Source of the DNA: Roridomyces roridus
Taxonomy: Eukaryota; Basidiomycota; Agaricomycetes; Agaricales; Mycenaceae
DNA: 64,000 nucleotides
Assembly: GCA_029378245.1 (NCBI GenBank)
Contig: JARKIF010000015.1
Coordinates: forward strand, 992,001 to 1,056,000
Reading direction: 5' to 3'
In this document: positions 1 through 64,000 of the stretch, piece by piece
How positions within the stretch are numbered: position 1 is the first letter of the stretch
Layout: the number at the start of each line of letters is the position of its first letter
The notes under the pieces: model-generated
Told to the model about the DNA's origin: nothing
What the model saw: only the letters and a program-made list of their open reading frames with translations
Database searches by the model: none
Program-made: the position numbers and the translations under genes

Positions 1-1447
1 GGTTGTCTTCGCCACTGATTGGAACAAAGAGTCATGAATGTATTGAAGCTGAGATGAAGATGAGCTCACCACGATAGTTCGAAAGCGTTCCAACGAGATT
101 CGACTGGATCCCAGATTGCTCGTGGGCCCTCAGCTTTGCGAGCAGTAGGCAGCCAGCCTCTTTGTTTCCCGGGCTCAATATTTGGGTCAAATAATCCAAT
201 GTCTTTGCCTCAATGATGGCAGTTGCGCCATCCGGATGTGCCGCAATTTCAGCCAAAACGTGGAGTGCCGCTGTTCGAATATGAGATTGGTGATCGCTGA
301 GATCGGTTCAGTGGCACGGACCTGGACCGGCAAAACTGGCACTCACTTTAGGAAGAGATTCAACCAAGGTCCGATCGACATCACGCATAGGATATTCGTT
401 ACGATTCCTTGATGTTTGGCGAAGGATGATATCAGAATGCAGGTTTTATATCGAATCTCTGCGCTGGTAGAATCCAGAAATGCACCTGAGTGCTTGATTA
501 CCTCTGCTTGAACGATGGGAGCTACGCCGTTTGATTGTTGAGACACTGCAGCCAGCGCAGAAAGGGCTGCTTCGATCATGAGTTCATCCAACGGGTCTAC
601 AACCAATCTATAAAGGGGCTCAGTACGAGGATGGGTACCGACGAAGATGCTCACCGCAAGAGATTAACCAACTTTTCCAAAGACTGCGGCTCGAGAATGG
701 GTGAAGGCCCAGGATCGCGTCGTGCCAACCTCTCAACCAGCACGCAAGCCCAACGCCGAGCGCTTCTATCCAGGGAATCAAGTAGTGTTACCATGACGGC
801 CGTGGCACTGCCCGGCTGCTCAGAGAATGCAGTCAGTGCGGCGGTTGTCGTGATGACTACGTCCTCCGAATCAGTCCTGGATATTATCAGTGCGTTCAGA
901 GAGCCAGCTGTGGAGACCGACCGAAGCAGCGTCGTGACCTCGTCAACAAATTCTGGATTCTGCCCAAAGCCCAAAGCATACGCCAACAACATGCCCACCA
1001 GCGGATAAGTCGTTGTCCGGAACCGTTCGATGGTCAACAGTTGTATCAAGGGATCCAAAACGGACGAGCACAATATGGCTCGTGCATCATCGGCCGAGGA
1101 ACGAGCTCTTCTCTCGAGATGCTGCAGGACCACAATTCGCGTCGCAGGGGATACGTATTTATACCTGTCGGGACGCAGGGTGCAGGTCTATGGTCAGGGC
1201 TCCGATCCAAGGACCAAGGCAACACACACAGAAGATATGAGGAGTAAATGTCCAGAAGCTCCCCAAAAAGCGGCGATTCTCGAGTATCTTCCATGATCCC
1301 GAGAGCTTGCCGATGATACAGAAATTTCATGAGCGGCTTTGCCGCTGCATGGATTTTCATCGTCGGGCTGATATGGAGCATTGAATTGCGATCCGACCAC
1401 CAGCTGGCCTGGCTCCGGGGTGTCTCGACGCGCTGAGGGGGAGGCAT
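1..1447 (-). CDS. ARM-repeat protein A (C-terminus beyond window)
   Basis: The start at 1447 opens with the family signature MPP.QRVETPRSQASWWSD, followed by a HAAAKPLMKFLYHRQALGI block. Exons read from GT/AG borders are 1447-1230, 1164-922, 876-655, 607-347 and one from 296 towards the window edge. The first four sum in frame, and each internal exon encodes ARM-like helical repeats (for example LNALIISRTDSEDVVITTTA). It is the tandem paralogue of gene B 2.6 kb further right: exon sizes 218 and 243 are identical and the protein is highly similar throughout. Function is unknown; ARM superhelices are generally protein-binding scaffolds. The 3' end is not in the window, so completeness cannot be judged, and the border of the last visible exon near 70 is unresolved. 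Confidence 0.8.
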
Positions 1448-4031
1448 GAGGGGCAGAGACGAGGTTGTACAGCTTCTTGAATTGTGCTAATAAAGGCGTC
1501 GTGACAGGCATGTCGTACTTGGCGAGGTCTCCTGGTCACTGTCTCCGTGCAGAGACGAGGCTGTATGATGGTCGACGGCTCGAAAAAGCAACAGGCTGTG
1601 TGGAGCCGGCAAGAATCAAGCGGGAGCCCATCGACGGGAGAGCGGCACCGTGTGGTGAGGGTAGGCAGTAGCAGCGAAAAAGTCCATGGCGGTAGTCGTT
1701 TAACGTATCATCTGCGCGGGAGACGCGGTCACCTCGGACGATGAGGGCGGGTTCGCTAATTGCGGGAGTGTGGCAGTTTGAGTGCAGCAGGTTACCGGTG
1801 TGTAGGGGAAGATACGGTGGAGGGATTAGAAATAGTTGAGCTAGGATGTAAAATGTTACTTATATGCCGACATCCAGACGCTCCTGGCGATGTTGACTGG
1901 AGAAGGGAGGAGGAAAGACAATTGTTCGGATCAAACTTGATGGCTCCCATTCCTTCCTATCTTCCCGAATTTCTTGTCCGTGGGCCCATATTCACACCTG
2001 AAAAGTCCTCGCGATGAAAGCCTTGCCTTTCGACCTTCTGCATTTTCTCCGCTGTTGCCCCCCTCTTGTCCAGACTCCAGACTTCAATTTTGGACGAATC
2101 GCTCTGTCTTGGGTCGGATGTGCTCAATAGGTGCGTCGCTCGCAAGTCACCCAGACAGCCATGTCTCATGTGTACCAAAAGTGCTCGCCCGTCACCACCT
2201 GCCAGACCGACTATCGTTCCGCATCGCTACGTGGCTGGCACGACCTGTCGACCCCATCCCCTCCTTATGCCGTCGCTGCCAACTGGCCTCTCCTTTGGAT
2301 GAGGATCTCTGGAACACGACGCGTGAGATATTCTCCCCGAGTGGCGAGCAATGCCTCTGAAGGGGTAGTCCCTGCTCCCTGCTTACTCCTCCATCTCCGC
2401 CTCCACGTGCAGCCTCGGCCGCGCTCCGCCGATGATCTTTACTCCCCGCGAGGAGATTCATACGTATGGATGAGATCGTCGCGTTCCCCACCTCGACGGT
2501 GTCGGTCCCAGTGGCAAGGACGAGGAAGGACTGGCTGATGACCTCACACCAAACTCAAGGTATGTATGTCGACTCTGTCTTTGTCGATGCTGACATTCTG
2601 GCACCTCAGCCCCGCGCCCCCTTTGTATTGGATACTCGCCTTCGGAGTCTCGGACCTCGGACCCTTGATTTGGCGAGTCGCCAGGTGTGTATCTCCTGCT
2701 CCTCCACCGTGCTATGCTGACGTACCGCCCTTCCAAGCCTTTCACTACTCGACTTCGATCCGGACGTGCGATGCATGCGGGATAATGGCTCGATTACGGA
2801 CGCGGCTGTCCAGGCCCACACCCTCTCCAAACCCCAGCTCCCATGAGCGACCGCCCTTCCCCCTCCCCCTCCTTCGACCTTCCCTCCGGTTCCCATATCA
2901 TCATCTTTATTGCCACCACCCTCGTACATCCTCGACTCGTAGCTTCGAATCTCCGATCGAGGCCCGCCTTCGCTGTAGCCGAGGCTACCAGCGAATACTA
3001 CCGCCTGTGTGGCGTCGGGCGAGCCTCAAAGAGCTTGTGGATGTTTCTTCATCCGCGGTTTACGCGCCTGCGCGTACCTTCCTCTCCAGCGGCGACTAGC
3101 AGCTCCCAGCACACACTCCTGCAATCACCGTGCCATGGCTAACATCTCCTGCCGTGCCAGTGGCTCCGTGGGCGACGTAGCTCGATTGGGTATCCTTGAC
3201 GAGAATGGGAGATCTTGCGTTCTGGTCTGCGTCGCGCATCCAGAGCTGGACGAAATCGAGGGAGCCACGAGGGGTGCGGCGTGTGGAGATTTCTGGAGGA
3301 TGCACCTCCGCTGCCACGGGCGGCTTTCCGTGTCGTGCATTGTCGGGATCTGGCTGAGCGGGACGTGCGCGAGCCGCGGGTAGGTCTGTCGACACCCTCG
3401 AGGCTGGGTACTACGGCTGCGAGTGCAAAGACGTCGGGAGGTCCCTGCTGCGATATCGGGCTCTCGCCCTTGCTAGCCTCTCCCTCCTCCTCCCTTCCTC
3501 TTCACCGCCGATGCGTCCAGTTCCTCCCGCGCTCTCCGCTTGACCTCCCTCTCTGCATCTTTTGACGTCGAGATGTGGTCCTCGCTGGCCTTTTTGCCGC
3601 CTCCCTTGCCTCCTGCACAGCCACACTTCCATTTTCGGGTTTTGCATCGTTTCTGCACTTGTCCCCTCGCGTGGACTCCGTTCGCCCGAGACCCGTCACC
3701 AGTCTCAGGCCGCGATCCAAGGACCTTTATTCAACTTCCCCAGTGGCGTTTGGACCTCATGGAGACGTGTTTGGCCGTTTGCTTTTCCGTCCGTGGGATC
3801 AGCAGAAGGCCCAGAGGCCAATGGTGGACGCCGTCGATGAGCCAACGCGGCGTCGCAGCGCAGCCGCTGGCGTACCACGACCACTGACTCTCCCCCGGAC
3901 TGGTCCACAGCTTCGCACCTCGCAAACCTGTGGCTCCAGCAGATGTACAGTGGCTTGTCTCACCCGTATATTCCACGATGTGTACTATTGAGTTACTTGA
4001 AAAATAAAAGGTGCATCTAGCTATTCATATC
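1448..4031. other. Intergenic stretch, no gene recognised
   Basis: About 2.6 kb between tandem ARM genes A and B. Several GC-rich open frames of 60-180 codons occur on both strands, with possible intron borders (for example around 2555-2610 and 2685-2740), but no frame shows a recognisable domain and overlapping frames compete. It may hold a decayed gene. I see no terminal inverted repeats or tandem arrays. Confidence 0.4.
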
Positions 4032-6747
4032 TCATCCATCTTCATCCTCAACACGGACACCTTGTATAAAACCATACAATTCTGTCACACCGTTATCCAT
4101 CCTGACCCCCGTTCGCAGTACCTCCTGGCCTGCCACCAAAACCCAAGACGTACCCAGGTAGCCTGCGTATGAGGCCGCGAGTTTCTCCATGACATTTGTC
4201 CAGACAGTAAGTGGTAGCGCTGGCTCGTGTTTCCTCAACGTTGTGAGGAGGATGTATGCCTTGGAGCTGACTGCTACATTCAGCTGCGGTAGATAATCCA
4301 CTGCATGTGCCGCGATTACCGCTGCTGCGCCGTCGGGATATTCGGAAATCCTGGTGAGTGCGTGCATTGCTCCATTGACGAGCTCGAGATCTTCGTCGCT
4401 AATAATGTCGCGAGCATGAGCATATTCACTGCAGCTAGGCAAGGTGAGCGGAACTCGCCGGAGGAGATTTGACAAGGTTTGTATGAGATTTGTTTTCAGA
4501 ATCGCCGATACTGCGACTTCGTGTCGCGCCAGCTGAACAAAGAGGTCACAGCCCTGGCGTCTAATGATCGCTTGTGGAGATTCGAGCCGGCTTGCCAAGC
4601 CCTCCAGTATTCTTGCTAGGATTGCGCTGGAAGATGCTCGGCCATCTGGGTGTTCCGCAATCTGCATCAGCTCGGAGACTGCTTGGGCTGCAACGTAAGG
4701 ATCTTCGCCACTGTTGAGAGTTCAATCTTGTCGTATTCACGTATGTCGGACCAAGAATTCGCCTGAACAGCTCGAATAACATCTCAACAAGATTCGCCCG
4801 AAGCATCCTTTTTACGCCCGACTTCTGCTTCCTCAAGTTTTCAAGCAGAACAGAGGCCCCGAACCCGCCGTCCGGACCGTTGGTACCCAACAATTCAAGG
4901 CCGTGATTCAGCGTCTTGGCAGTGATTATCGCTGTCAGAATCTTGGGATGAACATGTTCGGTGATACGATTTATGGCGCAGATAGCCGCACTGGCTACCG
5001 AAGGATCTTGGTCGCTATTCAACCATTCAAGACCACGCACATCTGAAAACAATCCAACTCACCGTAGAAGATTCGACAAGGTTTCGATTTTCTTTGCTCT
5101 GATAATAGCTGGAACCGCGAATTCGTAGCCAGCCAAGACTCCCATCATTGTGCAAGCCTGGCGCCTGACCGCTGCTCGCGGAGATTCAAACCAGACGCTG
5201 AGTCTCGCTAGTACATTTCCGACGATCGTGCGCGAAGTTCCCGAGGTTTCGTCTGGACGCGCCGAAATTTTGATCAGTTCAGATATTGCTTGAGTGGCTA
5301 CATGCTCATCCTCCCCGCTGGTTCGAACCTGGATTCAGGGATCTATCGAAGCTAAACACCAAGGGAAGCTTACCTCGACAGTTCGAAAAGCATTTCCACA
5401 AGATTTGACTGCTTTCTGGATTTGTTGTGCTTCCTCAGGTTGGCGAGAAGGAGGCAGCCAGTGTCTTCAAATCCGGGGCTCAATAATTCGGTCAGATGAT
5501 CCAATGTCTTGGCCTCGATGACCGCTGCTGCGCCAGCCGGGTGTACCGCCATTTCAGCCAAGACGGATAGTGCTGGTGTTCGAATCCGAGGTTGTTCATC
5601 GCTGACGGGAGTTCAATCATACAGAATGGCAGCCGTGACAAGGTTGTACTCACTTCAGGAAGAGGTTCAATAAAGGTGCGATCGAGATCATAGGAAGAAT
5701 ATTCGCTATCTCCGAGTGATGTGCTAAGGATGATACGAGAACACAGGCCTTGTATCGAATCTCTCCGCTGGTTGATTTCAGCAATTCATGTAGATGTTGG
5801 AGGGCATCCGTTGAAACAATAGTTGCCGCGCCATCTGGTTGTTGAGACACTGCAGTCAGCGCAGCAAGTGCTGCCTCAATGACGAGTTCGTCCGATGAGT
5901 CCCTATTCATGGCAGGGGGTGAGAACATAAAGATGATCTTGAACGAAGGTACTCACCGTAACAAGTTTACCAACTTTTTGAAGGACGGCAGCTCGAGAAG
6001 AGTGGGCGAAAGCCCAAGATCACGTCTCGCCAACTCCTCAATCAGCGTGCAAGCCCAACGCTGAGCATTTTTGTCATGGGAATGAAGCAGTGCTACCATG
6101 ACGGGCGTGGTGCTGTCCGGCTGCTCAGAGAACGCGGTCAGTGCGGCGGTAGTTGCAATCAATACGTCCTTCGAATTAGTCCTGGATAGAATGAGTGCGT
6201 CGGCGCGAGATGGTCGCTCAAGGAGACCTACTGAAGCAGCGTTGTGACTTCGCCAACAAAATCGGAATTCTGCCAAAATCCTAACGCATACGCCAACATC
6301 AGGCCGACCAAGGGATAAGTCGTTGTCCGGAAGCGTTCAATGGTCAACAGTTGTAGCATGGGGTTCAAAACGGACGAGCACAATATAGCTCGTGCATCGT
6401 CTGCCGAGGAATGTGCTCTTCTCTCCAGATGCTGGAGCACCACAATCCGTGTTGCGGGGGATACATATTGGTATCTGTCGAAACGGGGGGTGTCAGACGG
6501 TTGGGGCTCCGATCGAAGGTAACACACACGAGAGATACGCTGAGTATATGTCCAAAAGCTCCTCAGGAAGCGGCGAGTCTCGATTATCTTCCATGATCCC
6601 CAGAGCTTGCCGATGATACAGGAATTTCATGAGCGGCTTTGCCGCTGCATGGATGTTCATCGTCGGGCTGATATGGAGCATTGGATTGCGATCCGACCAC
6701 CAGCTGGCCTGGCTACGAGGAGTCTCGACGCGTTGAAGGGGAGGCAT
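4032..6747 (-). CDS. ARM-repeat protein B, complete
   Basis: Nine exons: 6747-6530, 6474-6232, 6181-5957, 5902-5654, 5601-5374, 5317-5063, 5014-4763, 4710-4459 and 4398-4032. They sum to 2289 nt, exactly 763 codons (762 aa). Exon 1 is the family N-terminus (SWWSDRNPMLHISPTMNIH). Exons 2-9 each encode one or two ARM-like repeats ending in LLR or FLK (for example IEAKTLDHLTELLSP, VIAAHAVDYLPQLNV). All introns are phase 2. Introns 4711-4762 and 4399-4458 begin with GC rather than GT, and the frame demands these borders. ARM domains act as protein-protein scaffolds; the partner is unknown. The ATG is only 217 bp from the stop of fragment C, so its promoter must be compact or overlap C. Confidence 0.85.
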
Positions 6748-6964
6748 GAGGGGCAGAGACGAGGCTGTACAGCTTCCTGACCTGTACATGTGCTAAAGGC
6801 GTCGTGGGATGTATGTCGTAGTTGGCAGATGAGATGGGTCAGGTGGATGAGGCGAGGATTTAATGCGGGCTCGTGATAAGGGTGTATGATTCTCCAGCGT
6901 CTCGCAGGACATTTCGGACGGAATATACCAACGCTTGTACTCACAATATATACACTACCACATA

Positions 6965-8421
6965 CTACCACTTCCTTTCGCCGTTGAAATTTGCTCTAAT
7001 GGCGGCAATGCGACCCGCCATCTTGTCGTTCAGCCTTCCTAGATCACCCTGAAGTTCATCGAGAGTGGCCAGTATAGATGTTTGTTCCGACGCGGGCACG
7101 TGGTCAGGCCATCGGCTGACTTCAGCGAGAGCACAGACGGCTCGATAGCAGGTTAGCGTATCGGTGTCACTGCGTGTTCCCCCTCAAGGTCAGTATATTT
7201 CTACTCGGATGAGAACGACAACGCACTGGACAAGCGAAAGAAGCGGCTCATAGAATGGTTCATCCAGAAACCCCAGGTTCTCAAATATTATGCAAGCTGA
7301 CTGGCGGACCTCTGGGATGGTCGAAGTGAGGAATGAAAAAAGCGGGTAACGGTAGCGAGCAGCGACGAGGGCGTCTCCGCCGGCTGGCCACCAGGAAAGC
7401 TGAGCCATTGTTTCAGCCACCGTCTTGAGAGTTTCAGCGTCCTGGCTTCTATTCATGATGTATGGAGAAATTGATTCATGCATCTATCAGAAGTCTATTC
7501 CAGCGTTCAGAATTCCCGGACAGAGAAGCTCGTACCGGGTTGGACTTTCCAAGAAAGAAAAATGGAACTGGCTTTGTAAGATCCAGCAGTCTTTGGATCG
7601 GCAAAGTGCCAAGAACATCTGTGATAACGGGCTCGAGCTCTGAGCAAGTCTCGGGGTCACATCTCCAATGTGAGGGACCAGTCTCGACAGTATTCATGAC
7701 CTCGAAAATCCTGGCTCCAACTGGCTGGAAATGTTCAGTCATTTGATTGAGAGCATACGCGAGTCCGATAGGAGCGGCTTCACTGTCGTCCCTGGTTATT
7801 CGAAATCAGTAATGGGGCCAGGGCGAAAAATATCACATACTCCAAAAGCTCGTGCAGCGTGGGTAACATATCGGGTGCCCAGGTATGACATCCAGGTAAA
7901 TTGTCGACCAGATCACATGTGCGAGATCGGATGGACGCAGATTTGGAGGAAAGTAACTCCGGAAAATAGTGCTGGATGCCTGCCACACGCATCGCAGCTG
8001 GGCCTGCAGGATCCCGTGAAATTCGCACCAACTTGCAGATCGTTTGTTCAACGAGAGCTTGATCCATATTACTATCCAGAGAGGGTCAACCCTGTCACGA
8101 CTCCGAGGATAAATATTCGACCTACCGCAGGTCATCCAGCCAATTCTTCATCGGTATCTGATCTAAAAGGATAGACAGGGCCAAGGAATGGTGCTTTCCC
8201 GCGAAACCTGCGCATAACTCTTTCACCGAATTCTCGCGCATGGCAGCCGCGACAATGGGTGCTGCAACTTCTGGACCCCGCTGGAATCCTCGAGCCAAAG
8301 CGTACGTTGCTCGATGAATAACATCCTCATCCTCATCCCTGATGATCCAATACCGCTCAAACTCAGTTAAGCTGGTCAAACGGGAGAAGATTGCACTCGC
8401 CGTAACAGTTTCACCTTAGAT
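6965..8421 (-). pseudogene. ARM-repeat gene fragment C (5' end missing)
   Basis: Exons 8338-8126, 8071-7841, 7791-7573, 7448-7227 and 7169-6965 are preceded by a few codons of another near 8421-8409. They match ARM gene G exon by exon: the first two, 213 and 231 nt, are the same length as exons 4 and 5 of G, with near-identical stretches such as ENSVKELCAGFA and HSLALSILLDQIPMKNWL. The first three exons, including the SWWSD signature, are absent. Homology stops close to 8421 and a transposon starts at 8443. The C-terminal exon, ending FNGERKW, is not present in G, which stops earlier. With no start codon or promoter I call this a truncated pseudogene, although the remaining exons are open. 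Confidence 0.75.
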
Positions 8422-8442
8422 GTAGATCATCATAGATGGCGC

Positions 8443-8908
8443 CAAGGGGCACCAAAGATAAGAGATCAGCACATCACCTCGAATTTCTTTTTTCAGCCAA
8501 ATCGGCAGACCCTCCCCCCCTCTATAAAAGGAAATTTCCTTTTTGGGATGCATCAAATGACATTATTTCGGGTATTTTGCCCCCCCTGCTGCCTGTACAT
8601 ACCTCCCAAGGGCTTCCAGTCCATTCTATCAGCTCTGGAGCCCAAGATCGGGGTTTTCCGTCGAAATTCTGAGTTGACAAAGGTCCGCATGTGACCAGAG
8701 CACGTGACCACTCGGACACGTGACCAAGTCGGGACCATGTACCGAAGAAATTGAGAAAGTTCACTGGGGCTCTATTCAGTGGCCTACTATGCGAACAGAG
8801 CCTTTCCAGTGTCTGCGGAAATTTGGTGCAAAACTTTTTTTTCAGCCCTTGGAGGGACCCCCCCCTCCCCTCCTATAATAGGAAATTTCTTATCTTTGGT
8901 GCCCCTTG
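8443..8908. mobile_element. MITE, CAAGGGG family, copy 1 (hAT-like)
   Basis: Terminal inverted repeats CAAGGGGCACCAAAGATAAG face each other at 8443 and 8908. They are bounded by a perfect 8-bp target duplication GATGGCGC (8435-8442 and 8909-8916). TIRs starting CAAGG and 8-bp duplications fit the hAT superfamily. The interior has no coding frame. A C-rich block followed by CTATAAAAGGAAATTTC / CTATAATAGGAAATTTC occurs near both ends. A diverged second copy lies at about 49796-50262. Confidence 0.88.
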
Positions 8909-8916
8909 GATGGCGC

Positions 8917-11057
8917 CGAATTGGCGCCCGGATAAGCGCCAGGACTCAGTCCAGTCCGATTCCGAAGGGGGACTTGAAGTCATCATCGTGGAGAAATGGA
9001 AGCCGGATTGGTTATCTTCTTCAGCTGCAACTTGCAAGCACGAGAGCAAGCCTAGCGAGTACGGTAGGCCTAAAGGTCGAGGTTCACGTTTCAGATCAGT
9101 CAGCCGTCAGACTGACATCGGCTAGGTCGGGTTTACTCGGCGATTGCGCTCTCTTGCTTCCCCAACACTAGGGACACCTAGGGACACCTGCGGATCCGTC
9201 TCTTCTCGCTCCTTCCTCGACAAGCAGGAATATCACCCGTGCTTGATGCTAGATCAAGACACGATGCAGACCTTCGGAAGAAACCTCAGGCCTCAACTTC
9301 CGCGGCGGCCCGCCTCGGCGGCATCGAAATTGTCCCCGCCGAGTGCGCTGACGGGGCGAAAAATGAAGGTGTCTCACACTTCGGTGTTCGGTGTAGTTTC
9401 TTGCAATATACCTGCTTTTGAGGGCCATTGCGGGTGCATGGCAATCCAAGTCTGTAGGTTGAGCCTGGTGAAGTCTGTGATTCCCGTGGCCACAAGAAGT
9501 TGGGGATGATAACAGGAGGTGTTGCTTCTTCTTCGTACTACTTAGGCATTCGCACTGACAAAGTGAGGTGAGATGACGGGTCACGGCCCACGGGTGACAA
9601 TGAGTCCCGGGGGATGGTTTACAAGCCAGATGCGAAAAAGATGCTAGAAAGGCGGTATTTCCTCCGCACACCACGAGAGAGGATGGGTACAAGTCACTAT
9701 ATTTACTGTCCGTCGTCCAAAGGGCCGTTGTAAGTGAGCTGAAAACCAAGAAATTGGGTGAGATGCCAAGGAGAGAGACACAGGAGACGCGCGCCAGGCC
9801 TACATACGTGAGACGAGGGAGTTGGAATGGGCTGTTGAAACAGTCGATGCGTGGCGGTGGGAACCCGAAGCTGGTGGAAAACCAAAAAAACGAGTAATAC
9901 ACCCGCCGCTAGCAAAGTCGCTGGCGGCCACCGGTGGCTACCGATGGACACCGGCGGCCGTTGGTTGTCATTGTTTCCCAGCGAATCTGATGCATGTTGG
10001 TGATCGCCGTTGGCATTCATCAGATCACCCACTCAAGTTGACGAGACTGCCTCCCCACTGGGTTCCAGTGGGAGGTAGCAAATACTCGCTCAATGTTTCG
10101 AGAACTTATTCGGTTCATCGTTGCTTCTCATGATTTGCAACCCCTGGCTGATCCATCTGCGTGAATGAAGGGTTCAAGGTGATGTAACCCGCTCCTTCTT
10201 GCTGGTTTCCGATGGCTTCCAGGGGATTCCATTGGGTGAAGTGTTTCTTTTGGTTGCAGGAATTAGATATAGTCACCAAATTGCTGAGGAACAAAGAATG
10301 ATTCACTGGAATCCAGTGGATGCCGACGTTGGTTCAATGTGCCGATCAACTCAAAGCTGTACAAGTGGAACATCATGAACTCAAGAGCGCGAACGATGGC
10401 CGTAGAAATATCTCGAAAAAATAAAAGCCCACGCACTGCCAACTCACGCAAAACTCACCACAGTCCATCATGAGCCAGTGGATTCCAGTGGAAATTGGTG
10501 TGACGCTCGGCGGCCGACGTTGATGTCCGCCATCATCCAACGCCGATCCCTGCCGATCAGCCGTTTGACAGCTCCGCGTGTATTACTGAAAAAAACAAGA
10601 GGCGTGCCTGTCAACGGAACTGTCGTCGGCTGTCAAACAGACCTCCGGTCCCGTTCCGCGTCCGACTCGCCGTCGGCAGAGATGTTAATGACACGGAGGC
10701 CGGCAGAAGTGAGCAGGCATAATAGTAATTGACTAAGAGCAACCAAATGGAGCCAGAACACCGCCAAAATTACCTTATAAGGAAGTTGTAAGAGCCAAAC
10801 AACCAGGGCTCAAAGATGTCATCGGTAAAAATTGGACCCCCACTTTGGCGGGAAACGGGCCGATAAGACCGAGCTTAAAAATAAATTTTTAAGACTCGGA
10901 ACACACGGTCTGCATATTTTTCTCACCTCAATCCCGGGCAAGCGCAAATCACAGTCATAAGTTTTGAGGGAATTTGGCCATGACAAACTATAAGAACTCA
11001 AATTAAAAAGTAGTACTATGTATAACTGAATCAATGTGAGCTGTTCTATTTCTCTCC
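8917..11057. other. Intergenic repeat-rich stretch
   Basis: No gene recognised. Two dispersed repeat pieces can be seen. Bases 9062-9128 reappear inverted at about 20690-20785, and 9410-9480 resemble 18370-18440 (GAGGGCCATTG...GCATGGCAATCC). The remainder carries simple GGC/CCG-rich microrepeats (9905-9970). Confidence 0.5.
10600..10912 (+). repeat. Dispersed repeat X, copy 1 (no nested MITE)
   Basis: This segment is collinear with 18770-19431 on the same strand: CTGTCAACGGAAC, GTTCCGCGTC, GGCCGGC(A/G)GAAGT and the terminal block GGCCGATAAGACCGAGC match in order. It ends in an A/T-rich hairpin in which CTTAAAAA pairs with TTTTTAAG, flanked by CCGAG and CTCGG. The second copy contains an extra 353-bp MITE that is absent here, so this copy shows the empty site. 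No coding capacity. Confidence 0.65.
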
Positions 11058-11081
11058 CTAGTCAGATTCGTCGGCACTGTG

Positions 11082-11700
11082 ACACTAGTGTTTTGCCGGC
11101 TACGGCTCAAAGCCTGGAGCCGGCCAAGCCGTGGTCCGGCTTAGCCGGGCCAAGCCAAGCCCAAGCCGGATGTGCAGCCGGCTTCGGGCTCCGGCTTGAG
11201 ATTTCTCAAGCCGTAAGCCGGCGGCTAAGCCCCGGCTTCCCACTACAACTTTTGTGAGCCCCTAGATCAATGTGTTACACTTGAACTTACCTTCAAAGAT
11301 GGCTAGTATAACCCATCCAATGCACTGCAAGTTTTCCGAGTCAAGCCGAGTCAAATTCATGCACGGTTCGGGTCGACTGATGGCCATCACTGGGACCATC
11401 AAGAATGATCACCCGCCGTCTCACACTCTTCCTCTCAGATGAGGCGCGGGGCCACTAAATTTTGACTTGTAAGTCACTGAATGAATGATACATTACCATG
11501 AATTGACAATTTGACCCCATTGGCAATGGAAATCCGAATACAGAAAAAAATCCCCGAAGCCGCCGGCTAAGCCTGAGCCGGGCCCAAGCCGGCCGGGGTA
11601 TCCGGCTCAGGCTCCGGCTTGGGAATTTCAAAAGCCGGAGCCGGCTCAAGCCAAGCTCAAGCCGACGGCTTCAAGCCAAGCCGGAGCCGGGAAAACACTA
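11082..11700. mobile_element. TIR element, TAGTGTT family, in alpha-kinase 3' end
   Basis: Ends read ACACTAGTGTTTTGCCGGC on the left and GCCGGGAAAACACTA on the right, with GCCGG/CCGGC-rich subterminal arrays and a non-coding core. Flanks GCACTGTG (11074-11081) and GCACTGTC (11701-11708) are a 7-of-8 match, consistent with an 8-bp target duplication; the left terminus carries a few extra bases. Removing the element joins the kinase reading frame to an in-frame ending ADESD-stop at 11058. The related element at 34825-36085 has a perfect 8-bp duplication. Confidence 0.8.
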
Positions 11701-14040
11701 GCACTGTCCTCCACATCAGACTCGGGGTGAAGATTCGTGAGACCCAAGTCACGACAGCGTCTGGAGCACGCGTGCTGCTCGACAAACTTATTAATACCAT
11801 CTTGGCCATTGTCGCCGACACCAGAGGCACTGCAGAAAGCATTCAGAGTCCAAACTGCTGAGGAACAAATTCACATACCCGCCGGAGGTGTGCGTCATGA
11901 GGTCAAACAAAACCTGTGAGGCTTGACCGTTTGCGATGACAGCCTTCGTAGCTGAGAACGGTAGATGAGGACGGCATGATTTTGGTTAGCGAATGGCCTA
12001 CTTTGAATATCGGCAAGAACAGTGGACTCAGCGCTGTTCTGGAAGATGTAGTGAGCGAAACAATTAAGAATATTGCCGAGTTTGCTGTTTGAATGGTTTG
12101 GGTGTTCGTCGGTTCCACTCCACTTGACTACATGTCCCGGGCGGAAGGGCTCTGCCAGCCAGACCATGTGCGACGCTGCAGCCACGGCTTCCTCAGAGGT
12201 ATACCCAGAAGCCTCGCACGGCGCGTCATTTGCCTGGCCAGGCACTTCCACCATGAGAGTGCAGTCAGTGACAGACAGATCTGGATGGAAAACTAATACC
12301 GAGTTGTTCTAGAGCTCGAGTTTGGGAAAGGAATCAGAATTACCGTCACCAATGTCCACTTGGCGCTCCTCTGCCAGTGCTTTGAACTCGGTGAGATAAG
12401 TGGCCACCTCAAGGAGATGTTCCGCCTCCTTCTGCGTCTCACACGCGTTCTCGTCCAAAGTGACTCGGTCCCGGCCTCGGCCAACGTTGGAGAATCTCTT
12501 CATGGCGAGGACGGTGCCATGATAGAAACCCTGTCGCTGCAATATGCATATCGAAGGAAAATAAACTTGGGAGAGATCCGAACCTTGTACACATTTTGTG
12601 ATGCCCCCTGCGCGACAAGCTCCTTCCCAATCTGACACTTCTCGAACACCGTATCTGCATCATTGAGATTCGGCCACAAGGTCTGGATGACGGCCTCATC
12701 GGTGTTGAGTTCAACAGTGAGACAGTAGTAAAAGTGCCTGCAGGGCGAATAATAGACTTGAGGGGCACTATCTTGGATGGAAGTGCTGAGAGAAGAGGTC
12801 AACATGGGAACATGGCTACAAGTAAAATGGGACGCACGGCTGGCACGAGACTTCTTCGTTGGCCCGCTGTCTGCCTCGCCATCCAAAGTGCGCTTCAATA
12901 GCTTCTTCTGGTCGGCAAGTGGCAGCATGAAGGGAGGCAGCGCGCATTTGAAGTGATCAACAAACTGGACAAATTTTAGTGTGGGTTCGGGGGCAGAAAC
13001 TGATAGACAGTACTTGCCTCCTGGAGCCGGAATCGAACTTCAATGTAAACGTAGGTCCCTTTAAGCTTGACGTCGATGGGAGTAGAGAAACATTTCTCCC
13101 GCTGTGTATTGAACGTCGAGTTGTGCACGTCGAAAAATTCACCGATTGTTCCCAGCGTGCTGTTTGGTTCAAAGGTCAAGTTCTTGTGAAACCGGAATTT
13201 GAGATATTCCCTTGTCGATTGATCAGCAAGGCACGTAACCCTCGAGGGAGCTGGATACATACACGGTTATGCTCTCGTTGCAGTCTTTGTCCCAATCCGG
13301 TTTCCATCTCAAGAGAAGCGTCGCCATGACCTCTGTAAAAGAGCAGCAGTATTAATATGGGACTGCACTGAATCCAAAAAAACTCACCATCAAATGGAGT
13401 TGATTCATCGAATTGTCGAGCAGACGATCCCAGCACACCCGTTACGCTCGAACCGGGATGAACTGGAATCATAAAGACATAGATCTGACGGATGGCCGCG
13501 TGAGACATGGCTCCGTTGTGTGCAGCGGGTTTGTTGACAGAACCCCTCCGTTGCAACCGTTGGGCTGTAAGCTCTCTCATCTGGTCAGTGCGAGTCTCAA
13601 GGCGGTTCTCTTTCGGGATATTATGCAGCGGAATCCGGGGGGTAGCTGACCCTGATCCCACGGCCGTGCCATCGGAAGAACCATCTATATGACAAGGCAC
13701 TTGAAGGTGAGTGCAAGGATGAGAGACAGAGGTCAGCAAGACACACTTTTGTCCTTGTTAAGTGCCATGTTGCACAGTCCACAGTAGACTCCGACAAGAA
13801 ATTTGATGAGCGCGCTGCATCCCTGGCATTGTCTCGTTTGCTGCAAAGAGAATTAGTATTGTGCGGCAGGAAAGAAACAGGACATACAAGGATGTCTTGA
13901 CGCTCCTGGTCGCTCGAGGACCTGCACAGCGCGGTACATTTGGCACAGAGACCGGGGGACGCCTTGGCTGGATAGAGCGCCCCGCAGCATTCCGTCGGGT
14001 TGTCTGGATTGGTGCAGATTTGAGAGTTGTCCTCGGCCAT
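11646..14040 (-). CDS. Alpha-type protein kinase with N-terminal zinc ribbons
   Basis: Ten exons: 14040-13888, 13840-13747, 13684-13388, 13332-13263, 13210-13009, 12964-12584, 12530-12344, 12292-12002, 11951-11879 and 11829-11646. They sum to exactly 644 codons. Cys-rich motifs sit at the N-terminus (CCGALYPAKASPGLCAKC, CQGCSALIKFLVGVYCGLC). The kinase domain shows GFYHGTVLAMKRF with the ATP-binding Lys, FRPGHVVKWSGTDEHP, VLADIQ, VLFDLMTHT, the Gly-rich loop GVGDNGQDGI and the zinc-binding HACSRRC. This is the MHCK/EF2-kinase fold, which phosphorylates Ser/Thr. The last codons are replaced: after VEDSA the frame runs into a transposon and stops at 11646, whereas the ancestral stop lies at 11058 beyond it. 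The catalytic core is intact, so the gene may be functional. Confidence 0.85.
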
Positions 14041-14627
14041 AAGTGTGAGCAGAAAGGAGTGGGTTTTGCAAGAGAATGTGGGGGAAAACAATGATATTGG
14101 ACAACCAAGAGAATGTAGAAAGATATTTAAGCTCGGCTGCGGGGGGTGGGGCGGGTGTGGCGGTCACCGATTGTCGTTGGAGTCCTCAGCCATCAGAGTT
14201 TCCCCATGCACTAATGACGTCGAAACGGAGCTGTGAGCAGTCTAGAGTTGAGACGTCCAGGACGAACTGCAGGATGCAAATTCCGAGGGGGACAAAGCAG
14301 AGATGATTTGGAGATGATGGTAAGCATGAAGAGACCGATCAACCCCGGTGGATCAAGTGCGGTCTTGATCTCAACTCTCACTTGTACACCACATCAAAAC
14401 AACTCTTCGGCTACCTCTGGACGGTTCATGGGGCCACTGACGACAGAGAATATGCTCACCAGTGACACGAATGACGTGGATAGATCCCTCAGTACTATGA
14501 CCTCAACCACACCTCATCGTAGTCGTAGGACGCACTCAAAAACATCGGGTTGAAGTCAAGACTGCATCAATTTCTTCCCAATCAACCCACTGCCTCTCAT
14601 TGAAATTCACCCACTCTCCTTTCTTTA
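14041..14627. other. Divergent intergenic region
   Basis: 587 bp between the start of the alpha-kinase (minus) and the start of integrase-like gene A (plus). It presumably holds both promoters. No TATA box in a convincing position and no repeat structure seen. Confidence 0.4.
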
Positions 14628-16503
14628 ATGCCAAATCCCGGTGGGAACAATGGCCATGACAATGGTGATTGTATGTCTTGTTTGCCCTCTCGTTCTTCAA
14701 CTACTGGCTAATTCTCAAGTCTCTCAAGCCCCCGACGATCTCCCAGCTCTACTGCAAGGCTACGCTTCCAAGAAGGTTCCTCTCAAACGCCGGATAGAGC
14801 AACTTAGGGAGAAGAACTACCACATCAGGTCTGAAGTTCTCGCTATGAACTTCCCTTTACTCGGCCTGAATAAAACTATCCCAGCCTCACCACTCTCAAA
14901 AAACTCAACAAACAGTACAGTATAATCTCGCCGAGACGCCCACCCCCGGAACATATTGCCACAACACTCATTGCGGCCGAGATGGCTCAGAATATAGTCT
15001 CTTGTAAACAGACGCTATAACATTGTAACTCATTCTTCGTTATGTTATAGTCTGTCAGAAACGTCAATCACTTGATAGGTGGCCTCGTGATGCCGTAAAT
15101 TGCGGAGTTTGAAAACATTCCCACGCATCCCCGACGCATCTTGACGCGTTTCCACTGCTTTTGAGGGCCCAAGAAAGCTTATTCAACACAAATATATCAT
15201 TGGTACACTTGTGCAGTTCATAAGAGAGTTCTCCCGGGCAAGAATCGGTGCGGATGCAACTCTCGCTCGCATTGATCTGCCATCTCAGATTCTCGCCAGC
15301 ACCCGACGACACGAAGCCGACGGGAAAGGCGCAGCTGCACGAGTACCGACGTGGCGCTCACATTCGCAGGTCAAACTTTCACCATCCGGCAACACCACGA
15401 GGCGAGACGTCAACGCTGAGGAATAACAGAAGCTCGCCCAGCTGAGCGAGCTGGACAAAAAGGCACTTGCGCCTGGGCTCACGACGAGCTGAGGATGACA
15501 GCAGCCAACGTCACGGTGTACGTAGGTGTCGACGGATGCGGCAGAACCGTCGACAGGCACCCCACACCTCACCGCCCCATGCGCGCAGTCGACGCTGGGC
15601 AGGCCGACAGAAGCAACACATGCGAGTAGCCACCCACCGTCGCGTCCGCGTCGAGAACGGTTATGTCACAAAATAGGCCTTGGGGTGTGGAGATTCGGGG
15701 ATCGGTGGTGACGATTGGGTGACGACATCGACGGCGCTGGAAATGTGCGAGTGGTGCAGACACGTAGTGCCTCGTCGTGTGCTATCCTCAGTGCGTCCGG
15801 GTGGCGGACTGGGTCGGAAAATCAGGGCTAACAAGGGTCGGCGGCATTCTCGCACTAAAAAGTATTGTGACGCACCAAGTACCAAGCAGAATCCCGAATC
15901 CTTCCATACATGTCCCTGAGATACGCCCGCTAAGCGTTAAAGCGAGGCATCGGAGCCGATTTTGAGCTGGATGTGGACCCGGATGTCGTTTGGAGCAGCG
16001 GCTCCTCAGAGCGCCGTAGTGGGAGAATTTGACTGCAGAATGTGTTGCAGGAAGGTCTCGCATCGTTCTTTGAGTGATTGGATACAAGCGGGCGAGTTTT
16101 TGTGGGCAGTGGGAGGCCAGGGAAGACGAGACGCAAGCGGAGCGGGGAATACAAAGGGAGTGATGATCAATGATTAGACTTGAAACTCCGCACTTTACGG
16201 CATCACGAGGCCACCTATCAATGCCTCGCGATCAGCTACAGACTACTCAGAATATTACTGGTAGCAACAGTCCGAACACCATTCAACTGCGCGTTGCCCT
16301 CCAGACTGGCGTAGCTCTTCCTCGGTGTGTTTTCTCATTGTACATTATGTTGTTCAACTCGTTGAATATGGCAGTGCTGTGGTGCGCGGTACCATGAAGG
16401 CTCTTGATCCTGAGGGTCCTTCTCGCAGGTTCCCCGGCAAACGCCCGGTCAAGGACCGCTCCGTGATGACCGACAACGCCGTCTTCTTTGAGGGTCCTTG
16501 GTG
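14628..16503 (+). pseudogene. Integrase-core family gene A, 5' part, transposon-interrupted
   Basis: Exons 14628-14670, 14720-14828, 14885-14995 continued at 16256-16324, and 16375 to about 16503. The product has the N-terminal helical region of a DDE-integrase-like family common in Agaricomycetes (LPALLQGYASKKVPLKRRIE, SLTTLKKLNKQY, ATTLIAAEMAQN, NSPNTIQLRVALQTG, SRRFPGKRP). A 1.25-kb inverted-repeat element (14996-16245) sits in exon 3. Because it carries a 10-bp target duplication, removing it restores the frame (AEMAQN-ITGSNS) exactly. Homology ends after FEGPWW, just before the catalytic DGHEKL region expected next, so the 3' half is lost. The assignment rests on remembered family motifs. 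Confidence 0.7.
14996..16245. mobile_element. Non-autonomous Mutator-like TIR element, 1.25 kb
   Basis: Flanked by the direct repeat CTCAGAATAT (14986-14995 and 16246-16255), a 10-bp target duplication. The ends are related (TAGTCTGT near 15049, ACAGACTA at 16238-16245), and a well-conserved inner inverted repeat reads TTGATAGGTGGCCTCGTGAT at 15073 and in reverse at about 16200-16220. Long TIRs with 9-11-bp duplications fit MULEs. A short extra left-end segment (14996-15048) repeats TATAGTCT. No transposase frame inside. Confidence 0.82.
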
Positions 16504-17317
16504 GACAAAACCTGGAATTGTGCAGGGATGTGTGGTTCTTTCTTCAAATCTCAACAAAAGTCTCAAGATCTTGAAAGATTTGGCTTATTTTGAAAGTTGA
16601 ATCAAGTTCTTGTAACATCCATTGATATCTTGCTAGTTTTTGCACAATGTGGTATTTCAAGCAGGGTTCAAATGATATTTTCTGCATTGCAAGGCTGCAA
16701 GATCTTGTAAGTCAGACAACAAATGGGAAAAGATAAAAAATTGATACTGGAATCACAAATTCTCTGGTGTGTCACAAGATCTTGGAAGGTTAAAGGCCGC
16801 AAGTGTCGGAGCAAATCCCACATGGCAATCATTGATTTTCTGATTGCCACCCACTTGGGCTGCTGATCCGTTGGCAGCCGAACCGCCAGGAAACGGATAG
16901 ATCACACTGTTGCACCCTTCAACATAAAATGATAGATCACAGTAGCGGCTTGAACTTGGCCACCACGGCACCACCAACTCTGGTGAGATCTTGCATCCCT
17001 ATTAGACTTGATGAGCCATATTTTGTCTTTCGATCTTTCAAAATCTTTGAACATTCGCTGCAAATCGGTGGCCTCAAAATGAATCAGTGGAACTTGCACA
17101 AAGTTTCAAGGTCTTGGAGGGGGGAGAAAATTCGCAAGATCTTGCAAGATGATGATCAAATAATGCCTGGGCAAGTTGACAATCATCCAATATCTTCCAA
17201 GATCTTGAACAAACTGGAAAATCTTGCCAAATCTCGCAAGATCTTCCAAGATGTCACGGAAATGATGGTGGCGGCAACAAGAAAACACCTTTTGTCCACC
17301 AAGGGCCTTCTTCTATT
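16504..17317. repeat. Region with repeated CAAGATCTTG palindrome
   Basis: Non-coding. The 10-bp palindrome CAAGATCTTG or a close variant recurs about eight times between 16560 and 17260 (for example 16562, 16693, 16782, 17134, 17197, and a variant at 17236), often extended as GCAAGATCTTGCAAGAT. It has the look of a transposon interior or end with clustered protein-binding sites, but I cannot place its termini. Confidence 0.6.
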
Positions 17318-18530
17318 ACGAGAACTTACTTGCTAAGTTCTCGTTCTTTTAAAATTCAGTCAGGCCAGAATCCTGACAACTTTTTATACGGATTCAGACT
17401 TTTGATGAGGGTGGCTGTGCTGTTTCCTTTTTGCGGCTACAATCAGCAATTTTGACAGCTGCCATCAGTGAGTTTTTCCTTTCTCTCCAGAGCATTCTAT
17501 TTCGGCTGAAATGACCTGAGATTTTGCAATCACACTCCTAGTAACTGGACTCGAGTTTTGTTCCCCCAAGGTGAGGTCTCATTCCAGATATTACATATGA
17601 TATCTGTGATTTACCTGCCGTTTTCAATCAGCTCATTTCAAGTTAACCAGAGACCCTGGATCTCTGGGATGTAATCAGACTGAAGAAGGAGGTGTACTAT
17701 TGCTTAGAACACCCTCCTCAGAAATTACAAAAATTCTTTGCAGCCAAAAGTTTAAAGAACATAAACTCTGTGATGGATGTTCATATGCATCAACACTGAT
17801 TCCCCATGTCCTCAATTGAGATTCCATCCTTTGTGTGAAATATTGGAGTAGATTGAAGATGAATCTCCGTCTGAAAGTATGTGCAGAGCCCACAATTCTC
17901 ATCAAAACCCTGGATGCTGGAGCACAGGGGTAATACTCAGGTATAGATCCCCAAGTGACTCCACAGGGCTGCTGGGCCTGTTGAGTACTTGCCTTTTTCA
18001 CCACAGTCACACTAAGATGTAGTGAGCTCTGGGTCCTGTTGCCACAGAAGGTTCAAAGGAAGTCAGATGGCCTACTTAATCTTCTGCTATTAGCTAATGA
18101 ATGAGGACCAGGGCTTGGCAGTGTAAGGCAAACTGACTGCAAAAATGCACACAAACACTCTTCCTTGAGCTGTCCAGGCCACCGTGGGGCATTTTCAATC
18201 CTCTGCCAGTTGGATATTTGGACAGAGCAAGGAGGGATCAAAGGTTGATCAAAGGTGTCACAATCATCACGTCACTGCAAACCGGGTTCTCTACACAGCC
18301 ACACAATCACATTTGCCTTGATTTCAACTTGATTTCTTGTTGATTTCACCCAACACACCGTGTACATTTTCACACTGCCTTTGAGGGCCATTGCTTTGCA
18401 TGGCAATCCGAGTCTGATCTTGGGTTGATTTTGGGCGTTCATTTTGTGCCCGACGAACTTGGCTACATAGCTGTATGGTGCCAGGAGCCTCGAATCAAGA
18501 CTGTGAGAGGTCATAGGCATAGCACCAAGG
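17318..18530 (+). repeat. Dispersed repeat Y, copy 1
   Basis: Begins with a hairpin in which CGAGAACTTA pairs with TAAGTTCTCG around CTTGC. The following 170 bp (AAATTCAG...CAGACTTTTGAT, GGCTGTG, TTTTTGCGGC, TTTGACAGCT, CCATCAG) match the reverse complement of 50640-50812. No coding frame. The right limit is uncertain. It lies in the gap between the two integrase-family fragments. Confidence 0.6.
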
Positions 18531-18769
18531 TAGGACTAGATGCATAACTTGGTGTCGGACTTGATGTACTCATGTAAGTACATAAGACAAGAGTTGGACA
18601 AGAGTTGGACAAGAGTGTATGGCTGTTACTGAGTTTGAACCTAACAGTGGGAGCTGCGAGCAAGCGGGGTGAAAGGGTCCTTGCACCAGAAGAACAAATG
18701 AGTCACTGGATGTTGAGCGGTCGATCCAAGGCCAATGTCGAATGCGTTCTGGTGGGAACCAAGAGATGA

Positions 18770-19431
18770 CCCGACTGTCAACGGAACAGAACTGTCATCG
18801 GTGTCAAACCGAAAGTCCAGACTCCGGACCCGTTCCGCGTCGGTCAATCTCCTATCGAAGGCCGGCGGAAGTAAGGCAGAGATACGTGTTCATGGTGTAA
18901 GAGTAGGGCTGTTCCCCGTGCCCGTGACGGGCACGGCCGTCCTTTCGACGGGGATACAACGGGGACGGTCCGTCGCTCGACGGCCGTCGTCGCGTGACCA
19001 AAAAGCATTCGGTGGGGTCCAAGTGTGGGTGTCAAAATGTGCCCAAGTGGACCCTAAGTAAGGTAATTACCTGCATCAGAGTGTACACCTAAAGCTGAAG
19101 CAGTTATGCTTCGTTTTAGGCGTCCGTCGACCCGTCGCCGGCCGTTGTTGACGGAAACGGCCATCGAAATCACCAGTGAGATGCCCACGGAACGGGTCGG
19201 CTTACCCGTCGACGGGAGCCGTACAACCGGCGCGACGGGCACGGCGTCCAGCCCTATGTAAGAGTGAATGACCAAGAAGCGACCAAATCGAGACAGAAGT
19301 CCCCAAAAATTACCTGAAAAGGAAATGATTCCACCACCGACACTGACATCATCGAAAAAATGCGACCCCACTTTCGCGGGAAAACGGCCGATAAGACCGA
19401 GCTTAAAAATAAATTTTTAAGACTCGGAACA
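18770..19431 (+). repeat. Dispersed repeat X, copy 2 (with nested MITE)
   Basis: Same repeat as 10600-10912, ending in the same A/T hairpin and AAGACTCGGAAC. It is split by the 353-bp MITE at 18904-19256. Its right edge abuts the first recognisable codons of integrase-family fragment B, so it may be what removed that gene's 5' half. Confidence 0.65.
18904..19256. mobile_element. hAT-like MITE, TAGGGCTG termini
   Basis: 353 bp beginning TAGGGCTG and ending CAGCCCTA, with inverted CCGTGCCCGT blocks just inside. It is bounded by a perfect 8-bp target duplication TGTAAGAG (18896-18903 and 19257-19264). A TAGGG terminus with an 8-bp duplication is the hAT pattern. Very rich in CGTCG/CGACG. The homologous repeat at 10600-10912 lacks it, giving an empty-site comparison. 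Confidence 0.9.
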
Positions 19432-20427
19432 AGGAAGTTCTCGTCTATGCCGTGCTCTGCAACGGCCCGTACCCCCAAGTGAAATTCATTTTGATGGGCA
19501 CGAGAAGCTTAACTTCAAGGCCTTGGAGATGGGTCGGGCGGGAATTGACATGTACGGCGGGCGCTGCCACGGTAGCGGTCTCATTGCCCTTTTGCGGGTT
19601 GTTCCCAACGCGAGATGTGGGGTCACCGTCGGTCATTTGTATCTGGACCTTGCTGAATCCTTTGGTTGTACGTGCTCTGGATTACCTCCTTTTTTCCCAA
19701 TCATTATACCACTCTAGATATCCCGGTTCAAAATACCGTGGACGGGGGAACCGAAACTCGCTACATGACTCAGTTGCACAAGGAGCTGCGGTGAGTCCCT
19801 ATGTTCTCCCTTGTGGTCAACCTTACAGATGCTCAGTACACACTTTCTGCGTGGATTCACTCTTGAGGACGCCCCCGCCGTCGTTGCTTTGCCAAGCACG
19901 GACAACATTCCAATTGAGTCTCTCTGGAGCTATCTCCGCAACTTCAGTGGGCGAGATCTTAAGGCCGCCATCCTTCTTGGTAAAACTGAGAACTATATGA
20001 ACGTCACGGACGACGTACACATGTGCGTTTATTTTTCCCTGCTGTTGTACATGTCCTAACTGGGCATCTGGAGCCACCCAAGAGCCACCTCTTCCATTGG
20101 CTTTGGTCTCGGATCGTTCAGAATGCTGTTGATCTCTTTGTGGAGTCCTGGAATACACACAAGACTCGCAACCAACGCAACAAAGCCCTACCCTCGGGGG
20201 TGTCACCGCAGGACGTTTTTGACAAACCTCAAAACTTTGGCCTCGAGTTTGGAGGAATCAAAGTTGACCGCGAGTTTGTACCTGAGCTGCGGAAGACTCT
20301 ACCCAAGTCCCGGGAGGAGTGCTACCGATGGGTTCCGGAGGAGTTTGAGGTGCAGGCAGTGGCGGCGTACGAGCACCTGGGAAGTCCAGCCTTGAGGATC
20401 ACCGAGGGCTGGACAATCTTCTCTTGA
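19432..20427 (+). pseudogene. Integrase-core family gene B, 3' (catalytic) part
   Basis: Exons 19432-19667, 19718-19790, 19837-20022 and 20085-20427, all with GT-AG introns. The DDE-like core is visible: IHFDGHEKL with the first Asp, VQNTVDGGTET with the second, NIPIESLWSYL with the Glu, then HLFHWLWSRIVQ, SWNTHKTRNQRNK and the C-terminal WTIFS typical of this Agaricomycete family. The 5' half is missing. Its first residues (RKEVLVYAVLCNGPYPQ) correspond to the same family segment as the last residues of fragment A, so A and B are different paralogues rather than two halves of one gene. Without a start codon it is unlikely to be expressed as an enzyme. Confidence 0.72.
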
Positions 20428-20969
20428 ATGCTTGCAATTTTGGAGGCATAGAATACTTAGGTTGTACATACTATGTCAATGGTATAGACACAGTGGATCA
20501 CTGAAACCTTTTGCATGCATGTGTATGGATGGGTACGTATGGCACTGCCGGTGATGAAGCGAACGGCGTTCGAATAAGTAGACGCCGTGTTGAGTCAGTG
20601 TAGCGGGAAGCAAAGGTGAAGACCAAAGTTTTCGATTCGGCAACTCGGAGAACTGTGATTCCGATCAATCATTGACGGGATATGTGATCCTAGTGACCGA
20701 GCAAACCCGAAGTACATAGCCGATGTCAGTCTGACGGCTGACTGATCTGAAACGTGAACCTCGACCTTTAGGCCTACCGTAATTCGACGGGCCTGATCTC
20801 ACAAAGTGCCGAATGTCGAATGTGTACACGAAACACGGGAGCCCACCCTCACAACGCCGCTGCCAGAGCACAGCGCCTCCTTGTTGATTCCTGGTAGAAA
20901 CTCAGCTACTTGTACATTTTACATACTTGTATCTTCAAATGTACGAGAGTCACTAGTGTGGTCCCGAGA
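20428..20969. other. Intergenic, inverted repeat copy
   Basis: About 540 bp. Bases 20690-20785 are the reverse complement of 9062-9128 and neighbouring sequence (CGTTTCAGATCAGTCAGCCG). Nothing else recognised. Confidence 0.5.
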
Positions 20970-22767
20970 CTAAAACTCAGGTTTTTTCAAGCTTGAAATG
21001 AAGGCGTATGCTTTGTGTCGCAAATCTCGATCCGAATGCTGCAACAAGAATGGCACACAGCTCTCGGGGAGTGTACTCGCCATCACGGCCAAAGCACCAC
21101 TGGGATGTTGTACGATATCAGTCAGTGCGTCAATCGCATCGCTGGTGTAAGTTGTACGTCTGTTGGACAGTTCAGATGCGGATGAGTTTAAACCTGCAGA
21201 GAGTACGTCCCTTATGAGGAAATCGAGTTTCTCCAGGGTCGCCTTCCCCAGAATCGAAAACCAAAGACCATGCCCCGCCAGGATTTTGATGAGGGAGAAG
21301 GTATCCGACTTCAGATATCCACGTTTTGAATGAAGGAACATCGGGATGCGCGCGCTCATCCGTTCTGCGACGAGAGCCTGTGCCCCGTGCTTATGGCGAG
21401 CGATTCTCCTCAGGGCGGACATGGCTCGGTAACCACGGTCCTCAGCCAGAATCTCCGGCAAGTCACGATTAATGTCTTCTTCCCTGTGCATAGTGTTTAA
21501 TCTCCACAAGGCTCGTTAATCATGTTTAGAGCAAAGGCACCCACCACAAGATGATCAGCATCTCTGTTACTGCAACCGCCCAGAGATGACCTGCCCTCGT
21601 AGGTTCGTGTGTGAGGAGGTTGTCGATTAGGCGACAACCGGGTTGGGAAGTACTTGGAGCCGCCTCTGTCTCACCCGGCAACAAATGAGGTATTCTGCCC
21701 GGCCAGTCCGTCTTCATGATAGCGGCTGCGCCGGCGGGATGCTCCGAAAGTGCAGAGAGAATGGAAAGCACGATAGTGGAATCAATTTGAGAGCTCAATA
21801 GATGGTTCAGTGTGTCGCAAGGAACAGACGGCGTAAACTTACCCTATTAGTTTGACCAGTTTCCCGATGCCGGCTTCGTCGAGAATATAATCTACCGTGA
21901 ATCCGCGTGTCACGAGAGACGAAACCAGGCAGCATGCTTCGGAAATGACGCGGGTATTTCCGCAATGCCACATTCTGTCGAACAAAGCTGTCGCGACTAT
22001 GTCGTATGAACACAGGTAATCCGCCTGAACAATTTGTTCCAGTGTACGGATAGGGTGAACAGCAATAATCTCCTGTGGGTCGCTGATTATATTTCAGTGG
22101 CTGGACGTTGCCGAATCCAGAAACTCACCCCGCAAGGTTGCACACCGCTTGAATCACAGCTTCCCCGAAAACCTTCCTGAAATGATGGTGGAGTTGCAAT
22201 GATGCCTTGCTGACGAAGGCGCACGCCCACCGCCGGACTTGAGGGATGTTCGAAGCAAATAGAGCAAGGATGATGCCGACGCCATCCGAATGCTCAGAAA
22301 TCGCGCCCAGCACTGGGGTGACGACTGTTTCGCGGTCGCTTTCCATTTCGCTGCGTGCATTCTTCGTTAAACAGGACTCGATTGGGCTCCGAGCAGACAT
22401 ACTGACCCCCACACCTCCTTGGCATCCGGAAGGAGACCTGTTGGAGGAAGTGATGGACTGAATCTGCGATCCAAGAGCGCTGCAATCAGAGAGAAGGTAG
22501 CCATTTGAAGGTCCTTGTGGATCAACAGATGTGGAATCGGAGTCGTGGCTAAAGAGCACAGTATTTGCCGTGCACTCTCCTCGTGCCGGCTCGCACTCCT
22601 CGCCAAGTGCTCCATAACCTTGATTCGTGTCTCAGGAAGCACGTATTTGCATCTACATTCGTGAAGTCCCTTTCCGGAAGAAGGGGAATTCACGTACGAA
22701 AGATAAGTCGAATAAATCTCTACCATCTCGGCTGAAAGTTGTCCGACGCCGTCTGCAAGGGAGGCAT
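20970..22767 (-). pseudogene. ARM-repeat gene D with damaged exon 1
   Basis: Exons 22652-22407, 22350-22129, 22082-21843, 21793-21545 and 21483-20970 are open, phase-2 modules of the ARM family (CKYVLPETRIKVMEHL, ISEHSDGVGIILALF, LSEHPAGAAAIMKTD, IVQHPSGALAVMAS). Exon 1 is abnormal. The family start MPPLQ at 22767 is followed almost at once by the exon's last residues in another frame (QLSAEMVEIYSTYLSYV), so about 50 codons including SWWSD were deleted with a frame change. From the internal ATG at 22726 the exons still give 500 codons including the stop, so a shortened protein is possible. Divergent to gene E. Confidence 0.7.
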
Positions 22768-25686
22768 GGTGGAGGGAGAACGAGGAGAGAAGACGGACAG
22801 CCTCGCTGACAGATTCGAGGCTTGTATTAGACTGTTCTCACACCATGTTAGCAACGCTTGAGCGACATCTGAGATGGTGGTAGCCAAGAATAGGAGTGGG
22901 AGACTAGAGCCAGGATTCGGACTCGGGGAAGGGCTCAGAGGACAGGTCACAGCGGAGTTGGTCGCGATTCAGACCAGATTGAAAGGAGAAGCCGGTATAT
23001 TAGTAGCCTCTGAACTGGGGCTATGGGAGGGGAGGAAGAGAGAAATGAAGAAGACATCCGGAACAATCCGGATTCCGGATGCGCAACGGATGCGTCACTG
23101 TCCCTTGCTTTGAGCCATGTCGTTGCTGGCGCTCATCTACTCACTGTGACGAGCATCGCTCTCGCTGCCCTCAATCAGGCATAACGAAAAGAATCTTCGG
23201 GCGTCGTCTGAACTGGGTGCGGCGGGTCTCATGCTATCGCGTCTAGACCGTCTTTTGCTGCGCGCGTAATGGCTACTCGACATCGCAAAAGAAGTACAGC
23301 GGCTGAAGCTGGGTCTGAAGAAAGCCGAGAGGAACGGAGGTGCGGACGAGGTGAGTTACCGCTACGCAGTGCAGTCCATGTGCCACTGACTGACGACGTG
23401 CAGGCTAGCGCTTGAAACGCCACGCATGTCCGGTGGGCGTGCGCCTGCCCATTCTTCATCCCCCGGTGGAAACTCATACAGCCCAAGTCTCAAGCTTGCA
23501 CCCATATCCCATGCGCCCATACGGCGGATGCTTGGCCACACCCTCCTATCCGATGGTGCCTCAGGAGTCCTTGTCCTCGCCATCTTTCCCGCCCACGCCC
23601 CGGGCACTCGCCGTCGTTTTCGACCTCCACTTGCTCCTCCGCCTGGAATGCCCAAATTCATGGCGGGTATGGGTCAACTCCGTCCGGTGAGGTGTGGGTG
23701 CCTCAGGGGTCCTTGTCCTCGCTATCTTCGAGTGGCCCTTGAGGTTCTCGTCACGCAATAAGGGTCGTGCCAACGGAAGACGAGCTAGCGGGACTCAGGT
23801 ACGTCGCCATTCTTTTCCGGATGGACAAATCGTTCTTATCCTCCCCAGCTGCACGTACCTGTCCAAGTCCAAGATGACCTCCCGTCAAGTCAAGTCGAGG
23901 CCAGCGCGCTCTCCGACAGCGATAACCCCCTTCTCGCTCCTGCGACATGTAGCTGTGTGCTCTGCCATACCGCCCAGCCTCTGTGAGGGACGGCCAAAAC
24001 CTCCTGCTCTTCGTACGTCGCCATCTTGACCGTGACCGAATGATTCGTCTCATCATTTGGTAGTCAAAGCCAAGGCGCGTTCCAAGTGTCGTCCTTGCAG
24101 CTTCACCCTCGCCATGTGCTCACGACCGGTGATTCATTCGGGTGGTTTCAAGAGCTACTTGCCTCAAGAGGACCACGGCCGGCGTCGACATCAAGCATCC
24201 AGCAATCAAGACGCTCGCTCTGCGCATACTCCTGTGCTGACCCCATCCCCATCCTCCGCCGCCGCGCTCTCCTGTCGCTCCTCCTCGATCCCTGGCCCCA
24301 TGCACTCACGCAATTGGCCATCCACAGTATCCGGACGCGCCCGAGGAGAAGCTCCAGCCCAGCTAGGCGTGGCTCGCAGGCGATGTGGAGACAGTGATGC
24401 GGGGGTGAATTCGGTCTTTGCCAGCGGGGGAGGAGGGGCAGCCACGATTGCGATGGAAGAGTGTACCCGCAAGCAGGGGAGTCCTGGCGCACGGACGAGA
24501 ATGATGCTCTATCTTTTCTCGCATGGCCGCTGCTCCTCAATTCGACTGCGGTCTTCATCTCCCGTACGCGTTCACCGTTGCCTCTTCCCTGCGCATCATG
24601 GCCATCATGGGCAGCAATCTCAGCGCTGCTTCCGTTTTGGGAAATTACATAAGCCCGCTCTGTCCTTGCATCCTTCGTCTTTTCCCGACCCCGTCCGCAT
24701 CAGACACCTAGCAAGTCCGGGATAGCGATGCCTGGGATGCTTCCCACCTCTCCCTGGACCCTCGGTCTCTCCGGGAGACGAATCTGGTCTTTGGAAGATT
24801 TGTCGCTCTTCGGAGTCGTCCCTCCTTCGCGGGAGCTTCAGATGCGCGGTGCCTCCGCCACGCTCGGTGGTCCTGTTTCCAACTGCTCCATTCCCGTGTG
24901 CTATCGCCTCCCATCTGTAGACCTCGCTAAGGTGCCGCCTATCGTTCTTCGACTCTCCGACCTCAGGCGGCAAGGAGGATGGCTGGATAGCTGGATGTCG
25001 CGATGGAAGGGGGTGGAATATGGATGGCTGCAGGCTATCATCGCCGTCTCCCCTTATCTCCCACTTGCGATGAGTTTGGGCCAATTTTCTCGCCTAGGCA
25101 CAACCAAAATCGATGTGCCTAGCGGGGGCACATGTCGGCACAGCTAGAAATAGCTCTCCATACACGGGCGCGGAATGGAATGCCTCTGGCTATCGGCGAC
25201 GTTCTGGGCCTCGGGCGTAGGTGCAGCGGGTACGCTGGCCAGACATCTTCCTCCTTGACTGGGAGACTCATTTCGCTTCTACAGCTCGCTCTATATCATC
25301 AATCTTAGCCCAGTTCCCCTCACCTCACTTCCATCTATTGCCGTTACACTGGTCGAATCTCAAGGCGGGCGGGTTATACATAATTTACCGTGCGGTTGTG
25401 CGAGGGGGGGAGGGAGATGTCTCGTTGATTAACGGCATGATACCAGGGATTGAACGAAGTTGTGCCCTCTCCGCCTGCCATCGGAACTCGAGAGTGGTAC
25501 TATGTGCAAGGGCCTGAGGCGACGTGGAGAATTCTGACGCGTCAGTCCCGGATGCTCTCCGCTATTCTGAGCAATCTGTCTTGTATGTCGTCCACAAATG
25601 CAATCTATCAAACGGATATGGACATCTTTGCTGGAAACCAAGGCTGTGCTGCGACCTGTCTATAGCCTTGCTTTGCCTTTCCCCTC
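22768..25686. other. Intergenic stretch between ARM genes D and E, conserved block
   Basis: No confident gene. Bases 23470-23840 resemble the minus strand of 33840-34150: AGCCCAAGTCTC.AGCTT, GGCGGGTATGGG(T/C)AA, GGTGCCTC..GAGTCCTTGTC and a splice-like ACTCAGGTACGTC..CATTCTTT in the same order. This could be two relics of one proline-rich gene. Long frames at 24057-24725 show no domain and look like GC-rich chance frames. Confidence 0.4.
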
Positions 25687-27598
25687 ATGCCGCCGCTGCA
25701 ACGCACCGAAACTGGACGTAGTTTGGCCAGTTGGTGGTCCGATAACAATCCAATGTTGCATATCAGCCCAACCATTAACCTCCATGCGGCGGCGAAACCG
25801 CTGATGAAGCTACTGTACCACCAACAGGCCCTGCGGATTATGGACGAGAATCGGGACCAGCCACTTTCTGAGGAGCTTTTGGACATTTATTCGACATACA
25901 TCTCGTGAGTCTTCGGTCGAGCGTCCGTATCTAAGCCGAGCTCACAATTTCGGCTGGACTGCCAGCTGCAAGTATGTGTCGTCCCGAACGGGAGCTTTGG
26001 TCCTAGCGCATCTCGGTGAAAGGGCGCTTGAAGAAGATAGTTCACGTCGGATTTTGTGTTCTCCCTTATTGGACCATCTCACACTGCAAACGCGGGGTAA
26101 CATACCAGCTTTACGGCTCATTGCAACTTTGGCCGCCCGTCGCTTAGGCGCGCCTTTCCTCCCAGGTGTAATTGTGCCTATCTCAACCATGCTGCAGTAT
26201 GTTCCTCAAGTAGTGTCACCTCGACATGCTCACAGCAACCTAGCATGGAAGAAGACGATCAGCTCGTCATCGCTGTAATAACCACTCTCGCTACATCAGA
26301 AGACGCCGGCGCTGTGCTGTCCATACTACTGTATTCACAGAACTGGCGAATCAGATGGCAAACTTGCACCTTGATCTCGGGATTGGCCAAGGAAAGAGCC
26401 GTTATGCCGATGATTCTCAATGGGCGTATCGTTGAAGATTTAGTTGGCTTGCTACGGCAAGTACCGCCTGCTCTAGCCGTGTTCCCAGAGCTGACAATTT
26501 CCCAGAGATCTGGATGACTCGGTCGTTTCCCATGCCATCTCCACGTTAATCGAAATATGCCAGCAGCCCGGCGGCGCACGAAGTCTGCTCTCCACAAAGA
26601 TCATCGAAAACTTACCTTTCGACTCCACGAGCATATCCAATCGGCAACGCGCATGCGCCCTCGTTTTAGCATTGGCAAAACGGAGGCCAGATATCATCAC
26701 CACCGTCGAGCGTGCGATTCCACGAGAAAATTGGAGGAATGTCGTATGGTATGTCCACGTTTATCTCTTTTGAACAAAACCTGATCCAGGACGCCGAAAA
26801 GTCCGAGGTTACCTGACGACGAGGAATACGAAGACGTGTCCGACGGGCTCCGCTTGTTGACTACTTTCGCCAGACACGGGCCCGAGGGGATGCTGATCTC
26901 AGCAAATACTTTGGAACATCTCGCAGATCCATTCAGCCATCTGGGTGAAAAAGCTCAGAGGACAGCTTGTTCTCTCTTGGGATATTTGGCGGAACATCAA
27001 TTCGGTGTCACCAAAATTCTCCAAACAAATCTGATTCCACAATTGTGGACCTTTCTGAGGTACCTACGTTCCAGCGGTGTGCCTGTATTTGTCCTCACCT
27101 TCACACCCAGCTATTCCATCGCTGCTTCTGAGGCAACTTGTGCCCTGATTGCGATCTCTAAAAACCCAGCTGGTGCGGACGCAATCCTCGCGGCCGTTGG
27201 AGACGAGCATCGAATCGTACGGCCTCTAATCGCAACTGCAAGCTCCGACATAAAACACGAAGCTTGTTACCTCGTCATCATTGCGCGGATAGCACCGTAC
27301 CACTGGGCGGCCGGGGTTTTGGTATCGCTTGGAGTTGTGAACACCTTGACGAGTTTTTTGACTCCAAAGGATAAGTAAGTCGTCATTTGCTGAATGTTTG
27401 ATGTGCATTCAATATTACAGCAGGGAGGACGACGACTACGAGTTAATTGTTGAAGCGGCGGCACAGCTGTTGATTCGCCTCAACGACCGGGTGGATCTTA
27501 TGACCTTTGTTGATGTTGCCTTCCTCCGCGAACGCATCTCCAGACGTGCGGCAACCTCATCTCGGGCCAGAGAGTTGTTGGAAGTCTTTCCTATTTGA
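25687..27598 (+). CDS. ARM-repeat protein E, complete
   Basis: Seven exons: 25687-25904, 25966-26196, 26244-26456, 26506-26748, 26790-27059, 27111-27374 and 27421-27598. They total 539 codons (538 aa). The N-terminus is the full family signature (SLASWWSDNNPMLHISPTIN, LHAAAKPLMKLLYHQQALRI), followed by ARM repeats (LATSEDAGAVLSILL, NTLEHLADPFSHLGEKAQ, ISKNPAGADAILAA). Every intron is phase 2. Intron 26457-26505 starts GCAAGT, and a GT alternative would break the frame. It is the nearest gene to mating sub-locus 1. Role unknown; a scaffold function is inferred from the fold only. Confidence 0.87.
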
Positions 27599-28437
27599 TT
27601 ACTTTCAACCCCACGTCGATACATATTGGATAAAACCATGGCGTTCCCACCACTGGTTCCACCCCTTGGCCGCTTACAAGTAAGACGCGCGCCGACTGCG
27701 CTCAATGAGTTCTCTCATTTGTAATTCTTTCTTTCTGTCCAGTTCAATGGGCGTGAATCGCGCCCACCTGAATTTTGTTCCGTCGACACAAGATTTCCCC
27801 CAAGATGTCCGTCAGCTCAAGATTCAGTGGCGCGAACAACGTCGGCGGGCTTTGGTGGCTAGTCTTCGTACATATATTCTCCCAATACTTCCACCAGGGA
27901 TCACTGTGAATTTCATCTCCCAGTGGATGTGTTCAGACAGACAATGACAGTGATTGAGTCCTGCGTCCATTCTTGAAAAGATACTTGCGGTTCTAACGTC
28001 GGAGTGGCGGTCATCGTTAATTCGGACGTTCTTATCTGGACTTCGAGAAGGAGAGTGGTACACTCAATATACCATTGTAGCGTAGAAAGACAGATAAGGT
28101 AGAGATAAACATAGTGGTAATGCGGCGTGTCTAGTACAAGGCCGTGCTACGGGAGTGGCAGTGGGGATGGTGATGGTGAGAAGGAGTGTGGGTCACGGCG
28201 AGCATGACGAGAAGATGAGGACGAGGAATGGCGAAAAATACAGGTCGTCCGTGGATTGTGGCACCTAGAGCAAGGTTAGGACCGATATAGAAAGGGGAAG
28301 GAGGCAGAGAGACGCACGGGGTAAAGGAGTCCGAGAATGATATGTGATACAGTAAATGCGTGCTAAATGTGGGTGTGCTATGGAGAACTAGATCAGGAAT
28401 GGAAGGAGGAAGGAGAGGAAGAGCACGCACTGTAGCT
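27599..28437. other. Intergenic, 3' of ARM E and of pheromone gene 1
   Basis: A short plus-strand frame from 27639 (MAFPPLVPPLGRL) with a possible intron 27680-27742 is visible, but I cannot assign it. The rest is probably 3' untranslated sequence of the two convergent neighbours. Confidence 0.35.
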
Positions 28438-28599
28438 TTACGCCACGACGCACCAAGCGACAGATGTGCCGCTTCCTGGCTGCTCCTCATTCACCGGCAG
28501 TCCACCAGAGCTCAGCTCGGATGTGGAGGCAGCGTCGTCGGAGACGAGGATGGTCTCGGAGGTGGGGTAGAGGCTTTCGAGGGTGATGAAAGAGTCCAT
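28438..28599 (-). CDS. Mating pheromone precursor P1 (CaaX = CVVA)
   Basis: A 53-residue frame starting MDSFITLESLYPTSETILV and ending GSGTSVAWCVVA-stop. MDSF at the N-terminus, a small acidic precursor and a C-terminal Cys-aliphatic-aliphatic-X box are the hallmarks of basidiomycete lipopeptide pheromones. The Cys would be farnesylated, the last three residues removed and the peptide cut out of the precursor, probably after the NEEQ region. A TATAAAG (28705-28712, minus sense) lies about 105 bp upstream, with an ACAACAATGG box at 28721-28730. Found by reading for CaaX motifs; too short for routine gene callers. Confidence 0.88.
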   Translation of the reverse strand: MDSFITLESLYPTSETILVSDDAASTSELSSGGLPVNEEQPGSGTSVAWCVVA

Positions 28600-30231
28600 G
28601 TTATGCGTGGGTTAAGCGCGATGAGGAGCAGTTATGTGTATAGTGGCTGGGGAGCTGGGGTTGGTGGGGCGAGTAGGTGAGGAAGAAGTGAGGCGCGTCC
28701 CTGCCTTTATACCCGAATTTCCATTGTTGTACATAATGGGACAGAAAGGCCATTCGGCAAGATCAGAGGCCAATTTGATGGGCCATTGTTCGCTGATTTA
28801 CAATTGTTCGGCAAAGTGGACTGATATCCCCGGGCGTGGCACGGCGTAAAAATTTCCAGGAATGCCCGCAGGATTTTCTTATCGGAAATTCCGCTGGGAG
28901 AACACCAAGACCCGGTCGACGGTCATCACCTTTCCATTGTTCAAATTGCCGATGTTTGTTGATGCGTGGTCACATCGAACAATGGGTCACACATATTGTC
29001 ACACCTTCCTCAACCAACTCCTGGTCCTCCGACGCTTGGCCCGCATTATGAAAAGAAAAGCGTTTCCTCTAGATCTGCGAGGCGGGCATGGACGGTCAAT
29101 TTTCTGATCGTGATTGGTTGCTTGTCGATGCCAATCACCAATGGGTCACAGCTGTCACACATTTCTGATTCGCACTCTCATGGTCCTCATGGCCGTTTGG
29201 GCTGCTGGCCATTGTTCGACCTCGATTATGCGGCAACGTGGTATCAGACACACCGCACCTTGCCTGTCGCCTCCCGGCCTCGCCCACTCGATGGAGCTGT
29301 TAGTGACCAGGCCAAGCCGCCAAGATGAAATTCTGAAGAATCACGACTCACGACCCCGTGGTTAATGCTCGTCCCCGTTCGCGGCGTGTCTCTCTGTCGA
29401 TGTACATGTGTCGTGTCTCATCTTCCGCTCGCGTCGAAAGATATTCGGGGTCGAAATGCAAGACTCGGAGGATACGATTGCAGAGTCGATCGCAATAGTT
29501 AAATACTACCCTGTGCTTACTCGCGATCATTCCATAATCTGGCCATGGGCCATGGCGGCCCTCCAACAACAAGCGTGGCATTCCCCTGTTGTCCTTTTTT
29601 CTCCATGTCGGCCGCCCAACATTTTCTCTTCGCGTATTTGCTCACGACGATCCCAAGCCGCGAGTTCATGCTCTGCAGCGCGTTCATACCGAGGAACAGT
29701 TAGCGGGTTATGCACCGTTTTGGCGTCAAGGACAGTAAGCCCAGAGTTCGATTCAGCTGGTGTCTGCCGCGTGAAGTTTCCCATGAATGCGGCCACGTTG
29801 GACGTCCAAGTCCTGGCCGTGGCCTTCCCAAAGCCAGCTCAATCAATGGGAATCGAGGCGAATAATGAGATTGAAATGAATCGTGTGCTACTGATACAGT
29901 AGGTAGAGCGAGTGTACACGAGCACGACCGTTATAGGTAAGTGCACCAAAGTGGAGCGGTAAACAGTAATGAGTGGGATGGGCCGAATAGCGCCGATGGA
30001 GAGGATAATGATAGGTAAAAGGAGGCATGTGTCAGCTTGCAAAGCGACGAATATCTGGATGCCAAGTCAGCTAGGAAGGGAAAGGAGGGAAGAGAGCAGC
30101 GCTTGCCGATGGGATTGAGAGTTGTGGAGGGAAGAGTACGAACATTGAGGGAAGTATTCGTTGTTGGGTAATCTTGGGGGAAGGATGAGCAAGGGGAAAC
30201 AAGGTAACAAGTAGGGTTGAGTACCAGATGG
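28600..30231. other. Intergenic region of mating sub-locus 1
   Basis: No gene recognised. It carries five further CCATTGTT or AATTGTTCG-type boxes (28783-28792, 28801-28810, 28934-28943, 28976-28985, 29209-29218), far more than elsewhere in the window. A 164-codon frame (29408-29902) has no recognisable domain. A degraded pheromone or receptor gene could lie here but I find no CaaX end. Confidence 0.4.
28721..28810. promoter_or_regulatory. P1 upstream: HMG-type boxes plus TATA
   Basis: CCATTGTTGT at 28721-28730, CCATTGTTCG at 28783-28792 and CAATTGTTCG at 28801-28810, all upstream of P1. The core AACAATGG fits the HMG-box consensus WWCAAWG. That these respond to pheromone signalling is inferred from their recurrence upstream of every mating gene here. 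Confidence 0.6.
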
Positions 30232-30402
30232 TCATGCAATGACACAGAAGGCGACGGCGTCGCCAGCGCCAAGGCGCTCGAAATCGAGGGGAAGGTCAAC
30301 GTCCCCGGCGCCAAGGCCATGGGAGACATCGACCGCGGACGCTTCACCCGCAACAGTAGCGGTGGTGTCAAAGGTAGCGGGGAGTGAGGTGAAGGAGTCC
30401 AT
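30232..30402 (-). CDS. Mating pheromone precursor P2 (CaaX = CVIA)
   Basis: A 56-residue frame from MDSFTSLPATFDTTATVAGE to GAGDAVAFCVIA-stop. The CVIA prenylation box and the LPLDFER site before the last 13 residues fit a precursor cut after Glu-Arg to give LGAGDAVAFC as the likely mature core. It is transcribed divergently from receptor 1 (starts 358 bp apart). TATAAAG at about 30503-30509 and CGAACAATGG at 30526-30535 (minus sense) precede it. It shares the PLDFE context with P4 in the other sub-locus. Confidence 0.9.
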   Translation of the reverse strand: MDSFTSLPATFDTTATVAGEASAVDVSHGLGAGDVDLPLDFERLGAGDAVAFCVIA

Positions 30403-30502
30403 CGGTGAGTGAGTGGAAGACGGTTTGGGGCTAGGCTGCTAAGAGCGAGGTGGTCTGAGGTGATGAGGGTAGGTGAAGAAACGAGGCGTTTAACCGAGCT
30501 GA

Positions 30503-30685
30503 CTTTATACCCGCCTCGCTTTGGCCCATTGTTCGCCTGAAATAATGGTACACGAGGTTCGGTCCAAGCAGGGTCCAAGAGACGGGATCAAAGTTGGTCC
30601 AAATCGGGTTTGTTTGTGCTAGTTTGGTTCCATTGTCCTTGCTCTCATTGTCGCCCTCGCCTTTGTCTTCGCCACACTATAAGAG
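30503..30685. promoter_or_regulatory. Shared divergent promoter of P2 and receptor 1
   Basis: The 357-bp gap between the two start codons contains CCATTGTTCG at 30526-30535 (for P2), CCATTGTCC at 30630-30638 with a second CATTGTCG at about 30647 (for receptor 1), a TATA box for P2 near 30505 and TATAAG near 30678 for receptor 1. A head-to-head arrangement implies co-expression. Confidence 0.65.
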
Positions 30686-30759
30686 ATGGACTCCGAGATG
30701 TCGGCAACGCTTTCCCTCGCCCCTCCGACCTCTCCCATACCGCCCGCAACGATATCATT

Positions 30760-32496
30760 ATGTTCGACCCACTTTACCCACTCTTCTCCACCTGCTCCTT
30801 CCTCGGCTTCGTTCTCGTCCTCATTCCCCTACCTTGGCATCTCCAGGCGTGGAACTCGGGGACATGCTTCTACATCATGTGGTCGGCACTTAGCTGCCTC
30901 AATCAGTTTGTCAATTCGGTGGTTTGGGCAGACGATATGATCAATAGAGCACCTGTGTGGTGCGATATCTGTGCGTCCTCTTGTTTTCCCGATTTTTCGC
31001 CCACGAATGAACCATCTGCCAGCCATCCGAATTACCCTCGCCGCCTCAGTGGGCATACCGGCTGCATCGCTCTGCATCAACCGTCGCTTGTACCAGATCG
31101 CCAGTGTAAAAACCGTCTCGGTCACTGTAGCTGATGTACGTGCTTTGCCACACAAGTTTCTCCCAAGCCTCGCTCACCGTGTCTTCAGAAACGCCGCGCC
31201 GTCTTGATCGACACGCTGATATGCGTCGTTTTCCCTCTCGTTTACATTGCTCTCCGTATGTGTTCTCACGGCTCGGCGTCCCGCTTCTACTCACCTTGGT
31301 TATTCTCAGAATATATCGTCCAGGGACATCGTTTCAATATCTACGAACAGATCGGCTGCGCCCCCGCGCTCTACAACAGCGTCCCCTTCTATTTCATTAC
31401 CCTCATGTGGCCGCCCCTCATCGGGATCACGTCCGCTACATACGGGATCCTCTCCTTGCGGGCGTTTACTCGCCGCCGCGCCGCTTTCTCCCAACTACTC
31501 TCTGCGCACAGTTCCCTCACCGCCGGTCGCTACCTGCGCCTAATGGCCCTGGCTGCGACAGACATCCTCCTCACCACTCCCCTCGGCATCTTCGCGATCG
31601 TGATGGACGCCGTGACCACACCGATCCTACCGTGGATCTCCTTTGCCAACACACACCTCGATTACGGCCGCGTAGAACAGATTCCCGCGATATTCTGGCG
31701 TTCGTCCCCGCTGGGCACGATTCCGCTCGAGTTTACTCGCTGGACGGCACCCGCCACCGCCTTCATTTTCTTTGCCTTCTTCGGCTTCGCCATCGAGGCC
31801 CGTAAGAACTACGCCCTCGCCTTCGGCGTCGTGTCGTCCGCCTTCTGGCGTGTCCTTGCACGTCTGGGCGTCCGCCGCCCTTCGTCGGGTTTCCTGGCAG
31901 CCAAGTCCACTTCTTCCTCGCGGGGTATGGGCTACCCCAAGCCCGAGCCTTCCAAACGCAGCGCGACTGCCACCGAGGACATTTCCCTCCCCGCCTACTC
32001 CTCCGCTGCCGGTACTGGCTCCTTCACCGAGTCCTTCGCCTCCGTGGCGGACCTCAAACGCTCCTCGTCCTTCGCTACGCAGGGTTCCACCTCTTCCTAT
32101 ACAGCGTCGCCGTTCGTCGAGGAGGACGGGAAGCTGGTGGACGAGGAAAAAGCCCTGTCGATCCACGAGGCGCTCTCCCTGCCCCCGCGCTCTCCCTCGC
32201 CTTCCTCAGCGTACATCGTCCCACATCCTGCTACCGATCCAGTGACACCCGACACTGCGACGTCCTTCGCCACCTCGACGACGGAGTACGTCCTCCCATT
32301 ACACGTCGGCTGGCACGAGCACCCTTATCCCGTCGATACGGGCGTGTTCTTGGAGGATGATGGCGGCAGTATCAGTGGGAGCAGTACCGCGCACTCACCC
32401 ACGTCAACGACGTCCTCACAACAACAACAATCGCGATTCAGCTACCCTCAAACACAATACGAGCAACAGTCGCGCGGGCCGCGCTCGCTCGTCTGA
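30760..32496 (+). CDS. STE3: STE3-type pheromone receptor 1
   Basis: Exons 30760-30970, 31023-31135, 31189-31255 and 31310-32496 sum to 526 codons (525 aa). It is a seven-transmembrane G-protein-coupled receptor. TM1 is FSTCSFLGFVLVLIPLPWHL, then WNSGTCFYIMWSALSCLNQF, the RAPVWCDI extracellular motif, IPAASLCINRRLY, RRAVLIDTLICVVFPLVY, FYFITLMWPPLIGI and FIFFAFFGFAIEARK before TM7. This is the fungal STE3 (farnesylated-pheromone receptor) pattern. The long cytoplasmic tail (about residues 310-525) is Ser/Pro-rich with a Gln run, as expected for desensitisation. Exons 2 and 3 (113 and 67 nt) are identical in length to those of receptor 2. Neighbouring pheromone genes argue for a mating-type receptor rather than a non-mating STE3 homologue. 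Confidence 0.93.
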
Positions 32497-34781
32497 TATG
32501 TCTTGTCCCTGCCTCATCCTCCACTCCCTTGATTATCCTTATACGACCCCACCACGACTCGACTCTTATTCCCATCTCCATCTCGATGATGTGCCCGCGA
32601 CGACCCCCCTTTCACTTTTCCACGTCCGCATGCCACGCAATAAGTACACTACAATAAAATCCACTGTATCATTAGCCACTCCCTCGCTTTTCTTTTCTTT
32701 GCTTTGTTAGCTCTAGTTCTAGCGTAACGCTCTTTTTTTGTCTTCTTTTTACGCAGTCTGGATGAATGAATGGATTTGTTTTCGAAATGTGCTTCAGATT
32801 GAGTTGAAGGAGATGAGACTTGAAAACGAGATGGGCATGGGATGACGGGGAGCAGGTCTGGGACTTTTTTGGCCCGTTATGGAAGGTGCGCGTCCATATC
32901 GGGACAGCTCTGCCTTTCCAGCCGGCATATCTGAGCCCTCGTTAACACGCCTCGTAGTATACTATCAAAGTACATCCCTACACAGGAAGATCGTGTGGAT
33001 TAAAGCGAAAGGTACGTGAGTATGTAGGTAGGAGACCGGGCAATGGCTAAACTGAATAGCGTAGTGGTGTAGCTAGCAGGACCGGGATGAGCCGCGGCAG
33101 ACAGTCTGCATAGTCCTCGTCCTGATCCTTGTCCAGAGGTCTTCCGGAGGGGCTGACGAGGGCGGCGTAGTGATTGAGCCCGGACTGAGAACTGATTCAG
33201 GCAAGATTCAGGTGAGGACGAGTGATTGACTGCTCCGCAAACCAATCGCGCCATCTTGGTCTTGAAAACCCGACGAACGGCCGTAGACGGTCCTCGAGTA
33301 AAGTATGACTGCGGAAGGCTGGGGTTGGGGCAAGGCGGGGGGACACCGCAGACCACGACCAAAGTGTATTTAGGAGTCGGACAGCGCTCTTGTGGGCGAG
33401 AGCTGACCGGCGAGGCGGGGAAGGGCGGGGGAGAAGTAATGAGATCCGGGCAGAGGGAAATAGTAGTAGCACATAAGTGGTCCGGCAGGGAAACGAGGCT
33501 CTGGATTCTGGGTACCGCACTGGCTCGGTACGTGGTGACCGCGTCGACACTCCTAGAGATGTGATCAGAGGATCGAGGGTCGGATAGTGCTTGACGATAC
33601 TCGTCCCGTACGTTGCGTGTTCCTCAGGCGCGGGCATCGCGTCCGCGTCCGCTGGAAGCCAGAATCAAAAGCTTGATCTGTACTGGATAACGATTCCGAC
33701 GCACGACAGGGCAAGACAGATGGCGTTGCGAACCTCCGCTTGACGCAAAGGTCATCTTGGACTCGGTCATCTTGGCCCGGAAAACATGAAGCGAGTAAGA
33801 CAGACGTGCAGCTGGGGAAGATAAGAACGATTTTTCAATCGGCAAAGAATGGAGACGTACCTGAGTCCCGCTAACCAGATTTGGTCTCGTTCTGACGCCC
33901 TCGTTTTCCGTTGGCACGAGACAAAGACTCCTCCTTAGGCACCCGCACCTCACCGACGAAGTTTGCCCATACCCGCCGTGAATTTGGTGGTTGCCAGGCG
34001 GAGCAGTGGAGAAAGTGGATGTCGAGAAAGACGGAAAAGAACGAGGCTTGGATGTGTGTGTCGCCGGGAAAGATGAAAGCGACGAGGAGGGTCGGGAGTG
34101 CCAGCCCACCGTTGTATGGGTGCTTTGGATACATGTGAAAGCTCGAGACTTGGGCTGCATGTAGCGGATGAGTATCTGCCCGCGGGTCAATGAAGGACGG
34201 ACAGACGCACCACAAGTAGTGTTGTGAAGCTGGGCTCGAAAGACAGACAAGCTAGTACTTTTTGCGACAAAGCTCGTCGAGTGGCCATGGATGCGATACA
34301 TGAGACCCGTTCGAAGCCCAGGCGCTCAGCGCTGAGCGTCCGAGCCAGAGACGACGCAGAAGAGGGTGGGGAGCAGCCACCTCTTTCGACATCTGCTCCT
34401 TTCGAATCGGAATCGGGATACGCCCACACAGTACTTGTTTCACGCAATCGGTGAGAGAGTTATCGGGCATGCTGACGGGACAAGTGCGGTGCAAGGAGGT
34501 CTATAACGGTCTTCAGGGCGTCAGTGCACTCGCTCTGAGACGACGGGGTGGGGACGCACCAAAGACCTCGGGAAACTCTCGCTATTCATCGACATCGCAG
34601 GATGTTAGAGGACGAGTAGTCGGTCCCGATGAAATTGATAGACAGCGATGATAGTGGGAGGAGCAAGCAAGCAGGACGGCGATCAAAAGCTCTTGTCCTC
34701 TCCCATCGTCCCAAGGTAAAGCCTCCAGCAACGCTATTTGCTCCCCAAGTACTGTCTCACAAAGGTATCTTGACAGTCAAA
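32497..34781. other. Intergenic; decayed block similar to 23.5-23.8 kb
   Basis: Minus-strand sequence 33840-34150 resembles plus-strand 23470-23840, including a splice-like border, so both may be relics of one gene. On the minus strand, a frame at 33197-33637 reads MPAPEEHATYGTSIVKHYPT but has no known domain. Nothing certain to annotate. Confidence 0.4.
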
Positions 34782-37661
34782 ATGGTCTGCCCTCAGTGTG
34801 AAGATCCGCTTCCACCGCTGCCACTAGTGTTGCCGCGGCTCGGCTCGGCTTCGGCTAGCCGTGTGAGCCAAGCCAAAAATAAGCCAGCCATCGCCAGCTG
34901 TCAGCAAGCCGTTTAGCCGCGGCTTGGCAGGATTTTGGAGATTGCCCAATTGGAGGATTTTGGTACGGCCGAGTGGGCTCAAAATGACTTCCAGCTGCTT
35001 GCAAAATTGTGGGCGGAGTCGGCTGGGGAAACGTGTCGGTTCAAGTGCGGCCAGACACCGTTTAAGGAAATTTCCTGACGTCGAATGACGCTGTCTATTC
35101 AGTTGCTCCAATCACCCGCACTTCATCCGCACACACTCCCCGGCGAGACTCCGCCCAGAATTTTGCAAGCAGCTGTCAATGGCTCTGGCAAATACATGCT
35201 ACACTAATTGCTTTCCGTCCTGAGTGCTGGGGTGTTTGGAATACCAATTTTAACGAGACCGTGACAGATGTGACCGAAAACTCACGCTTGCCACTGATGA
35301 CAGCGGTGAAACCCCCTTGGCCTCCCCCCCAATGACTGAGTTCGATACAGTGTGGTGTCAATGTTTTTTTTATGCAAATTGCAGCCTGGCCTCCTCAACC
35401 TCTCAGAACCTAAATTAACCAACTCAACCTAACTTGAACCTGACCTATGAGATCTAACCACCAGTCACTGGATATTGCACCTAACTGCCCATTCACTGTG
35501 GATTCTCAGAGTGGCATTCACAGCCGAGGCTGCGGGGGAGATGTTGAAAGTCTGTGTGGAATGATGCCATTGAACCGAACCGAACCGAACCTTTCTAACC
35601 GCATTGATGGAGCAGCAGTTGCAGGAGTGCAAAAAATAAATAAAATAAAATGCACAACACCAGAATTGAACATGGAGCCACGACAAATAGCCAATCAACT
35701 AAGGACAGCATCAATACCGCAGAGCGATTTGAACCATTGAGTGAACCTCTCCACGCGGTGTCACGACCTCTCCAAATGTCAAAACAGACACGTGCCTTGA
35801 TATCGATCCGATATGCCTTTTTTGGACATGTCATTGGGGGGGAGGCGTGCGCTAGCTACAGCGGTGGCAACGCCTTGACAACGGCCACGACCACAGTTCG
35901 AGTCGTTCGTGCATGGGGAGGGTCTATGTGGATATCCAGGTACTCATTTGAGCTTCAATGTCTCCACACCAGAAGATATGTGCTTTTGAGCCGGAGCCGT
36001 GGCTGAGCCGCAAGCCGAGCCACAGCTTACGGCTTGACACGGCTTACGGAGCCGAGCCAGCCGGAGCCGAGCCACGGCAACACTAGCTGCCACCCAGCGA
36101 TCATTTGGATCATCTCTTCACCGACAATACCTGCCCCCTCGATTCCGAGTCAAGCTCCGCTAGACGGTTTATTGAAGTCGCCGAACCTCGCATTGACGCC
36201 CGCCATGCTCGCATATGCAGTCTTCGTGTGGAGCTGGCTCAGATTATCGTGGAGGGTGAAGCACTCATCCCTCGTGTCCAGCAATGCAAGATTGTCCTAG
36301 CACCAGTCAGGCGCGTTCCCCCAGAATTGCTCTGCGAAATATTCCAACTCGCCGTGTCTCGCGAGGCAAAGGCGCCCTGGCGTCTTGGGCACGTCTGCAG
36401 ATCGTGGAGGGAAGCGGCTCTCGGGTGTCGCCCACTCTGGAGTCTCTTGAAGGTTTCCCATGGTTTCGACTTTCCCCCCGTACCCCGAGCCATGCTAGCG
36501 CTGGAGACCCAAATTCTTCGCACCGGCAACGGGCTGCTGGATATTGATTTCCAGTGGGGTCTTGGCGTCCAAGATGCCCTGCAAAATGGCTGCTGGGACT
36601 TGTTTCTTCCTCTATCTCATCGCTGGAGAACCCTTCGCATCCATTGCCACTATTCCATGTATGCTAAGGCTCTTCTTCAGCGATTGAAGGTGGTCAAAAA
36701 TCATCTTCCTCAGCTGGAACGTGTCGAGTTCCTCGTTTCTGTCACATGGTCGGCGGACCCGGACATGCATGAGCACTGGGATATATTCTCGACCGCCCCT
36801 CGCCTACGTGAGATCTGCCTCACTGACCGCCTCCTCTCCAACCCTTCACTCACCCTTGTCGTTCCACCACAAGTCACCCGTTATCGCGGAGTGCTTTCCG
36901 ACGCTCGGCAACTCGACATCCTGCAGGGTTCTCCAGAGTTGGTCGAATGCAGCCTAGGCGTACGACCCGGGGATTCATTCATGGGTCAGGGAGATAGGAT
37001 GGCCCATTCCCCCCTCCTTCGCCGATTGCATATGAAACGATGCGAGATCCTCGCCCACGTCATAGCTCCAGCTCTGCTGGACTTGGTGGTCTACAAAGCC
37101 ACTCCCAGCCTCTCTCGGTTCCTTCTTCGATCGTCCTGCCAATTGACGAGTCTCGTCATCACTGACGGCGATTATTTTGCTGACAACCTAACTCCAGCGG
37201 TTGAGTTGTGTTCAGGACTCGAGCGTCTCGTCCTTGCGATCAGCCCCTCCACCAACTCCACCATCCTCGGCAGCAACCTATCCTCATTGTTCAACGCCTT
37301 GTGCGTTTCCACGTCAACACACATCTGTCCCACATTGACTACCTTTACCTTCGGATGGCCCGTCCGCCCTGGCGGTGGCACTCAACTCAAACTCCCATGG
37401 ACCGAGTCTCTATTCCGAATGCTTCACTCTCGCTGTATCACCAAGTCCAATACCGGTAACACGGACAATCGACAACCCTTCCGTTCGGTTCGTTTGTTCA
37501 ACGCATACTACGGCGACGGTATGTGGCAGGATGGTGATACCGTTGGAGCCTTGCCTCCGGGCATGCACGAAGGGATTCTACAGTTGGAGGATGAGGGGAT
37601 GGATATTAAATATCTGACTGCTGCGGAGGGGCGGGCTCTCATGGACGGTTTGGCATGGTGA
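34782..37661 (+). pseudogene. F-box/LRR-like protein, interrupted at codon 15
   Basis: The main frame 36105-37661 encodes a single-exon F-box protein of the Agaricomycete type: heptad-rich LRVELAQIIVEGEALIPRVQ, then the F-box VRRVPPELLCEIFQLAVSRE with HVCRSWREAALGCRPLWSLL, then leucine-rich repeats. Such proteins recruit substrates to SCF ubiquitin ligases. It lacks an ATG of its own. The start is at 34782 (MVCPQCEDPLPPLP), followed by a 1261-bp transposon. Removing the element and one copy of its 8-bp duplication joins codon 14 in frame to PSDHLDHLFTDNTC. The disrupted allele probably makes no full-length protein unless the element is spliced out. Confidence 0.85.
34825..36085. mobile_element. 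hAT-like TIR element, TAGTGTT family, in F-box gene
   Basis: Begins TAGTGTTGCC and ends GGCAACACTA, with GGCTCGGC / GCCGAGCC arrays inside both ends. Perfect 8-bp target duplication GCTGCCAC at 34817-34824 and 36086-36093. Length 1261 bp. It has no transposase frame and is therefore non-autonomous. The interior 35390-35540 contains a segment resembling the tandem units at 48.06-48.29 kb (GTGGATTCT, CATTCACAG). Related to the element in the alpha-kinase 3' end. Confidence 0.9.
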
Positions 37662-38020
37662 ATTGGCTACGCACCTATAGCGCGCCTCGGCCCTGCGATG
37701 TTAATGTATCTGTTTGAGGTTAACCCCCACTGACTGCGCCGGCTTTCTCTCAGAGAAATCAGGGCATTCATGATTCAGAGTCGGGCTCAGGCCATTTATG
37801 GCCTATGTGCCAACTTCGCCCGACTCTCCGTCCCCGCCCATTGAAGGGAGGCTGCAGGGGAGAAAAAAAAACCCTCGTGGGGAACGAAGCGCTCCGGGCG
37901 GCGGTTGACCCTCGGGCGCCTCTTAACTCCGATTACATTGGTAGGAGTGCCCCTTCGTGGTTAGATCGTCCCCCTCGGCGATTTCGGCTGTGCGCCGGGC
38001 GGGAGCTTGTGGCACCAGTC
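37662..38020. other. Intergenic, nothing recognised
   Basis: About 360 bp between the F-box stop and the duplicated ARM promoter; no repeats or coding signal seen. Confidence 0.4.
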
Positions 38021-38293
38021 GTATTTCCATGCATCATGCCACGATTCGGCGCCAATCCATTCGGATGGTTTTGTGGCTGATTCCGGTTTTTGAATCCTCA
38101 GCCTTCAGGCTGTACTGCCATAAAGCTGTGTGTCGTCCTCTTTCCTCTTCCCTCCACACTCCACCCCCCACCCTTCCTCTACCATGGCGGCCTTGCCACG
38201 AGCAGAAACCCGCGGTAGCTTGGCCAGCTGGTGGTCCGACAGCAACCCCCTGGTGGTCCAAGGCCCGACAATCAATATTCACGCGCTGGCGAA
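38021..38293 (+). pseudogene. Duplicated promoter and exon-1 fragment of ARM gene F
   Basis: Nearly identical to 50869-51129, including the leader (CATCATGCCACGATTCGGCG), the ATG at 38184 and the first 36 codons (SLASWWSDSNPLVVQGPTIN). It breaks after GCGCTGGCGAAG, where gypsy polyprotein sequence begins. Only a 12-bp leader indel and a 2-bp indel separate the copies, so the duplication is recent. From this ATG the frame continues for about 45 unrelated codons and stops; it is out of frame with the integrase, so no fusion protein is made from it. Confidence 0.85.
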
Positions 38294-39938
38294 GGACAGA
38301 GAAGAACGAGAAGCCGAAGAAGAAACGCACAAACAAATCCACAGCGGCGCAGGGCGCCAGCGCTGGCAGTTCCGAAAAAGAGGGACAAATGCCATTGGAG
38401 GAACGAAATATATTGACGGAACCAGATAAGACCTCCGCAGCAACGGGGGCACAAACAACCGGAATTGGAAATACTGGGGGTGCGGGCCTAGTCGACATTG
38501 TCAGTCACACCGCCCCCGTCACATTCCCCGCAATCCTACGAGGAAAATACGGAGGTGATCCTGTGTTCAACGAGATCCTGAAAAATCCAAAGCATTTCAA
38601 AGATTTCGAAGTGCGAGAGGGATTGATTTATCTTCGTCGCGGGGAGGATGAATTGCTATGCATCCCAGATCTTGTTTTCGACGGACTGGGAATGCGTAAA
38701 TTGGTCATAGAGGAAGCACATTCATTGCTAGCTCACCTGGGCGCGAGGAAAACTCTGGCATACCTCCGAGAGCAAGTGTGGTGGCCAGGGATGAATAAGG
38801 ATGTGGCAGCGTACTGCGAGAGCTGCACCCTTTGCGCGATGAGCAAACCATCGACACAGAGGCCACAAGGGTTACTACGTACTTTGGAGGTACCTAGGCG
38901 GCCGTGGCAGTCGATTGGAATTGATTTCGTCGGCCCCCTACCTGCATCGAGCAACAGACACGGTGAATTTGACATGATATGCGTCGTAATTGATCACCTC
39001 ACCTCGATGGTACACCTAACGCCGACGAAGCAAACTTACAAGGCAATGGATATTGCAGAGCTTGTATTCGATGTCGTGTACAAATTACACGGCCTACCAG
39101 AAATCATCGTCAGTGACAGAGATTCACTTTTCACAAGTATTTTCTGGACGAGACTACACACCTTGATTAATACGGATCTGCGATTGTCATCTGCGTATCA
39201 TCCACAGACAGATGGTGCGACCGAGCGGGCCAATCGTACGATGACACAAATGCTGCGGCAATGTGTTCAGTTAAATCAAAAGGATTGGGTGTCTCGCCTA
39301 CCAGCAATTGAATTCGCGATGAATTCGGCAAGATCGGACACGACAGGGTTCTCACCATTCTTTCTCAACTACGGACGGCTGCCAAGGCCAATGATATGGA
39401 ACGACAGGAACGAATATCCTGGAGTCCGTAAGTTCGCAGAACGAATCAAAGAAGCAATAATGATCGCACACGATGCAATTATTGAGAAACGCGTCAAGCA
39501 GACGGTTCAGGCGAACAAAAAGCGAAGACCTGCACCGTTCGAGACCGGAGACCTTGTATATTTATCAACGGAGAATTTGGCTTTGCCAAAAGGGCGAGCG
39601 AGGAAACTCACCCCAAAGTATATCGGCCCTTTTCGGATTAACAGAGTTCTCGAACCAGGTGCTTCGTACGAATTGGATTTATCCCAGGAGCTGAAGATCC
39701 GAGGGATTAATTCATCATTTCACGCATCACTATTGCGACAGCACATACCGAATGATGACAGAAGGTTCCCGGGGAGACAGCTGCACCAGCTACCGGGATT
39801 CGGTTCGGTACCGAGCGAGTGGGCGGTGGACAAAATAATCTCGCACAGCGGCCAAGGCAAGGACGCGCTGTTCGAGGTTCTGTGGAAGTCTGGAGATATC
39901 ACATGGTTGCAATACGCGGAAGTCAAACAGGACCGGTG
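38294..39938 (+). pseudogene. Gypsy polyprotein: linker and integrase region
   Basis: The integrase is intact. It has the zinc-binding His/Cys domain (EEAHSLLAHLG...CESCTLC), the catalytic Asp in SIGIDFVGPLP, the second Asp in VSDRDSLFTSIFW, the Glu in YHPQTDGATERAN, then GDLVYLSTENLALP (GPY/M-like) and the chromodomain-like C-terminal WAVDKIISHSGQGKDALFEV...ITWLQYAEVK. An open frame runs in from 37957 through the duplicated ARM leader, but that part is accidental. The frame ends within the MITE at 39938; the true continuation (HLVPFKAYLEAMG) lies inverted at 40815-40479. Confidence 0.88.
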
Positions 39939-40470
39939 ATTATTGCATGTGAACTTAGATCCCGAATTTAGGGGTCTCGAAAATTTTGTCGGGACTTTGG
40001 TCCCCACCGCCGACAGAAATCTTGTCGGGATTCTGGCTCTGAGTTCAACCTAAATCTCTCGATGTCGGGACCCCGGATCAGAGTTCAATATGTCAAATCA
40101 AGCCAAAATCACCAAAAAATCGCCAAAAAAATCCCTGAGCGCTCTTCCGGCCGGTTTCAACACGAAATTCTTTGATAGCCTCCGAGCCGTGGCGTGGGAG
40201 CTGGAGCCACAGGCTCGAATCTCGATGATGGACGATTGATGGACGAACAATGGGCTAATGGTTACTGTGCAGTCGTGCCGCTGCAGTGCCGATGTCGGGA
40301 CTTTGCATTAGACTGGAGTGTCAAGCAACTGACCATTGTCGGGACTTTGGATCAGGGTTCACCGGCCGCCGGACCCCCTTTGTCGGGACTCTGGCCCATA
40401 GTTCGACGGGCCATCCGGGCAATTTTGTCGGGACTCAGGATCTAAGTTCACACAGCATAATCACCGGTCC
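39930..40470 (+). mobile_element. MITE, CAGGACCGG family, copy 1
   Basis: 541 bp with long inverted ends: GGACCGGTGATTAT...GTGAACTTAGATCC at the left, and the complement GGATCTAAGTTCAC...ATAATCACCGGTCC at the right. The interior repeats the phrase TGTCGGGACT many times. It also carries CGAACAATGG at 40244-40253. Left flank GTCAAACA is the partner of TGTTTGAC at 40816-40823, not of its own right flank, which shows the inversion described under findings. Confidence 0.9.
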
Positions 40471-40478
40471 TGTCCTTC

Positions 40479-40815
40479 CTCGTTATCCTGCTGACCACGG
40501 GTGTCAAAGTTCGGGTGAGTATATTTCTTGTTGCTGTTGTCGTTCATCGTTGGAAGAGTGGGAGAGTAGGAGTGGATTCTGTTGTGAGGGAGAAAGTGGG
40601 GGAATTGGGAATGGTTCTGTCTGACCCAAGACCTCCGTCTTTTATCTCTCGCGTCCTCTTGTTCTAGCTTACGCGTCGCTTGTGGCTCTGCCATGACTCG
40701 TATCGCGTCTAGTCGGATCTGTTCGTCAAACTCGGGCCGTTGACCATTTCCTTTAGGTAGTTTCCCAATCCGAACGACCCCCATCGCTTCGAGATATGCC
40801 TTAAATGGCACCAGG
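40479..40815 (-). pseudogene. Inverted segment of the gypsy polyprotein
   Basis: Read on the minus strand this continues the integrase polyprotein: HLVPFKAYLEAMGVVRIGKL, then a basic QATRKLEQEDARDKRRR stretch and DTRGQQDNEEG. The first residues follow EVK at 39920-39928 exactly, and the last (NEEG) join in frame to HTNSTCLCTATPA at 41372 onward. Both joints are occupied by MITE copies. It carries no start codon and was part of a larger frame. Confidence 0.82.
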
Positions 40816-40825
40816 TGTTTGACTA

Positions 40826-41366
40826 GGACCGGTGATTATGCTGTGTGAACTTAGATCCTGAGTCCCGACAAAATTGCCCGGATGGCCCGTCGAACTATGG
40901 GCCAGAGTCCCGACAAAGGGGGTCCGGCGGCCGGTGAACCCTGATCCAAAGTCCCGACAATGGTCAGTTGCTTGACACTCCAGTCTAATGCAAAGTCCCG
41001 ACATCGGCACTGCAGCGGCACGACTGCACAGTAACCATTAGCCCATTGTTCGTCCATCAATCGTCCATCATCGAGATTCGAGCCTGTGGCTCCAGTTCCC
41101 ACGCCACGGCTCGGAGGCTATCAAAGAATTTCGTGTTGAAACCGGCCGGAAGAGCGCTCAGGGATTTTTTTGGCGATTTTTTGGTGATTTTGGCTTGATT
41201 TGACATATTGAACTCTGATCCGGGGTCCCGACATCGAGAGATTTAGGTTGAACTCAGAGCCAGAATCCCGACAAGATTTCTGTCGGCGGTGGGGACCAAA
41301 GTCCTGACAAAATTTTCGAGACCCCTAAATTCGGGATCTAAGTTCACATGCAATAATCACCGGTCC
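40826..41366 (-). mobile_element. MITE, CAGGACCGG family, copy 2 (inverted)
   Basis: Also 541 bp and almost a perfect reverse complement of copy 1, with the same termini. The right flank after TG is GAAGGACA (41369-41376), matching TGTCCTTC (40471-40478) beside copy 1. The two copies are arms of a large inverted repeat separated by 355 bp. Confidence 0.9.
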
Positions 41367-41368
41367 TG

Positions 41369-42010
41369 GAAGGACACACCAATAGTACGTGTTTGTGTAC
41401 GGCGACGCCGGCAAACACTGATGCAGAACATGCAGTGGGTGAACTACTCCAGCCCGTGGTCGATGCGGCGCATGATGTGCAAGTCCCCGTCCCCGGCAGC
41501 TTCGCGGTTACAGTCCGTGGAAATATCAACGCCGACGGCAGCGGGATGGCAAGAATCGACACTCGTGCCAGCAAGTTGTCCAAGAAGCTCTTCGACCCTC
41601 GCACCCACCGCATCAAGGATTATCAGCCCAAGGGTTACCGGGCTTTCGGATACGGCGGGCGTAACTGGCAGCGGAACAAGACTCGGCGCGAGCGGCGTGC
41701 GAGGTTCGCGCGCCATCGGGCCTTGATGGCGGCGGCGCAGGTAGACGAGGGGTGCTCTCAGGGTGTCGAGACGGCGGCAGGCATGCGGCCTGGGACTCCC
41801 TACCCGAGCGGCGAGGTGGTCAACGAGGTTCTGGCCGGATATGCGGAGGAGATTGCCGAGCTTTTCGGTGACAACGGCGACGACGAGTACGAGCCTGAGG
41901 GCATTGATGAAGACATCCCCCTCCCCCCCTACACCATCCACAAGGACGACGAGGACGACGCGGCGGCGGGGTTAGTGGCTGCGGTGGAGCAGATTGCCAT
42001 CGTGGCTTGA
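41369..42010 (+). pseudogene. Gypsy polyprotein C-terminus
   Basis: An open frame in phase with the inverted segment when the MITE is removed. The sequence (PVPGSFAVTVRGNINADGSG, RTHRIKDYQPKGYRAFGYGG, an acidic tail LFGDNGDDEYEPEGIDEDIP) has no enzymatic motif and ends at 42010, 50 bp before the 3' LTR. It is the normal position for the end of a pol frame. Homology to a named domain is not recognised. Confidence 0.7.
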
Positions 42011-42050
42011 AGGAAGCGTGGCTCGGGATGACCGCGTGGGATCGATCATC

Positions 42051-42077
42051 GGAGGGCGGGTGTAAGGGATCACGCAC
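42051..42077 (+). repeat. Polypurine tract and first 17 bp of gypsy 3' LTR
   Basis: GGAGGGCGGG directly precedes TGTAAGGGATCACGCAC. The LTR is cut here by the Mutator-like element, and its remainder starts at 47190. Confidence 0.75.
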
Positions 42078-42246
42078 ACTTGTTTCAAATTGCCCACAGC
42101 TCCACCTCCCGATCGGGAAGGTGATGCGGCGGTGTTGTGGCGGTGACTTATGGATCACTTTGATTAGAACAGTGCGCAAATCTGCTGCCGTCGGCAGACA
42201 ATCATGAAATCGTAACAAGTCCGCTGCCACTGACAATTCCACAAAA

Positions 42247-45200
42247 CTAGCTATGGGATACATCGGGAGGAGGTGCATAATAATAATAAGGGTGATATGA
42301 GGGGGGAGGGATAGGGTGTTGGGGATAGACAGCCATTGGGTAGGGAGGATAAGCGGCGACGGGCGGCGCGACGGGTACGGGGCACATGTACGGGGGCGTT
42401 AACAACGGCGCGCTCGCTGCGGGTAGCATGAGGGGCGGGGGTTGCTGCGGTGGCGCGGTCTCGGTTGTCGCGCTGCGCAAAGTACATCAATTGTTCTCGA
42501 TCTCGGCAGGAAAAGACAGACCTCTTCCTCGGCTTCTTGGCTGCCTTCTGCCCGCTGGCCACTCCGGCGCTGTACGGGTCGTCATTTGTCGGTTTCTTAT
42601 GCCTCTTCAATCCGGGGACCATGCTCCCCTTCGTCTGCTGCCAGTCGGACTTGTTGTTAGGAGGAATATATGATGACGTTGGTATGACAGAATGATCCTC
42701 CGTTTCGAGGAGGACGGCGTCCACGGCGGCTGTGAGTTTGTCGACGGTGGCATCTGTGAGCTTGCGGGAGGGTCGACGTAGGCGCGCTGTCATGCGCTGA
42801 AGCTTCTCGAGGAGATCTGCGAACCGACGCGCTTTTGGAACTGATTGCTCCGCCACGACGGGGGACAGATCCGACTCGGGCGGGGAAAACTCCGGTAAGG
42901 GGAGCGCGGGCTCGGCGGCGGGGGTATCTCCTGGTACCGTGGCTTTGGGGGCAGGTAGGCGATCGGGGTTGACAAAGTTCTGAAGCGCACAGAGGTGTTT
43001 GCAGAACAAGATGAGGGGAAAGTCGGGACAGCTGCACGAGTAGGCGTCGATATCAATGTCGTAAGAGACGGTGGGGTCGGATTTGGAGCAGACAACATAT
43101 CGCGCGTCGTCGACTTGCTCAAAGTCGTCCTCGGTATACTGCTGGCTCCGTTGGACAATGTCCCTGCGCTTCTTGACCTCCACGTCGGGACCTTCAAAGC
43201 CGATATCTTGTCGACGCTGCTTAAAGCGGTAGTAGGGTACGACTTCGGTGACGAGGGTGCTGATGAGATGGTCGAGACGTCGGTTGCGCCTGTTCCGGAA
43301 GAACTTGCCCTTCAGCACATGATGGCAGCTGCAAGCACATTCAGCCCTCGACAGCCTGAGAGAGAGGACCGTCGGCGACTTACGCTTCCACGAGCATATT
43401 CGTGTCGCACTGCTCCAGCAGGGACCGATCCTTCCGAAAGACGGCTGACCACATCCGTACCACCCGTTCCGTCATCCAATACGTCTCGAGATACTCCACA
43501 AACCCAGCGGGCGCCGTCTGCTTGATCTTCAGCCAGGTGCTGTCGAATTTCTCCTTGTCTGTAATGCGCACGAAGCCTTTCAAGGTCGTCCAAACCTCCG
43601 GATGGTCCTTGATGCGAAGGTGCTGTTGCCAAGCGTGCAAAACATGCCACCAACACAAAAGGACCATAACTCCCATGTAGATCTCCCAGCATGCGTTGAT
43701 TTGTGCCCAGCAAAAGTCGGACATGATGATCTTGGGGATGACAGTCGGGTTTCGGATACGATGTAGCTTGAGGAAGTAAGCGATGGTTTCTTGACATCCA
43801 TTTGACGCGATCATCCACGCAATTGGCAGGCCTAGAAAAGATCAGCGTGCGCCCGGTGATCGCAGTGGTATTCTCGTCACCATGCTTCCACTTGTCCCGG
43901 ACCACCAACGTCGTCAGTGTCACATTCTCGTACATCGACACATTGTGCGTCGCGTCTATGCACATGAGCGGGCCGCCGTACTGCTCAAACATCGCCTTTT
44001 GCCACTTGGTCTGGATCATGAGGAGGAAGAGGTCGGGGGCTAGGTGAGAGCCAGGCGGGGGTGGGTCCAGTTTTGACTTGAAGCCTATCACACTGCCTCT
44101 TGCTTCGAGCTTCTTGACCCATCGTAGAGTCGATTCGCCGTCGTCGGTGAAACGGTGCACTAGGGTGCGGCCGTGAAATAGAAACTCTGGGTAGTATCGA
44201 ATGTAGTGAGATAACTCAACCACAAACTCAACCACTAATCAATCTAAATCTCAACCAATCCAATGCTCGTGTGTGTGTGTTCGGGGTAGTAGGACAGGCG
44301 TCTCGTCCGTCAAAACCTCGGTACAACGTCAAAGGTAACTCTCGGGGGTTCAAGCTCGTCGTGTCCGAACGCGCAGTCTCAAGCTAACTAGCCGGGGCTC
44401 AGTCAAACTCTGGTCTCTAGGCTGTGTTCTGAGCAATTTATTGTCCGCACTGGTCTCACAGATTGGAGGGGTAAAATCTACTACTGTACATGCTGTTTTG
44501 CTATGGCTTTTATACATTTTGCGGACTGAAGAATATATATGGTATCTGTGATGCCAAGGCCTCGTCTGGCCAATGGCATAGCTCTCATTCCTCTTTCTGA
44601 TCAGTTCGTCAGGATTGCGTGCTTGATGCCTCAGTCAGCCGTCGATCCTCACGTGCTGCCGGAAGTTCCAGAACGCTCCATCGGTTTATCTCTTCCCCTC
44701 TCAGACTGGCCGGAGGTTCCCTTCTGCCATAGATGCCTCAACCAGTCTGCCGGGGGCTTGCTAGGCAGGTAATCAACCCGCCCGAGCCTCATCATCGATA
44801 ATTGTGTCTTGGTTGGCTTTGGAGCCGGTGATGCCGGAAGTCGGCACTCGCGGCTTGTCAAACTTCTCTTTCTCAGTATCTCTGATATGTCTCCGGCAGA
44901 CGTTTCCTGACGTCCGGCCCCTACGTGCGTGCCTGAATGGTTGGGTAATGCAACATTCGTAATAGTCTGGTCTGATCTCCCCGGGTTCAACTCCCGGTGA
45001 GTACGGTTCGAGTATTGTCTCTGTTGGTAGGTGGCACGGGCAGTCCCTTCTGATCCTCTTGGTTACTCTCGGGCAGTAGTACACAGTCGTCAACTAATTC
45101 CCAAAGCCCTTGAGTTTAATACACTGCCCCGAGGCGGACATGTACCCTCAACATTGATGTTATGCCTCACTGTTCCCGGGACTTGCTTGTAAGCTGGAAA

Positions 45201-46035
45201 CACGATATTTCGTAAATTCCCGGCGTGTAAAAGTACACTGCTTATCATCGGGATGGAGCCGGACGGTCTCCGCTTCAATATCCTTCTGGATTCTTCGGAT
45301 GTCGGAGAGTTGTATAAACTCTGTTCGGGATGCGACCGCGTCGCCGTCGAGATCGTCGAAGAGATCGTCACCGTCGTACAGGCCTTGATGTACCATCTTG
45401 AGCTGATGGACAAGAGGTAAGTGCGGTCCACGACATTAGCGAGCACAACTCACAATCTGCTCTGCGTCCACCTTCAGTCGAAGCAAGCCGGCAATGTACT
45501 CCCGCGTCTCCGGAGGGATCCTGGTAAACCTGAGGTTCGCGTTTCCCAGCTCGTGGTTGTGAGTGTCGACGTGGTAACCCAAGAGCTTGCTGGTGTCGGG
45601 ATATTCCTTGACCATGACGATGCACTGGCAGTCGATCCGCTTGCTGGGATTCTTACGCGTTCTTGCGGGTTTCTCCTTGTCCGTGGAGGGCTTGGGCTGT
45701 CGAGATTTCCCTCCGCGGGAGCAAATATATCTGCACTTTTTAGTGAAAGTCGGTGCATCGCGGAAGGTGGGAGGGTAGGTGTTATCGAGAAGAAGCTCGA
45801 TACACTTGCTTTGTTCTTCGTTCTTCCGCCACGAATGAAAGTCTTCCCAGCTTTCCCAGCAAAGCGGCCATTCCTTGGAATCGACATCGTGCTGGTAAGA
45901 TCCTGGAGGTGGCGCCACACGGAAGGTGAACGAGGAAGACGCCAGCGTCGGAGCACTGATTGACGGAGCACTGGTTATGGCTGGATTCGATGGACCAGCG
46001 AGAGAAACACGGAAGCGCCCGAAGGAGGAGGCCAT
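42247..46035 (-). pseudogene. MULE transposase, interrupted by a solo LTR
   Basis: The N-terminal part runs from ATG 46035 (46035-45454, intron, then 45402 to about 45240; DNA-binding-like KKCRYICSRGGKSRQPKPS, YHVDTHNHELG). The catalytic part is 44235-43881, 43831-43384, 43328-42522 and 42472-42247. Visible motifs are MCIDATHNVSMYEN (first Asp), IIMSDFCWAQINACWEIY (second Asp), LLCWWHVLHAWQQHL (CxxH), VEACHHVLKGKFFRNRRN and a SWIM zinc finger CSCPDFPLILFCKHLCAL, then a Pro/Tyr-rich tail. A 0.9-kb LTR lies between the two parts, so no intact transposase can be made. The exon border beside the LTR is not resolved. Confidence 0.83.
44236..45153 (-). mobile_element. Solo LTR inside the MULE transposase
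   Basis: Begins TGTTGAGGGTACATG on the minus strand at 45153. It contains TGTATAAAAGCC (44505-44516) followed about 70 bp later by AATAAA (44437-44442), the U3-TATA-R-polyA order of an LTR. No coding frame. The far end (near 44236) and the short target duplication could not be fixed, so this could also be a truncated element. Confidence 0.6.
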
Positions 46036-46239
46036 TGGGCGAGAATGGCGCTGGGCGAGGACGAGAAATGCGAGCAAGGTAGAGGTAAGAGGGAACAAAT
46101 ATGTGATCACGTTCTCGCCAACGGCTCCCTCAATCCGTGCTCGCAGTCGTTCATTTACTCATATGAAGCTTTGGATGTAATATATATTGCGACTAATTCT
46201 ACAATGATGGGTACATGTCGAGAGTATCTGGCTAAAAAA

Positions 46240-46976
46240 CGAAGGTACAAGTAATAAAGACCGTGGTACAGAGCAAGCGTTAACGCCAGCGAGCCAGCGA
46301 GCCAGACGTCGAGGAAGACGGCGTGTGCAACCGTGAGGAGCTTGGGCTGGCTGACGAGGAGGAAAGTGGAGGCACGACCGACGGCCGACGGCAAGGGAGG
46401 CTCGTCGTCGGGTATGACAATCGAGAGTCGAGGGCGGGGAGCGGCGCGGTCGCTGAGACGGGGCTGTCGCGCCACTATCTCAGCCTTGCCCTTCCCTTTG
46501 CACGGCCACTTGACCATCAGCGGGTCGACAACCTCGTTGCCGCTGTCGTCCGGGTTGAGGTAGGCCGGGAGGGTACGCGGAGCGGAGCGGCGGGCAGGAG
46601 TAGGGGCGGTATGACTTGTGGAGGGTCGTTCGATGGCACTCGACCAGTCGTGCATACGAGACGACGAGCGTATTCCATGTCTGCACGTTCGTAGCGTTCG
46701 GCGTTTCTAGCGGCACGGTATTCGGCTAGAGCGTTGTGGAAGGCCGCAATCGCGCGTGGAGCTGGAGACAGTGGTCGTGGAGCCGCGGGGAAAGAGGTAG
46801 AACAGCTTCCCATGGCCCTTGGTACACTGGGTAGAAAGATTGGTCAAGAGCGGGCACGAAACGGAAGAGATATTGCGACGTACCAACAGATACCACTCGC
46901 CCTTCTGTGACAGCCGTAGCGGGACCTCCGTCTTGCAAAGCAGACAGTGAAATAAAGGATCGTTTATATCGTACAT
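46240..46976 (-). pseudogene. MULE passenger gene: zinc-ribbon protein, frameshifted
   Basis: Exon 46976-46884 (MYDINDPLFHCLLCKTEVPL) splices to 46826 (CTKGHGKLFYLFP), giving a CxxC...CxxxH zinc ribbon. The frame then fails at a CCCC run near 46788. One C fewer would give AAPRPLSPAPRAIAAFHNAL and ERYERADMEYARRL, and a further shift near 46650 leads to AIERPSTSHTAPTP and a hydrophobic C-terminal segment (FLDVWLAGSLALTLALYHGL). It lies inside the MULE, upstream of the transposase on the same strand. Function unknown; the two frameshifts suggest decay. Confidence 0.55.
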
Positions 46977-47189
46977 GGCGGGCGGGAGGATGGCGAGGAC
47001 GCGTCGGGGTTTGTGCAGGGAAGAAAGAGGTCTATGGAAGGAGGGAAAGGCAGGGCAAGCGAGCCACAACAAAGGGCGGCGAGAATACGGCAGCACTGAT
47101 GGCCGAAGAACTGGCCGAGAGCAGCGCCACCATCACCTTGCTCATTGGGAAGTGGAGCTGTGGGCAAACGCCAACAGTGGATCACGCAC

Positions 47190-47450
47190 TGCCTTTCGGC
47201 ACGACGGCATTCTGGGCTATGCAGACGGCGCCGAATACTGCTCGGATGCAGCGGCGCCGAGACTCATTTCTTTTGACTCATTTTGACTCATTACTTGACT
47301 CATTAATAATTGACTCACTTAGCTAGTATAAATAGGGCCCTTAGATGGCCACCTAAAGTAACATACATTTATTCTCTCATACATTCCAACAAGTAGATTT
47401 TATCGACTCAACCTCGTGCGAATCTAAGTCAACAAACTAAATCTTCAACA
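47190..47450 (+). repeat. Remainder of the gypsy 3' LTR
   Basis: Resumes with TGCCTTTCGGCACG after the MULE target duplication. It contains repeated TTGACTCATT units (47275-47320) and AGTATAAATAGGGCCC (47324-47340), and probably ends TCTTCAACA at 47450. Confidence 0.65.
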
Positions 47451-47912
47451 CTCGGAATTATTGTGTCTACGACTTCTTATCTAAGAACCCCGTAGCCTCA
47501 CACGGCGTGAGGCGTGAGGCGAGAGCCAAGGCATCAACAGCAGGATGGATCCAAGGGTCTTCAAGTTGTCTTGAATCTTGAAGGCGTCGAGACAGAGGGA
47601 TTGAGACGAAATTGAAGGGTTGGGGTCGTCGCGCGAGGGGGGAGAAGAAGACAAGTGGTGCTGCGGGCGTTTGATCAACAATGGCGTGATTGTTAATCGG
47701 ACAAGATCGGACACCGATCTTCCGGACCACGTGCGTTCGGACTTGTCATTTTCAAGAATTCCGTGGCTTCCAGGCACCTCCAGGCAGCGAGCAAGAGGAC
47801 CTCACAATGACTCTCAAAGCACAGAACGATCGCACGGCTTGACACAGACAAATTTCTGTCAAGACTGTCAAAAACATTTTCGGCAGCTCCTGGCGCCATG
47901 GAGGCTATACCA
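47451..47912. other. Intergenic, nothing recognised
   Basis: About 460 bp between the retrotransposon LTR and the next inverted-repeat element; no gene or repeat identified. Confidence 0.4.
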
Positions 47913-47913
47913 C

Positions 47914-48398
47914 TTTAGTAGCGTTAGGCGTCTGAGTGGCGCCTAATGATCTGGTCGATGCCTAAGATCAGCAAGACGCCTATCCTTGGCATTGCCTTGG
48001 CATGTGCTCGGCTCTCTGCTTACCTCACGAGTCACTGTATATCTGGATTCTGCCCTCATGAGTCCTTGCATTCACAGACGAAAAAGGGGGGGAGAGGACT
48101 GATTTGGGGCCACTCAAGCATCTTGCCCAACCTAACCTAACTGAGTCTAACCGCCACTCACAGTGGATTCTGAGTTCTTCATTCACAGACGAAAATGGGG
48201 GGGAAAAACACTGATTTGGAACCACTCAAGTGTCTTGTGCAACCTAACCTAACAGAGTCTAACCACCACTCACGGTGGATTCTGAGTCTCAAAAAAACTC
48301 TTGGCAGTTGATGGACAGGCTGCAAATCACATGGCAACCGAAAAATGTTAGGCATCAAAGAGTGATCGTTAGGCGTGATGACGCCTAACGCTACTAAA
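47914..48398. mobile_element. TIR element, TTTAGTAGCGTTAGGCG family
   Basis: Left end TTTAGTAGCGTTAGGCGT and right end ACGCCTAACGCTACTAAA form inverted repeats about 485 bp apart, with a second GCGCCTAATGATC / GATCGTTAGGCG pair just inside. No convincing target duplication could be read. The interior holds a tandem duplication of about 111 bp. Confidence 0.75.
48064..48287 (+). repeat. Two-unit tandem duplication inside the TIR element
   Basis: Units 48064-48173 and 48174-48287 share CATTCACAGACGAAAA, a G-run, GACTGATTTGG / CACTGATTTGG, CCACTCAAG, CAACCTAACCTAAC and GTGGATTCTGAGT. A related single unit occurs in the 34825-36085 element (35440-35530), linking the two elements. Confidence 0.7.
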
Positions 48399-48399
48399 A

Positions 48400-49795
48400 C
48401 TGTCGTGCCTCGGCGCCATGTGAACCAGATGGATCAGATGGTGCCAGATCTCGCCAGATGCGCCAGATGGATTGAGTTTTGCTGATGAGCAGAAGTCTAC
48501 AGCAGCACAAGGGGTACACCGCCAGAGTGCAGCCAGCTGACCAGCAGCTGGACGTGAGATGTAAACCACATGTAGCTGACGAATGGCATCCGGCTGGTGG
48601 CAACATGGACGCCAGGTTTCATCTTCAATGGATCCAGGGTGGGACCAGCTCTTATGGGCACCAGCTGGTCAGAGTAGCTGACCACAAGCTGCTGCGTCAG
48701 TCGCTAATCACTGTTGTCAACCACTCAGCATGTTCATCGCACTCAAAAAAAAACATAAGATAGAAAGGGAATTGATTGCACAGAGATACATTACAGGACA
48801 TGGATGTAGAGAAAAAATGCATTAAACACAGTAGTAAGTACGAGAAAAGATGGCGGGCTGGATGAAAGCGGAGTTGAGAGCAAAATTGAAGACCAGAAAG
48901 GGACACAGAATGCAAGAGTGGAGAGGCATTGATAGGCATTGATGCGGGACACGGGGAGCTTCAAGGAAGGAGGGGAAAGACGAATGAGGGCGCCGGTGGA
49001 CAATGGCATTTGACGGGGCTAACCGAGGCTTTGAACGGGCGAGTGACATTGAGGCTTGGAATTTTGAACGGCAGATCATTTGAGGGTCTTGAGAGGAGCC
49101 GACGATGGCTTGGACAGCGAGACCCGCAGGGAAGGAGTTCCAAGTATAGGCGAGATCGGCTTTGAGCCTTGTGTCTTGAGACTTGCAGACATGGAGGATT
49201 ATGACTTGATGCCGCTTGAAGAGGAAAGGGTTTGAAGGATTGGATGTCTTGAGGTGACCGCTGCGAGGACTCGTGATCGCTGAAAGTCGGAGGACAGAGG
49301 AGGGAAGGTGGGGGAAGAGAAGAAAGAAACGGGGATGACTCCGAAATCACGCCATTTTATAAAACAACGGGTTACCATGGAGCCGAATCAGCGCCGGGTG
49401 GAGTGTGGAGTGATGAATGTGATCGTTAACTTACGGCAACGCGGTTTTGAGATCTCCGGCCCTCGGCAATGGACTTAGCAACTCTTTTCAAGTCCTCGTC
49501 TCCTTCAGGGTAAGCCCATTCTGATTTTTTTTTGGCTCTTGGGATTAGCAAGAAATGAAGGAAAAGCCCAAGAAGTATCATTTTGTTGCCCAGGACTCGA
49601 AATATCGAAATAAATAAATACAGTCTTCCAGCTGGACACACCCATGCCAACCGGCATGGATGGCCAGGCGGCTATCAGCTGCGAATAGTGGCTGGACCAC
49701 TCAGCTGGAGCCCAGCCGGTCTCCGGCTGCATCCAGGATAAGGATCATCTGGTGTTCGCATGGGCGCGCCGGCTGGGTGCGGCCTGACGGCACTT
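48400..49795. other. Intergenic, no gene recognised
   Basis: About 1.4 kb with only short frames. It includes CAGCTGG-rich sequence at 48530-48680 and again at 49630-49740 (an imperfect dispersed motif) and purine-rich stretches. No coding or RNA gene supported. Confidence 0.4.
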
Positions 49796-50262
49796 TGGCG
49801 GTGTACCAAAGATAAGAGTTCAGTACATCACCTCAAATTTTTTATTTCAGCCAAATTGGCTGACCCTCCCCCCCTCTATAAAAGGAAATTTCCTTTTTGG
49901 AATGCATCAAATCAGCTTATTTTGGGTATTTTGGCCCGCCTGCTCCCTGTACATGCTTCCAAATGGCTTCTAGTGCATTCCCTTAGCTCTGGAGCCCAAG
50001 ATTGGGGTTTTGGGCTAAATTCTGAGTTGATGAGGCTCCTCATGTGACCAGGGCACGTGACTATCTGGACACGTGATCAATTCGGGACCATGTATTGAAA
50101 AATTTGAGAAAGTCCACTGGGACTCTGTTCAGTGGTCTAGCTAAGCAAACAGAGCCTTCCCGGTGTTCTGTAGAAATTTGGTACAAAACTTTTTTTCAGC
50201 CCTCAGAGGGACCCCCCTCCCCCCTCCTATAATAGGCAATTCCTTATCTTTGATACCCCTTG
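49796..50262. mobile_element. MITE, CAAGGGG family, copy 2
   Basis: Collinear with 8443-8908: GTACCAAAGATAAGAG at the left, CCCCCCTCTATAAAAGGAA, CTCTGGAGCCCAAGAT, CTATAATAGG and TTATCTTTGATACCCCTTG at the right. The left outer terminus has diverged and no target duplication is visible, so this is an older copy. Confidence 0.8.
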
Positions 50263-50812
50263 CAGCAGCAGTGGAGCCAAATTCCTGTCCAGGAATTCAA
50301 CTGTGTCGTCCATGGGTATGAGGGTACACATTTGATCAGCACCAGCATACATCACAGAGTTCAAGTCATTTTGAATGCCACTAATTTTCCTAATTTTCCT
50401 GAGGGCTGGCATACACATTGATGCAACTAGGTCTGAAGCTTCAAACAGACCTACATTGCAAAGACCCAGCACCTTGGGTGAACCTGGAATGAGCTAATCA
50501 CCAAAGCAAGAAGATCAACAATATTATATGCACTATTGGATATGGGAGCTCATCTATGCAGAGTGAAATTCAATTTCAACAACTAGAAGTGTACCCGCAA
50601 AATACCAGAGCCTAGAGGGCTTGGTGAAAAATTGGAGGCTCCAGAGCAAAAGGAAAAATGAGCTGATGGGAGCTGTCAAAGTCAGTGAGTGTGGCCGCAA
50701 AACGGAAATGCACAGCCGCCATAATCAAAAGTCTGAATTTTAGTGAAAACCTACCGCAGAATTTGGCACAGCACAATTTGAAAAGAACAAGAACTTAGCA
50801 AGTAAGTTCTCG
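50263..50812 (-). repeat. Dispersed repeat Y, copy 2 (inverted)
   Basis: Bases 50640-50812 are the reverse complement of 17318-17490, ending in the same hairpin (GAACTTAGCAAGTAAGTTC at 50791-50809). Its edge lies only about 60 bp before the duplicated promoter block of ARM gene F. Confidence 0.6.
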
Positions 50813-51018
50813 TAATTTGACCCACCCAATACCCCACACAAGCGCGCAAATTCTTTTTGGCCACCACTGTATTTCCATGCATCATGCCACGATTCGGCGC
50901 CAATCCATTCGGATGGTTTTGTGGCTGATTGTAACCCTCAGGCTGTACTGCCATAAAGCTGTGTGTGTCGTCCTCTTTCCTCTTCCCTCCACACTCCACC
51001 CCCCACCCTTCCTCTACC

Positions 51019-52708
51019 ATGGCGGCCTTGCCACGAGCAGAAACCCGCGGTAGCTTGGCCAGCTGGTGGTCCGACAGCAACCCCCTGGTGGTCCAAGGCC
51101 CGACAATCAATATTCACGCGCTGGCGAAGCCGTTGATGAGGCGGATGTATCACCGACAGGCGTTGGCCTTCATTGCGCAGGACGTTCGGGGGCGGCCGCT
51201 CTCGGAGGAGATGATCGAGATCTATACAAGCTACTTGGCGTATGTGCACGGGTTTTCAGAGAGGGGATTTCCACTGATCGCTCTCAGATGCAAATACGTA
51301 TTCCTCGAGACGCAAGCCAGGGTTTTGGAGCACTTGGATGAGTGCTGGAGCTATGCCGGCGCTGTCGAACTGGCCCCAGAATTGATTCTGCGGATGTTGT
51401 GGGACAAAACCTTGAAACACAGAGCATACTCTTTGGCCAAGACACTGCTTGCGCACAAGTTAGGGGTGCCGAACCCTCAGATCGTGGAGGATGTCGTGAT
51501 TCAAAGGTCAGTCTTGGACTTACATCCCCGTGTGAGTTCTGATGACCCCTAGAGGGCATTACAACGAGACGGGGCTAGCTGAATCAATTCTGGGTGCGAT
51601 CTCCGAGAGCACCGAACCCACAACAATTTTGGTGGCATTGCTCAATTCGAAAGCCGGCCATGTCACCCGGTGGGCGTGCACCCTGATTACAAATTTGGCA
51701 ACACATCCTTCCTTCGTGGGGGCAGCCCTCCGGGACTCTGAACTTCTCATCGAAATGCTGCTCAACCTTGCGCGGCAAGTCTGCCTTCGCTATTGGCTCT
51801 TCACAAAAGCACTCATTCAATTCAACCAGGGGCCCGGACCTGGATATTTCCATCGACGCGCTTGGGGCTCTGATTCCCATTTCGCGGCACGACAGAGGTG
51901 CAGCGGCGATTGTCGCGACGAACAGACTCGGCACGATCTGGTACTCTGAATCCGTGAGAATGAACAGAGCAGCTTTCAATCTACTTGCGAGTCTCTTGGG
52001 AAGTGTAGTTCCTGGGGACCAAATTCTTGGTACAATCCCGATCGCTAGGTTGTTGGACCTTCTGCGGCAAGTTTCGATCATTTTTGTCTTTATTGACATA
52101 CGCTGAATTCTCGTCAAGACGGAGCATCAAGATACTTTTTCTTCGTCCAGTTGCTGAAGACAGGGCATGTTTAGGCGCAATTCTAGACGCAGATTGGCAG
52201 AGGGAATTCCCATCGTTGCTCACGAGTCAGAGCCATCATTTCACTGCGTCTCAGACTTGTCTCCTCATTGCAAGCATCGTCGAGCACGAACCCACAAGAG
52301 CAGACGACTTGTGGGAGGTCGCCACAAGAGAAATGTTCGGCGTACTCTGGTGAGTTCCCTTTCATTCTGTCTGCTTGAATTTGAGCGCCTGACCCAAGCC
52401 TGACCAGGGAAAAACACGTGGATCGCCAACGTCGCTATCACTGGGAACGCGGGCAAGTTCATCAAGCCATGGTTGCGCTGACTGCAAGGCAGCTTCATCA
52501 AACCATGGCTGCACTGACTGAAATCGCAAAGCACCCACGAGGTGCCCAGGCGGTTGCTGCAGCATGCACGAGCCAGCCAATATTGATGTCCTTCCTGTCC
52601 GGGGATGAGGGTCTCAGACCTACGGTTAGAAAATTATTCGATGTCCTGGCGGCGCAGGGAGGTGAAGTTGCATCCGACAACACGCCCAGCGAGGAGCTGA
52701 GGCTCTGA
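51019..52708 (+). CDS. ARM-repeat protein F, complete
   Basis: Six exons: 51019-51239, 51288-51506, 51553-51774, 51830-52066, 52119-52349 and 52408-52708. They total 477 codons (476 aa). The N-terminus is MAALPRAETRGSLASWWSD, then INIHALAKPLMRRMYHRQAL, followed by ARM repeats (LNSKAGHVTRWACTLITNLA, ALIPISRHDRGAAAIVAT, LTEIAKHPRGAQAVAAA). Introns 51775-51829 and 52067-52118 start GCAAGT; all introns are phase 2. Its leader and first 37 codons exist again at 38021-38293. It borders mating sub-locus 2 on the left, mirroring gene E beside sub-locus 1. Confidence 0.87.
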
Positions 52709-53491
52709 AGTAAATGCTTTGTTCACACCGCATACAGGATGATTTTGAACTCCCATTTGTAGGAGCCAAGCGGCTCCGTTGAGCACGTGTACAATTTATG
52801 GAACAGTTTCTTGACAATGACAGTTTCTGTAATTTCCCTTCTTTCGCGGGCAAATGTAACGGATAGACGCAAATGGGGTCGATTGGTCATGGGGGCCTCC
52901 TACACGCGCTCCCGAGGAACATGGCACGCGGCGGCGGGAATCACGCATCATTTGATGTCGGGAACTGTGAGATCACCAACGTGTTGACGCGTATTTGGCT
53001 GTCGTCGAACAATGGCACTCGCCGGGCTCTTGGAAAATTGAAATTCACGCAGAGTGCAGCGCGAGGACCCGAATAATCCCAATCAACTCGGTGGCGAGAG
53101 CGTCGTCTGGCCGAAGAAAATCTCAAGGGTGGCAGGCCCGGGCAAACTCCGATTCAGAGTTTGGAAACTTGAATGGTTCGAGCGAAATGGTATTCGAGAG
53201 ATGTATAGCGGAACAATAAGGATTGTGTAGTATGTATGTAGTCGAGGTACCGATACAAATGCTCATAAGTAGTGGGAAGGCGAAACGGAGAATACATGAC
53301 GGCGAATAATGATAGCAGAATTCGGGTTGGGTTGGGTTGAATGGGAAGCGGCGCGGCACTAGGCCAGCGGGGTGGAGGCGTCGATGCGATGCACTACTGC
53401 AAATCGCGTTCGACAGATAATAGGCAATGGTGCCTATGGAGGGAATCAGGACAAAGTCAATGGAGGAAGACAAAGAACGCACGGCGTGCAC
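52709..53491. other. Intergenic between ARM F and pheromone gene 3
   Basis: About 780 bp, convergent 3' regions. One CGAACAATGG box (53006-53015) is present away from any start codon. No gene recognised. Confidence 0.4.
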
Positions 53492-53644
53492 TCATGCGAT
53501 GACACACAATCCCGTATATCCCTGGGCTTTGGTATCCGAGTCTACGAGCGGGCTCCCGTCAATGATGGTGTGCTCGTCAGCGGACGGCAAAAGGATGGCG
53601 GTCTCGTCGAGAGACGCGATGAGGGTGAGGTCGAAGGAGTCCAT
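53492..53644 (-). CDS. Mating pheromone precursor P3 (CaaX = CVIA)
   Basis: A 50-residue frame starting MDSFDLTLIASLDETAILLP and ending KAQGYTGLCVIA-stop. The features of a prenylated basidiomycete pheromone are present: MDSF start, acidic precursor, CVIA end. The mature peptide would be the last ten or so residues before VIA; the cleavage site is probably near DTK. It is divergent to P4. Upstream (minus sense) are TATAAG near 53751 and CCATTGTTCG (53784-53793). Confidence 0.9.
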   Translation of the reverse strand: MDSFDLTLIASLDETAILLPSADEHTIIDGSPLVDSDTKAQGYTGLCVIA

Positions 53645-53744
53645 GGGTGTGATGTGCGGGGCAGTGAAAGTGGTTTGAGTGCGGGGTGGGCAAGGTGGGT
53701 GGGTGGAATGCAATTTGTGGAGCCTCGTGCGAGTGCAAAGAGGC

Positions 53745-54083
53745 TCTTATAGCCTACCCGGCGGCCCACGTTGTTTGGTTCAAACGAACAATGGAATTGA
53801 TGCGCAATTGTTGTCCCATCAATTTGTTCGGTTGACGGCGAATTGCTTTTGTTCGGGCGGGTGGCTGTTGAGACTGCAATACAGGGCAGCTGAGGCATCG
53901 AATGAAGTCGTATACAAGTCCCAGCAAGGAGAAAGAATACTAGTTCAAGTTGTTGAAACTTTCGACTTGTTTGCCTTTGCTTTGTTCGCGGCTCATTGTG
54001 CACCTAATCGAGAAGACGGGACTCTTTGTTCCCGCACAATCGGTACGCGATTCTACCATTGTCCTTTGCCGAGGGGTATAAAG
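53745..54083. promoter_or_regulatory. Shared divergent promoter of P3 and P4
   Basis: CGAACAATGG at 53784-53793 and several AATTGTT / TTTGTTCGG repeats (53803-53830) lie on the P3 side. CCATTGTCC at 54056-54064 lies 13 bp before TATAAAG (54077-54083) on the P4 side. The start codons are 556 bp apart. Confidence 0.6.
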
Positions 54084-54199
54084 ACCCTCGGCCGAGACGG
54101 ACATCCCCGAAAACGATCTCACTAATACCGTCATCATCCACTCTCGAGCATTTGCAACCCAAACATCCTCCTCTCTCCTACCAACCACACACACATCTA

Positions 54200-54405
54200 A
54201 TGGACAGCTTCACCACCATTGCCCTCGAGTCCACCGGCGGCCCGCCTCTCACCAACTCGCGCTGATGCCGCATCCCGGCTCCGCGCCCCACTCGTCCATG
54301 TCCATGTCCGCCTCCGCATCCGACTCGGATTCGGGCGTCCCACTCGACTTTGAAGTGCAGGGAGGAGGCTCGGGCGGCCAGTCGTTTTTCTGCGTCATTG
54401 CATGA
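54200..54405 (+). CDS. Mating pheromone precursor P4 (CaaX = CVIA), frame broken
   Basis: The ATG at 54200 opens the usual MDSFTTIALESTGG but stops at TGA 54263-54265. The CaaX part lies in another frame: it opens with an ATG at 54265, overlapping the stop as TGATG, and runs 46 codons to GGSGGQSFFCVIA-stop at 54405. VPLDFEVQ before the last residues matches the LPLDFER context of P2, so the 3' frame is clearly pheromone-like. Either a one-base indel broke a single precursor of about 67 residues (allelic pseudogene or sequence error), or the overlap allows re-initiation. Upstream box and TATA are intact. Confidence 0.75.
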
Positions 54406-54539
54406 TGCTGTCAGAGCAGTCGATTCCGAGTACCGTTGATTCATACCCGTGCGTCCCTTCTTCCCATCCTTCTCGATTCCATTCTTATTCAACGTCTTAC
54501 ACACTGGGACTGTTGAGATTCACTTATCCTGCCGCGCCA

Positions 54540-55530
54540 GGCTGCAGATTTCGTCCGCGTCTTCATGAACCATCATTGTATCCACCGTCGCCCAGCGACC
54601 CACTCTCTTTATCATTATCTACCATTGCTCTCTCTTCATAAATACCACACAATGTATACAATCTACAATCTACAATGCCATTGTACTCTCCCGAGCCACA
54701 GTTGAACAATGGTGGATTGAGATTCAGACTCCGCATTTTGGTAGCCAAATAAACATCAACAAATCGATGTCAGCAACGTCGCCCGACCGTCGACGCTGTC
54801 GCCACCGATGCCCTCGCTGCTTGGTCGACGTATCCCAGCAGACGTGTCGGACACCATCGCATCGACCATGAACGCCCATCGACGTCTCACACCCCTCCCC
54901 AGTATCGATTCCCCGACGCCGTGATGCCCCTTGTCCATAAAAGCCCTCCGCTGAGGGGAGAGGGCAGGGACGGATGAGGTCGGTGTTTCAGGCGTGTGCT
55001 TGCCGCCGCATATGAGCTGGGCACGCTTCTGCTGCCTGTATGCCTCCCTTCAAGACGTCACACGACATGAGGCCTTGAGGGCATATCCGATCAGACTGAC
55101 TGACCTGCCAATCCTCCCGATTCTCCTTGTACTGACCGTTTCCCGCTGCAGGCCCTTGACGGGGAACGCACCTTGCGCACCGTTCGTCTTCTCACTACCC
55201 GGGTTTCGCAATGGGAGTTTGGGATGCAGGGCACGAGGGCGGTCTCGTACAGATATCCACAATGGTGTGTGGCCTACGTCCCTGTCCTTCGCTCCCACTT
55301 CTTGACTCTCCGCTTCGCAGTCCGTTATGTAGTATGTTCGTCGCACAGCAATGCTACCCACACGCCTGGCTCCAGGACGTGCTTGCCTCACCGAGCCTGA
55401 TCTCCACACGTCCGAGTCTCTACTTCTTCGGAGGCTCTTCCGAATGAACCCTCTGTTTCGGCTTTACCGTAAAGCGTGAACAATTCATTGACATTTCGCG
55501 GCGTCGTCCATTGTCTTGCTCTCCGGGTCG
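54540..55530 (+). repeat. Segmental duplication Z, copy 1
   Basis: Collinear with 58357-59358 at clearly more than chance identity: AGGCTGCA(A/G)ATTTCG, TACAATGCCATTGTACTC, GAACAATGG, GTCGCCACCGATGCCCTCGC, CTGGCTCCAGGACGTGCTTG and CATTGACATT(T/C) are all in the same order and spacing. Each copy contains an inverted pair of CCATTGT/AACAATGG boxes (54668-54713). Small frames in both copies are not conserved between them, so it is not clearly a gene. It lies between P4 and ARM gene G. Confidence 0.75.
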
Positions 55531-56159
55531 AGGAGAACTGTTGTGGCTGCCGTTGTCCCTCCATCCCAGTAGCCTCGTCGGCCAGATTTGTGAAATCCAT
55601 AGTGTTTCAAGTTCCAGCAAAGTTCCAGTCTTCCAGCGCGCACAAATGTCCTTCCTTCCACCAGCACTGCGGCTTTATTTACTACCCCTGACACCGCCTG
55701 CGGAATGGACTTCTTGGGCGCTTATCCGTCGATTCGGCTCCATCTATCTTTCTTGAACATGGATCATGTCGCTGGGTTGGAGGCTCACAAGAGGCTCAGG
55801 TCCAGGCTGTGGATTCGCTGTATTTCTTAGCCAATGCTGGAACTATTCTTCTCATTACCTCCGCTCCCGCCTATTCTTGGCTCCAATCAACACCGACTGG
55901 TCTAGCAGCTGCCCAAAATTAGAGGGCTGGCAGTGTGCGTCGCTTCTCAGACGCTCGGTCCCACCACTACAGATCATGTCCCTGGAAGCTGTAGAGGGTC
56001 GTGCTGCCACTCACTCTCCGCCTTCACCCCATTCCCATGACCGCACGCTTTCGCCCGGCGCTTATCCTAGCACATGCATCATGTCACTGAGCTTCGGTGG
56101 ACTGTACATTTGCTCTAGATAGAGGGCTGTGCGTCCACTCCTCCCTCTTCCCGCATCCC
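55531..56159. other. Upstream region of ARM gene G
   Basis: About 630 bp with no gene recognised; presumably the promoter of G. No known motif seen. Confidence 0.4.
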
Positions 56160-58166
56160 ATGCCAGCTCTTCAACGCCAGGACTCTCGTCCCAGCATTCA
56201 TAGCTGGTGGTCTGATAGCAACTCCTTGCTCCACTCTGGCCCAACGATCAACCTTCATGCGGCCGCGAAGCCGTTGATGAGGTTCATGTACCACCGGCAA
56301 GCTCTTGGCCTGATCGAGTCGAATCGCGCGATACGGTTGTCTCAACCTGTCTTGGAGGACCTCTCGTCCTATCTGTTGTGGGTCTGAGCCCTTTCCGAAA
56401 CGATACTTGTGTTTTGACTCGACTAGATGCAAATACGTATCTCATCGCACGCAATGGACGGTCCTCCAGTATCTCAACTACCGCGCTCGGTGGCACGATG
56501 GCGAAGCACAAGAGATATTAAACTCCCCCGTGCTGGATCACATCCCTCAACTGTTGGTCGATGAGAATCTCCGGGAGTTGACGATTTCTCTACTCGAAAC
56601 TTTGCTCGCCCGCACTCTCGGCAGATCGATGCTGTCGATCCTGGAGCCTAACACGTCCGAGTACCTTCTGCGCGGGTGCGTGCCAACCAGCCCCACCCCT
56701 CTCTTCCGGTTGTTTAATTTTCTTCAGTGATGATCCCAAGTCCCAACACGACATTTGCCTGGAAGTTACGGCGGTATTGGCTCGCTACGCCAGGCATCCG
56801 CAGGGCGAACACCCTTTGCTGCAACTCCTTGAATCAAACCGGGGTCATATGAGATGGTGGGCGTGCAAGGTCATCATTTACTTCCAGGACGCACCTGAGA
56901 TGGAACGTTGGTTTCCGGCAACAAAGTTGGTGAAGCTCTTACGGCGAGTGCAACCTTCTCCCGTTTCACCATCTTCACTGAGTTTTATGTACAGAGATGA
57001 AGATGGCGATGTTCGTGACCAAGCAACGTACGCTCTGGCTCGAGCATTCGAACGGCGTCCAGGAATTGCAGCACCCATCGTCGCGGCTGCTACACGCGAG
57101 AATTCTGTGAAAGAGTTATGCGCAGGTTTTGCGAGAAAGCAACATTCCTTGGCACTGTCTATTCTTTTAGATCAGATTCCGATGAAGAATTGGCTGGATG
57201 ACCTGAGGCAAGTCGAATATTTGCCCCGCAACAGTGTTGAAACTTTTCTGTAGCAATATGGATGAAGCTCTCGTCGAACAAACGCTCCGCAAGTTAATTC
57301 GAGTGTCACAAGACTGTGGTGGCTCCGATGCGCTCCGCTTGGCAGGCATACAGGACCATCTTCCACAGTTACTCTCCGGCGAATCAGCCTCCATCCGATC
57401 TCGCACGTGTGAGCTGGTCGACAATTTACCTGGATATCATACATGGGCACCAGATATGTTACCCACGCTCCGCGGGCTTTCGAAGTATGTTTGTTCGCCC
57501 TGGCCCCATGAATACACACTAATCTTCCGCCTCAAACAATCAGAGACGACAGCGAACCCGCTGCTATCGAACTCGCTTATGCCCTCAATCAAATGACCGA
57601 ACACCTTCATTCGGTAGGAGCGGGAGCCACGATTCTTCTAGGCACAAATATTCTCAAGGACGGCCCTTCTCGCCGTTCGCAGCGCGTGGACATCCGATAC
57701 CCCCTCCGCAACTTGATCTGGACTCTGGTGAAGCACAACTGTACACATTTTGCATGCGACCCCCAGATTTGCTTGGCTCTGAAATCCGTAATTGATGCCC
57801 TTGTGGGTGCTTTGCCAATCCAGGGGCTGCTAGACTTTGTCAGGTCAGTTCGATTTTTTTCTATCCCGGAAAGTTCAACGCACTGATCGAATCTGTGATA
57901 GAAGTCAGAACGTTGAAACTGTGAAGACAGTGGCTCAAACACTAGTTCAACTTTCCCGGTGGCCAGGTGGCGTGGAGGCTCTGGTCACTTCTCCCGACTT
58001 TAATCGACATCTCTCTGGACTCTTCGCATCGCCCACCCGAGAGGTCCACCGCTTAGGGTGCATGATAATGGAAAACATGACACGTTACAACTTGCGGATA
58101 CATGTTTACCCCGGAATTGTGGATGAGAAGTACGAAGGGCCATCCGGCCCATACCCCTTAGCGTGA
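56160..58166 (+). CDS. ARM-repeat protein G, complete
   Basis: Seven exons: 56160-56377, 56427-56675, 56728-56943, 56995-57207, 57254-57484, 57544-57843 and 57902-58166. They total 564 codons (563 aa). The N-terminus has SIHSWWSDSNSLLHSGPTIN and LHAAAKPLMRFMYHRQALGL; ARM repeats follow (VTAVLARYARHPQGEHPLLQ, ALARAFERRPGIAAPIVAAA, VAQTLVQLSRWPGGVEALVT). Introns 56944-56994 (GCGAGT) and 57208-57253 (GCAAGT) are GC-AG. It sits inside mating sub-locus 2, between P4 and receptor 2, and is flanked by the two copies of duplication Z. Closest relatives in the window are fragment C and gene H. The last exon lacks the final module present in C and H. Confidence 0.87.
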
Positions 58167-58356
58167 CCCGATGCCACAGAGTGTTTGCCAAGCATGCGGC
58201 GGTCGTCCCGGCGGATAAACCGACATTTCGGAGGCATGGCTTAATTCTTTTTAGTCAGCTTATTTTTGTTTAGTCCAATTCGCCCAACGGCTTCTCACAG
58301 ACGTCGCCCATACTTCCACTAATATATGATTGGCATGCATTCATTGTGCACTGCCA

Positions 58357-59358
58357 GGCTGCAAATTTCGCCCGCTTCGTACTTGATCCCGTGTATCTAC
58401 CACTACCAGCGACTCTCTTCATCATTATTTCCACTCAAATTTGACTCAAATACAATGCACTTTACACTCCTACAATGCCATTGTACTCTACCAAAGCGAC
58501 CGCCACTTGCAGTCGAACAATGGTTGATTGAGATTCAGACTCCGCATTGTTCCGTGGTGGCCAAATAAACATCAACAGATCCTTGTCAGCAACGTCGCCC
58601 GACGCTGTCGCCACCGATGCCCTCGCTGCTTGGTCGACGATCCCAGTCGACGTGTTGGACACCATCGCCTTAACTATGAACATCCCATCGACGTCCCACA
58701 CCGCTCCCCAGTCTCCACTTCCCGACACTCGTGGATGCCCCTTCTCGATAAAAGCCCTCTGCTCCGTGTGACTTGGCTCGTCGACGCTCCACACGGCTTC
58801 CGACTTCATTGTACCCGCTGGCTGTTGAAGGCATGAGCGGCGCCAACGGCTGCGGGCACAGGGGGACAAGACGAGGTCCGGCATGACGGCGCATATCCGA
58901 TGAGACTGACGAGGGCATGCCGGTGTGTATCCTCCCTCCCTCCTCCCTCCTCTCCTTGCACTATCCCAACCTGACCGTTTTCCGCTCCAGCCCTTGACGG
59001 GACTGTACCTTGCGCACCGCCCGTCTCCTCACTATCCGGGTTTCGCGATGGGAGGTTGGGATGCAGGGCGGGAGGGCGGTCTCGGAGAGATATTTACAAT
59101 GGTGTGTGGCCTACGTTTCTGTTCCTTGCTCCGAGAGTTCCTGACTGTCTGTTTCGCAGTTCGTTGTGTAGTATGTCCGTCGTAGTACCAATGCTACCCA
59201 CACGCCTGGCTCCAGGACGTGCTTGCCTCCCCGAGCCTCATCTCCACCTGCCTTTACGTCTCCCGGATGGACCCTCCGTTTCAGCTTTACCGTAAACAAT
59301 AAGCAGTATACGCATCATTGACATTCGGGGCGTCGTCTATTGTCTTCCTCTTCGGGAC
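58357..59358 (+). repeat. Segmental duplication Z, copy 2
   Basis: Second copy of the block at 54540-55530, directly upstream of receptor 2. It contains the box pair CCATTGTACTC (58478) and CGAACAATGG (58514-58523). A plus frame 58547-58771 (ATDALAAWSTIPVDVLDTIA) is open here but broken in copy 1. Confidence 0.75.
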
Positions 59359-59509
59359 AATTCGCGGTCCCCGCTGCAAGCTCTCCTCCTCTCCTCTTCC
59401 TCCCTCTCCTCCGCTACCAGTATTGTGGCGCTTGTGGCTCGCCTTGAGCGCTTGAGCACCATTACGGCTCGGAGCATCACACCTCGGTGATGGCGGTGTT
59501 TCGGCCATC

Positions 59510-59602
59510 CCATTGTTCGATCGGCGCTTGCGCTCGGCCCTCGGTCACATAATACGCTCTTATTGTAATTGTTCGCCATGACTTGTATTTCTTCTTTTTA
59601 TA
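59510..59602 (+). promoter_or_regulatory. Receptor 2 promoter: HMG-type box and TATA
   Basis: CCATTGTTCG at 59510-59519, AATTGTTCGCC near 59566 and TTTTTATACC near 59596 precede the receptor 2 ATG (59652) by 142, about 85 and 55 bp. Confidence 0.55.
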
Positions 59603-59651
59603 CCGGACCAAACGGCATCCGCTCTTTCCCTTTCCCTCTCCCACCACCGTC

Positions 59652-61150
59652 ATGACCTACGCCGAACTCTACCCTCTCTACCCCGTCTTTGCCTTCATCG
59701 GCTTCGTCATCGTCCTCATTCCCTTACCCTGGCATCTTCAGTCGTGGAACTCGGGGACGTGCCTGTTTATGATATGGACCGCGCTCGCCTGCCTCAATAA
59801 TTTCGTCAACTCTATCGTGTGGCACGGAAATGTCGTCGACTGGGCACCCGTTTGGTGTGATATTTGTGCGTCACCCGTCGTGCATTTTGTTTTCTTGCTG
59901 ATGGGATATGCAGCGACTCGATTTGCTGTCGGTGCGAATGTAGCTATCCCAGCTGCGTCGTTGTGTATCAACCGTCGGTTGTATGTCATCGCGCGGTGCA
60001 AGTCGGTGGGAGTTACCAAGGCGGAGGTGCGTCGTGACTCGAGCTTCGTCCCTGCAGTCTAGCTGATCTTTTGCACAGAAACGTCGCACGATAATGATAG
60101 ACTGCGCCATCGGCATTGGCATTCCTCTCTCTCAGATGGTTCTACGTGCGTCGACCGCCTCTTTTCGTAGTACCATGCTCATTTTTTCACAGAATACATC
60201 GTCCAAGCTCACCGCTACACTATACTCGAGGATATTGGGTGCTTCCCCAACACGTTCAACACTCCTTTAGCCTACCTACTCACCTACCTATGGCCAAACA
60301 CCATCGCGCTCCTGTCTGCCTACTACTGCAGTACGTAACAATACCTCGTCTTCCCCAACGCTTGAATCTAACATTCCACCCAGTTCTCTGCCTCCGCGAA
60401 TTCAACCGCCGCCGCGCCCAATTCGCCTCCATCCTCAAATCCTGCTCCACCCCAAATCCCTTTTCCCCGTCCTCCCCAACGGCCCCAGCATTCACCCCCG
60501 CCCTAAGCCCCAGCCGCTACTTCCGCCTCATGGCCCTCGCCACTCTCCAACTCACATTCAACACCCCCGTCGCTGCGTACAGCGTCTACAAACTCCTCAC
60601 CAACAAGCAGATGCAGCCGTGGATCTCCTTCTCTGCTACGCACGCGCATTTCAGCGAAGTCGATCGACTGAATTCGGCTGTGTGGCGCGCGGATACGGGG
60701 AGGGAGGTTACGGTTGAGCTGGGGAGGTGGACGGATGTTTGGTGTGCGTTTGTGTTTTTTGCGTTCTTTGGGTTTGCGGAGGAGGCGAGGAGGTGGTATG
60801 TGTTGGCGTTTGGCAGGGTGCGGAGGAGGTTTGGGATGGAGAAGGTGCGATTGCCGTGGGGAAGCAGCAGCGGCAAGGGGTCGCAAAAGGAAGAGGCGAC
60901 GCCCGTCCTCCCTGTGTACCTCCCGCCGAGTCCCGGGAAGGGAAAACATTATCCTCACTCCCACTCCCATTCCTTTGGGTCGTCACTTCCGGCGTACGAG
61001 AAGACCCTCCTCGCTACACCCGAGTCGTCCACGACACAATTACCATTGCACGATATCGAGCTCGGTGTGCATACGCCCTCACCGACGCCCTCACCGATGC
61101 CCTCGACGCCGACGTCGGCTAATTTCCTCCTTTCCCAGTCGAAGGCGTGA
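59652..61150 (+). CDS. STE3: STE3-type pheromone receptor 2
   Basis: Exons 59652-59865, 59914-60026, 60079-60145, 60193-60330 and 60384-61150 give 433 codons (432 aa). It is a seven-transmembrane pheromone GPCR with clear relation to receptor 1: FAFIGFVIVLIPLPWHLQSW, NSGTCLFMIWTALACLNNFV, APVWCDI, IPAASLCINRRLYVIARCKS, KRRTIMIDCAIGIGIPLSQM, YIVQAHRYTILEDIGC, SRYFRLMALATLQLTFNTPV and FVFFAFFGFAEEARRWYVLA. Introns 1-3 are at the same positions as in receptor 1; the fourth, after YYC, is extra. The tail is shorter and ends PTSANFLLSQSKA. It binds a farnesylated peptide of the opposite mating type and signals through a G protein. Confidence 0.93.
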
Positions 61151-61422
61151 TGTCGATCTTTCGATGATACTTATGATTTTCGGACTCTACTTTGGACGGC
61201 TTGATGTCGTCTTGCTCCTTCATGATCACTTTTACGCTACGATACTTTGAATGATTCGGACGAAATATATCAGTATATACGCTTGTACTTATAATATTAA
61301 TATGCATACATTGGACGCACCAACTAGTGGCCATGGAAGGCTTCGTCGTCCTCGACTAGCGGCGGGCCAATTGTGGATTCTGGAATGTGAAAACGCCCTG
61401 AATACAGAACTCTCCTTAGAGA
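61151..61422. other. Convergent 3' region of receptor 2 and ARM H
   Basis: 272 bp between the two stop codons; A/T-rich around 61260-61310. No other feature. Confidence 0.4.
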
Positions 61423-63808
61423 TTACTGAGATGTGTCAACGGACTGCGTCGGATGTACCCGCCCTACTTCCTCGTTTGTCACAGTCTCCTTGCTTGTCCG
61501 AACCAGATCGCTCAGCATCTCGAACGGGTGGACCTCCTTGGGAAGTGAAAAAACCTCGGAACGTCGACTGATTCGAATAAGGGCGTAAATGGCTGGAAGG
61601 TGGGAATCCGTGTCACTGCCTCTTCAGACGCTCAGTCAGTACGTTCGGACGCTAAGCGGAGTCTCGACTCACTCCAAAAGCGAGAGAACTTTTTCACAGA
61701 GCCCTGCATCGAGAATACTTGACGCCGGGAACTCACACCGTGCGAGGTTCTCGATTATCATGCAGCCTAACTGGCGAACTTGAGGGATCGGTAATTCAAG
61801 GAGCGCGGAGAGGTGCCTCCCCAGATGGGGGCAGGTGACCAAAGCCGCTGCGCCCGCTGGACACCGAGAAAGTTGAGCCATCGTTTGAGCTACTGTCTTC
61901 ACAATGTCGTTGTTCGTGTCGCTATCAAGAATTTGAATGCTGCAAACCTTCTGAGAAGACAAGACTGAACTCACCTGATGAGGCCCAGCGGCAGTCCATC
62001 CAAGGGCAGTGCATTCAGAACAGCGTTGATGATAGGCTCATGCTCTGAGCAAATCTGCGGAATGCAGACACTGTGCGTGGAGTCGTGCTTTACCAAATTC
62101 CACATCAGTTTGCAGATAGGAGATCGCATTTCCTCGCGCTGTGAACCGAGCAAAGGCGGGACATTTTCGAGAACGGTTGTCGCCATAAGAGTGGACTCCC
62201 CAGAGTGAGACTGTTGCGTCCTCCGATTCAAGGCATACACTGCCTTTATGACGATATCTTCGCTATCGTCCCTGTTTGAAGAAAGGAAGGGGGAAACGTA
62301 AATTAGCGTAAATATTCGGACGCCATGTTGACTTGCTTCAAAAAGTTACACAGCATTTGGAGGATTGACTGTGAGGAGGTATTGTATACAGCTAAATTTC
62401 CCACCAGCTGGCAAGTGCGATATCGAATGTGGTGAACCTTTGAGTAGACTAATACGGGTAGATGCTCCAATATGTTTGCCCGGAGGATGGCAGCTAGATC
62501 TGCCCGATGTTCGGAAACTTGGGCCAGCGCAAGGACTGTTTTTTTAACCACAGCACCGTCCGTGTTCCTGGAGTGCAGTGTCAACGTTATCGCAAGAGAG
62601 TACATCGCTGTGAACTTGCTGTATGTCGACCAGCAAATCTTTCATTGGGATTTCTGCCAGAACAGCTGACAGAGACGATGGGTCTCTTGGTGCCAGAGGT
62701 TTGCAGAGATCCCTCAGATAATTGGCGGGTGTATCTAATGTGAAAATGGATGCTGCAAGTTGTCGACGCTGAGTTGCTTGATGCAGAGCGGAGGCGGCGT
62801 GTTCCCTGACACCTTCGTCTTCGTCCCTGAATGTATTGTGGGTAGTTTTTAAGTCAGGTTGACAGAATTGAGAGCGGGCCACTCACCATAATAGCAAGTT
62901 CAACAGCTTGGATACCGGAAATATTTGAAGAATGAGTTCCGTCGCAAACTCGAATTTGGTGAAGTGAGCTATAGACTGACACGTCCACCCTCTGATGGAT
63001 GGGCTGCGTGCCTGAAGCAAAGTGACCAAGGGTGAGTCTCTCTGGGGAGACAACACATAGCTAGATAAGGCAGCCACAATTTCTTGCACGAGATCTTCGG
63101 AGTCAGGAAACCCTAGATCGCTGAGAAGGTCTGAGTGGGTACACGAATGGAATGTGGATCAAAACATGCCTCGAAATGAACACCATACGCATTTTTCGGC
63201 GGGAGAGAGTCCATTTTAAATTTGGCATCAATACCAATGATAACCCGCAAGTATAGGCCAGCAGACTGTCGAGGAGCCACATCATTTTCCCCCGAAGATT
63301 CTCATCAGCCCATAGATGTGGAACCTGGTCCAACAAGGGAGAATACATTATCTGTTTTGCATCATCCGGGCTCCAACGAGCTCGTTCATTGAGATGCTGG
63401 AGGACCATTATTTGCGTCCGAAGGGATACATATTTGCATCTACCCGCGATTCAACGAACTCGTCGGGTCGGATGGGCATGAGGCTCACAACAGGTAGGAC
63501 AAGAGGTCCTCCATCACAGGTTGGGAGAGCCTTGCTGCACGATTCCACTCGATGAGTTGAACAGCCTGTCGGTGGTACATGAATCTCATCAAGGGCTTGG
63601 ACGCCGCATGAAGGTTGATCGTCGGGCCCGACTTGAGCAAGGGGTTACTGTCAGACCACCAGCTATAGATGCTGAGGCGGGAGACCTGACGCTCGAGGTG
63701 GCATAGAATGTGGTGAGAGGGGACTGGGCAGGGGACGCACAGCCGGCAGGAGCCTTCTTCTACTTCTGGAATATGCACAGCTCTCCGCAAGCTGTCCGAC
63801 AGCCTCAT
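61423..63808 (-). CDS. ARM-repeat protein H, start region altered
   Basis: Exons 63808-63489, 63439-63245, 63120-62887, 62826-62620, 62567-62337, 62271-61975, 61921-61673 and 61615-61423 sum to 642 codons. ARM repeats are clear (LALAQVSEHRADLAAILRAN, VAQTMAQLSRCPAGAAALVT, ALHQATQRRQLAASIFTL). Introns 62568-62619 and 62272-62336 start GCAAGT. The usual family start ATGCC is present at 63704 but out of frame by two missing bases relative to SRLSIYSWWSDSNPLLKSG. Translation in frame would need the upstream ATG at 63808, adding about 40 unusual residues (MRLSDSLRRAVHIPEVEEGS). So either the N-terminus is extended or the gene has recently lost its start. Confidence 0.78.
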
Positions 63809-64000
63809 GAGAAGAAGCCTTGCCGGCCTGACCCGAACCCCGACTTTTTGCCCGCCGATCTGATCTGATAAGCTTTACTCCTCATGCTCGGAAATGCAGC
63901 GGCCAGCATTACAGTAAGTACTAATTGCTTGCTCAAATAGTGGTCACTGCGCTGTGGCTCCGGCGTCTGCCTTCCTGTTGTCCACCTCTAAGAAGTAGGT
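63809..64000. other. Window end, nothing recognised
   Basis: Short region upstream of ARM H; presumably promoter. Confidence 0.4.

Follow-up and report, generated by a model that had tools for sequence, protein, structure and literature searches.

The 64,000-nucleotide stretch of Roridomyces roridus DNA that we analysed (the window) contains two STE3 receptor genes, R1 and R2, together with pheromone precursor genes, arranged in two clusters separated by 21.0 kb between the end of R1 and P3. An earlier note on this DNA had described two STE3 receptors in two clusters about 21 kb apart, a description borne out by spliced models and Pfam STE3 matches. The assembly holds both haplotypes, so that a test of polymorphism between nuclei could be run here; the contig carrying the B locus in the window is referred to as C57 and that of the second haplotype as C456.

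In cluster 1, two single-frame pheromone precursors lie on the minus strand: P1 (28438..28599, 53 aa, MDSF...AWCVVA) and P2 (30232..30402, 56 aa, MDSF...PLDFERLGAGDAVAFCVIA with a CVIA end), scoring 41.4 and 34.4 bits, respectively, against the Pfam 'Pheromone' family (PF08015, cut-off 22 bits). R1 (30760..32496, plus strand; PF02076, 356 bits) has four exons (30760-30970, 31023-31135, 31189-31255 and 31310-32496), and its 525 aa product is that of an NCBI Roridomyces roridus protein (P0001; 100% identity over 100%). The first 334 residues of R1 had no match among PDB sequences at E <= 1.

Cluster 2 comprises P3 (53492..53644, minus strand), a single frame of 50 aa (MDSF...YTGLCVIA) that is identical on C456 and scores 16.4 bits against PF08015, under the cut-off; P4 (54200..54405, plus strand), a frameshifted precursor; and R2 (59652..61150, plus strand; PF02076, 334 bits), a 432 aa receptor identical to an NCBI protein (P0121) and encoded in five exons (59652-59865, 59914-60026, 60079-60145, 60193-60330 and 60384-61150). 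Both receptors have exons of 113 and 67 nt, R2 has one intron more, and P2/R1 and P3/P4 are divergent gene pairs, all as previously described. The 113-nt exon is not specific to mating receptors, since it also occurs in the receptor pair C458_1931k / C312_204k, which has no pheromone ORF in the 10-kb stretches scanned.

Four pheromone genes with frames of 50–67 codons had been claimed; P1, P2 and P3 are intact, but P4 is not a 67-codon frame. More specifically, its MDSF frame (54200-54265) runs for 21 codons to a TGA at 54263-54265, and the CVIA frame (54265-54405, 46 aa) has its first ATG at 54265; on neither haplotype do the MDSF start and the CVIA end share a frame, the stretch being identical on C456. 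A spliced P4 was considered and rejected: no GT-AG intron of at least 30 nt joins the two frames, and only GC-donor solutions were found. The C-terminal half scores 28.7 bits against PF08015. Re-initiation at the overlapping stop and start (TGATG), or some other route, may still lead to the CVIA frame.

The window has six CaaX ORFs of 25–110 aa, where 60 first-order resamples average 1.4; three of the six start with MDxF, for which the resamples have a mean of 0.08 and a maximum of one. A genome-wide PF08015 search returned seven matches at E <= 1, six of which are above the cut-off and correspond to P1, P2, P4 and their C456 counterparts P1', P2' and P4'; P3 was not detected at this threshold on either haplotype. 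Four ORF fragments around the locus had no Pfam match. Homeobox_KN, sought because the HD (A) locus is unlinked to the B locus in a tetrapolar species, has eight matches, none on C57 or C456, in an assembly whose contigs are not chromosomes and whose A locus is unannotated.

To place the receptors, we used a quick tree with SH-aLRT support only, drawn from 42 of the 235 homologues listed. R2 falls in the Rcb3 group, 16 rows (SH-aLRT 98) that include all four Coprinopsis Rcb3 alleles used, which points clearly to a grouping with functionally defined mating receptors. R1 and its C456 counterpart R1' are sisters (98) within a group of ten Mycenaceae rows (99), and the wider group of 29 rows around R1 includes Schizophyllum Bar (91, drawn open); the grouping of R1 with functionally defined mating receptors, which would run through this wider and moderately supported group, is weaker. 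Gene content and receptor tree support the claim of a B-type pheromone/receptor (P/R) locus. Across both haplotypes the assembly has 21 STE3 places, the nearest other one found on C57 being about 260 kb from R1. A scan of 16 of the 17 other STE3 places (one 10-kb stretch each; C7 left out) found no CaaX ORF of the cluster type, and only R1 and R2, among the places scanned, are flanked by CaaX precursors.

A comparison between haplotypes, along the lines proposed beforehand for compatible strains, found polymorphism in cluster 1. An identity profile and BLAST blocks delimit a diverged block at 28283..34271, in which identity is lowest over 28.3–31.9 kb, reaches 91–99% over 31.9–32.8 kb (the receptor tail and just beyond) and is 85–90% over 32.8–34.3 kb. 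The gene order on C456, P1'-P2'-R1', is the same as in cluster 1, and both pheromones are different: 18 of 52 aligned residues are identical between P1 and P1', and 23 of 50 between P2 and P2'. Between R1 and R1', the seven-helix (7TM) region has a dS of 1.47, which is near saturation, with a dN of 0.14 and 238 of 300 residues identical; the C-terminal tail has 172 of 175 residues identical and a dS of 0.17. The allelic divergence drops off within the tail of R1. As a control, six further allelic receptor pairs from this assembly have dS values of 0–0.144. At the DNA level, cluster 1 is not alone in its strong divergence between haplotypes: diverged DNA was also observed beside the C458_1931k / C312_204k receptor (a 756-column piece at 70% and a 4.2-kb piece at 87%), which keeps 282 of 293 residues despite the diverged adjoining DNA.

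With 21 STE3 places in the genome over both haplotypes, R1 and R2 might be thought to be non-mating STE3-like receptors. The restriction of flanking CaaX precursors to these two, the exceptional allelic dS of R1 and the grouping of R2 with Coprinopsis Rcb3 all speak against this reading, which we consider extremely improbable.

Cluster 2 presents the opposite picture. Sublocus 2 and its flanks (49800..64000) are 99.747% identical to C456:226631-240842 over 14,218 columns, and the 7TM region of R2 has a dS of 0 between haplotypes (324/325 aa), so that no polymorphism was found in this single pair. The mating-type specificity previously proposed for the locus is supported by the sequences of cluster 1, whose C456 counterpart is a replacement or a highly diverged version, but finds no polymorphism to support it in cluster 2. 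Every block from 34.3 to 64 kb has a similarity of 99.4–99.8%, and the right flank is collinear over about 30 kb. The left flank is not collinear: window positions 1–20.8 kb match C456:185001-200000 only in short repeats, and a DNA search with this flank returned its own place plus scattered partial and repeat matches. This break, along with an inverted match of C456:3.0-6.5 kb to C57:762.5-766.0 kb, would be compatible with C57 and C456 being paralogues that arose by duplication of the locus, or an assembly artefact, instead of alleles. We regard this as very unlikely because of the collinear right flank at 99.4–99.8%; furthermore, the same two-haplotype pattern is found in other contig pairs, and the divergence drops off within the receptor tail as it would between alleles. 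C57 and C456 probably represent the two nuclei of one dikaryon.

With no polymorphism of sublocus 2 here and one broken pheromone gene, this sublocus could be non-functional or fixed. Cluster 1 alone might then determine mating type, cluster 2 (R2, P3 and the broken P4) being a fixed or decaying former sublocus; the near-identity of cluster 2 and of R2, the frameshift of P4 on both haplotypes and the sub-threshold Pfam score of P3 are what such a history would leave. The blocks over 34.3–64 kb are, however, equally similar, so the identity of cluster 2 is accounted for by common descent of the segment, with no loss of function required. R2 is moreover intact and grouped with the Coprinopsis Rcb3 receptors, and P3 is intact and linked, and on balance we judge sole determination by cluster 1 to be unlikely, if still worth weighing. 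A mating role for cluster 2 is suggested by its gene content and by the grouping of R2; its identity on the two contigs fits, but does not prove, a second sublocus with the same allele in both nuclei.

The reading we favour is that this region is very probably the B (P/R) mating-type locus of R. roridus, a small bonnet mushroom of the Mycenaceae, with two subloci, the first heteroallelic and the second common to both nuclei. Each sublocus would encode a seven-helix receptor of the STE3 type and small precursors, which would be trimmed and lipid-modified at the cysteine of the C-terminal CaaX to give peptides of about 10–13 residues. After fusion, a peptide from one nucleus would activate the receptor of the other and thereby the B-regulated part of dikaryon formation, while no match is expected between a peptide and a receptor that belong to one allele. 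For the present dikaryon, the difference would lie in sublocus 1 (P1, P2, R1 versus P1', P2', R1'), the sublocus 2 allele being the same in both nuclei; within the species, sublocus 2 is presumably multi-allelic. Lipidation, processing, specificity and B-pathway function are predicted properties of these gene products. The locus would be a clear case from nature of a two-sublocus P/R system in which a difference at one sublocus can be enough for compatibility. In Schizophyllum commune, the two subloci are redundant.

P/R loci of this kind are already known, and R. roridus adds a new member. In Flammulina velutipes (PMC5100862), two subloci with STE3 and pheromone genes likewise make up one PR locus, of which one may be common and the other different: strains have identical PR-a and different PR-b subloci. 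The subloci are 177–181 kb apart in F. velutipes versus 21 kb in R. roridus, where, in addition, P4 is frameshifted. A likeness to the B locus of Coprinopsis cinerea lies in the grouping of R2 with four Rcb3 alleles; that locus has three functionally defined paralogous P/R subgroups (PMC8305134), compared with the two clusters found here. S. commune (PMC8161036) also combines receptor and pheromone genes with further STE3-like genes that lack pheromones, but there brl1-3 lie around bar and bbr in a span of 81 kb, whereas on C57 the distance to the nearest other STE3 gene found is larger, as noted above. A literature search for Mycena, STE3 and mating returned nothing on Mycenaceae by title, and a wider search had no Mycena among the matches listed; the genes to type in this family are now named.

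Outside the B clusters, a dispersed family of pheromone-like precursors was found, with 30 places at E <= 1e-3 when the two haplotypes are counted together; ten of these were read. None lies within the two B clusters; two are on C57, the nearer one 40 kb from P1. Two peptide units were found in 4 of the 11 precursors read, for example ...TLPPTNADGGGGTSGQC-VVSK-EDVTLPPTNADGGGGTSGQC-VVA with near-identical units, and in the best-tested precursor the two units differ only synonymously (9/9 differences). Repeated CaaX-like units also occur in the rhodotorucine A precursor of Rhodosporidium, to which the two-unit precursors are likened by description. The same applies to the h-type precursor hpp1 of the ascomycete Trichoderma (PMC3068285). 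Among the literature matches listed, as far as their text was available, no two-unit CaaX precursor was found in an Agaricomycete, which is no proof of absence. Glycine-rich CaaX precursors that are not part of the P/R genes also occur in Coprinopsis, Laccaria and Agaricus, where the non-mating pheromone-like peptides have the consensus GGGSGNGAYC / GGGSGNNAYC (PMC8305134); GGGGTSGQC, a peptide that C57 and C124 both encode, is similar to these in make-up. Agaricus has four precursors of 44–54 aa, against the 30 places and two-unit forms of R. roridus.

For the many STE3 receptors without a mating role, the dispersed precursors offer candidate ligands. With less than even confidence, we hypothesize that R. 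roridus has amplified and dispersed farnesyl-type pheromone-like precursors, several with two units both kept by selection, and that these would serve as lipopeptide signals outside mating, supplying the ligands that the amplified non-mating STE3-like receptors lack. The genome supplies a concrete set of candidate peptides, GGGGTSGQC and DSSSGTSGQC among them. An orphan peptide at C105:37335 had no homologues by word search, a weak test for 53 aa. As to whether such peptides are shared by the two haplotypes, C114 and C334 both match the query at 100%, a single pair that is probably allelic.

In the Roridomyces roridus assembly (Mycenaceae, Agaricales; 90.8 Mb, 501 contigs), where the window covers C57:992001-1056000, the finding of a two-sublocus pheromone/receptor locus holds up, and the locus is of an ordinary kind. 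The spliced models of both STE3 receptors, R1 of cluster 1 (four exons) and R2 of cluster 2 (five exons), are identical over their full length to two NCBI R. roridus proteins, and both contain the common exon sizes of 113 and 67 nt that the earlier note had reported. Three of its four pheromone genes stand as intact MDSF...CaaX frames (P1 and P2 of cluster 1, P3 of cluster 2); P4 does not, leaving one intact gene fewer. P1 and P2 pass the pheromone cut-off of Pfam; P3 falls short of it. Such frames occur above chance: the window holds six CaaX ORFs against a mean of 1.4 and three MDxF ORFs against a mean of 0.08 (60 resamples). By eye, a PxD[SF]E- or PVNEE-like motif was read in five of the six distinct precursor frames of the B clusters on both haplotypes, its last E lying 11-13 residues ahead of the CaaX cysteine; the exception, P3, has LVDSD 10 residues ahead. 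Following the charged-dipeptide rule for precursor trimming, as quoted in PMC8305134, the trimming site would be expected at this motif.

P4 had been taken for a fourth one-frame pheromone, but its MDSF and CVIA ends lie in different frames. The MDSF frame runs for 21 codons to a TGA at 54263-54265, the CVIA frame has its first ATG at 54265, and no GT-AG intron of at least 30 nt linking the two was found. Because the stretch is identical on the second haplotype, the defect is either fixed or was inherited by both nuclei with a common segment. P4 is probably a pseudogene; alternatively, translation may start from the ATG at 54265, and a 46-aa frame keeps the peptide-encoding half (Pfam, 28.7 bits). 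About 1 kb on the 3' side of P4 (54536-55527) recurs upstream of R2 (58353-59356) at 77-80% identity, which suggests that sublocus 2 underwent an internal duplication long ago.

To compare haplotypes, the window was aligned to C456, a second-haplotype contig of 245,551 bases. Allelic divergence, which a mating-type-specific locus would lead one to expect, is found at cluster 1 and, in this pair of haplotypes, not at cluster 2, which lies within a 14.2-kb block 99.747% identical between haplotypes. Rightwards of 34,272, blocks are 99.4-99.8% identical, insertions and duplicated pieces aside. At 28.3-30.4 kb, forced alignment gives 38-59% identity per 300-base step, with no blast match longer than 150 columns between haplotypes, and the 7TM part of R1 is 59-77% identical in DNA. 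Identity is 91-99% at 31.9-32.8 kb and 85-90% from there to 34.3 kb; left of cluster 1, it is 86-100% at 23.2-28.3 kb and drops to 72% at 21.4-23.2 kb. Gene order and orientation are unchanged on C456 (P1', P2', R1'). Over the first 300 codons, R1 and R1' differ by a dS of 1.47 (one 60-codon step saturated), falling to 0.17 at codons 351-525. For other STE3 genes of this assembly, six pairs of alleles gave dS values of 0, 0, 0.067, 0.070, 0.131 and 0.144, which puts R1 roughly tenfold above the highest control. A simple contrast is tempered by other contig pairs, whose DNA identity ranges from 99.9% to 87%, and by one 756-column piece near another STE3 gene (C458_1931k) at 70%. The R1/R1' dN/dS of about 0.09 would fit two old functional alleles. 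Among aligned residues, 18 of 52 are identical between P1 and P1' and 23 of 50 between P2 and P2'.

In such loci, pheromone from one nucleus is non-self to the receptor of the other and activates it. The nuclei of the R. roridus dikaryon would differ at sublocus 1 and have sublocus 2 in common. Flammulina velutipes strains that have one common and one different PR sublocus are described in PMC5100862, a precedent that makes this arrangement ordinary.

A quick, midpoint-rooted tree with SH-aLRT support only was built from 57 receptors (42 of 235 listed homologues and 15 rows from R. roridus DNA; C458_1901k and C257_41k were flagged as long branches). R1 and R1' pair as sisters (98), and ten Mycenaceae receptors including them form a group (99). 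That group is nested in a larger, poorly resolved one of 29 receptors (91), which also holds Schizophyllum Bar and proteins carrying the annotation Rcb2. The 16-member group of R2 (98) includes all four Coprinopsis Rcb3 alleles in the tree. The STE3 Pfam search of the genome gave 48 exon matches, grouped as 21 places over both haplotypes: R1, R1', R2 twice and 17 others. Since 16 of these 17 have no CaaX ORF in one 10-kb stretch each (C7 lay outside the scan), only R1 and R2 are known here as pheromone-flanked. A diverged STE3-like group occurs on C57 (the window's contig), C456, C135, C223, C2, C489, C146, C79 and C7; the C146:534k model contains a stop codon. The receptor at C57:20875-21808, near the far end of that contig, shares 91% identity with C312_162k and is also closely related to C458_1904k.

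To the left of cluster 1 (window 1-20782 against C456:185001-200000), the haplotypes lack collinearity. In addition, a distant STE3-like gene is inverted (C456:2997-6541 against C57:762467-766022). Either the mating locus adjoins a rearrangement or the assembly is faulty here. Stretches at about 1.0-1.5, 6.3-6.8, 7.7-8.4, 20.8-22.8, 51.0-51.3, 56.1-57.4, 61.6-62.3 and 63.3-63.7 kb of the window are repeated; the corresponding parts of C456 each align with several of these stretches at about 64-86%. The ORFs at 51019 and 56160 have SWWSDSN..GPTIN.HA.AKPLMR.MYHRQAL in common, and four ORF fragments from this area gave no Pfam match. Judged by these likenesses, the stretches would represent repeated genes of one family, scattered among the mating genes. 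Elsewhere, homeobox genes lie at C491:2179301-2188557 and C63:34898. The C491 genes form two inverted 3.1-kb stretches, 100% identical to each other and only 70.5% (953 columns) and 87% (433 columns) identical to C63. They may be the A locus, either duplicated as a palindrome or misassembled.

More surprising than the B locus is a dispersed family of pheromone-like CaaX precursors outside its clusters, whose functional role is putative. Of the seven matches from the pheromone Pfam search of the genome, six lie at the B clusters; the seventh, on C146, is weak (19.2 bits, under the cut-off; MDTFTTLF...NYDSSKGTAGMCVIA). The search missed P3 on both haplotypes. At E <= 1, genome searches gave at least 16 matches for the C146 query, at least 28 for a C114 peptide and at least 26 for a C1 peptide; merged, they define at least 30 separate places at E <= 1e-3 when both haplotypes are counted, and none of the three match tables contains a B-locus pheromone. 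All 11 precursors read (10 of 30 places and a weaker one on C35) start with MD[ATV]F and end in CVIA or CVVA. One place, C57:980212-980382, lies 11.6 kb left of the window; others are C57:856715, C456:38491 and C456:104228, with more on C1, C113, C124, C135, C157, C105, C484 and further contigs. Six precursors were scored with Pfam and all stay under the cut-off (highest 21.0), so Pfam-based annotation would miss them. On C146, C57, C456 and C135, such a precursor and an STE3-like gene lie 32-93 kb apart.

Four of the 11 (C1:2945121, C1:947202, C57:980212 and C124:678008) carry two peptide units, and the C114 precursor retains a remnant of a second (VVCKED). The two 19-codon units of C57:980212 differ at nine sites, all synonymous; with nine changes, none of 100,000 neutral simulations left the peptide unchanged. 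The two 12-codon units of C1:2945121 show three synonymous differences and one amino-acid difference. Compared with each other over their whole length, these two precursors show weaker constraint (dS 0.74, dN 0.33). Between C57:980212 and C124:678008, 7 of 171 sites differ, all at third positions, leaving the protein unchanged. Together with the gene itself, 0.4-0.7 kb of sequence around C57:980212 recurs at eight further places (77-95%), in what looks like gene duplication.
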